Assembly (NCBI RefSeq): GCF_019795155.1
Contig: NZ_JAILYN010000044.1
Coordinates: 1-36,121, forward strand
DNA length: 36,121 nucleotides
Direction: 5' to 3'
DNA from: Marinobacterium arenosum
Lineage (GTDB): Bacteria > Pseudomonadota > Gammaproteobacteria > Pseudomonadales > Balneatricaceae
Every line of letters begins with the position of its first letter. Within the stretch, counting starts at the first letter, position 1. Under the pieces are notes generated by a model, which was given only the letters and a program-made list of their open reading frames with translations, was not told the origin of the DNA and did not search any database. The position numbers and the translations under genes were made by a program. Below are positions 1-36,121 of the stretch, piece by piece.

Positions 1-3
1 AAT

Positions 4-69
4 AGGAGCCGGGGCCTCATCTACAGGGCAGTCTTTTCGACTTCGCAGCCCGCCTGGCTCACCGGCTCC
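4..69. repeat. Inverted repeat closing a possible RNA hairpin
   Basis: AGGAGCCGG (4-12) is the exact complement of CCGGCTCCT (61-69), and the 48 nt between them contain smaller arms. It could be the stem of a transcript that begins outside the window, or one more palindromic repeat. It has no T-tract, so it is not a clear terminator. No known RNA family was recognised. Confidence 0.35.
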
Positions 70-111
70 TTGCGATGGGCGGTAGCTAATCACCCATCAA
101 CGAGAGATACA

Positions 112-151
112 AGCAGCCCGCTCAGAGGGCGACAGGCCGTGGATTTCGAAA
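112..151. repeat. REP-like half element
   Basis: The block AGCAGCCCGCT-C-GAGGGCGACAGGCC is followed by a conserved TCGAAA. The same block follows dapA (10114-10160) and, without the right-hand extension, recurs in the 108-bp array at the window end. Here only one arm of the palindrome is present. It lies just downstream of the selO stop codon, the usual place for REP-type elements. Confidence 0.6.
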
Positions 152-168
152 GCCGCGCCCCTGCGATA

Positions 169-1788
169 TTAAGAACTACAGGACAGCATCGAACAGCCAG
201 GCTTGGTGCGGGCCCAGTCCGGCCGCTTTTCGGCGTACTTTTCCATGCCGGGCTGGTCGTCGTAAGGGTGGCGCAATACCTCCAGCAATTCCTCGATCAT
301 CGAGAACTCACCCTGCTCCGCCTGGTCGATCGCCAGCTGGGCCAGGTAGTTGCGTAGCACGTATTTCGGATTGGTGCGGTTCATCAACTGACGGCGGGCG
401 TTATCATCCAGCGGGTCGCTGGCGGCCCGTGCCGCGTACTGCGACAGCCAGCCGCGCAGCCGCTGGCGGTAGTCATCAGTTAGTTCGGATGGACGGTAGT
501 AAGCCTCCATCAGCGGTTCCATCAATTCCGTATCGCTGATATTGCTGTCAGTCGCTTTCGCCAGCTCCACCTCGGCCAGGCAGCGGTAAAACAGCGTCAT
601 ATCGGTTTCGACCAGCTGCAGTATCACCAGCAGTTCGGTGGTCAGACCGTCGTCGCTGTCGGCCTGGTAGTCCTGCAACCCCAGCTTGTGTGCCAGCATC
701 CGGGTATTAGCCCGCTCGTAGGTGTCGGCGTAGGCGTCCAGACCGCGCTGGAACGGCTCGGTATGCTCCAGCAGCGGGTAGATGGCGTTGGCCAGCTGCA
801 CCAGATTCCACATCGCGATCTGCGGCTGCTGACCGTAACGGTAGCGGCGCTGGTGCGCATCGGTGGTGTTGGGCGTCCAGTCCGGGTCGAAATCCTCCAG
901 CCAGCCGTAGGGGCCGTAATCGATAGTCAGCCCGAGCACCGACATATTGTCGGTATTCATTACCCCGTGCACGAAGCCGACCCGCATCCAGTGGACGATC
1001 ATCTCGGCGGTGCGGCGGCAGACCTCCTCGAACCAAGCGGCGTAGACCTCGGGCGAGGGCTCGCCAAGTTCGGGGAAATCGGTGCGGATGCAGTAATCCA
1101 GCAGCTGTTTGAGCAGCGTGTGATCCCGCCGGGCGGACAGGATCTGGAAACTGCCGAAGCGCAGGAACGACGGTGCCACCCGGCACACCACCGCACCCGG
1201 TTCCAGCTTTGGATGGCCGTCGTAGAACATATCGCGGCTGACCTGCTCGCCGGTCAACACCAGGCTCAGCGCCCGGGTGGTCGGTACGCCCAGGTGGTGC
1301 ATCGCCTCGCTGCAGAGAAATTCCCGCACCGATGAGCGCAGTACCGCCAGGCCATCGGCCTGCCGGGCATAGGGTGTCGGACCGGCGCCCTTCAGTTGCA
1401 ACGTATAGCGTTCGCCCTGAGCGTTGAGCACCTCGCCCAGATTGATCGCCCGACCGTCGCCCAACTGGCCGGCCCAGTTGCCGAACTGGTGGCCACCGTA
1501 GCACATCGCGAACGGCTCCATCCCGTCCAGCAGCCGGTTACCGACAAACACTTCGGCGAATGCTTCTGAACGGCAGGCCTCTTCGGACAGCCCCAGCTGA
1601 GCGGCCACCTCGCGTGCAAAGGCCACCAGTTGTGGCTTGATTACGGAGCGTGGCTGCACCCGGGAAAAGCAGGCACCGGTGACCTGGCGGCAGTAGTTGT
1701 CGTCGATCGGGTCGGCCGGCAGCTCGCGGGTAAAGCGGTTATCGAAGCGGAGCGTGTCGAGCGCGCTGGCATGGGTCTGGCTGTCCAT
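169..1788 (-). CDS. selO: Protein adenylyltransferase SelO (YdiU family)
   Basis: SelO proteins are pseudokinase-fold enzymes that transfer AMP from ATP to Ser, Thr or Tyr of target proteins, linked to redox homeostasis. The 539-residue length is normal for the family. Visible family features are QLKGAG (Lys133), the NTDN motif (Asp280-Asn281, catalytic-loop position) and DYGPYG (Asp290, metal-binding position). The C-terminus ends CSMLSCSS. Its third-last residue is Cys, the place held by selenocysteine in animal SELENOO, so this is the Cys form. The ATG start at 1788 gives a complete N-terminus. It is monocistronic, and its 3' end runs into REP-like DNA. A weak sigma-54-like site lies about 220 bp upstream. 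Confidence 0.95.
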   Translation of the reverse strand: MDSQTHASALDTLRFDNRFTRELPADPIDDNYCRQVTGACFSRVQPRSVIKPQLVAFAREVAAQLGLSEEACRSEAFAEVFVGNRLLDGMEPFAMCYGGHQFGNWAGQLGDGRAINLGEVLNAQGERYTLQLKGAGPTPYARQADGLAVLRSSVREFLCSEAMHHLGVPTTRALSLVLTGEQVSRDMFYDGHPKLEPGAVVCRVAPSFLRFGSFQILSARRDHTLLKQLLDYCIRTDFPELGEPSPEVYAAWFEEVCRRTAEMIVHWMRVGFVHGVMNTDNMSVLGLTIDYGPYGWLEDFDPDWTPNTTDAHQRRYRYGQQPQIAMWNLVQLANAIYPLLEHTEPFQRGLDAYADTYERANTRMLAHKLGLQDYQADSDDGLTTELLVILQLVETDMTLFYRCLAEVELAKATDSNISDTELMEPLMEAYYRPSELTDDYRQRLRGWLSQYAARAASDPLDDNARRQLMNRTNPKYVLRNYLAQLAIDQAEQGEFSMIEELLEVLRHPYDDQPGMEKYAEKRPDWARTKPGCSMLSCSS

Positions 1789-2005
1789 AGGGCTGGCTAC
1801 TTCTTTTGATCTGTTTTTTGAACTGTTTTTTTAATCTGGGCGTTTGCTTGCTTATGGCCGCTGATTGCCCGAAGAATACGGTTATCGAAACAACCAAAAT
1901 AACCCAGTTAATAGGTAGGACAAAGGATTCTAGCGGATTTATCCACCGCTGTCGGGTGGAGGGGTGATCTGAGATGAAACCGAAGGATTAAAGCGTAGCG
2001 CCAAT

Positions 2006-2021
2006 GGCAAACGAAAGGCCA
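2006..2021 (-). promoter_or_regulatory. Weak sigma-54-like -24/-12 site upstream of selO
   Basis: On the minus strand the site reads TGGCCTTtcgtTTGCC, with GG and GC exactly 10 nt apart. It differs from TGGCACG-N4-TTGCW at four positions. The start of selO is about 220 nt further on. The intervening DNA contains a CCACC/GGTGG hairpin but no ORF. This is the weakest member of the set of sites in this window. Confidence 0.25.
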
Positions 2022-2061
2022 GCCCTTTTCTGCATTAAAAAGACAATATAATCATAAGGTT

Positions 2062-2097
2062 AAAAAACAATGCCGATAAATTGCTTTACCGGCATTC
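2062..2097 (-). terminator. Rho-independent terminator of the 199-aa gene
   Basis: AATGCCG (2069-2075) pairs with CGGCATT (2090-2096). On the minus strand the stem is followed by GTTTTTTAA. It begins 19 nt beyond the stop codon of the minus-strand gene at 2115-2714. Confidence 0.8.
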
Positions 2098-2114
2098 AGG
2101 GGGAGCTCGGCGAT

Positions 2115-2714
2115 TTAGCGGCCCTTGCTGGCCAGCCGGCTGGGATCGACGCTGTTGCTACTGTTTCCGGCAGCCATCTGCTGGCTCTGTTCAATGTAGG
2201 CTACCATACCGCCGGCGACATTCTGCCCGGACCGGCTGTCCAGCCGGCCGTTGGTGGAGCTGTCAATTTCTCCGAAACTGAAGCCGGCAGGCGTCAGCGC
2301 CGCTTTCGCGCGAGCGCTGTGCTGCTCGACCAGCACACCGCCGTTGCCGGCCCCTTCATTGTTGCTGCTGGTAACGCCGGGGCTGAAATCGTTGTGCTGA
2401 ATTGTTGCCTGCAGCATCTCCTGCTGCACCGCCAGCGATTTCATCTCGCTTTCGTGGTTGTACTTCTCAAGTTCCTTGTATTCCTTGCTCTCCTTGCGAT
2501 ATTCCGAGCTGGCGTCGCTGCTCTGGCGTTGCGATTCCAGCTCGTCGGCCTCGCGCATCTCCTTGGCGTTGCTGATCATCATCTCGATCAGGTTGCCGAA
2601 CACCTCGCTTGAAACCGAGCCCTGCTCGCCCTTTTGCTTGGCATTGATCGCCGCATCGTACATCTCCAGCGGCGTCTGGCTGGGGGTACGATAAAGTGCG
2701 GAGCTGAATGTCAT
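2115..2714 (-). CDS. Unknown small protein with predicted coiled coil, sigma-54 promoter
   Basis: No family recognised. The ATG at 2714 is chosen over an in-frame TTG two codons upstream because AGAGG lies 7-8 nt before the ATG and would abut the TTG. The product has 199 residues, is hydrophilic, and has no signal peptide or membrane segment. Residues 43-60 read IEMMISNAKEMREADELE. Residues about 70-105 are rich in E, K, Y and Q and could form a coiled coil. The C-terminal part is Gly/Ser/Asn-rich and carries YIEQSQQ near residue 175. The MI-N-R-ADE-E and IEQS-Q motifs recur in the same order in the protein at 10212-10829, so the two look like paralogues. A sigma-54 site, a long hairpin upstream and a terminator downstream make it a self-contained unit. 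Function unknown. Confidence 0.75.
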   Translation of the reverse strand: MTFSSALYRTPSQTPLEMYDAAINAKQKGEQGSVSSEVFGNLIEMMISNAKEMREADELESQRQSSDASSEYRKESKEYKELEKYNHESEMKSLAVQQEMLQATIQHNDFSPGVTSSNNEGAGNGGVLVEQHSARAKAALTPAGFSFGEIDSSTNGRLDSRSGQNVAGGMVAYIEQSQQMAAGNSSNSVDPSRLASKGR

Positions 2715-2779
2715 ATCCAATCCTCTAGTTCAGCCTGCCCGGCATGCAGTTGCCGCCAGCGGCAAGCCATTACCGTTTT

Positions 2780-2820
2780 GTTGCCGGAAACTGACGATTT
2801 GTCATGTGTTTTCCGGCAAC
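2780..2820 (-). ncRNA. Long 5' UTR hairpin of the 199-aa gene
   Basis: GTTGCCGGAAA (2780-2790) is the exact complement of TTTCCGGCAAC (2810-2820). Inside, TGAC and GTCA can extend the stem. It starts about 12 nt after the predicted sigma-54 transcription start and about 65 nt before the start codon. It has no T-tract, so it is more likely a 5' stabilising or regulatory hairpin than a helD terminator. Confidence 0.55.
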
Positions 2821-2842
2821 TCCCTGTATCGATCGAACCAGT

Positions 2843-2858
2843 CGCAAGTTTCGAACCA
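2843..2858 (-). promoter_or_regulatory. Sigma-54 promoter of the 199-aa gene
   Basis: The minus strand reads TGGTTCGaaacTTGCG. TGG, CG and TTGC match the -24/-12 consensus, with GG and GC separated by exactly 10 nt. The expected start is near 2832, about 118 nt before the ATG. The site lies in the 191-bp gap after the helD stop codon. Confidence 0.65.
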
Positions 2859-2905
2859 GCGGATAGGAACAGTGGCTGCTATTTAGTGAGGCACAGTCCG
2901 CCCGA

Positions 2906-5803
2906 CTATGCAGCTTCGGAGTTGTCCGATGGCGCCACTGAATCCAGTGGCCGGGTGCCTTTACAACTATCTGATTGATCTCCCCGGTAGCGGCTGCAGC
3001 CCCAGAACTCGCCGTTTTTTCCAGACCGGCGGATCATCGGGGCCTCACACTGTGGGCAGCTAGGCTGCCAGTCACCGCACTGCGGGTTCAGGCAGCGGCG
3101 GATGCCGTGCTGCCGTTGCATCGGTGCCTGGCAGCTCGGACAACCCGGCTCGCTGTGGTCGCAGCGCGGATAGAGCGAGCAGCCGTAGAAGCGGCCGTAC
3201 TGACCCTGCTTCTCCTGCAGAGTGCCGCTCTGGCAGCGCGGACAGCCGATCAGCTGATAGAGTTGCTGCGCCAAAGCGGTGTCGAACTCGTCAGTCACCA
3301 GCGGATACTCCTGCTCGATCAATTCCTTGACGAATGCGGAGGCTCGGCTCATATCGCTGACCAGGTAGACCCGGTGACGGGCACGGGTCAGTGCGACATA
3401 GAACAGCCGGCGCTCCTCGGCATGGGCGTAAGGCTCCGGCGCCGGCAGCATCGCTTCCAGTAGCGGATGGGTCTGCTTTTCGGTCGGAAAACCGTACTGA
3501 CCGCTGACCATATCCAGTACCACCACGTAATCGGCTTCGCGCCCCTTGCTGGCATGGATGGTCAATCGGCCGATCCGCAGACCCGGGAACTCGCGGCGCA
3601 GCGCCGCCAACCGGTCGGCATCGGGCAGGCTAAAGCTGTAGCGGGCCAGCAGCAGCACCGAGCTGTCCGGCTCGGCGATCTCGCTCAGCCGGGTCAGCAC
3701 CTGGCGCAACGGTTTGTCGGCATCCTTGGCGCCGTAACCGCAGCGCAGCAGCGACACCGCCGGATGCTCGACCTTGAGATGGGTGTCCAGTTGCTTGCGT
3801 ACCTGGGCCGGGTTGCGCATCACGAAGGCCGAGGCCAGCTCGCAGATCCGGTTGTTGAAACGGTAGGTCTTGTCCAGCGCGGTAACCGCGCTCGGGCCGA
3901 AGAACTCGGCGAAGCCGGTGGTCAGCGACAGGTCGCTGCCGGTGAAGCGGTAGATCGACTGCCAGTCGTCGCCGACGCAGAACAGCGTGGCGCCGTCGCC
4001 CTGCTCTTTCAGTGCCTTGATCAGCTCGGCCCGTGGCCGCGAAATATCCTGGAACTCGTCGACCATGATCTGCCGCCAGGGCGAGCGGAAGCGGCCGCTA
4101 CGCACATGGTCGATCGCCCGGTTGATCATATCGTCGAAGTCGATCTGGCGGTTGTCCTGCAGCAGCCGCTGGTAGTGATCCAGGATCGGCTCCAGCAGGT
4201 CGATCGCCGCCTGCAGATAGTCCGGCTCGTCCGCCTCCCGCACCAGCTGCTGGAATGCTGAATGGTCATAGTTGCCCGCCTTGGCGCGGCCGAGCATCGC
4301 GTGCAGCAGCTCCGACATCCGGCTGACCGCACCGAACTCGCGCAGGGTATCCAGCACCGCCTTGCCCGGCAGCGGCCGGAACTGGACACCCGCCCGCTTG
4401 AGGTTCTTTTCAAGGGTGGAGAGCAAGCTGCCGTCCAGCCACTGGTAATGGAAACTTTCGATCAGCGTCGTGCCGTGCCGGGCATGGCTGGCACGTTTCC
4501 AGTCGATGGCGGCCTGATACTCTGTCGGATCGATCCAGGGGGCGGTATTGCCCTGCCGGTCGATGCCGAAGTGTTCGATATAGAGGTCGAACTCCGGCAG
4601 GTAGAAGTCGGGATGATAGGCGCGGTGCTGAGGCGTGCGGGTATCGATACGATAGCGAGCTTCGTACTGGTATTCGATGCCGTTGCGGAACAGGAAGTTG
4701 GCGATCAGGCACTCCTGGTAGCCGCGCACCTGTTCACCCTTCAGGGTGACGATCTCGTTCTCGACCAGAAAGTTCAGGTAGTCACCTTCGGTATTGAAAT
4801 CGAATGGGTTGGCGGCCGGATAAAGGTAGCGGGCGAAGTAACGCAGCGCCTTGCGCTTGTAGCCCTCATCCTGTTGCAGCAGATGGTTGAAGCACTGGTC
4901 GACATAGTGGCGGCGTAGCCCGGCGTCCTCCGCCATCAGCGTCATATCCGGCTGAGCGCCCTCCACCTGGGCGATGATCTGCCGGCCGAGGGCGTGAAAG
5001 GTATAGACCGCCAACCCTTCGCTATCCGCCCCCAGCTTGCCCGCCAGCCGCTGGCGCATCTCGTCTGCAGCTTTACTGGCAAAAGCCAGCATAAGAATTT
5101 GATTTGGCTGGACTTTGCTGCTTTTAATCAGATAGCCGGCACGGCCGACCAGGGTGCTGGTCTTGCCGGTACCCGCGCCGGCCAGCACCAGGTTGTTGCG
5201 CTCGTCGATCACGCAGGCGGCCCGCTGGCGCTCGGTCAACGGATTGGCTTCCACGTTGTCGAAGAATTCTGCAAAACAGGCTGTTTCAGCCGCGATGAAC
5301 CGTTGTTGGTGGCGTTCCAGCAGGCCGTTATCCGCCTCGGCCAGCACCCGCAACCATTCGAACGGTTGCCGGAAGTGCTCGTCGAACCGCTCGGCCGGTG
5401 GCAACTCGCCGAAACGGGCGGCCGCCTGGCGAGCCCGTTGCTGCAGTTTTAGGAACCGGTCCTGGCGCAGATAGCCGGGCTGTCGCAGTGCGTGCTGCAG
5501 CGCCTTTGCCTGACCGTTGATCAAGGGGGCCAGCAGCTTGTAACGCTGGCTGTCGAGTCGATCCGCCAGTGCTTGCGCCTGCACTTTCGGCAATGCACAT
5601 ATCCTGAGCTGCTGCCCTCCTGCCAGGCTGAGCCGCAGTGTGGCCGACAGCATACCGGGCTCGACCACCGGCCGGGCGCAGAGATCGGTCAGCGGCAGTG
5701 CGGGCTGCTGGTCGACGATCAACTCTTGCTCGGACAGGCACAACTGGCGCCAGTTGGCACCGAGCAGGCGATAAAGCCAGTCGGCTTTCAGGGAGAGAGA
5801 CAT
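2906..5803 (-). CDS. helD: UvrD-like DNA helicase, HelD (helicase IV) type with zinc ribbons
   Basis: ATP-dependent superfamily 1 DNA helicase related to helicase IV. The helicase core starts with a Q-motif (NPLTERQ, about residue 187) and Walker A GAGTGKT (209-215). MVDEFQD is the Walker B motif and VALTRARHRVYLV is motif VI. The N-terminal ~180 residues match the HelD-type accessory region. Between the helicase motifs, YHPDFYLPEFDLYIEHFG followed by WKR resembles a PD-(D/E)XK-type nuclease insertion. After the core, three Cys4 topoisomerase-type zinc ribbons (CPRC...GCSLYPRC, CPSC...CLNPQC, CPQC...GCSRY...C) occupy about residues 850-950. At 965 residues it is far longer than the roughly 684-residue E. 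coli protein, and the zinc ribbons account for part of the excess. It has an ATG start and is a single gene. Confidence 0.9.
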   Translation of the reverse strand: MSLSLKADWLYRLLGANWRQLCLSEQELIVDQQPALPLTDLCARPVVEPGMLSATLRLSLAGGQQLRICALPKVQAQALADRLDSQRYKLLAPLINGQAKALQHALRQPGYLRQDRFLKLQQRARQAAARFGELPPAERFDEHFRQPFEWLRVLAEADNGLLERHQQRFIAAETACFAEFFDNVEANPLTERQRAACVIDERNNLVLAGAGTGKTSTLVGRAGYLIKSSKVQPNQILMLAFASKAADEMRQRLAGKLGADSEGLAVYTFHALGRQIIAQVEGAQPDMTLMAEDAGLRRHYVDQCFNHLLQQDEGYKRKALRYFARYLYPAANPFDFNTEGDYLNFLVENEIVTLKGEQVRGYQECLIANFLFRNGIEYQYEARYRIDTRTPQHRAYHPDFYLPEFDLYIEHFGIDRQGNTAPWIDPTEYQAAIDWKRASHARHGTTLIESFHYQWLDGSLLSTLEKNLKRAGVQFRPLPGKAVLDTLREFGAVSRMSELLHAMLGRAKAGNYDHSAFQQLVREADEPDYLQAAIDLLEPILDHYQRLLQDNRQIDFDDMINRAIDHVRSGRFRSPWRQIMVDEFQDISRPRAELIKALKEQGDGATLFCVGDDWQSIYRFTGSDLSLTTGFAEFFGPSAVTALDKTYRFNNRICELASAFVMRNPAQVRKQLDTHLKVEHPAVSLLRCGYGAKDADKPLRQVLTRLSEIAEPDSSVLLLARYSFSLPDADRLAALRREFPGLRIGRLTIHASKGREADYVVVLDMVSGQYGFPTEKQTHPLLEAMLPAPEPYAHAEERRLFYVALTRARHRVYLVSDMSRASAFVKELIEQEYPLVTDEFDTALAQQLYQLIGCPRCQSGTLQEKQGQYGRFYGCSLYPRCDHSEPGCPSCQAPMQRQHGIRRCLNPQCGDWQPSCPQCEAPMIRRSGKNGEFWGCSRYRGDQSDSCKGTRPLDSVAPSDNSEAA

Positions 5804-5902
5804 TACAGATCGGCCTTGATCAGACTACGGGGACGCCATCATAGCAGCGCGCCGCAGCCGTTGCTGCAATGGTGTCGATGGCGGTAGCGACAATTCTCCG
5901 TC

Positions 5903-6574
5903 CTACTCCGTTTGAGCGAAAACCACGCCCGGCTGGCCGGGCTGCCACCGCGGGTACTTATCCATCACCGCCCTGAACAGCTCTGATGCCAGCAGGTTGT
6001 CGAGCCAGTGCTGCAACTTCGGATAGGGGCTCTGGGCAAACCAGGTGCGGTCGACATGGGCGAACTGGCGGATGAACGGAAAGATAGCCATATCGGCCAG
6101 CGTGGGCCGGCGGCAAACCAGATATCCGCCATTGCGCTCCAGGTGGGTCTCCAGCTTGCGCAGGGTCACTTCACATTGCTCACGGTGGTACTCCATCGGC
6201 CGTTCGGGATAACGGTCGGCGTACTTGTAGCGATCGAGATGCTGCTTGAACACGAAGTCGTTCTCCTGAATCAGCCCCTCCATCTCCCAAACCCAATCGT
6301 TATCGTCGCAGAACAGCCAGCCGTCCGGGTCCGCCTGCTGCAATGCCCAGCGCATGATATCGCGGCTCTCGTCGATCACCCGTCCCTCCGGCAATACCAG
6401 CACCGGCACGGTGCCCTTCGCCGACGCGGCCAAAAGCTCGGCGGGCTTGTCCTTCAGAACGACTTCGCGCAGCTCCACCGGGATGCCGGCATAGGCGATC
6501 GCCAGCCGCGCACGGATCGCATACGGACAGCGGCGGAAAGAGTATAAAACGGGGCGTTTTTCCTTACTAGTCAT
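5903..6574 (-). CDS. Glutathione S-transferase family protein
   Basis: The N-terminal thioredoxin-like domain begins VLYSFRRCPYAIRARLAI, with Cys16 in a CPYA motif. GTVPVLVLPEGRVIDESRDI carries the cis-Pro of the glutathione-binding site and the E-S pair. The C-terminal helical domain follows (ADMAIFPFIRQFAHVD). The 223-residue length is typical. The Cys at the thioredoxin-type active-site position suggests omega- or beta-like thiol-transferase or reductase activity rather than classical conjugation; this is inference. It is cytosolic and probably monocistronic, 99 nt downstream of... the helD start on the same strand (5804-5902 separates them). Confidence 0.85.
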   Translation of the reverse strand: MTSKEKRPVLYSFRRCPYAIRARLAIAYAGIPVELREVVLKDKPAELLAASAKGTVPVLVLPEGRVIDESRDIMRWALQQADPDGWLFCDDNDWVWEMEGLIQENDFVFKQHLDRYKYADRYPERPMEYHREQCEVTLRKLETHLERNGGYLVCRRPTLADMAIFPFIRQFAHVDRTWFAQSPYPKLQHWLDNLLASELFRAVMDKYPRWQPGQPGVVFAQTE

Positions 6575-6647
6575 AGGGTTACCGCACTAGTTGTGGTGCC
6601 AATGCCGATAGTACGCGACAGCATGGGGCGATGCGAGGGGGAGTTAT

Positions 6648-7421
6648 TCAAAGCTCCAATACAAAACCGGGATCGTACTCCCTTACCTCCCAGGGCTGGT
6701 CCAGGCCGCGTCGGTACCCCTGCTGGTTGCTGACCAGCCGGGTACCGTTGATAGTTTCATCCAGACACATATGGGTGTGGCCGAACAGCCAGAGATCGAT
6801 CGGCGCCCCCATCAGGTACTCCAGATCGCTCCAGAAGGCACCGGTGATGGCGTGCATCGGGAAGCCGGGATGCTGGGCCAGCGGACTGGGGCCATGGTGG
6901 CTGATCACCACCGTTCTGCCGGCGAACGGCTCGCCAAGCCGATCTTTCAGCCAGGCCAGCGACCGCTGGTGGAGTTGCTCCGCGTCTTCCGGGCTGAACA
7001 CCCGCTCGCCGTTCACGATCAGCCGGTGGTCGTTCATCATCCGGCGGGCGGCATCCAGCGATTTCTTGCGCTGCCGGGTCGCGCGGTAATCGGTCCACAG
7101 GGTGCAGCCCAGGAAGCGTACGCCTTGGCTGATCCATTGGTCGTCATCCAGCAGCTGGACCGGGCTATCGGCGCTCAACTCCCGCAGTGCTCGGCGGTTG
7201 GTTGGCAGATCCTGAAAGTAGTATTCGTGGTTGCCCGGCACGTAAAGGATCGGCCGACCGAGGCGTTCCGCCTGCTCGATCGCCCACTGCATGCCGTCGG
7301 TGCCGACTCCGATATCACCGGCCAGTACGATCAGCTCGGCGTCGGTGGGCTCGATATGAAACCGCTCCACCGCGTCGCCAAAGAACTCGATATGCAGGTC
7401 GGATAGTAACTGAATCTTCAT
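6648..7421 (-). CDS. Calcineurin-like metallophosphoesterase
   Basis: All five metal-binding blocks are present in order: DLH (SDLHIEF, near the N-terminus), GD (LAGDIGVG), GNHE (VPGNHEYYF), the H in VISHHGPSP, and GHTH (LFGHTHM). The fold binds two metal ions and cleaves phosphoesters; the substrate cannot be read from the sequence. The start at 7421 ([10 protein letters not shown]) puts the first motif at the usual distance from the N-terminus; an ATG six codons upstream (7439) is possible. Neither has a strong Shine-Dalgarno sequence. It is divergent from the hydrolase-OsmC gene. Confidence 0.85.
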
Positions 7422-7562
7422 CGCCGGCGTTTCTTTCATCTATTGCACAGCAGCACTACCTACAGTGTAACGCCTGTGGCTGGCGGTCGGCGGTCCGGCG
7501 AACCGCGTCCGCTTTGCTATAGTCGAAAGACCATCATTCCTGCCAATTCGAGGGGCCTCCCG

Positions 7563-8777
7563 ATGACAGCCAGACTCAGAGTGGAATTCGACAATGGCGA
7601 CAACAGGCTGGCCGGCCTGCTGGAATCGCCGGCGCACGAGATCCGCGGCTATGCACTGTTCGCGCACTGCTTTACCTGCGGCAAGGATATCGCGGCGGCT
7701 TCACGAATCGCCCGCGCGCTGGTGGCCCAGGGGATCGCCGTCATGCGCTTCGACTTTACCGGGCTGGGCAACAGCGACGGCGATTTCGCCAACACCAATT
7801 TCTCCTCCAACGTGCAGGATCTGGTTGCCGCCGCCGATTTTCTCCGTCAGCGCTACCAGGCACCGGCGCTGCTGATCGGCCATAGTCTCGGTGGCGCGGC
7901 TGCATTGCAGGCGGCGTTTCAGGTGCCGGAGGCGGTCGCTGTGGCCACCATTGGCGCGCCGGCCAACGCCGGCCATGTCGCCAAGCAGTTCGGCTGCGAT
8001 ATCAAGCGGATCGAAGCGGAGGGCGAAGCGCAGGTGATGCTGGCAGGCCGGCCCTTCACCATCAAGAAGCAGTTTCTGGACGATATCGCCGCCCACGACA
8101 GCAGCCGGCTGGCGGCGCTGAAAAAGGCCCTGTTGGTGATGCACTCGCCCGTGGATACGGTGGTGTCGATCAATGAAGCCCAGGCGATCTACCAGGCGGC
8201 CAAGCATCCGAAAAGCTTTATCAGCCTGGATTCCGCCGACCACCTGCTGACCGATAAGGCGGATTCCGAGTACGTCGCCGGCTGCATCGCCGCCTGGGCC
8301 AGTCGCTACCTGCCGGACTACAGCTTCAGCCGACCGCAACAGAACGAGCTGCATACCGGCCATGTGCGTGTCGAGGAGCGTAACCACCAGTTCACCCGCA
8401 ACGTGTTCAGCGACAGCCACTTCTGGCTGGCGGACGAACCGACCCAGGTGGGCGGCCTGAACCTGGGGCCCGATCCCTACGAGCATCTGCTGGCGGCGCT
8501 GGGCGCCTGCACCTCGATGACCATCCGGATGTACGCCAACCATAAGAAACTGCCGTTGGAGGATGTCAGCGTGGAGTTGCGCCACGCCCGTCACTACAAC
8601 GAGGATTGCGAGCACTGCGAGGATGAACAGCAGCGGCTGGAGCTGCTCGAACGCCAGGTCAGACTGCGCGGCGAACTAACCGACGAGCAGCGCCAGCGGT
8701 TGCTGCAGATCGCCGATCGCTGCCCGGTGCACAAAACGCTGACCGGCGCGCTAAGGATCACAACGGTGGAGAAATAG
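7563..8777 (+). CDS. Bifunctional alpha/beta hydrolase-OsmC fusion protein
   Basis: Two domains in one 404-residue chain. Residues about 1-260 form an alpha/beta hydrolase with nucleophile elbow GHSLGG (Ser108); the acid and His (SADHLL) lie further on. Residues about 275-404 form an OsmC/Ohr-like peroxiredoxin domain with Cys316 (LGACTSM) and Cys387 (RCPVHKTL), the two redox-active positions of that family. OsmC proteins reduce organic hydroperoxides; the hydrolase substrate is unknown. The fused arrangement is known in proteobacteria. The ATG at 7563 is chosen because GAGGGG precedes it by 7 nt and it fits the domain start; the reading frame stays open 40 codons further upstream without an SD. 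Confidence 0.92.
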
Positions 8778-8787
8778 GCAGAGCCGC

Positions 8788-8810
8788 GTGGGCACAAAAA
8801 ACGTGCCCAC
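8788..8810. repeat. GTGGGCAC palindrome (dispersed repeat)
   Basis: GTGGGCAC (8788-8795) and GTGCCCAC (8803-8810) are followed by CCTACAA. A near-identical copy with a shorter loop is at 35663-35688. It lies just after the hydrolase-OsmC stop codon. There is no T-tract, so this is a dispersed REP-type palindrome. Confidence 0.7.
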
Positions 8811-9191
8811 CCTACAACGGCTTCCTGCAAGGCAAAGATGAAATTGCCAAATATTATTTCGTTTCGCCTATTTAAATAAAATTAAATTCTTAAAAGTGTT
8901 GTTCGACTGTATAAAGTTCGATAAAGTGCACGACCATAGCGTATCGTAAGCCGGGCTGATGTGATTCGCATTCCCGCTCAGGCCAGCGTACGAACCTTAA
9001 ACTGAATTTCGAGTGACTGACCGTGTTCACTGTCCGCCAACACCTTAAACGAAAGAGCGATAAACCGGGGGTATCCCCTGCGGCTCGGTGGTGTGTGGTG
9101 GCCTGACAGGCCAGTTCACAATAGATACCAGAAACCCGGTCGCGCAACACGCCACCGGGTTTTTTGATACTTGTTTCCAAGGAGATGCCCT
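8811..9191 (+). promoter_or_regulatory. dapA leader region with terminator-like hairpin
   Basis: About 380 nt without a convincing gene. An AT-rich stretch (about 8840-8910) could hold the promoter. The 3' part has GC-rich complementary blocks and ends in an intrinsic-terminator shape: AAACCCGGT (9132-9140) pairs with ACCGGGTTT (9154-9162), then T residues. dapA starts only 27 nt later. This could be an attenuator or the terminator of a short leader RNA. I could not fit a lysine riboswitch. Confidence 0.5.
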
Positions 9192-10064
9192 ATGTTTCGC
9201 GGTTCTTATGTCGCCCTGATTACCCCCTTCCGTGATGGTGCCGTGGATGAGGCGGCGCTGCGCAAGATGGTGAACTGGCAGATCGAGAGCGGTACCCACG
9301 GACTGGTGCCGGTCGGCACCACAGGCGAATCGCCGACCCTGAGCGAGACAGAACACAAGCGGGTGATCGAGATCGTGGTCGAGGAAACCGCGGGCCGGGT
9401 ACCGGTTGTTGCCGGTGCCGGCTCCAACAACCCGGCCGAGGCGGTGGAATATTCCCGCCATGCCCAGGACGCCGGCGCCGACGCGATCCTCAGCGTGGCG
9501 GGCTACTACAACCGTCCGAACCAGGAAGGCCTGTATCAGCAGTTCAAAATGATCCACGATGCCATCGAGATTCCGGTGATCATCTACAACATTCCGCCGC
9601 GGGCGGTGGTCGATGTACAGCCGGCCACCATGGCACGGTTGGCAGAACTGCCGCGGGTAGTGGGTGTCAAGGACGCAACCGGTGACCTGGCGCGGATCAG
9701 CCTGGAGCGGATGGCGATCGACGGCGAATTCAGCTTCCTGTCCGGCGAGGATATGACGGCGGTGGCCTACAACGCGTCCGGCGGCCATGGTTGCATCTCG
9801 GTGACCGCCAACGTGGCACCGGCACTCTGCGCCCAGATGCAGGAGGCCTGTCAGTCCGGTAATTACGCCCAGGCATTGGAGATTCACGACCGACTGGCGC
9901 CGCTGCACAAGGCGCTGTTTGCCGAGCCGAGCCCGGCTGGTGTGAAATATGCCGCTTCCCTGCTGGGTCTGTGCAACGAAGATGCCCGCCTGCCGATCGT
10001 ACCGATGTCCGAAGCCGGCAAGGCAAACGTCAAGGCGGCGTTGGAGTTCGCCGGCCTGCTGTAA
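9192..10064 (+). CDS. dapA: 4-hydroxy-tetrahydrodipicolinate synthase
   Basis: It condenses pyruvate with aspartate semialdehyde, the first step of the diaminopimelate/lysine branch, in the cytosol. The 290-residue TIM barrel has the catalytic set one number below E. coli DapA: Thr43-Thr44 in VGTTGESPT, Tyr132 in IYNIPPR with Arg137, and the Schiff-base Lys160 in GVKDATGD. The ATG at 9192 is chosen because AAGGAG lies 7 nt upstream and the N-terminus ([13 protein letters not shown]) matches the family; the frame is open 7 codons further up. It is preceded by a terminator-like hairpin and followed by a REP-like palindrome, so it appears monocistronic. Confidence 0.96.
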
Positions 10065-10090
10065 GTTTTTTAGCATCGTTACGGAACCCC

Positions 10091-10143
10091 GTCGCGGTCG
10101 GAGCCCGCTGCTACGCGTCGTAGCAGCCCGCTCCGAGGGCGAC
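10091..10143. repeat. REP-like palindrome
   Basis: GTCGCGGTCGGAGCCCGCTG and its imperfect complement ending GAGGGCGAC flank a short loop. It shares arms with the half element at 112-151 and with the 108-bp array at the end of the window. It lies 27 bp after dapA. Confidence 0.7.
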
Positions 10144-10211
10144 AGGCCACGAACGTCGAAAAAGCCAAGCCTATAGCTGAGGACACTCTCCCGTCGGGCA
10201 GCACGCCCAGC

Positions 10212-10829
10212 TTAACGCTCATAGGGTTCGATCGGATCGCCCAGCAGGCTTTGCCGGCTCTGCTCGATCTGTTGCAGCAGGCTGGTCGTTTGCGGCGGCT
10301 GGCTGCTGATCATTGTGCTCAACTCTGCATCCTGACTGTTGGCCAGGCGGTTATCGATATTCTGTTCGATCTGCTGATCGACCCGTTCCTGCTGCTGCTC
10401 ATCAGAATCTGCTGCCGCCAGCTCGTCGTCGGACAGCTCGTCCGGCAGTTTCATCATCCGCAGGCGCTCCTCTATATCCGCCGGCGACAAGTCCTGATCG
10501 CTCAGCAAGGCTCGAAAGCGAGCCGGTATCTCGCCCACCGAAGACTGGTCTTGCTCCGAGTCATCCGAATCGCCCAGTTTTCGCAGCTCCGCTTCCAGCT
10601 CCTCTTGAGTCTTCTCCTCCTCGGTCTCATCCGCCGGCCGGAAGTTGTGCACGTTTTCAATCATCAGTGCCAGCAGCGCGGCATAATCCGTCTTTTTTTC
10701 CTGGCTCTCGGTCTCCACTGCCTGGGTGGAGGCTACTGTGTTTGTCTGACCGTTCGCCGATGGAGTTGCCTGGGTTCGTGCCGTATTGGACGAAAACGGC
10801 GTTGATGCAGTGGTTTGGTTGATGATCAA
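10212..10829 (-). CDS. Unknown acidic small protein, paralogue of the 2115-2714 product
   Basis: No family recognised. The TTG at 10829 is the preferred start because GGAGG lies 7 nt upstream; a TTG ten codons earlier (10859) would place that SD inside the gene. This gives 205 residues, very acidic and Gln-rich, with no signal peptide or membrane segment. Residues 53-70 (LALMIENVHNFRPADETE) align with IEMMISNAKEMREADELE of the 2115-2714 product. The C-terminal QQIEQSRQ aligns with its AYIEQSQQ. The middle (residues about 100-150) is long and Asp/Glu-rich and has no counterpart there. A near-consensus sigma-54 promoter precedes it. It could be a secreted substrate, a chaperone or a structural component; nothing in the sequence decides this. 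Confidence 0.75.
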   Translation of the reverse strand: MIINQTTASTPFSSNTARTQATPSANGQTNTVASTQAVETESQEKKTDYAALLALMIENVHNFRPADETEEEKTQEELEAELRKLGDSDDSEQDQSSVGEIPARFRALLSDQDLSPADIEERLRMMKLPDELSDDELAAADSDEQQQERVDQQIEQNIDNRLANSQDAELSTMISSQPPQTTSLLQQIEQSRQSLLGDPIEPYER

Positions 10830-10956
10830 GGTGGTACCTCCCTGTTTCCATGGCGGCAATCGCCTGCCGATGGCTGATATTCGAACGGCAAAAAAACGGT
10901 CAGAATCGACGAAAAACCGCCTTTTCTAACCGATTTTTCACTATCAACAGGGATTA

Positions 10957-10972
10957 AGCATCGACCGTGCCA
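10957..10972 (-). promoter_or_regulatory. Near-consensus sigma-54 promoter
   Basis: The minus strand reads TGGCACGgtcgATGCT: a perfect -24 element and one mismatch in the -12 element (A for T), with GG-N10-GC spacing. The start is expected near 10946, giving a leader of about 117 nt. The leader can form a GAAAAA/TTTTTC-type stem. TTAATCCC follows the -12 GC, exactly as at the promoter of the intergenic RNA at 32198. Confidence 0.75.
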
Positions 10973-10991
10973 GCTTTTGGGGCTGTCCGCG

Positions 10992-12032
10992 TTACCGGCT
11001 GACCCGGAGGTAGATCACAACACCGTCTGTACGGACCTGGCGGACGATGAGCTGCTGTTCAATCAGGTAATGCAGGTGCGCCAGGCATTCGCCGCTGGCC
11101 AGCAGCAGATCGAAGTCCCCCAACTTGCGGGAATACATGATCGGCAGCAGCTCCATTACGGTTTTAGGCTGCCGACAGCTCTGCTCGACCAGCTCCAGCA
11201 TCTGTCGATGCTCTTCGGTCAGCTGGTCGAGCCGCCGATGCAGACCGTAAAACGGCTGGTCATGGGCCGGCAGAACCAGGGTGTCATCCGGCAACTGGTG
11301 CAACCTCTCCAGCGCCTTGAGCCAACAGCGCAAAGGGTTGGCCTGCGGTGCTTCGATCCGCACGCTGACGTTGGAGCTGATCCGTGGCAACACCTGATCG
11401 CCGGATATCAGCAGGTTCAATTCGGCGCAGTAGAGGGTGGCGTGGGCAGGCGAGTGGCCGTCGGCAACGGAGACCTGCCAATCGCGACCGCCGATCTTCA
11501 TCAAGGTGCCCTGCTCCAGTTGTTGGTACTGGCCGGGCAGCGGGTCATAGGCCCGCGCCATGCTGTCGGTGGCATTGATGATCCGTTGGGCGATCTCGTC
11601 ACTCATCCCCAGGCCATGGAAATAATCCAGCAGCCGCTGTAAACGGTAATCACCAGCTTGCCCGGCATCGCGTAAAAACGCCGCCGCGGTCTCGTATTCC
11701 GGCCCGGTGATCGCCAGCGGCAGATTAAAGTGTTGGCAAAGCCAGCCGGCACCGCCGAGGTGGTCCGGGTGAAAATGGGTGACGATCAGCTGTTTCAGTG
11801 GCTTGCCCAGCAGCAGCGGCCGCGACAGGATCTGCCGCCAGATATTGCGGCTGTCCTCACCGGCCAGGCCGCTATCGACCGCAACCCAGCCGTCACAGTC
11901 ATCTATCAGGTAGAGATTGATGTGGTCCAGTGCGAACGGCAGCGGCATCTTCAGCCAGAGCACGCCCGGCGCCACCTGTTGCAGATCGCCGGTGGCGGGA
12001 ACATCGGGAAATGCGCTAATGATCGCGTTCAT
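10992..12032 (-). CDS. MBL-fold metallo-hydrolase
   Basis: Metallo-beta-lactamase-fold hydrolase of 346 residues. The metal-binding HxHxDH motif is THFHPDHLGG (about residues 84-92). Further His and Asp ligands follow (GHSPAHATLY, SGDQVL, PAHDQPFYGLH). The C-terminal ~80 residues look like the winged-helix domain of the LACTB2/glyoxalase-II-like subgroup. The substrate is not evident; thioesters or glutathione thioesters are common for this group. It lies downstream of the acyl-CoA synthetase on the same strand, separated by 76 nt that contain a hairpin, so the two may be co-transcribed. Confidence 0.85.
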   Translation of the reverse strand: MNAIISAFPDVPATGDLQQVAPGVLWLKMPLPFALDHINLYLIDDCDGWVAVDSGLAGEDSRNIWRQILSRPLLLGKPLKQLIVTHFHPDHLGGAGWLCQHFNLPLAITGPEYETAAAFLRDAGQAGDYRLQRLLDYFHGLGMSDEIAQRIINATDSMARAYDPLPGQYQQLEQGTLMKIGGRDWQVSVADGHSPAHATLYCAELNLLISGDQVLPRISSNVSVRIEAPQANPLRCWLKALERLHQLPDDTLVLPAHDQPFYGLHRRLDQLTEEHRQMLELVEQSCRQPKTVMELLPIMYSRKLGDFDLLLASGECLAHLHYLIEQQLIVRQVRTDGVVIYLRVSR

Positions 12033-12059
12033 ACGGGAGCCTTATCAGAAGATGGTAAG

Positions 12060-12090
12060 CCGCCCGCTATTTTTATTCATAAGCGGGCGG
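12060..12090 (-). terminator. Hairpin between the acyl-CoA synthetase and MBL genes
   Basis: CCGCCCGCT (12060-12068) pairs with AGCGGGCGG (12082-12090) around a 13-nt AT-rich loop. The stem is strong but not followed by T residues on either strand. It may stabilise the upstream mRNA end or reduce read-through rather than act as a full intrinsic terminator. Confidence 0.5.
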
Positions 12091-12108
12091 TCGAATCGGC
12101 CTGGGTAC

Positions 12109-13752
12109 TTAGCCGGTGACTTGCGTGCGGATCAGTTTCTTATTGATCTTGCCGACACTGGTCTTGGGAATCTCGCCGACGATAGCAATCTGCTGCGGCA
12201 CCGCCCATTTGTTGATGGTGCCGTTGTCGACGAACTGCTGCAGGTGTTGCTGAATGGTGGCGGCGTCCAGCTCGCTGTCAGCGGCCGCGACAACCATCGC
12301 ATAGGGGCGCTCGTCCCAGCGCTCATCCGGAATGCCGACGACCGCCACCTCGACCACCGCCGGGTGCTGGCTGATCAGGCTCTCCAGCGCCAGTGAGGAG
12401 ATCCATTCTCCGCCGGTCTTGATCACGTCCTTGATCCGGTCCTTGATCACCAGGTTGCCGTCCGGGCCGATCGAGCCGACGTCACCGGTATGCAGCCAGC
12501 CGTCCTGCCACAGCTCGGCGCCCTTCTCCGGCTCCTTGTAGTAGCCCTGGGTCAGCCAGGGCGCGCGAACCACCACTTCGCCCATCGCTTCGCCGTCATG
12601 CGCCACCTCGTTGCCCGCCGGGTCGACGATGCGCAGATCGACCATCCCAACCGGCAGGCCAGTCTTGATCCGGTGCGGCATCTGCTCGGCCATCGGCAGG
12701 TCGCGTTGCGGCTGGCGAAGATAGGTGGTGGTCAGCAGCGGGCAGGTTTCCGACATCCCGTAGGCGGTGAAGAACTGCACGCCCCGCTCGGCCATCTGCT
12801 GCGCCAGACCCAGCGTCGGCGCGCTGCCGCCGGTCAGCATCTTCCAGTTGCCCAGATCGGTATCGGTAGCTTCGTCGCAGTTGAGGATCATCTGCAGTAC
12901 CGCCGGTACCCCGTGCGAGAAGGTAACCCCTTCGTCGCGGTACAGTTTCACCAGCTTGTTGGGCTCGTAACGCCCCGGATAGACCTGCTTCACCCCCAGC
13001 ATGGTGGCGGCATAGGGCACGCCCCAGGCATGGACATGGAACATCGGCGTCATCGGCATATAGACGTCATCCGAACGCAGCAACGGCTGACCTTCATAGG
13101 CCGCCAGGCTGGCGATCATGTTCAGGGTGTGCAGCACCAGCTGGCGGTGACTGAAGTAGACCCCTTTCGGATTGCCGGTGGTACCGGTGGTGTAGAAGGT
13201 GGTGGCGATCGAGTTTTCGTCGAAATCAGGGAAATCGTAGTGGTCGGTGGCGCCATCCAGCAGCGCTTCGTATTCACCGAGGCTATTCAGCGTGGTCGAT
13301 ACCGGCTGCTCCTGGTCGGTCAGCTGGATATAGCCGCGTACCGTCGGCAGTTGATCCGCCAGGTGCTCCGTCACCGCGACGAAGTCATCGTGCACCAGCA
13401 CCAGGTGGTCTTCGGCGTGGTTCATAGTGTAGGCGATCTGCTCGGGGCTGAGCCGCACGTTCACATGGTGCAGCACGGCACCGATCATCGGCACGGCAAA
13501 ATAGGCTTCAAGGTAACGGTGGCTGTCCCAGTCCATGACCGCCACGGTATCACCGGCGCCAATCCCGGCGTTGGTCAGTACGTTGGCCAGCCGGCGGATC
13601 CGTTGCTGCAGGGTGTGGTAACTGTAGCGGGTGCGATCGCCGTAAACGATCTCGCGGTCCGGTTCGTTGCGCGAACCGGACAGCAACAGGCTTTTAATCA
13701 GCAACGGGTATTGATGGGCATTGTCGGCAGCGTCGAGGATTCTTGTTTTCAT
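12109..13752 (-). CDS. Acyl-CoA synthetase (AMP-binding, AlkK/FadD-like)
   Basis: ATP-dependent activation of a fatty or other carboxylic acid to its CoA thioester through an acyl-adenylate. The 547-residue chain has the AMP-binding signature YTTGTTGNPKG (about residues 185-195), FTAYGMSE and the TGD of WLHTGDVG. The C-terminal domain has VIKDRIKDVIKTGGEWIS and the catalytic Lys region near KTSVGKINKK. The wording of the motifs is closest to medium/long-chain AlkK-like enzymes; exact chain length cannot be read. The ATG at 13752 follows CAGGTGAG and fits the domain start. The frame is open to 14094, but the extra 114 residues look non-coding. A 20-bp palindrome lies about 255 bp upstream. Confidence 0.9.
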   Translation of the reverse strand: MKTRILDAADNAHQYPLLIKSLLLSGSRNEPDREIVYGDRTRYSYHTLQQRIRRLANVLTNAGIGAGDTVAVMDWDSHRYLEAYFAVPMIGAVLHHVNVRLSPEQIAYTMNHAEDHLVLVHDDFVAVTEHLADQLPTVRGYIQLTDQEQPVSTTLNSLGEYEALLDGATDHYDFPDFDENSIATTFYTTGTTGNPKGVYFSHRQLVLHTLNMIASLAAYEGQPLLRSDDVYMPMTPMFHVHAWGVPYAATMLGVKQVYPGRYEPNKLVKLYRDEGVTFSHGVPAVLQMILNCDEATDTDLGNWKMLTGGSAPTLGLAQQMAERGVQFFTAYGMSETCPLLTTTYLRQPQRDLPMAEQMPHRIKTGLPVGMVDLRIVDPAGNEVAHDGEAMGEVVVRAPWLTQGYYKEPEKGAELWQDGWLHTGDVGSIGPDGNLVIKDRIKDVIKTGGEWISSLALESLISQHPAVVEVAVVGIPDERWDERPYAMVVAAADSELDAATIQQHLQQFVDNGTINKWAVPQQIAIVGEIPKTSVGKINKKLIRTQVTG

Positions 13753-14005
13753 TATTCTCACCTGGATTTCAACGGAGTACCCGGATGGCAGCCGCGCCGA
13801 TCCGGATTCGGGTATCCACTTATTCTTATGGTCAGCGCCAGGAGTCGACAAGAACAGAAACGGTCGAATAATTGATAATAGAGGACATTGCCGGTGAGTA
13901 TCACGCCCCCGGCAATGGGAAAGCCGCCACGGTCCTGTCTGAACAAACCGCCTGAGATACCTATTTCGGATGGAGGTCGCGCTGGAAAGAAAACAGGCTA
14001 TTGCA

Positions 14006-14025
14006 GATATAATTGCAATTATATC
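14006..14025. promoter_or_regulatory. Perfect 20-bp palindrome upstream of the acyl-CoA synthetase gene
   Basis: GATATAATTG is followed directly by its exact complement CAATTATATC. It lies in the 292-bp gap between gspB and the acyl-CoA synthetase gene, 20 bp beyond the gspB stop codon. A dimeric repressor operator is one possibility. The rest of the gap holds an imperfect CCGGAT-type hairpin near 13778-13820 and nothing else clear. Confidence 0.4.
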
Positions 14026-14044
14026 AAGTAGATATGACGGAATG

Positions 14045-14863
14045 TCAACGTAATATATTACGCCAGAATTTGGTGCCCTGGTTGTTAAGTACAACCCCGT
14101 CCGGGGTGATCTCCACCAGCCGCAAGCCCGGCTTCAACTGCATCCCCTCGCGATAGGTAGTGCCTTCCATCCGCACCATGCGATTGGCGGGGTCCTTGTC
14201 ATAGACATGGACGGTGAAGGTAACGGCGGGGATTTTACGCTGCTCCGCCGGGCTCAGCTGGCGCATATTGGGAAGCCCCCGATAACGGTCGTTAGTTACT
14301 GCCGCGCGGGTGGTCGGGTCTGCCTGTGGCAGTGCTGCAGGTTTGGCTGTATCGGCCTGCGTTGCCGACGTTGCCGACGCGGCGGTAGCCGTACTGGCAA
14401 GCTGCTGGCTTGCAGGCGCGGTTTTGCGAACCACAGGCGTCGTTTTCGCTGTTGGCCCGGGCAACGGAGCCTCTCGATCCACCTCGCCGAGTTGAATCTT
14501 GACCCCTTTCATCTTTTCTATATCGGACGGCACGCTGAGCAGCCAGCTATCGTTGCGCAGTGGCGGGTCCGCTACCTTTACCGGCAGCGGTTGCTGCTGA
14601 CGCGGTTTATTATCGGTATCAACCATCGGTGCCTTGGCTGGAGTCACCGCTGCGACTGGTGCAAATGGTGACGTTCCCGTCCTAACCACCAGCCAGAGTA
14701 TCGCGCCGATAGCCGCCAGCAGCGCGATCACCGGCCAGTAGCGTAGCCAGTTTCGGCTATTATCCGGCTGGTGCAGCTCCGTATGTTGGCTATCGAGGGT
14801 CGGGATGTCGCCCCGATGGCGTTCCCGTTCCGACCGTTTCAGAGCATCAAGGATAAAGGACAC
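14045..14863 (-). CDS. gspB: General secretion pathway protein B
   Basis: GspB works with GspA to insert or assemble the type II secretion secretin through the peptidoglycan. The N-terminus MSFILDALKRSERER is the family signature. There is one membrane helix (about residues 43-60), then a Pro/Ala/Thr-rich periplasmic linker. The C-terminal GspB domain (about 190-272: LSPAEQRKIPAVTFTVHVYD...WRNILR) is complete. The start codon is GTG at 14863, 3 nt after the gspA stop codon, with GGGGGT as SD inside the end of gspA, so translation is probably coupled. There are no gspC-N genes in the window. Confidence 0.9.
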   Translation of the reverse strand: MSFILDALKRSERERHRGDIPTLDSQHTELHQPDNSRNWLRYWPVIALLAAIGAILWLVVRTGTSPFAPVAAVTPAKAPMVDTDNKPRQQQPLPVKVADPPLRNDSWLLSVPSDIEKMKGVKIQLGEVDREAPLPGPTAKTTPVVRKTAPASQQLASTATAASATSATQADTAKPAALPQADPTTRAAVTNDRYRGLPNMRQLSPAEQRKIPAVTFTVHVYDKDPANRMVRMEGTTYREGMQLKPGLRLVEITPDGVVLNNQGTKFWRNILR

Positions 14864-14866
14864 GAG

Positions 14867-16636
14867 CTACCCCCTTGGCATCCCATCGAGCCTCGGCACC
14901 GTATTATCGGTCTGGCTGTTCAACAGAATAGCGGTGCGAGGCCCGAACACCCCGTCGATCATCAGGTTATTGCTGGATTGGAATCGCTTGACCTGACGCA
15001 CCAGTGCATTGTCATAGGTACGCCGGCGCCAGGAACGTGGGTCGCGCCCCTGAAGTACGGCCAGCTGACGATCCAGCCAGATCACCATATCGTCAGTGGT
15101 GCCGGGTTGCAGCGGAGCACGGTAGCCCGGCGGCGGCTTCCACAGCAGCAGGTATTGGTTGACCTGCCAGAGTTTCAGCTCCTCCAGTCGGACTTCACGC
15201 AGTTCGTTGGCGACGCTGACCTTGGCCACCTCGCCGTCGATCTCCAACAGTGTGGCGTAGAACTCCTGTCCCTGGGCGTTGAACAGCTTCATTACCGCCG
15301 GCCGGTTCAGCTTGATGAACTCATCGAAGGTGGTGTTCTGTGCCAGACAGCCGAGCCCGTGCTGGCGGGCAAAGGTGCACAATACCGGCTGGCTGACCGG
15401 GTCATACTGCAGCCCCCAGCGGTTGAACAACGACTGAAACGCCATCACCTGGGTCAAGCTGAGATCGGTCCCCTGCTCCCACTGCCAGGTGGCGGGGTTG
15501 GAGAAGCGGCCGGAAAGGTCTTCATCGACCACCGACTGATCAAGCTGTTCGCCTTGTGGCGCTGTTTGTGTTATTTGCGTTGTTTGCGGTGGGATTACCG
15601 CTGTCGTGGCGTTGGCCACACCGGGACTGCCTGCAGGCTCCCCTGTTGGTTCTGCCGCTTCGGGCGCTGTAACGATTGTGTTACCACTGGCGTTGTCATC
15701 CGGTAAGGCCGCAGGTTGCGGACCGATCAGCTCACGAAATTGCGGCGTGAACAGCCAACCGATGGCCACCAGCAACAGGCACAATAGTAAAACCGGCCGA
15801 TAATCCCGCGGTTTGGCAGTACCGCCTGGCTGCCCCATCACCTCTTCGGCAGCCTTTTTCAGGGTCTTCAGATCGACGCAGGTGTCCCGCTTTACATAGG
15901 CTCCCAGCAGTGCCCGGTCGCACAGTACGTTAACCAGGCGAGGCACGCCGCCACTCAACTTGTACAACTTTTCGCGGGTGGCTGCGGTAAACAGCTCGCC
16001 CTCCATGCCGGCCACGGACAAGCGGTGCTGAATATAGGCGTGCAACTCCTCCTTGCTGAGCGCATCGAGGTGGAATCGAGCGGTAATGCGCTGGTTCAGC
16101 TGGCGCAGTTCCGGTCGGGAAAGCTTGTCCAACAGCTCCGGCTGACCGATCAGAATGATCTGCAGCAATTTGTGCGAGTCGGTCTCCAGGTTGGTCAACA
16201 GGCGTATCTGTTCCAGCACATCGACCGACAAATTCTGTGCCTCGTCGATGATCAACACGGTTTTCTCGCCCCTTGTATGCGCGGCGAGCAGATAACGGTT
16301 CAACGCATCGATGTAGCCCTTGATACTGTCCTTTTCGCCCACCGCCCGGATATCCAGCTCATCGCAGATCGCTTCCAGCAACTCCTGCACGCTGTATTTC
16401 GGGTTCAGGATGAAGGCGACATTAGTGTGCTCCGGCAGTTGATCCAGCAGACAGCGACAGACCGTGGTCTTGCCGGTACCCACCTCGCCGGTCAGCAGGA
16501 TAAAGCCGCCATTGCTGTCTATCCCATACAGCAAGTGGGCCAGCGCCTCACGGTGCTGGTCGCTAAGATAGAGGTAACGCGGATCGGGCGCGATCGCAAA
16601 CGGCGGTTCCGATAATCCGAAGTAGTTGCTGTACAT
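14867..16636 (-). CDS. gspA: General secretion pathway ATPase GspA/ExeA
   Basis: 589 residues. The cytoplasmic AAA-type ATPase has Walker A GEVGTGKT (50-57) and Walker B VLIIDE (127-132); GGVPRLVN is typical of ExeA. A membrane helix is at about 280-297. The periplasmic part ends in a peptidoglycan-binding domain (about 500-580, VKRFQSSNNLMIDGVFGPRT). GspA-GspB binds peptidoglycan and helps the T2SS secretin multimerise. MYSNYFGLSEPPFAIAPDPRYLY is the standard N-terminus, which supports the ATG at 16636. It is divergently arranged with the sigma-54 activator, 279 bp apart. No GG-N10-GC promoter was found on this side. Confidence 0.93.
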   Translation of the reverse strand: MYSNYFGLSEPPFAIAPDPRYLYLSDQHREALAHLLYGIDSNGGFILLTGEVGTGKTTVCRCLLDQLPEHTNVAFILNPKYSVQELLEAICDELDIRAVGEKDSIKGYIDALNRYLLAAHTRGEKTVLIIDEAQNLSVDVLEQIRLLTNLETDSHKLLQIILIGQPELLDKLSRPELRQLNQRITARFHLDALSKEELHAYIQHRLSVAGMEGELFTAATREKLYKLSGGVPRLVNVLCDRALLGAYVKRDTCVDLKTLKKAAEEVMGQPGGTAKPRDYRPVLLLCLLLVAIGWLFTPQFRELIGPQPAALPDDNASGNTIVTAPEAAEPTGEPAGSPGVANATTAVIPPQTTQITQTAPQGEQLDQSVVDEDLSGRFSNPATWQWEQGTDLSLTQVMAFQSLFNRWGLQYDPVSQPVLCTFARQHGLGCLAQNTTFDEFIKLNRPAVMKLFNAQGQEFYATLLEIDGEVAKVSVANELREVRLEELKLWQVNQYLLLWKPPPGYRAPLQPGTTDDMVIWLDRQLAVLQGRDPRSWRRRTYDNALVRQVKRFQSSNNLMIDGVFGPRTAILLNSQTDNTVPRLDGMPRG

Positions 16637-16732
16637 AACGCACCCCCTGTTGGGCGTGCTGTAAATATAGTTGGCGGCTTTACGCTTTGCCTCTCAAATG
16701 AAACAGTCCGCCCAACGACAGCTTAAGCACCA

Positions 16733-16773
16733 ACCTGTTAACAAAAACGTTCCAATTCAGGCCACCTGTTAAC
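16733..16773. promoter_or_regulatory. Direct repeat ACCTGTTAAC between gspA and the activator gene
   Basis: ACCTGTTAAC occurs at 16733-16742 and again at 16764-16773. The 31-bp centre-to-centre distance is about three helical turns, so both copies face the same side of the DNA. The TGTTAA core recurs in the inverted repeat at 18322-18341. A binding site for the adjacent regulator (autoregulation or gspA control) is a reasonable guess. Confidence 0.35.
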
Positions 16774-16915
16774 TAATGGATACAGAGACGTGCAATGAAC
16801 GCATGCAATCCCGCGAGTAGTTGCACGATTTTCAACAAAACCCGTCATGTCATGAACTAGGCTTATTCACAAGATGAACTGAGCTGTAATACATCATTAA
16901 CACGGGCATTTCGTT

Positions 16916-18310
16916 ATGAATACTCCTGCTGAGTTCCATAGCGAGGGAATGCAAGCACGCCGGGCATTATTTCTAGACCTCTCCGACGACGGCGAAGATA
17001 CCGACGTCAATCTGAAGTTCCCCGATTGGGAGATAGAGCGGGTCACCTCCTGCCCCCTGGCCTGTGCACGTATGAACAACTACCACTACCATGTCGGGCT
17101 GGCACGGGTGGTTAATCCTTCCAGCAATCAACTGAACGAACTGGACAGCCTGTTTTACGAGGGTGACGAAGGCACCGCCTGGATTGCGCTGACCAAATCT
17201 GAGGATCTATCCGACCAGTCGTTCCGCCGCATGATCTACGAACACTTTTACGACTACTTCACGCTGCCTCTAATGAGCGATGCCTCATCCTACCTGAAGG
17301 CGGCGCTGGGCCATGCCTACGGCATTTCGATGCTGCGCGACGAAACGCAGGGCATGCCGTTGATGGTGGAGGAGAACCAGATGGTCGGCGCCAGTCAGCC
17401 GATCACCCGGGTGTTCCAGCAGGTCCGCAAAATTGCCGGTGTCGATGCACCGGTGCTGATCCGCGGCGATACCGGTACGGGTAAGGAGATGGTGGCGCGG
17501 GCGATACACCAGCGCTCCGAACGTCGTGAGTATCCGTTCGTGGCAGTCAACTGCGGCGCCCTGCCCGACACGCTGATCCATGCCGAGCTGTTCGGCCATG
17601 AGAAAGGCGCCTTCACCGGCGCGTTCAAACGCAAGATCGGCCGCATCGAAGCCGCCCAGCATGGCACCATCTTCCTGGATGAGATCGGTGACCTGCCACT
17701 CGACCTGCAGGTGTACCTGCTGCGCTTTCTCGAGGAGAGCACCATCGAACGGCTGGGCAGTAACGAGAGCCTGGAGATCGACGCCCGGGTGATCGCCGCC
17801 ACCCACGTTAACCTCGAACAGGCGGTGGAACGGGGCCGCTTCCGTGAAGACCTCTACTACCGGCTCAACGTACTGTCGGTGGATATGCCGCCATTGGCGC
17901 AGCGTGATCAGGATATCGAACTGCTGGCGCGCTACTTCTTCCACAAGTTCGCCCGCGAGTACGGCACCCGCACCAAGGGCTTTACCAACCAGGCGTTGCA
18001 GTCGATGGCGCAATACAACTGGCCCGGCAATATCCGCGAGATGATTAACCGGATCAGGCGGGCCCTGGTGATGAGCGAGAACCGGTTGATTACCCCCCAC
18101 GACCTGGGCCTGGGCGAAGCGGTCACCAATGGCAAGGTGATGACACTGGACGAAGCGCGCTCCAAAGCCGAGGAACTGGCGGTGAAATGCTCGTTGCACC
18201 ATACCCGGCACAACATATCGAACGCTGCCAAACTGCTGGGCGTCTCCCGGGTGACGCTGTACCGACTGATTGAGAAATATGCCATTCGCGAATCCAGCGA
18301 ACGCCATTGA
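16916..18310 (+). CDS. Sigma-54-dependent activator with degenerate receiver (VpsR-like)
   Basis: Enhancer-binding protein of 464 residues. Residues 1-~130 have the outline of a response-regulator receiver (RALFLDL..., YHVGLARV), but the usual phosphoacceptor position after the third strand is not Asp, as in VpsR/FleQ-type regulators that respond to c-di-GMP rather than to phosphorylation. The AAA+ domain has Walker A GDTGTGKE (184-191), intact GAFTGA (231-236, contacts sigma-54), Walker B IFLDE (252-256) and the arginine finger in RFREDLYYRLN. A Fis-type helix-turn-helix (NISNAAKLLGVSRVTLYRLIEKY) closes the protein. The intact GAFTGA argues that it really works with sigma-54. No strong SD precedes the ATG. 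Six to seven sigma-54-like promoters in this window are its likely targets (inference). Confidence 0.9.
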   Translation: MNTPAEFHSEGMQARRALFLDLSDDGEDTDVNLKFPDWEIERVTSCPLACARMNNYHYHVGLARVVNPSSNQLNELDSLFYEGDEGTAWIALTKSEDLSDQSFRRMIYEHFYDYFTLPLMSDASSYLKAALGHAYGISMLRDETQGMPLMVEENQMVGASQPITRVFQQVRKIAGVDAPVLIRGDTGTGKEMVARAIHQRSERREYPFVAVNCGALPDTLIHAELFGHEKGAFTGAFKRKIGRIEAAQHGTIFLDEIGDLPLDLQVYLLRFLEESTIERLGSNESLEIDARVIAATHVNLEQAVERGRFREDLYYRLNVLSVDMPPLAQRDQDIELLARYFFHKFAREYGTRTKGFTNQALQSMAQYNWPGNIREMINRIRRALVMSENRLITPHDLGLGEAVTNGKVMTLDEARSKAEELAVKCSLHHTRHNISNAAKLLGVSRVTLYRLIEKYAIRESSERH

Positions 18311-18321
18311 ACAGGCTGAAA

Positions 18322-18341
18322 TTGTTAATCAGCGTTAACAA
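18322..18341. promoter_or_regulatory. Inverted repeat TTGTTAA-N6-TTAACAA, candidate activator site
   Basis: A perfect 7-bp inverted repeat with a 6-bp spacer begins 12 bp after the activator stop codon. Its right end is 64 bp upstream of the -24 element of the 87-aa ORF promoter, a normal distance for an enhancer-binding-protein site. It shares the TGTTAA core with the direct repeat at 16733-16773. Confidence 0.4.
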
Positions 18342-18404
18342 ACCAGAACAAACACATGGCGTGGCCATAGCCACTAACCTATGAATTACAAAAGGTTATG
18401 GAAA

Positions 18405-18420
18405 TGGTCTGATGTTTGCT
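18405..18420 (+). promoter_or_regulatory. Sigma-54 promoter of the 87-aa ORF
   Basis: TGGTCTGatgtTTGCT: TGG, the G of the -24 block and all of TTGCT match, with GG-N10-GC spacing. The start is expected near 18431, 23 nt before the ATG. A small CACT/AGTG hairpin (18425-18439) sits at the 5' end. Confidence 0.6.
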
Positions 18421-18453
18421 TCTGCACTATCATAGAGTGTAGAGGCAACGCCA

Positions 18454-18717
18454 ATGGGCCCGTTCAATCATCCTCCATATAACGGGCCGGCCAGTGAAGA
18501 CGATGACGCAGGAGGTCGGACGCTTCCCGCTACGCCGGCTCAAGCCAACACCCCAGCGCCTGCTGGTGACCATGTGATGGTCCGCAGCCGCCACGGACGT
18601 CGTACGCTCTATTACAGCCTGATTCATCGCACCGCCTTTCCTCGAATCGTACTCTGGGACGAGGCGGGCTATTCCGAAGTAGAAGTGCTGCCCACCCCGT
18701 CCGATGCTCAGCACTGA
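18454..18717 (+). CDS. Small hypothetical protein (87 aa)
   Basis: No family recognised. AGAGG lies 8 nt before the ATG, and a sigma-54-like promoter lies about 35 bp upstream, which is why I keep this short ORF. The N-terminal half is Pro/Ala/Asp-rich and low in complexity. The C-terminal half (VRSRHGRRTLYYSLIHRTAF, then IVLWDEAGYSEVEVLP) looks like a small basic then mixed beta-rich domain. There is no signal peptide. It follows the activator gene and precedes the peptidase leader. Confidence 0.5.
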   Translation: MGPFNHPPYNGPASEDDDAGGRTLPATPAQANTPAPAGDHVMVRSRHGRRTLYYSLIHRTAFPRIVLWDEAGYSEVEVLPTPSDAQH

Positions 18718-18842
18718 GTCCCCGCCCCCTGCTGTAATTCCCGACATCTTCGAATTGGCGTCTGCCTGACACTGTCGCTGAAAAGCAACAGTATTCAAAC
18801 GGCCGTTTATTCCAAATCTGTATAAATGTTGAACAATCCCTA

Positions 18843-18851
18843 TGTTATAGT
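18843..18851 (+). promoter_or_regulatory. Extended -10 promoter of the peptidase leader
   Basis: TGTTATAGT is an extended -10 (TGN followed by TATAGT). No good -35 lies at the right distance. The start would be near 18858, giving a leader of about 365 nt. No GG-N10-GC match was found before this gene, in contrast to its neighbours. Confidence 0.4.
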
Positions 18852-18861
18852 TCCGCCGGCT

Positions 18862-19058
18862 TAACAGAGATATACATCTTTTAGCCGGGTGTTTCGCCCG
18901 GTTGATACCGGAATGACTGTCGCTTGAGAAGCGGACAGGGAACGTATCCGGTAACAGTGAAGTTGGCGGAAGGCAGCCCCTTCCCTAATGCAAGTACGCA
19001 TCCAGCCAACAGTCATGCCGAATGAATTCCTGCTGCGGGAAAACAGTACCGCAGTGAA
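18862..19058 (+). ncRNA. Structured 5' leader element of unknown class
   Basis: Nested pairings visible by eye: CCGGG/CCCGG (18885-18901). TACCGGA (18906-18912) with TCCGGTA (18947-18953), enclosing CTGTC/GACAG with a GAGA loop. A three-way junction closed by GTTGGC (18962-18967) and GCCAAC (19005-19010), holding GGAAGG/CCTTCC and ATGC/GCAT arms. CTGCGG/CCGCAG (19033-19054). ATGACTGT (18913-18920) is the exact complement of ACAGTCAT (19009-19016) and competes with the second stem or forms a pseudoknot. It is not one of the riboswitch classes I recognise. It lies directly 5' of the GEMM aptamer in the same leader. Confidence 0.5.
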
Positions 19059-19066
19059 GAAACATC

Positions 19067-19221
19067 GAAAGATCCTCTCCCGATAAAGGCAAAGCCCGAG
19101 TAATTGGGCGGCGCAAAGTCACGGGTCCACATTGTGGATAGCCGGACCGCCGAAGGAGAGTAAATCCTCAGGAGAGTCTGTCGTTGAGGATCTTTCGCTT
19201 ATACACGACAAGCGGAGATCC
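19067..19221 (+). promoter_or_regulatory. Riboswitch expression platform with SD sequestering
   Basis: The Shine-Dalgarno (CGGAG, 19213-19217) lies in AAGCGGAGATCC (19210-19221), which can pair with GGATCTTTCGCTT (19188-19200) and hide it. The same left arm can instead pair with upstream DNA: GAAAGATCCTC (19067-19077) is the exact 11-nt complement of GAGGATCTTTC (19186-19196). The upstream strand overlaps P1 of the aptamer. No T-tract is present, so the control would be translational. The direction of control cannot be decided by eye. Confidence 0.55.
19075..19160 (+). ncRNA. GEMM-I (cyclic dinucleotide) riboswitch aptamer
   Basis: P1 is CTCTCC (19075-19080) with GGAGAG (19155-19160). Then GATAAAGGCAAA is followed by a hairpin GCCCGA/TTGGGC capped by a GTAA (GNRA) tetraloop. 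The conserved GGCGCAAAGTCACGGGTCC comes next. The second hairpin is TCCAC/GTGGA, followed by ATAGCCGG, the tetraloop-receptor side, and CCGCCGA. The order and invariant bases match the c-di-GMP-I/GEMM consensus. By my alignment the base equivalent to Vc2 G20 is G, which favours c-di-GMP over cGAMP, but that alignment is uncertain. It controls the downstream secreted metallopeptidase. Confidence 0.88.
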
Positions 19222-19223
19222 AA

Positions 19224-21848
19224 ATGCAGCGGACATCCATCGCCCGACTGACGGTCGCACTCGGCCTGAGTTCTGCCCTGGCCTTTTCTACCAACACCCT
19301 GGCAGAAGCTATCGCGCACAGCCACGGCCACGCCCATGGTCACGAAGTCGCCGCCGCGACCCCGGCCGCCCTGCGCAAGGCGGCCGGCGATGCCACCCTG
19401 GAGCTGATCGCCAGCAAAAAACAGTGGACTAAAGCCCGTGGCGCAGAAAAGTCCCGCGCCCTGGAAAACCTGCTGGCCAAAGCTGAAGCCCGCCAGCAGT
19501 ACCTGGCTCAGTTGCTGGAAAGCGACCCGGCCGAAGTACTGCGCGTAGCGATTCCCGAAGACAAGCAGGTGGGCATGCCGGCCGAAGTGCTGGAAAAACT
19601 GGAGCAGCGCTTCGCCACCGAAGGCGCGCTGGAAGTCGTCTATGAAGATTACGAAGATGGCAGCCATAAGCTGCGCCATTACCTGAAAACCAATGTCGGC
19701 GAGCGCCTCGAGCTGCATTTCGCCGGCAAACCGGCCGAGTACCGTAGTGGTACTCAGGTCAGTGTTGACGGCCAACTGCTGACCGGCACTGAAACCAACG
19801 AAGCCGATGGCGACCTGGTACTGAATGCGGATGAGTCCGGCATCCAGACCCTGGCGCTGGACGGCAGCGGCAATGGCGGCGAGCCGGGCCCGGTCTCCAA
19901 CACCTTCGGCGAACAGCGCACCCTGGTGATGCTGGTCAACTTCCAGGACAACAGCGCGCAGCCGTGGAGCCAGTCGCAGATCAGCAGCCTGGTCAACGGC
20001 AAGGTCAACGACTTCATGCGCGAGAACTCCTATGGCCAGACTTGGCTGAACGCCGATGTCACCGGCTGGATGACCATCGCTGCCTCCCAGTCGGGCTGCC
20101 CGACCGGCACCTATAGCTCGCTGGCCAACGAAAAGGCGCAGAAAGCCGGTTACAACCTGGCCAACTATGACCGCCTGGTTTACGTGTGGCCGAAAAACTC
20201 CTCCTGCGGCTTCTCCGGTCTCGGCACTGTTGGCGGCGCGCCCTCCAAGGCCTGGATCAACGGGCAGTACCTGTGGAATATCTTTGCCCATGAACTGGGC
20301 CACAACTTCGGTCTGGGCCACTCCCACGACATGAACTGCGGCAGCAGCACCCTGGGTTCAAGCTGCTCGGTTACCGAGTATGGCGATTTCCCGGACACCA
20401 TGGGTGCCGGCTTTAACGGCCATTTCAACGCCTTCCAGAAGGACCGTCTGGGCTGGCTGGGCTACGGTAGCTCGCCGCAGCTGATCACCGTGACCTCCAG
20501 CGGCAACTACACCCTGTCGCCGTACGAGGACCAGAACGGCAATGCCAAGGCGCTGAAAATTCTCAAGGGAACCGATGCCGCTACCGGCCAGAAGACCTGG
20601 TACTACCTGGAATACCGCCAGCCGAAAGGTTTCGACAGCGGACTGAGCGGCTACGGCAGCCAGATCAACTACCTGAACGGCGTAACCGTGCACAGCGGCA
20701 ACAAGTCCAACGCCAACAGCAGCTACCTGCTGGATATGACCCCGGGCAGCAGCTCCGGGATGTATGATGCCGCGCTCGAGGAAGGACGCAGCTACAGCGA
20801 CAGCACGGCCGGTGTCAGCTTCAGCACAAGCTGGCTGGACAGCAACAGCGCCCGTATCGACGTGACAGTCAACGGCAGTGGCGGTAGCGGTGGCAGCAGC
20901 TGCGTGCCGGCCAACCCGTCGATCAGCCTGAGCCCGAGTACCCAGTGGGCCGCGGCCGGCAGCCAGGTCAGCTACAGCGTGACGCTGACCAACCGCGACA
21001 GCAGCGCCTGCAGCAGCCGCAGCTTCTCGCTGAGCAGCAGCAAGCCGTCCGGCTGGTCGACCTACTTCAGCAAGAGCAGCGCCAGCCTGGCCCCGGGTGC
21101 CAGCCTGACCACCAACCTACAGGTGACTTCCGCCAGCAGCGCGAGCGACGGTTTCTATAACCTCAACGTGACCGGTGTCAGCGGCAGCAACAGCGCAACA
21201 GGCACGGTGACCTACGTCGTCGATAACCCGACCGCCAACAATGCACCGGTGGCCTACAGCGACAGCGCCAGCACCAGCCAGAACACGGCGGTGACCATCA
21301 ATGTACTGGCCAACGACAGCGATCCGGACGGCGATAGCCTGACCGTTAGCAATGTCAGCGGTGTCTATGGCAGCGCCAAGATCAACAGCAACGGCACCAT
21401 CACCTTCACGCCGGCCAACGGCTTCAGCGGCACCGAGGTGTTCAGCTACAGCGTCAGCGACGGTAAAGGCGGCAGCGCCAGCGCCAATGTCACCGTCAAC
21501 GTGACCGGCAGCACCAGCGGCAACAGCGCGCCGGTGGCGGTTAACGACAGTGTGAGCCTGAGCAGCGAGACAGCGGTCACCATTCCGGTGCTGAGCAATG
21601 ACTACGACCCGGACGGTGATGCGCTGAAAGTCACCAGCGTCACTCAGGGCGCGAAAGGTAGCGTACGGATCAACAGCAACGGCACCGTCACCTACACGCC
21701 GGCGCGCAGCTTCAAGGACAGCGACAGCTTCAGCTACACCATCTTCGATGGCGCCAAGTACGACACCGCGACGGTTTATATCGGCCTGCAGGGCGGCAGT
21801 AGCGGCGGTAACGGCAACGGCAACAAAGGCAACGGCCGTAACAAGTAA
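19224..21848 (+). CDS. Secreted M11-type zinc metallopeptidase with adhesin-like repeats
   Basis: 874 residues. A signal peptide covers about 1-29, followed by a His-rich stretch (HSHGHAHGH). A propeptide-like region runs to about 225. The catalytic domain has HELGHNFGLGH (356-366; Glu357 catalytic, three His zinc ligands) and the Met-turn DTMGAG (Met393), as in gametolysin-like (M11) metzincins. Then come a CARDB/NEW3-like beta domain (about 555-665) and two cadherin-like/VCBS-type repeats that start NNAPVAY and NSAPVAV and contain NVLANDSDPDGDSL / PVLSNDYDPDGDAL. A Gly/Asn-rich tail ends the protein. It is probably exported through Sec and T2SS (inference from gspAB nearby). The SD is CGGAG, 6 nt before the ATG, and is under riboswitch control. 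It is convergent with the DUF11 gene at 21954. Confidence 0.88.
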   Translation: MQRTSIARLTVALGLSSALAFSTNTLAEAIAHSHGHAHGHEVAAATPAALRKAAGDATLELIASKKQWTKARGAEKSRALENLLAKAEARQQYLAQLLESDPAEVLRVAIPEDKQVGMPAEVLEKLEQRFATEGALEVVYEDYEDGSHKLRHYLKTNVGERLELHFAGKPAEYRSGTQVSVDGQLLTGTETNEADGDLVLNADESGIQTLALDGSGNGGEPGPVSNTFGEQRTLVMLVNFQDNSAQPWSQSQISSLVNGKVNDFMRENSYGQTWLNADVTGWMTIAASQSGCPTGTYSSLANEKAQKAGYNLANYDRLVYVWPKNSSCGFSGLGTVGGAPSKAWINGQYLWNIFAHELGHNFGLGHSHDMNCGSSTLGSSCSVTEYGDFPDTMGAGFNGHFNAFQKDRLGWLGYGSSPQLITVTSSGNYTLSPYEDQNGNAKALKILKGTDAATGQKTWYYLEYRQPKGFDSGLSGYGSQINYLNGVTVHSGNKSNANSSYLLDMTPGSSSGMYDAALEEGRSYSDSTAGVSFSTSWLDSNSARIDVTVNGSGGSGGSSCVPANPSISLSPSTQWAAAGSQVSYSVTLTNRDSSACSSRSFSLSSSKPSGWSTYFSKSSASLAPGASLTTNLQVTSASSASDGFYNLNVTGVSGSNSATGTVTYVVDNPTANNAPVAYSDSASTSQNTAVTINVLANDSDPDGDSLTVSNVSGVYGSAKINSNGTITFTPANGFSGTEVFSYSVSDGKGGSASANVTVNVTGSTSGNSAPVAVNDSVSLSSETAVTIPVLSNDYDPDGDALKVTSVTQGAKGSVRINSNGTVTYTPARSFKDSDSFSYTIFDGAKYDTATVYIGLQGGSSGGNGNGNKGNGRNK

Positions 21849-21880
21849 CGCTTGAATGACAGCCGAAGTCTGAAAACGTG

Positions 21881-21912
21881 AAAAGGCGAGGGTCTCCCCT
21901 CGCCTTTTCTTT
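21881..21912. terminator. Bidirectional terminator between convergent genes
   Basis: AAAAGGCGAGGG (21881-21892) pairs with CCCTCGCCTTTT (21897-21908). T-rich DNA lies on both sides (CTTTTC on plus, CACGTTTTC on minus). It serves the peptidase gene on plus and the DUF11 gene on minus. Confidence 0.9.
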
Positions 21913-21953
21913 TCTACTCCCGTAGGTTCAGTTCAATCGATATCACCTGATGC

Positions 21954-24900
21954 TCAGTTGAGCGGGCATTCGCCGGTGTTGTTGGCATCGTCCAGCTTCT
22001 TAGCGAGCATCAGCATCTGTTCACGACTCATGGTCGCCAGTGCGTCGTTCACCAGACCGATCACGCCGCTGACGGAGAACTGCACCGAGGACGCCTCGTT
22101 CAGCAGTGCCGCAACGGCCGCCCGCATCAGGATGCGGGCCGCGCCATCAACGCCTGTACCGCCGTTATAATTGAGCGCATCCAGCAGCGTATCTTCCATG
22201 CCGTCGCCGTTCAGGTCGGTCATACCCTGCATGTTGAAGACAGAGCTCAACAGCTGATCAGGGCTGTACGGTGTTTCCATCCAGGAGTCATGATGCTGCG
22301 GTACTTTCCAATAGCCCGGGGTACAGCCTTCGTCACCCGGCAGGAAGGTATTGGTGATCGTACACACCCTGACCTCCGCCAGTGCCAATGTCACCGTACC
22401 ATCCGGGGCGCAATCGCCACCGATCAGGGTCTCATAGCTGGCCAGGCTGGTGCCTGTACCCGCAGTCTCACTGACCACATGCATATCGCCGGCGGTTACC
22501 TCAACCATACCGGTGGTGCCGTTATGGCCAACATCGGTCGCGTAGGCAACGCCATCGATCAACAGGTTGAACAGGCCACTGTCGGTTTCCGGAACCAGCA
22601 GCTTGATCACCTCGAGGGTCGGAGCGATATCGTCGTTGATGATGGTACAGGTCGCACTATCCCCCAATCCCAGGCTGATGGTGTCACCATCCAACTGGCT
22701 GCCACCGACACAGCTCCAGTCGCTGGCGCTGTAGCCGGCCGGACCGGACTCGGACAGGTCATAGCTGCCGGCATTGAAACCGGCATCACTGCTGACACCG
22801 CTAGTACCGGAGAAGCCGGTCGGGCCATTGGCGAACAGGGTCCAGTCGGTCACCAGTGCCATACCGCCGTCGTCGTTGATCACCTGCTTGATCAGCGTCA
22901 GGCTCGGCGGATTGTCGTCATTGACGATGGTACAGGTCGCGCTTTCACCCAGTCCCAGGCTGATGGTGTCACCATCCTGCTGGCTGCCGCCGACACAGCT
23001 CCAGTCGCTGGCGCTGTAGTTGGCCGGGCCGGACTCGGACAGGTCATAGCTGCCGGCACTGAAACCGGCATCGCTGCTGACACCGCTGGTGCCGGAGAAG
23101 CCGGTCGGGCCATTGGCGAACAGGGTCCAGTCGGTTACGACAGCAGTACCGCCATTGTCATTGATCACCTGCTTGATCAGCGTCAGGCTTGGCGGGTTGT
23201 CGTCGTTGACGATGGTACAGGTGGCGCTCTCACCGAGACCAACGCTGATGGTGTCACCATCCAGCTGGCTGCCACCGACACAGCTCCAGTCACTGGCGCT
23301 GTAACCGGACGGGCCGGACTCGGACAGGTCATAGCTGCCGGCAACAAAGTCGGCACCACCGCTGACGCCACTGGTGCCGGAGAAGCCGGACGGACCGCTG
23401 GCGGTCAGGGTCCAATCGGTTACGACAGCAGTACCGCCGTTGTCATTGATCACCTCTTTAATGAGGGTCAGGCTTGGCGGATTGTCGTCGTTGACGATGG
23501 TACAGGTGGCGCTCTCACCCAGTCCCAGGTTGATGGTGTCACCATCCTGCTGGCTGCCGCCGACACAGCTCCAATCGCTGGCGCTGTAGTTGGCCGGGCC
23601 GGACTCGGACAGGTCATAACTACCGGCACTGAAACCGGCATCGCTGCTGACGCCGCTGGTGCCGGAGAAGCCGGTCGGGCCATTGGCGAACAGCGTCCAG
23701 TCGGTGACCAGCGCGGTACCGCCATTGTCATTGATCACCTGCTTGATCAGCGTCAGGCTCGGCGGAACATCGTCGTTGACGATGGTACAGGTGGCGCTCT
23801 CACCGAGGCCGACGCTGATGGTATCGCCGTCCTGCTGAGTGCCGCCGACACAGCTCCAACTGCTGGCGCTGTAACCGGACGGGCCGGACTCGGACAGGTC
23901 ATAGCTGCCGGCGACAAAGTCGGCGCCACCGCTGACGCCACTGGTGCCGGAGAAGCCGGACGGACCGCTGGCGGTCAGGGTCCAGTCGGTCACTACCGCA
24001 GTACCACCGTTGTTATTGATCACCTGTTTAATCAGGGTCAGGCTCGGCGGGTTGTCGTCGTTGACGATGGTACAGGTCGCGCTCTCACCCAGGCCGACGC
24101 TGATGGTATCGCCGTCCTGCTGAGTGCCGCCGACGCAGCTCCAGTCACTGGCGCTGTAACCGGACGGGCCGGACTCGGACAGGTCATAGCTGCCGACATT
24201 GAAACCAGCCCCGCCGCTGACGCCGCTGGTGCCGGAGAACCCAGTCGGGCCGCTGGCGGTCAGGGTCCAGTCGGTTACCAGTGCGGTGCCGCCGTTGTCG
24301 TTGATCACCTGCTTGATCAGCGTCAGACTCGGTTCGTCGTCGTCGTTGCTGATGGTACAGGTGACCGCCTGGCCGAAGTCCAGAGTGACCGGATGGCTGA
24401 CCGGCAGCAGGCTATTGTCATCGACACAGCTGAGCCCGGTCTGGCTGTAGCCGGCGACCAGGGTTTCGCTGACACTGTAACTCACGCCCGCTTCTACCGC
24501 CGGCATATCGCCGTTCTTGAACACCTCGGTGCCGTTGTAGACCCCACCGCTGACATGCAGATCGAAATCGCCAACCTGAGCAGTGCCACCGTTATCGTTG
24601 GTGACAATCTTGGCCAGGGTCAGCTTCGGCGCAATGGTGTTGATGAAGCGGCAGACAACGATCTCATCTTCATCGACGTTGATGGTCGCCAGTGCACCGC
24701 TGACGCTGCTGTCCGCATCGAGCGAACCGTCCGGGTTACGGCAGGATACGCTGTCGAACGACGTACCCGCCGGCAGGCCGATTTCTTCGACGCTGTACTG
24801 GGTCGGCGCACCAAAGGTGGTCGGTACCGAGATCGCTTCGGTCATGGCGAAGCCATCGACCGCCGGATCGCGTACCGCACCGTGCGGCGAGGTACTGGTG

Positions 24901-26816
24901 TCACCACCGATCACCGGTGTCAGCCCCGGTACCAGCAGGCCGCTGCCGGTGAAGGTGAATTCAACGCCGTCACCACCGCGCAGCTCCTTCTCGATGATGA
25001 TGGTGGCCGGACCCGGCAGCGCGACCGGACAGGTCACCATGGCCGGCGTGCCGTCATTGGCGCTGATCTGGTTCGGGAAGTCCTGCGGGCTGTACACCGC
25101 ATCCGCGACATTGGTCACACCACCGCCGGTGAAGTCGTCGGAGGTCGGACTGTACGGCAGGGTAAAGCTGATCGACTCGCCTTCACTCAGTTCCATCAGC
25201 GCCTGCTGAGTACCTGCCGGCAGCAGGTGCAGGATGCTGTCGTCCATCGCATCGCTCAGCAGCGGGTCGGTCAGGCTGACCAGCTCCATCAACGGCGTGT
25301 CGGATGAACTGGTGTTGGTCAGGGTGAAGCGGAAATCGAGCGTTTCGGCCACTTTCCAGGCGCGGTCGTCGGTACCTGTGCCTATGCCCACCGGACACTC
25401 CTTGGTCAGGCTAAAGCTGGGCTGGAACAGCTCCAAGGTATGGTCGTCCGCAGCGGAGAGATCATCGCCATTGGCGTCGGCCTGGGAGTTGTACAGCGCG
25501 GTCACCAGATTCACCAGCGGGTCCGATGCATCGGACGGTACCGTGCGGGTGAACTGGAACGAGCAGGAGGTGTCCGGCTGCAGAACTTCGCAGTCAACGC
25601 CACTCTCGCCGGTCAGATCGCCGAAGATATCGTCGCTGATGCTTACCCGATAGGCGGGAATGAAGCCGGTATTTTCGATGGTGACAGTATAGGTAACCTC
25701 GTCACCGATCTTGGACAGTTCCGGCCCCTCTTTGGTGACCTTGATGCCGCACAGCGGGAAGCCGCCCAATGCCAGGTCTTTCAGCTGGGCACGCACGCTC
25801 TGCGAGGTACGGGTGTTCATCAGGAAGGTGTTGAAGCAACCCACCTGGCCCGGGAACAGCGCGGTGAAGTTGAAGCCCGCTTCGAAGAAGCTGGTAGCCG
25901 GGAAATCGTCGTTCTGGATACCATCGGTACCGGCCGGGCTGGCCGGACCATTAGCTGGCGGAAACTTGGACATGAAGCCCCAGGTATCCGGCGACTCGGT
26001 CGGTACCCGGTTCATGCTGCCGCAGGCATCGTCATCCATTAGCGAGCTGTCGCAGACCGCCATGGTCTCGTCCAGTACCTTACAGAGGGTATCCCGCGGC
26101 GGTTCCAGTGTTCCGCCGATGGCGGCACAGGCGGCCGCATCACTGCCGACCCACTGGAACACCTGCATATTGATCTCTCGGCCACCGTTGGTGGTTTCCG
26201 AGACCACGAATACGTCGCCGACGGTGTGCAGCTCTTCCGGCTGGTTGCTCAGGCAGTTGCCTTCGTCGTCAATAACACCAAAGGACCCGTCCGGACAGGC
26301 GCCGATATTTTTCTTGAACAGCCAGGCGCCGATCGACGCATCGCCGTTGGGCGCGAACAGAGTACCGAACATGTAGATCAGCAGGTCGCCATTCAAGTAG
26401 GCAGCCGCACCGATCGGCAGCAGGTCATCCTTGTCCGGCGTCGAGCCGAATGTCCACTGCCACTCGCTGACATCCAGGTCATCCTTGGAGCCGCCGCCGG
26501 TAAAGATATCGTCCATATTGCCGGTACTGTCGGGGTCGGCGATAAACAGACTTTCGAAAGCGCCGCCGCCCGGATTATCCGGGTCTACATTAGGCCCGGA
26601 TACCAGGCCACAGCTGGCTTCCGGGCCGGGACAGTTGGTGGTCGCCCAGTCTGCACTGGACTCAACAAAAGCGTCCGCCCCTTCGGTACTGTTATCCAAC
26701 TCGAAGATGCCGAGGTCATGCACCGCATGCGCGGTGAACATCACCACCAGGCCCGTCGCGAAGATACAGCCCATCAGGAAGGACGTGATTTTGAAAATCG
26801 ATGAGAACCGAGGCAT
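21954..26816 (-). CDS. Giant secreted DUF11/prealbumin-like repeat protein, 1620 aa
   Basis: A signal peptide ends at about residue 32 (FTAHA then VHD). Residues ~35-345 form an N-terminal beta-rich domain (DDIFTGGGSKDDLDVSEWQW, DLLIYMFGTLFAPNG) shared with the next gene. DUF11-type domains follow (VTYTVTIENTGFIPAY, ~355-455; FRFTLTNTSSSDTPLMELV, ~466-600), then a KELRGG domain (~600-730). One divergent repeat precedes six nearly identical 95-residue units (~826-1395: PSLTLIKQVIND...ESATCTIVNDD), prealbumin-like folds such as SpaA/SdrD-B types. The C-terminus (~1494-1620) has a GCTPGYWK...LLDAL...ANNTGECPL domain that also ends the plus-strand protein at 32970. It is Asp/Gly/Thr-rich and Lys/Arg-poor. 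Likely a surface or matrix protein. Strong SD GGAGGTGAG. Confidence 0.85.
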   Translation of the reverse strand: MPRFSSIFKITSFLMGCIFATGLVVMFTAHAVHDLGIFELDNSTEGADAFVESSADWATTNCPGPEASCGLVSGPNVDPDNPGGGAFESLFIADPDSTGNMDDIFTGGGSKDDLDVSEWQWTFGSTPDKDDLLPIGAAAYLNGDLLIYMFGTLFAPNGDASIGAWLFKKNIGACPDGSFGVIDDEGNCLSNQPEELHTVGDVFVVSETTNGGREINMQVFQWVGSDAAACAAIGGTLEPPRDTLCKVLDETMAVCDSSLMDDDACGSMNRVPTESPDTWGFMSKFPPANGPASPAGTDGIQNDDFPATSFFEAGFNFTALFPGQVGCFNTFLMNTRTSQSVRAQLKDLALGGFPLCGIKVTKEGPELSKIGDEVTYTVTIENTGFIPAYRVSISDDIFGDLTGESGVDCEVLQPDTSCSFQFTRTVPSDASDPLVNLVTALYNSQADANGDDLSAADDHTLELFQPSFSLTKECPVGIGTGTDDRAWKVAETLDFRFTLTNTSSSDTPLMELVSLTDPLLSDAMDDSILHLLPAGTQQALMELSEGESISFTLPYSPTSDDFTGGGVTNVADAVYSPQDFPNQISANDGTPAMVTCPVALPGPATIIIEKELRGGDGVEFTFTGSGLLVPGLTPVIGGDTSTSPHGAVRDPAVDGFAMTEAISVPTTFGAPTQYSVEEIGLPAGTSFDSVSCRNPDGSLDADSSVSGALATINVDEDEIVVCRFINTIAPKLTLAKIVTNDNGGTAQVGDFDLHVSGGVYNGTEVFKNGDMPAVEAGVSYSVSETLVAGYSQTGLSCVDDNSLLPVSHPVTLDFGQAVTCTISNDDDEPSLTLIKQVINDNGGTALVTDWTLTASGPTGFSGTSGVSGGAGFNVGSYDLSESGPSGYSASDWSCVGGTQQDGDTISVGLGESATCTIVNDDNPPSLTLIKQVINNNGGTAVVTDWTLTASGPSGFSGTSGVSGGADFVAGSYDLSESGPSGYSASSWSCVGGTQQDGDTISVGLGESATCTIVNDDVPPSLTLIKQVINDNGGTALVTDWTLFANGPTGFSGTSGVSSDAGFSAGSYDLSESGPANYSASDWSCVGGSQQDGDTINLGLGESATCTIVNDDNPPSLTLIKEVINDNGGTAVVTDWTLTASGPSGFSGTSGVSGGADFVAGSYDLSESGPSGYSASDWSCVGGSQLDGDTISVGLGESATCTIVNDDNPPSLTLIKQVINDNGGTAVVTDWTLFANGPTGFSGTSGVSSDAGFSAGSYDLSESGPANYSASDWSCVGGSQQDGDTISLGLGESATCTIVNDDNPPSLTLIKQVINDDGGMALVTDWTLFANGPTGFSGTSGVSSDAGFNAGSYDLSESGPAGYSASDWSCVGGSQLDGDTISLGLGDSATCTIINDDIAPTLEVIKLLVPETDSGLFNLLIDGVAYATDVGHNGTTGMVEVTAGDMHVVSETAGTGTSLASYETLIGGDCAPDGTVTLALAEVRVCTITNTFLPGDEGCTPGYWKVPQHHDSWMETPYSPDQLLSSVFNMQGMTDLNGDGMEDTLLDALNYNGGTGVDGAARILMRAAVAALLNEASSVQFSVSGVIGLVNDALATMSREQMLMLAKKLDDANNTGECPLN
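22631..24340 (-). repeat. Six tandem 285-bp (95-aa) coding repeats
   Basis: CGTCGTTGACGATGGTACAG-type boundaries recur at 22631, 22916, 23201, 23486, 23771 and 24056, with the next at 24341: a constant 285-bp step with no indel. From N- to C-terminus the units fall into two types: TLTASGPSG...GGADFVAG (A) and TLFANGPTG...SSDAGFSAG (B). The order is A, A, B, A, B, B. Confidence 0.95.
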
Positions 26817-27118
26817 GTCTCACCTCCATTGGCTACCGCCCGAAGTCCCATCGGGCGGTGGCCTTGATTAGCTTCCCGGCGTCGTGCAGTCTGAAGCGGT
26901 AATCGGCTGGACTGCTTCGATAGTAATCCTGTAACGCCAGATGACTGATCGTAAAAGTCTCCTTACAGCTCGAGACCCCGTCCCGCCCCAACAGGAATAA
27001 AGAACACTTTGTCGCTTGGGCTTGCGTAATTCGTCGTGCGTGTATTCGTTGTGTTGACGACACCCATGGCGACTGCCTGACCCTGCGGATAAGGGAAAAG
27101 GAAGCTGAGGCTTCCTCG
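26817..27118 (-). ncRNA. Structured 5' leader, copy 1 (shared with the leader at 31478)
   Basis: The leader runs from the predicted sigma-54 start to the ATG. In transcript order: hairpin GGAAGCctcaGCTTCC (27115-27100), TTCCCTTATCC and CAGGCAGTCGCCAT. CCTGTTGGGGCGGG and GGGGTCTCGAGC (26995-26968) form a TCTC/GAGA hairpin. GGCGTTACAGG (26938-26928) pairs with the later ACGCCGG. A GCAGTC/GACTGC arm follows, then CTAATCAAGG. A final 9-bp stem ACCGCCCGA/TCGGGCGGT (26859-26835) sits just before the SD. All blocks except the loop arms recur at the same distances in copy 2. Confidence 0.6.
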
Positions 27119-27129
27119 CGCCATTAACA

Positions 27130-27145
27130 TGCAACAAGCGTACCC
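27130..27145 (-). promoter_or_regulatory. Sigma-54 promoter of the 1620-aa protein gene
   Basis: The minus strand reads GGGTACGcttgTTGCA: -24 with two mismatches (G for T, T for C), a perfect -12, and GG-N10-GC spacing. The start is expected near 27119. The first leader hairpin begins 16 nt after the -12 GC. Further upstream, 27146-27375 is AT-rich and holds CTGTAAC at 27218 and its complement GTTACAG at 27324, but no gene. Confidence 0.65.
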
Positions 27146-27375
27146 TTGATATAACCTATTGTTTTTATAGACATTACTTGAGCCGAACATCGTTTGGCTG
27201 GAGATTTTTACAGGCAGCTGTAACATTTTCTGAACGTTATACCGTTGACTGTTGACCAGTTAACACAGCAAAAAATCGGCTAAGTGGTTGAATTTAAATA
27301 CGGATTTTTGGAGCAGATACACTGTTACAGCGTTGCAACAATCGTTACCGGACGCTATTAACCCAATGGCGCCCA

Positions 27376-27404
27376 ATAAAAAGGGGCCGGGATAACCCGG
27401 CCCC
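27376..27404 (-). terminator. Terminator of the 1350-aa protein gene
   Basis: GGGGCCGGG (27383-27391) pairs with CCCGGCCCC (27396-27404). On the minus strand the stem is followed by TTTTTAT. It lies 20 nt after the stop codon of the gene at 27425-31477. Confidence 0.92.
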
Positions 27405-27424
27405 TTGTTCTCCCCTGCTAACGG

Positions 27425-30400
27425 TTAATGGGTCGCAGACTCGACAGTGATACCGCCGTACTCGTCACCAGCTGTGAGCGGCTGTGAACAGGAGGTATGG
27501 AACTGCACAGTCTGGATCGGTGATACCAACGCCGGATTGTCATAGATGAAGAATCTATGGCGCGGCGAGATACGCTTGCCAGCTGTACCTTCGATGGTGA
27601 AGGAACCGCCATCGACGACTTCGAAGTAACCGACCGCCGGGCTGATGTTGTTGCCCCGGTGATCGATGACGACGATGAAGGCCGGATCAGGTAAGCCAGC
27701 AAATGCCGGATCGTCCGGATCGATGATCACCTCGTTGCCCTCCTGAGGTTCACCGACAAACAGGCTGTCGTTATCGGTTTCATACCCCAGTGTCAGGGTG
27801 CGCGGCTTGGTGACCAATCCAGTGGCCGGATCAACGCAGAGATCACGCTGGATATCGTCGTTGACGATGGTACAGGTGATGCTCTCTCCTTCGTCGAGCG
27901 TCACGGTGCCGCCAAGGACATCCGGGCATTTCGCGGAATCGCCGGAGGCCGCGCCGATCGAGATGAACTCGTAGTCGAACAGCCCCGCCTCATCCAGTGC
28001 GATGGCCACATTGGCGTTTACATCGAGGGTCTGACCGGAGTTGACCGGCGTACCACCAATGGTCAGGCCAAAGTCATCCGGCCCGGCTGTACCGCCATCA
28101 TCGTTGATCACCTGTTTGATCAGCGTGATATTCGGCGGGATATCGTCGTTGACGATGGTACAGGTGGCACTTTCACCCAGTCCCAGGGTGATGGTATCGC
28201 TATCATCCTGGCTGCCGCCGACGCAGCTCCAGCTGGAGGCGCTGTAGCCGCTCGGGCCGCTTTCCGACAGGTCGTAGGTGCCCTGGTCGAAGCTGGCATC
28301 GCCGCTGACCCCGCTGGTGCCGCTGAAGCCGGTCGGGCCGCTGGCGAACAGGGTCCAGTCGGCTACCAGTGCGGTGCCGCCGTTATCATTAATCACCTGC
28401 TTGATCAGCGTCAGGCTCGGCGGGTCGTCGTCGTTGACGATGGTACAGGTGGCACTTTCACCCAGTCCCAAGGTGATGGTATCGCCATCATCCTGGCTGC
28501 CGCCGACACAACTCCAGCTGGAGGCGCTGTAGCCGCTCGGGCCGGTTTCCGACAGGTCGTAGGTGCCCTGGTCGAAGCTGGCATCGCTGCTGACCCCGCT
28601 GGTGCCGCTGAAGCCGGTCGGGCCGCTGGCGAACAGGGTCCAGTCGGCTACCAGTGCGGTACCGCCGTTGTCATTGATCACCTGCTTGATCAGCGTCAGG
28701 CTCGGCGGATCGTCGTCGTTGACGATGGTACAGGTGGCGCTTTCACCCAGGCCAACGGTGATGGTATCGCCATCATCCTGGCTGCCGCCGACGCAGCTCC
28801 AGCTGGAGGCGCTGTAGCCGCTCGGGCCGGTTTCCGACAGGTCGTAGGTGCCCTGGTCGAAGCCGGCATCGCTGCTGACCCCGCTGGTGCCACTGAAGCC
28901 GGTCGGGCCAGTGGCGATCAGGGTCCAGTCGTTAACCACCGCGGTGCCGCCGTTATCATTAATCACCTGCTTGATCAGCGTCAGGCTCGGCGGATCGTCG
29001 TCGTTGACGATGGTACAGGTGGCACTTTCACCCAGTCCCAGGGTGATGGTGTCGCCGTCATCCTGGCTGCCGCCGACGCAGCTCCAGCTGGAGGCGCTGT
29101 AGCCGCTCGGGCCGGTTTCCGACAGGTCGTAGGTGCCCTGGTCGAAGTTGGCATCGCTGCTGACCCCGCTGGTGCCGCTGAAGCCGGTCGGGCCGCTGGC
29201 GGTCAGGGTCCAGTCGGTCACCACGGCGGTACCGCCGTTGTCGTTGGTCACCGATTTCACCAAGGTCAGCTTCGGTGCCACGATATTGATAAAGCGGCAG
29301 ATCACGATCTCATCTTCATCGACGTTGATCGTTGCGGTCGCGCCCGAGCCGCTGCTGTCACTGTCCAGCGAACCGTCAGGGTTGCGGCAGGACAGGCTTT
29401 CGAACGAGGTGCCCGGCGGCAGGCCGGTTTCCTCAACGCTGTACTGCGTCGCTGTACCAAAGGTCGTCGGTACCGAGATCGCATCGCTGACCGCAAAGCC
29501 GTCAACCGCCGGATCGCGCACCGCGCCATGCGGTGAACCGGTGGTATCGCCACCGATCACCGGCGTCAGCCCCGGAACCAGCAGACCGGTACCGGTATAG
29601 GTGAACTGTACGCCGCCACCGCCACGCAGTTCCTTCTCGATGATGATGGTGGCCGGGCCCGGCAATGCCACCGGGCAGAAGACCGATGCCGGCGTACCGT
29701 CATTCGGCGCTACCTGATTCGGGAAACCGTCCGGGTTGTACACCGCATCGGCGGTGTTGGTCACGCCGCCACCGGCGAAGTCATCCGACGTCGGGGTATA
29801 GGACAGCACGAAGGTGATGGTCTCATCCTGCGACAGCTGGGCGAGTTCCGCCTGTTTGCCGGCCGGCAGTAGATGGAGAATACTGTCGTCCGCCATATCG
29901 CTGAGCAGCGGATCGGTCAGGCTGACCAGGTCCATCACCGGTGTGTCAGCCGAGCTGGTGTTGGTCAGGGTAAAGCGGAAGTCGAGCGGTTCGCCCACCT
30001 TCCAGGCCCGATCGTCCAGACCGGTACCGATCCCCACCGGACACTCTTTCACCAGGCTGTAGCTGGGCTGGAACAGGTTCAACTCATGGCTATCGCTCTC
30101 CACCAGTTCATCGCCCGCCAGGTCGGACTGCGAGTTGTACGTGGCGGTCACTTCATTGATCAGCGGGTCCGGCGCATCGGCCGGTACCGCGCGCGTGAAG
30201 TCAAACGAGCAGGTTTCACCCGGGTCCAGCACCGCGCAATCGGCACCGCTCTCGCCGGTCAGATCACCGAATACATCATCAACGATGGAATCCAGGTAAG
30301 CGGGGATTGCGCCGGTGTTTTCAACCGTAACGGTGTAGGTGACATCGTCGCCGATCTTGGACAGATCCGGCCCCGTTTTGGTCACCTCGATACCGCACAG

Positions 30401-31477
30401 CGGGAAGTTGCCCAACGCCAAGTCCTTCAACTGCGCCCGCACGCTCTGCGAGGTCCGGGTGTTCATCAGGAAGCTGTTGAAGCAGCCGATCTCGCCGGGA
30501 AACAGCGCGGTAAAGTCGAAACCCGCTTCGAACAGGCTGGTTTCGGGGAAGTCGTCGTTCTGAATGCCGTCGGTACCGGCCGGACTGGCCGGACCGTTAG
30601 CCGGCGGGAACTTGGACATGAAGCCCCAGGTATCGGGCGATTCGGTCGGTACGGTGTTCATCGACCCGCAGGCCACGTCCATCGGCGTTACGCCGCAGAC
30701 CGCCACCGACTCATCGAAGACCTTGCAGAGATTGTCTCTCGGCGGCTCCAGGGTACCGCTGGTACAGGCGGCGGCGTTGCTGCCGACCCATTTGAACACC
30801 TGCATATTGATTTCGCGGCCACCGTTGGTGGTTTCGGACACCACGAAGATGTCGCCTTCGGTATGCAGCTCGGCCGGCTGGCTGGCGAGACAGAGCCCGG
30901 TGTCCGGGTCCACCACGCCGAAGCTGCCGTCGGCACAGAGGCCGATATTCTTCTTGAACAGCCAGGCGCCGATGGCGGCGTCGCCGTTGGGTGCAAACAG
31001 CGTCCCGTACAGGTAGATCAGCAGCTCGCCGCTTTCCAAGTAGGCGGCGGCACCGACCGGCAACAGGTCGTTTTTGTCGGGCGCCGAACCGTCGGTCCAC
31101 TGCCAGTTGCTGACATCCAGGTCGTCCTTGGAACCACCACCGGTGAAGATGTCATCCATATTGCCGGTGCCGTCCGGGTCGTCTACGAACAGGCTCTTGA
31201 AGGCCATGCCGCCCGGTGCGTCCGGATCAACGAAGGGCCCGGAAACCAGGCCACAACTCGCTTCTCCGGTGCCTGCGCAGACCACCGGATCGGTGGTCGC
31301 CCAGTCATCCCCCACTACCGCTTCGTCAATGGCGTTGGCGCCATTGACGCTGTTGTCCAGCTCGAAGACACCGAGGTCATGCACCGCATGCGCGGTGTAG
31401 ACAACCAGCAGCCCCGTCGCGAACATACAGCCCAGCAGGAAGGACGTGATTTTGAATAATGATGAGAGCCTAGGCAT
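27425..31477 (-). CDS. Giant secreted DUF11/prealbumin-like repeat protein, 1350 aa
   Basis: A close paralogue of the 21954-26816 product. It has an almost identical signal peptide (FKITSFL-GC-FATGL, cleavage after TAHA), N-terminal beta domain, DUF11 domains and KELRGG domain. It then has four 95-residue repeats (~731-1111), less varied than in the neighbour (mostly DQGTYDLSETGPSGYSASSW). A fifth, divergent repeat follows (~1112-1205). The C-terminus differs: instead of the CTPGYWK domain there is a ~140-residue beta-rich domain (LTLGYETDN..., VVIDHRGNN, SCSQPLTAGDEYGGITV) with few cysteines. Strong SD GGGAGGTGAG. It has its own sigma-54 promoter and terminator and is not in an operon with its paralogue. 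Confidence 0.85.
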   Translation of the reverse strand: MPRLSSLFKITSFLLGCMFATGLLVVYTAHAVHDLGVFELDNSVNGANAIDEAVVGDDWATTDPVVCAGTGEASCGLVSGPFVDPDAPGGMAFKSLFVDDPDGTGNMDDIFTGGGSKDDLDVSNWQWTDGSAPDKNDLLPVGAAAYLESGELLIYLYGTLFAPNGDAAIGAWLFKKNIGLCADGSFGVVDPDTGLCLASQPAELHTEGDIFVVSETTNGGREINMQVFKWVGSNAAACTSGTLEPPRDNLCKVFDESVAVCGVTPMDVACGSMNTVPTESPDTWGFMSKFPPANGPASPAGTDGIQNDDFPETSLFEAGFDFTALFPGEIGCFNSFLMNTRTSQSVRAQLKDLALGNFPLCGIEVTKTGPDLSKIGDDVTYTVTVENTGAIPAYLDSIVDDVFGDLTGESGADCAVLDPGETCSFDFTRAVPADAPDPLINEVTATYNSQSDLAGDELVESDSHELNLFQPSYSLVKECPVGIGTGLDDRAWKVGEPLDFRFTLTNTSSADTPVMDLVSLTDPLLSDMADDSILHLLPAGKQAELAQLSQDETITFVLSYTPTSDDFAGGGVTNTADAVYNPDGFPNQVAPNDGTPASVFCPVALPGPATIIIEKELRGGGGVQFTYTGTGLLVPGLTPVIGGDTTGSPHGAVRDPAVDGFAVSDAISVPTTFGTATQYSVEETGLPPGTSFESLSCRNPDGSLDSDSSGSGATATINVDEDEIVICRFINIVAPKLTLVKSVTNDNGGTAVVTDWTLTASGPTGFSGTSGVSSDANFDQGTYDLSETGPSGYSASSWSCVGGSQDDGDTITLGLGESATCTIVNDDDPPSLTLIKQVINDNGGTAVVNDWTLIATGPTGFSGTSGVSSDAGFDQGTYDLSETGPSGYSASSWSCVGGSQDDGDTITVGLGESATCTIVNDDDPPSLTLIKQVINDNGGTALVADWTLFASGPTGFSGTSGVSSDASFDQGTYDLSETGPSGYSASSWSCVGGSQDDGDTITLGLGESATCTIVNDDDPPSLTLIKQVINDNGGTALVADWTLFASGPTGFSGTSGVSGDASFDQGTYDLSESGPSGYSASSWSCVGGSQDDSDTITLGLGESATCTIVNDDIPPNITLIKQVINDDGGTAGPDDFGLTIGGTPVNSGQTLDVNANVAIALDEAGLFDYEFISIGAASGDSAKCPDVLGGTVTLDEGESITCTIVNDDIQRDLCVDPATGLVTKPRTLTLGYETDNDSLFVGEPQEGNEVIIDPDDPAFAGLPDPAFIVVIDHRGNNISPAVGYFEVVDGGSFTIEGTAGKRISPRHRFFIYDNPALVSPIQTVQFHTSCSQPLTAGDEYGGITVESATH
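28144..29283 (-). repeat. Four tandem 285-bp (95-aa) coding repeats
   Basis: The CGTCGTTGACGATGGTACAG boundary recurs at 28144, 28429, 28714 and 28999, again with an exact 285-bp step. The unit is the same family as in the upstream-numbered array (22631-24340) but with the DQGTYDLSE signature. Neighbouring units are more alike than in the other gene, which suggests recent homogenisation. Confidence 0.95.
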
Positions 31478-31771
31478 AACTCACCTCCCAGGGTTACCAC
31501 GCGCTATCCCAAGGGGCGGCAACCTTAATTAGAATCCGGCGTTACGTTGCCTGCATCCAAGTGCAGCGGATACCACGTCGCTAACAACCACCTGAAGCCC
31601 TGTAACGCCTCAATTGGAAGCTCTCCGTCCGGCTTGAGACCCACCCTGCCCCGACAGGCGTGCCGGCATGACCTCGCTGACGCGGAGATCCCGTTCTGAC
31701 CCTCTGATTGAGGGGCTTGATAGCCAATGCCTGGCCTTTGGATTAGGGAAGTTGGAAGACGGACCTTCCAT
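31478..31771 (-). ncRNA. Structured 5' leader, copy 2
   Basis: In transcript order: hairpin GGAAGgtccgtCTTCC (31769-31754), TTCCCTAATCC and CCAGGCATTGGCTAT. CCTGTCGGGGCAGG and GGGTCTCAAGC (31658-31632) follow with a TCTC/GAGA arm. GGCGTTAC pairs with GTAACGCC (8 bp), enclosing CTGCA/TGCAG. Then CTAATTAAGG and GGTTGCC...GGTAACC come before the SD. The first block lies 277 nt before the ATG against 284 in copy 1; the GGGTCTC block lies at 181 against 179. Arms differ in sequence but keep pairing, which suggests selection on structure. Confidence 0.6.
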
Positions 31772-31782
31772 GTGCTTGAGTT

Positions 31783-31798
31783 AGCAATAACTATGCCT
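31783..31798 (-). promoter_or_regulatory. Sigma-54 promoter of the 1350-aa protein gene
   Basis: The minus strand reads AGGCATAgttaTTGCT: three mismatches in the -24 block, a perfect -12, and GG-N10-GC spacing. The start is expected near 31772. The first leader hairpin follows 15 nt after the -12 GC, nearly the same geometry as in copy 1. Confidence 0.65.
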
Positions 31799-32174
31799 TC
31801 AACCTATCTGGCTGAAATACAAGGATAAAAACTCGGACACATTGGTCGATATTAGTGGAGGTGCAAAAATTGACTTACGAATCGACGCCGCCGGTTAACG
31901 TTTATTCTGCAGTGACACTCTAACCTATTGATAACCGGCGGCTTTACTGTCGTACTAACACGCTGGACGACCAAATACTGTACAGCACGCGGCACATATC
32001 CCCCATGCCGGAACTGGAAGCTTCCGAAATCGCCGAGGAACCGAATCGGGTTGTTAGAAACAGTTACTCGAACCGGGCCCGGCGGGACAAAACTGTAACT
32101 AAAAACTTACAAGTTGCTAGTAAGCGCCCTGCTTCTAAAAGCGTAACTTTATAAATATCAATACATTATGGGAT
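31799..32174. other. Intergenic region, no gene seen
   Basis: An AT-rich stretch between two divergent sigma-54-like promoters. No ORF with an SD was found. It contains GTTAAC near 31893 and CTGTAAC at 32093-32099, the latter 77 bp before the -24 of the intergenic RNA promoter. Such sites may bind the activator, but the motif is unproven. Confidence 0.5.
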
Positions 32175-32190
32175 TGGCCTGAAACCTGCT
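32175..32190 (+). promoter_or_regulatory. Sigma-54 promoter of the intergenic RNA
   Basis: TGGCCTGaaacCTGCT: TGGC, G and TGCT match, with two mismatches in the -24 block, one in the -12, and GG-N10-GC spacing. TTAATCCC follows the GC exactly as at the 10957-10972 promoter. The start is expected near 32201. Confidence 0.6.
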
Positions 32191-32197
32191 TAATCCC

Positions 32198-32289
32198 GTG
32201 GGAAAGCCTCGGCTTTCGAGACCCCACCCGGAATGCAGTCTGCATTCCCATGCGGCACATCAAGGTCCCATTGGTGTGCCGCATTTTTT
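32198..32289 (+). ncRNA. Candidate small RNA, about 90 nt, sigma-54 driven
   Basis: Three successive hairpins are visible. GTGGG (32198-32202) pairs with CCCAC (32223-32227), enclosing AAAGCC/GGCTTT. GGAATGCAG/CTGCATTCC spans 32230-32248. The terminator spans 32250-32289. There is no ORF with an SD. The first hairpin resembles the 5' hairpin of leader copy 1 (GGAAGCctcaGCTTCC). It is about 680 nt upstream of the next gene, so it is an independent transcript rather than a leader. No known RNA family was recognised. Confidence 0.6.
32250..32289 (+). terminator. Strong intrinsic terminator of the small RNA
   Basis: ATGCGGCACA and TGTGCCGCAT pair over 10 bp and extend inward to 14 bp with one G-U pair, around a 7-nt loop. 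Six T residues (32284-32289) follow on the plus strand only. Confidence 0.9.
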
Positions 32290-32682
32290 CATGCTTAACC
32301 CTGTGGCTCGGGCGCTGCTGCAATCCCTGTTAAGGTTTCGGAAACGCCATGACCGATCGGTCTGGCTGGTGCCCATTTACCGCATGCGGTGAAAGATCAA
32401 AATGGTTACAGCTGTTCAATAAGATTTATAAAACACAAGAAACTGCTACAGATAATTTACAACTAATTTCCACCCTCCTAAATTTTTCGGTGTAATACCA
32501 GTCACCGCCCCTATTTAATCACTTCCATGATTCTCTAAAGCCGTATATATCAAAATAGCTTATCTTAAAATATCAGTATATTAGGAGCTTATCCTGAAGA
32601 CTGTACAGAAAGACTAACAGTTTTCAATCCACTTTTCGGCATGCCACATTAAACCCTCCAAATAAACAATGCGTTACATGCA
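32290..32682. other. Intergenic region, no gene seen
   Basis: About 390 nt, AT-rich from 32400 onward. No ORF with an SD was found. It contains GTTACAG (32405-32411), the complement of the CTGTAAC sites near the other sigma-54 promoters. Probably upstream control DNA for the gene at 32970. Confidence 0.5.
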
Positions 32683-32698
32683 AGGCATGATTTTTGCT
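32683..32698 (+). promoter_or_regulatory. Sigma-54 promoter of the 863-aa protein gene
   Basis: AGGCATGatttTTGCT: two mismatches in the -24 block (A for T, T for C), a perfect -12, and GG-N10-GC spacing. It nearly matches the promoter at 31783-31798. The start is expected near 32709, leaving a leader of about 260 nt. Confidence 0.7.
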
Positions 32699-32708
32699 TT
32701 TGAAAGCT

Positions 32709-32969
32709 GTGAGAAAGATACGTCTTTCGGGTTTCTTCAGCGGGAGATTGCTGGGCTCAATAGCCATTGATCGAGTACCTTGCGCCCCTGATTCCCGCAG
32801 TAAGGAGGAACCTCTCTCATAACGGTTGTTAATGGGAGAGGTTACATTAATCAGCTTTGCGTGGCCGGGTGGGAATATAATCCTTTGCTTCCTCTGGTAA
32901 ATCCGGCACGGCCGCAAGGCCAAGTCCACGGTACCCGGTTAGGCAAGTCGGTTATCGAGGAGGTGGGAG
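32709..32969 (+). ncRNA. Structured 5' leader of the 863-aa protein gene
   Basis: The hairpins are GAAAGA-TACG-TCTTTC (32713-32728), starting 16 nt after the -12 GC; CAGC/GCTG (32738-32753); GGCT/AGCC (32754-32765); AACCTCTC/GAGAGGTT (32809-32843, 8 bp); and GGCC-GCAA-GGCC with a GNRA loop (32910-32921). It is similar in length and start geometry to the other two DUF11 leaders, but little primary sequence is shared. The SD GGAGGTGGG ends it. Confidence 0.5.
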
Positions 32970-35561
32970 ATGCGAACGTTTTCACCCATATTCAGACTGA
33001 CCACGTTGCTGGCCAGCCTGGTGCTGTTAGCTGGCTTATTGGTCGTCTCCGTGGTCAAAGCCGTCGATGACACCAATATGTTCGAGATAGGGGCAGATGA
33101 ATCGGCGGCAGGCGCCCCGGCCAATATTCTGCAAGAGACCGCACTGCCGGACTGGAATGCGCTCTTTGACGCCGATGGCAACCCGAAGGATGTGCTGGCA
33201 CCGATCGGTACGCCGGATTACATCACCTTCGGTTTCACCGAGGTCGCCTTTATCCAGGATTACCTTGGCGTCGGCAACTTGGTGGAATTGACCGCCTTTG
33301 CCGGCAGCAACAAGAACAACGACCTGCCCGAAACCTGGAACTGGGATAGCGCCGGCGGTATACCGCCGAAATCCGACCTGGCGAACATCTACTTCGCCGC
33401 CAAGATCAATCCGGCCGACGGCCACCTGATCATCTATATCGGCACCGAGCGCCTGGCCAATAACGGCGTGGTACATATCGATAACGAGTTCAACGCCATC
33501 GCCCATGGCGTGGACAAGGTCGAGCCCTGCGACGACGACATGGTACTGCCCGGCCCGGCCGGCGTTACCGATGCGACAATGGACGACCCGCCCTGCGAGT
33601 TCAGCGGTAGCCGTTCGATCGGCGACTTCCACGTCACCATGGACTTCCTGAACGGTGGCGGCATAGGCGCGGTCGAGATCCGCGAGTGGGACGGTAGCGA
33701 ATACGTCAAGATCGAGGATTCCAACAGTGTCGGCTGCAACGCCGCCGATACCATCTGCGCCTTCAACAACGACGAGCCGATTGCCAGTGGTGACTGGGAC
33801 AGTTTCGACCGCCACGGCAATATGGTCGATAGCATCGATACCAACCTGTTCACCGAGATGGTGGTGGATGTCACCGCGGTACTGGGCAGAACCCCCTGTA
33901 TCGGCAGCGTGATCTCCAAAACCCGCAGCTCGCCGGGCTCCGAAGACACCTTCAACGCCGAGCTGAAGGACTTCGGCTTGGCCGCCTTCCCGCTGTGCAG
34001 TATCGAGATCGTCAAAGATGGCGATACCCTGTCGAAAGTGACCGATACCGCCAACTACGACTACACCATCAGCAATACCGGCGTTGCGCCGGTCCATCTG
34101 CAGAGCGTTATCGACCTGTTCGATAAAGATGGCGACGGTATGTTCGACGATGAAACCGAGATGGATCTGACCGCAGCCGCCAGCGCAGCCGGTTGCGATA
34201 CCCTGCAGCCGCAGGGAATGGCCGGCGACAGCTGTATGTTCAGCGCGCCCTATGTGGTCCAGGCCGGCGATGCCGATCCGCTCAACAACCTGGTGACCGC
34301 CACCTATAACGATCTGCCGAACGGCAGCGGCGTCAGTCTGACCGACAGCGACGACCACAGTCTGAACCTGTTCCAGCCGAGCTTCACGCTGGTTAAGGAG
34401 TGCCCGGTAGGTATCGGTGACGGCATTAACGAGCGTGCCTGGAAAGTAGGCGAGCCGCTCGATTTCCGCTTCACCCTGACCAATACCAGCTCTGCCGACA
34501 CCCCGCTGATGGACCTGGTCAGCCTGACCGATCCGCTGCTTAGCGATATGGCGAACGACAGCATTCTCCATCTGCTGCCGCAGGCGACCCAGGATGCGCT
34601 GGCGATGCTGGCGAAAGACGAGTCGATCAGCTTCACCCTGTCGTATACACCGGAGTTCGGTGATCTGGGCAACGGGGTAACCAACAGCGCCGATGCGGTT
34701 TACAGCCCGCAAGGCTTCCCGAACCAGATCGGCCCGACCGCACCGGCGACCGTGACCTGCCCGGTGGCTCTGCCGGGTCCGGCTACCATCATTATCGAGA
34801 AAGAGTTGCGTGGCAGTGGTGGCCTCACCTTCGACTACACCGGCGGTGGCTTGCTGGTGCCGAGCCTGACACCGGTGATCGGTGGCGATACCACCGGTTC
34901 GCCGCACGGTCCGGTGCAGACGCCGGCGACCGACGGCTTCGCCAAGACCGAGCCGATCTCCGTGGCCACCACCTTCGGCATGCCGACGGTTTACACCGTG
35001 GACGAAACCGGTCTGCCGCCTGACACCCTGTTCCTCAGTGTGTCTTGCCGCAACCCGGACGGCTCGCTGGATGCCGACACCACCATTGCCGGCACCCTGG
35101 CGACCATTCGTGTCGACGAGGACGAGATTGTCGTCTGCCGCTACGTCAATGAGATCATCCCGGGTGATGAAGGCTGTACGCCGGGCTTCTGGAAAAACAG
35201 CACCGGTAGCTGGCAGGTCTACAGCCCGAACCAGACAGTGGTATCGGTATTCAACATTCCGAACAATTACAAGAATGGTAAGGATGCGATCTCCGACAGC
35301 GACACCTTGCTGGATGCGCTGGGCTATGACGGTGGTGAAACCATCCGTGGCGCGGCGAAAATCCTGCTGCGTGCCGCAGTGGCGTCCATCCTGAACGCCG
35401 CTCACAGCGGGGTCGACTATCCGCGCACCGCAACGGCGGTGATCAATGCGGTGAACGCCGCACTGGCCACCGGCGATCGGGACACCATCCTGATGCTGGC
35501 CGGCGAGCTGGATAGCGACAACAACCTTGGTTGCCCGCTGCCAAACGATAATTCGTTCTAA
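32970..35561 (+). CDS. Secreted DUF11-type protein with CTPGFWK domain, 863 aa
   Basis: Third member of the set, without the 95-residue repeats. A signal peptide covers about 1-31 (LLASLVLLAGLLVVSVVKA). The N-terminal beta domain (~35-345) has HLIIYIGTERLANNGVVHID. DUF11 domains follow (YDYTISNTGVAPVHL, then FRFTLTNTSSADTPLMDLV). The KELRGSGG domain is next (ATIIIEKELRG...VIGGDTTGSPHG). The C-terminal GCTPGFWKNSTGSW...LLDALGYDGGETIRGAAKILLRA...NNLGCPL domain is shared with the 1620-aa protein. From ~470 on, identity to the other two is high; the N-terminal domain is more divergent. A DKDGDGMFDD stretch could bind Ca2+. It is likely a surface or extracellular protein. Confidence 0.87.
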   Translation: MRTFSPIFRLTTLLASLVLLAGLLVVSVVKAVDDTNMFEIGADESAAGAPANILQETALPDWNALFDADGNPKDVLAPIGTPDYITFGFTEVAFIQDYLGVGNLVELTAFAGSNKNNDLPETWNWDSAGGIPPKSDLANIYFAAKINPADGHLIIYIGTERLANNGVVHIDNEFNAIAHGVDKVEPCDDDMVLPGPAGVTDATMDDPPCEFSGSRSIGDFHVTMDFLNGGGIGAVEIREWDGSEYVKIEDSNSVGCNAADTICAFNNDEPIASGDWDSFDRHGNMVDSIDTNLFTEMVVDVTAVLGRTPCIGSVISKTRSSPGSEDTFNAELKDFGLAAFPLCSIEIVKDGDTLSKVTDTANYDYTISNTGVAPVHLQSVIDLFDKDGDGMFDDETEMDLTAAASAAGCDTLQPQGMAGDSCMFSAPYVVQAGDADPLNNLVTATYNDLPNGSGVSLTDSDDHSLNLFQPSFTLVKECPVGIGDGINERAWKVGEPLDFRFTLTNTSSADTPLMDLVSLTDPLLSDMANDSILHLLPQATQDALAMLAKDESISFTLSYTPEFGDLGNGVTNSADAVYSPQGFPNQIGPTAPATVTCPVALPGPATIIIEKELRGSGGLTFDYTGGGLLVPSLTPVIGGDTTGSPHGPVQTPATDGFAKTEPISVATTFGMPTVYTVDETGLPPDTLFLSVSCRNPDGSLDADTTIAGTLATIRVDEDEIVVCRYVNEIIPGDEGCTPGFWKNSTGSWQVYSPNQTVVSVFNIPNNYKNGKDAISDSDTLLDALGYDGGETIRGAAKILLRAAVASILNAAHSGVDYPRTATAVINAVNAALATGDRDTILMLAGELDSDNNLGCPLPNDNSF

Positions 35562-35580
35562 CAGAGGGTATTACCAGCTA

Positions 35581-35610
35581 GACGGAGGGGTTATCCCCTC
35601 CGTCTTTTTA
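35581..35610 (+). terminator. Terminator of the 863-aa protein gene
   Basis: GACGGAGGGG (35581-35590) and CCCCTCCGTC (35595-35604) form a perfect 10-bp stem with a TTAT loop, followed by TTTTTATT. It begins 20 nt after the stop codon. Confidence 0.95.
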
Positions 35611-35660
35611 TTGCTTCTTCGCGCTTTAGCGGGAGTCATCTACCTCAGGTAAAAATTCCC

Positions 35661-35688
35661 GCGTGGGCACAACGTGCCCACCCTACAA
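35661..35688. repeat. GTGGGCAC palindrome, second copy
   Basis: GTGGGCAC (35663-35670) and GTGCCCAC (35674-35681) are followed by CCTACAA, as at 8788-8817 but with a 3-nt instead of a 7-nt spacer. It lies between the terminator and the 108-bp array. Confidence 0.7.
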
Positions 35689-35706
35689 GACTGCGGATTG
35701 AGTCGT

Positions 35707-36121
35707 AACAGCCCGCTCCGAGGGCGACCGCTTTGGGTGCCAATAGAACCATCTCCTGTCGCGGTCAGTACCCAAAGGGCATGCCGAGCCCGCTGCTACA
35801 AGGCCGAGCGCCGTAGCAGCCCGCTCCGAGGGCGACCGCTTCTGGTGCCAATAGAACCATCTCTTGTCGCGGTCAGTACCCAAAGGGCATGCCAAGCCCG
35901 CTGCTACAGGGCTGAGCTCCGTAACAGCCCGCTCCGAGGGCGACCGCTTTGGGTGCCAATAGAACCATCTCCTGTCGCGGTCAGTACCCAAAGGGCATGC
36001 CGAGCCCGCTGCTACAGGGCTGAGCGCCGTAGCAGCCCGCTCCGAGGGCGACCGCTTTGGGTGCCGATAGAACTATCTCTTGTCGCGGTCAGTACCCAAA
36101 GGGCATGCCAAGCCCGCTGCT
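35707..36121. repeat. 108-bp tandem repeat array, at least 3.8 copies
   Basis: GCCCGCTCCGAGGGCGACC starts at 35711, 35819, 35927 and 36035: an exact 108-bp period. The last copy is cut by the window end. Each unit contains a REP-like palindrome (GCTGCTAC...GTAGCAGC and GAGGGCGAC...GTCGCGGTC). Copies 1 and 3 share one set of variants (CTCCTGTC, ATGCCGAG); copies 2 and 4 share another (CTCTTGTC, ATGCCAAG), so the true unit of expansion may be 216 bp. Arms match the elements at 112-151 and 10091-10143. Confidence 0.95.

Follow-up and report, generated by a model that had tools for sequence, protein, structure and literature searches.

Results

Genes and features of the locus

The window analysed here is the whole 36,121-nucleotide stretch of the Marinobacterium arenosum genome, and it carries the features listed in Table 1. 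In Pfam, the product of the gene at 16916, a sigma-54 activator (bEBP), matched Sigma54_activat (235.9 bits), VpsR (PF20161, 40.8 bits; cut-off 23.7) and HTH_8 (31.5 bits); its best NCBIfam model was PrsR (TIGR02915), at 400.8 bits, below the cut-off of 502.6. An earlier note on this DNA described the GAFTGA element of the activator as intact, and we located it at residue 231. LFRS is the c-di-GMP motif of the FleQ type, and this motif was not seen in the activator sequence.

Table 1. Genes, RNA elements and promoter-like sites in the window
Feature	Position	Strand	Description
Unsupported listed site	2843..2858	-	without IHF-like site, without palindrome
Unsupported listed site	10957..10972	-	perfect TGGCACG; upstream model -19.2 bits
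GspB-like type II secretion assembly protein	14045..14863	-	Pfam T2SSB, 66.8 bits
GspA-like ATPase with peptidoglycan-binding domain	14867..16636	-	Pfam AAA_22, PG_binding_1
Sigma-54 activator (bEBP)	16916..18310	+	VpsR-type N-terminal domain, AAA+, Fis-type HTH
Putative promoter 1	18323..18420	+	palindrome TGTTAATCAGCGTTAACA 18323-18340; IHF-like 18389-18398; -24/-12 18405-18420; predicted +1 ~18431
87-aa small protein	18454..18717	+	LWDE family; IVLWDE near C-terminus
c-di-GMP-I-GGC riboswitch region	19067..19221	+	aptamer 19079-19155
Secreted metzincin-like peptidase	19224..21848	+	Big_9/cadherin-like repeats; behind riboswitch
Giant exoprotein, 1620 aa	21954..26816	-	SpaA_2/SpaA_4/DUF7507
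Putative promoter 2	27130..27236	-	-24/-12 27130-27145; IHF-like 27152-27161; weak palindrome (8/10) 27219-27236; leader ~303 nt
Giant exoprotein, 1350 aa	27425..31477	-	SpaA_2/SpaA_4/DUF7507/DUF7467
Putative promoter 3	31783..31879	-	-24/-12 31783-31798; IHF-like ~31805-31814; palindrome (8/10) 31862-31879; leader ~295 nt
Putative promoter 4	32094..32190	+	palindrome TGTAACTAAAAACTTACA 32094-32111; IHF-like 32159-32168; -24/-12 32175-32190
Putative intergenic RNA, ~85-90 nt	32201..32289	+	three hairpins, the last an intrinsic terminator
Putative promoter 5	32602..32698	+	palindrome TGTACAGAAAGACTAACA (9/10) 32602-32619; IHF-like 32667-32676; -24/-12 32683-32698; leader ~261 nt
Giant exoprotein, 863 aa	32970..35561	+	weak SpaA_4 and DUF7507 matches

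The three giants, previously labelled as DUF11 proteins, matched SpaA_2, SpaA_4, DUF7507 and DUF7467 in Pfam at E 0.001, and not DUF11; the middle part of the 863-aa giant is 60% and 58% identical to the other two. The GspB-like protein scored 54.6 bits with the NCBIfam GspB model (cut-off 100), and the ATPase at 14867 is related to the XrtA/PEP-CTERM-associated ATPase (TIGR03015, 273.1 bits, below the cut-off of 324.5). The 87-aa protein had no Pfam or NCBIfam match. The aptamer that follows it matched Rfam RF03167 (64.1 bits; gathering score 59). Complementarities around it form a hairpin that could sequester the Shine-Dalgarno sequence (19188-19200/19210-19221) and an alternative pairing (19067-19077/19186-19196), and we predict that switching between such states would govern how accessible the ribosome-binding site of the peptidase is. 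The peptidase itself matched Peptidase_M11 (50.5 bits) and Big_9 (163.6 bits) in Pfam, and the NCBIfam M6 domain at 54.1 bits, below the cut-off of 110.8.

Sigma-54-like sites are dense in the window

The earlier note proposed a single regulon of surface or secreted products with seven sigma-54 promoters. GG-N10-GC is present at all seven sites, each on the implied strand; TTGC is perfect in five (2843, 18405, 27130, 31783 and 32683), as described, and TGGCACG in one (10957). The strand of all seven is right for the unit behind them, and the distance needs correction, the predicted leaders of the giants being 261 to 303 nt long. The "small proteins" behind 2843 and 10957 are in fact open reading frames of 201 and 215 codons. 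With an unfitted Barrios-like matrix, the listed sites scored 10.4 to 15.9 bits (2843, 10.4 bits; the other six, at least 11.5), and an eighth intergenic site, absent from the original list, was found at 32305 (14.2 bits).

At a threshold of 11.5 bits, the promoter strand of intergenic DNA in the window held seven sites in 7,158 bp (six listed sites and 32305), compared with four in the 62,191 bp of such DNA that 400 kb sampled from the genome contained. The sampled DNA was not equally dense in such sites (7 per 7.2 kb versus 4 per 62.2 kb); the window is about 15 times denser, in a count that is post hoc, since the finding itself was why the window was chosen. Dinucleotide shuffles of the intergenic DNA of the window gave a mean of 0.34 sites and a maximum of two (n = 300). 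Genome scoring consisted of this sample and of pattern searches. Loose matching of TGGCACG-N4-TTGC (up to two mismatches) gave 1741 matches genome-wide and 1627 in a reversed control, and was dropped as too near its control; this result is what favours the reading that GG-N10-GC arose at the sites by chance, in intergenic DNA rich in AT. A strict pattern combining the IHF-like element and the sigma-54 site gave 11 matches genome-wide and three in the reversed control, clustering on the window contig and on a contig with a type II secretion (T2SS) operon; six matches were both intergenic and above 5 bits in the upstream model described below (four on C55, two on C66). Sigma-54 itself is likely to be present, because the genome holds 20 activator-like matches.

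Five sites share one upstream architecture

The sites at 18405, 27130, 31783, 32175 and 32683 have a common layout. First, an 18-bp palindrome, TGTWA-N8-TWACA, lies upstream of the -24 GG, at a distance of 82 or 92 bp. Second, an AT-rich stretch ends in an IHF-like element, CAR-N4-TTR (an unfitted consensus), exactly 7 bases 5′ of the GG; at 31783, ATA replaces TTR. Third, the -24/-12 site follows. We scored positions -50 to -1 with a model fitted to promoters of relatives only, in a region whose choice was not blind, the motif having been spotted by eye in the window and the relatives jointly before fitting. In the order given above, the five sites scored 8.9, 8.4, 7.6, 13.0 and 10.3 bits, against a 99.9th percentile of 6.9 bits at 36,160 random intergenic positions. 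The scores of 2843, 10957 and 32305 were -18.9, -19.2 and -7.9 bits, and 39% and 40% of random positions reach those of 2843 and 10957, respectively. On this basis the three were rejected as regulon members, 2843 and 10957 scoring at chance level; a different activator may use 10957 as a sigma-54 promoter.

In the same order, the palindromes of the five sites match at 10, 8, 8, 10 and 9 of ten positions. For comparison, the best palindrome between -118 and -64 was scored at 5,510 random intergenic positions, of which 345 reached 8, 58 reached 9 and 10 reached 10. Those of 27130 and 31783 are accordingly weak, 8/10 being found somewhere upstream of 6% of random positions, or 26% if the gap is variable. 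Among relatives, at least 8/10 was reached by 25 of 30 model-positive sites versus 3 of 30 model-negative ones, the palindrome being scored outside the fitted region except for at most 4 bases. An element resembling an activator site, approximately 80-150 bp before the start, is thus found at five of the seven listed sites (two weak) and is absent at 2843 and 10957. The IHF-like element alone is no regulon marker, because one site in the sample, on contig C1, scored 22.9 bits in the upstream model without a good palindrome. The positions of the palindromes best fit a period near 11 bp, with most sites in one cluster and several from sister genomes.

These five sites have the look of true sigma-54 promoters, complete with matching enhancer and IHF elements. 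The chance reading holds for 2843, 10957 and 32305, but for the other five it is barely credible in view of the density, the strict pattern, the upstream model, the palindrome and the conservation across genera. Of the earlier proposal of seven promoters in one regulon of surface or secreted products, five promoters are therefore well supported, through their IHF-like sites, their palindromes, the clustering of strict matches and the recurrence of the layout in other genera, whereas 2843 and 10957 are unsupported.

The activator locus in relatives

Which activator might serve these promoters? We examined 32 activator loci, the window included, and found a sigma-54 promoter of this type within 1.3 kb downstream in 27 and an LWDE protein downstream in 26, leaving five without a positive promoter and six without an LWDE gene. 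The recurrent order is activator, promoter and LWDE protein, followed in seven loci by a riboswitch; in one locus (L225), the LWDE gene comes before the promoter. The VpsR domain scored 50.2-61.9 bits in the five relatives tested. LWDE is invariant in 12 of 12 aligned members, which were picked by that motif; the same expression had no match in 800 kb of strand sequence, and no LWDE protein was found near the Variovorax, BP6.bin38 and Burkholderia relatives. In the open-licence PMC literature, searched by terms other than the name LWDE, we found no description of this protein or this regulon. The LWDE gene comes directly after that of the activator and has the same promoter type; a feedback or assembly factor is the simplest guess at its role.

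Giants and T2SS operons lie near the activator in several relatives, and the same promoter layout was found in other genera. Across the family, the box pattern was matched 60 times, spread over 42 of the 116 genomes, with 12 matches in control columns; matches also occurred in genomes without a close relative of the activator, and several look like coding sequence, so that the count does not test the regulon cleanly. In M. arenosum, a T2SS operon, each gene of which was checked, lies on contig C66 beside more promoters of the same kind. By this co-location, although it is on another contig, the operon probably exports the giants. Its GspE has an MshEN domain (62.1 bits), like the MshEN/GspE ATPases bound by c-di-GMP, but by eye it carries Gln at the position of the Arg essential in MshE (PMC4624772), and a c-di-GMP motif in this protein was rejected.

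The promoters could be real and yet served by another sigma-54 activator, such as the paralogue on contig C57. This paralogue is 51% identical to the 16916 activator and is followed by its own promoter with the same palindrome, a perfect TGTAAATCATGATTTACA at -103, and by an LWDE protein; with half-sites in common, cross-binding is possible. However, the 16916 activator is the adjacent one, and among relatives closer to it (56-64% identical), several keep the promoter on one contig with large genes that have the box, or with T2SS genes; in G010 and G024, a different contig carries the T2SS genes. We consider a different activator unlikely, and the 16916 activator likely to drive the regulon. 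The earlier note had offered the local activator as driver by inference, a standing that it keeps, strengthened by the 27 of 32 loci with a downstream promoter and, for the PEP-CTERM system with its similar PrsR box, by the lack in this genome of an exosortase match and of a PrsK above the cut-off.

A predicted terminated RNA behind putative promoter 4

The fold of 32187-32292 has an energy of -45.7 kcal/mol (z -5.30), and none of 200 shuffles was as stable. Among 41 promoter-like sites examined, only 32175 has a terminator within 130 nt. No homologue of the RNA was found in 56 other genomes, and a search of 31400-33000 against Rfam at loose E-values gave three matches, all far under their gathering scores. 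Its predicted duplex energy was low at the starts of the giants at 26816 (z -2.29; 2/150) and 31477 (z -1.99; 4/150), and not at that of the third giant (z 0.96). Because the first two giants are paralogues with similar starts, targeting of the giants counts as one weak lead.

Discussion

Much of a regulon for large secreted proteins, enhancer-dependent and encoded locally, quite probably lies within the window. At its promoters, dimers of the 16916 activator would bind the palindrome, IHF would bend the DNA between it and the -24/-12 site, and the AAA+ ring with its GAFTGA element would open RNA polymerase-sigma-54. Five transcripts would result: one for each of the three SpaA/DUF7507 giants, all with long leaders, one for the LWDE protein, and the terminated RNA of ~90 nt. 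There are probably two entry points for c-di-GMP: the VpsR-type domain of the activator, by analogy with VpsR and BerB, and the c-di-GMP-I riboswitch. The regulon would then yield a matrix for attachment or of the biofilm type, produced at one c-di-GMP state.

Two known activators are close in kind. VpsR of Vibrio cholerae controls biofilm genes and binds c-di-GMP, lacks GAFTGA and is RpoN-independent (PMC5552954, PMC3162934); the Pfam VpsR domain is common to both proteins, but GAFTGA is found only in the 16916 activator. BerB of Burkholderia cenocepacia is, like ours, a GAFTGA activator; it requires RpoN, binds c-di-GMP and controls biofilm genes, targeting berA and thereby exopolysaccharide, and PMC5552954 reports no N-terminal input domain, in contrast to the VpsR domain here. 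One B. cenocepacia protein related to the 16916 activator (43% identity) has the VpsR domain and, read from a GTG codon, fits the GAFTGA numbering of BerB; its gene neighbours are not decisive as to whether it is BerB.

The system also resembles the PEP-CTERM/PrsK-PrsR regulon. The PEP-CTERM box is a 17-nt element ending in TTTACA, followed by a spacer (mean 62.8 nt) and a sigma-54 site (PMC1569441), and for pepA of Aquincola the start site has been mapped and RpoN1 dependence shown (PMC9850573). The TWACA ending and the spacing of the window promoters agree with the text of PMC1569441, compared without its logo, and the long non-coding upstream regions, a Fis-type sigma-54 activator and exported products are common to both. 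Might the window simply hold an ordinary PEP-CTERM/exosortase regulon? The resemblance to the two-part box, the PrsR model as best NCBIfam match and the ATPase at 14867 speak for this. However, the genome (assembly 99.95% complete) has no exosortase match and no PrsK above the cut-off (best 117.9 versus 300 bits), the activator stays under the PrsR cut-off and has the VpsR domain, and by eye no PEP-CTERM motif was seen at the ends of the three giants, so that we regard this explanation as very improbable. Unlike the PEP-CTERM regulon, the window system has a VpsR-type activator domain, T2SS genes, an LWDE protein and a riboswitch; its promoters have an IHF-like site, of which the available portions of PMC1569441 and PMC9850573 make no mention.

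We tentatively speculate, at somewhat less than even confidence, that this system is a sister of the PEP-CTERM regulons that does without an exosortase. In such a system, a VpsR-type, c-di-GMP-responsive sigma-54 activator with no dedicated kinase would run a dedicated T2SS and giant SpaA/DUF7507 matrix proteins through IHF-looped promoters with enhancers at whole DNA turns. Below it would lie an RNA-rich layer: leaders that are long, conserved and structured, partner peptidases under c-di-GMP riboswitches, and one small RNA made by sigma-54. The LWDE family would be the usual first target of the activator.

The locus offers a concrete regulon in which sigma-54 control, c-di-GMP signalling and type II secretion would meet in one place. 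Its promoter grammar (palindrome, distance, IHF-like site and -24/-12 site) is precise enough for target searches in other genomes. The LWDE family of small proteins and a conserved leader RNA, which had no match in Rfam, become direct targets for experiments. The comparison also points to a wider class of VpsR/PrsR-type boxes, with the published PEP-CTERM box as one of its branches.

Promoter sites in the window

The earlier note had proposed that seven GG-N10-GC sites (2843, 10957, 18405, 27130, 31783, 32175 and 32683) form one local sigma-54 regulon, and the sequence features that it ascribed to all seven are present as real strings. The -24/-12 element taken alone is suggestive but weak evidence for them, because in the whole 4.8-Mb genome 1741 matches to the consensus, allowing two mismatches at most, stand against 1627 in a reversed control. 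The picture is different for promoter-strand intergenic DNA: with intergenic DNA delimited by a simple purpose-made hexamer gene caller, seven sites of at least 11.5 bits lie in 7,158 bp of such DNA in the window, versus four in 62,191 bp of it in 400 kb sampled from elsewhere in this genome, and a shuffle control for the window's intergenic DNA gave 0.34 sites at this threshold. Six of the seven are among those originally listed; the seventh, at 32305, is an addition, and 2843, with 10.4 bits, misses this threshold.

We noted by eye, before any model was fitted, that an upstream motif was common to such sites. A two-component model, in which positions -50 to -1 before the -24 GG are learned, was trained on intergenic sigma-54-like sites of at least 10 bits on both strands (46 after removal of duplicates) in 23 loci that surround relatives of the sigma-54 activator at 16916, type II secretion (T2SS) operons and the SpaA/DUF7507 exoproteins ("giants"), leaving out the genome of the window. 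The model learned an AT-rich stretch followed by TCA-N5-TTA-N6-T ahead of the GG, which agrees with the IHF consensus at a fixed spacing. It scored 7.6 to 13.0 bits at 18405, 27130, 31783, 32175 and 32683, whereas 99.9% of 36,160 random intergenic positions scored below 6.9 bits and the best of 100 sigma-54-like coding sites reached -5.0. The scores were -18.9 bits at 2843, -19.2 at 10957 and -7.9 at 32305, which has neither a good IHF-like site nor a good palindrome. The genome sample contains 13 intergenic sigma-54-like sites, of which one, on contig C1, also passed (22.9 bits). It lacks a good palindrome, as expected for the target of a different activator, whose promoter it probably is.

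At all five supported promoters, a TGTWA-N8-TWACA-like palindrome, a candidate enhancer, lies upstream of the IHF-like site (see the table). Among sites of relatives, palindromes with at least eight matches accompany 25 of 30 model-positive versus three of 30 model-negative sites. In a control set of 5,510 random intergenic positions, the top-scoring palindrome within the region from -118 to -64 had 8 matches in 345 cases, 9 in 58 and 10 in 10; restricted to the seven starts -93, -92 and -84 to -80, the counts were 51, 11 and 2. With the inner gap allowed to vary from 4 to 11, 935 of 3,544 random positions reached 8, and therefore the 8-of-10 palindromes of 27130 and 31783 count for little by themselves. 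Palindromes of relatives, and those on contigs C66 and C57 of this genome, start near -71, -82, -93, -103 and -114, in a tentative fit to a period near 11 bp; such a period would suit a looped activator that must face the polymerase. Judged from the sequence, the regulon in the window is real and local and has five members; the proposal of a single regulon stands, but not for seven sites, as 2843 and 10957 fail the upstream model.

Coordinates of promoter sites, proteins and leader RNAs
Feature	Location	Strand	Palindrome matches (of 10)	Palindrome start from GG	Remarks
Supported promoter	window 18405		10	-83	
Supported promoter	window 27130		8	-92	
Supported promoter	window 31783		8	-82	
Supported promoter	window 32175		10	-82	
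Supported promoter	window 32683		9	-82	
32305 site	window 32305-32320	+			14.2-bit sigma-54-like site, directly past terminator of intergenic RNA
Contig C1 site	L141:14256 = G000:C1 about 54256	-			Strong sigma-54 site, excellent upstream score, without good TGTWA palindrome
LWDE protein	window 18454-18717				
LWDE protein	L119:11102-11341				
LWDE protein	L123:3931-4251				
Paralogous VpsR-domain activator	G000:C57:31339-32661 (L126)				Followed by perfect palindrome, sigma-54 site and own LWDE protein
Conserved leader RNA	L128:11440-11702	-			
Conserved leader RNA	L204:14150-14407	-			
Conserved leader RNA	L232; L234; L235; L236				

Secretion genes and the neighbourhood of the activator

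The pattern CAR-N4-TTA-N7-GG-N9-TGC, which misses 31783, has 11 matches in the genome versus three in a reversed control. Four lie in the window and two on contig C66; the remaining five comprise four inside called genes and an intergenic one whose sigma-54 score is poor (5.5 bits). Contig C66 also carries the only T2SSM_b match of the genome (20 of 57 genomes searched have one), within an operon matching GspE, GspF, GspG, GspH, GspK, a PilN/GspL-type protein, GspM subtype b and the GspD secretin, with a weak GspC-like match below the cut-off. After this operon come boxes (the IHF-like plus sigma-54 pattern), accompanied by genes that have DUF7507 and SpaA matches and by two M11-type peptidases encoded on the opposite strand. 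At the third C66 box, 19809, the palindrome is perfect and lies at -93, but the upstream score is weak (-3.1).

Activator-like places number 46, in 40 of 116 family genomes. We inspected 33 loci including that of the window and counted 32, excluding L007, in which GxFTGx was not readable. Within 1.3 kb downstream of the activator, 27 of the 32 have a sigma-54 site of at least 8.5 bits with a positive upstream score, and 26 an open reading frame with [VIL]xLWDE, an expression with no match in 800 kb of strand sequence; in L225, the promoter is located behind this frame. The LWDE motif lies near the C-terminus of a family of small proteins that are otherwise barely conserved, and those tested had no match in Pfam or NCBIfam.

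In seven genomes (G005, G007, G009, G018, G020, G023 and G034), a T2SSM_b match is no more than about 30 kb away from the activator. Five of these (G007, G009, G020, G023 and G034) have, on the activator's contig, large genes (641 to 1669 aa) preceded by a box at a distance of about 270 to 490 nt, and the ones tested gave SpaA or DUF7507 matches; the corresponding distance in G018 is 921 nt. The boxed large genes of G010 and G024 are found on the contig with the T2SS genes, and Big_3_5 was matched by the two tested, in place of SpaA or DUF7507.

Two further open frames were observed. One of about 8,800 codons in G020 (G020:C3:565000-604000; L130, L131), roughly 57 kb from the activator, has a C-terminal stretch in common with the giant at 32970. 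The other (window 35674-36121), at the contig end, matches PAN_1 weakly; the same site string recurs at 35893 and 36109, which points to a repeat of roughly 216 bp.

RNA elements

For the product of 32175, the predicted extent is about 32201 to 32289. It would form three hairpins and include a terminator, and the fold of 32187-32292 has z -5.30. Among 41 promoter-like sites examined, it alone has a terminator within 130 nt downstream; one other has a weak candidate at 243 nt. No homologue of this RNA was detectable in 56 other genomes.

The leaders of the window's giants are 261-303 nt long, and the two minus-strand giant units share 81% identity across 194 nt, comprising about 65 nt of leader and the coding start. 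Folded singly, the three leaders show no striking stability (z -1.74, 0.00 and -1.94). Some leaders are conserved in relatives; one type, with 91% identity across 116 nt when two genera are compared, occurs in six of 116 genomes and three of 16 genera. In the two loci checked, the genes that follow its core of about 105 nt encode 641 and 651 aa. One pair of its closing stem (GGUGGCUUC/GAAGCCACC) is changed on both sides, but at +1.59 the covariation term as a whole is unfavourable, and the L128 copy has no Rfam match at E ≤ 1. A pseudoknot pairing CCUGU with ACAGG, seen by eye, is possible.

The leader of the secreted peptidase at 19224 combines a c-di-GMP-I-GGC aptamer with two mutually exclusive pairings around the Shine-Dalgarno sequence. 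An Rfam scan of 15 loci, which left out L124 and L204-L207, found a c-di-GMP-I riboswitch 3' of the activator in seven (L117-L121, L125 and L127) and none in L122 and L126, both of which have an activator as well.

Comparison with known systems

The PEP-CTERM box is described as a 17-nt element ending in TTTACA, followed after a spacer of mean 62.8 nt by a sigma-54 site (PMC1569441). In four of the five window promoters, the palindrome similarly stops about 65 bases short of the GG. Because of this similar spacing, and because the start site and RpoN1 dependence of Aquincola pepA are reported as demonstrated (PMC9850573), the window promoters would work like the PEP-CTERM box. Identity with the PEP-CTERM/PrsR system is very unlikely: the genome has no exosortase match, its best PrsK match reaches 117.9 bits where the cut-off is 300, and the 16916 activator is below the PrsR cut-off.

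VpsR itself is described as lacking GAFTGA (PMC3162934). A Burkholderia cenocepacia activator (L237/L240) has both GAFTGA and the VpsR domain, with GAFTGA at 208 if read from a GTG codon, and 208 is the number published for the GAFTGA of BerB (PMC5552954). If this protein is BerB, an N-terminal domain was left out of the published frame. In the proposed mechanism of the regulon, the parts are classical and the combination is new.
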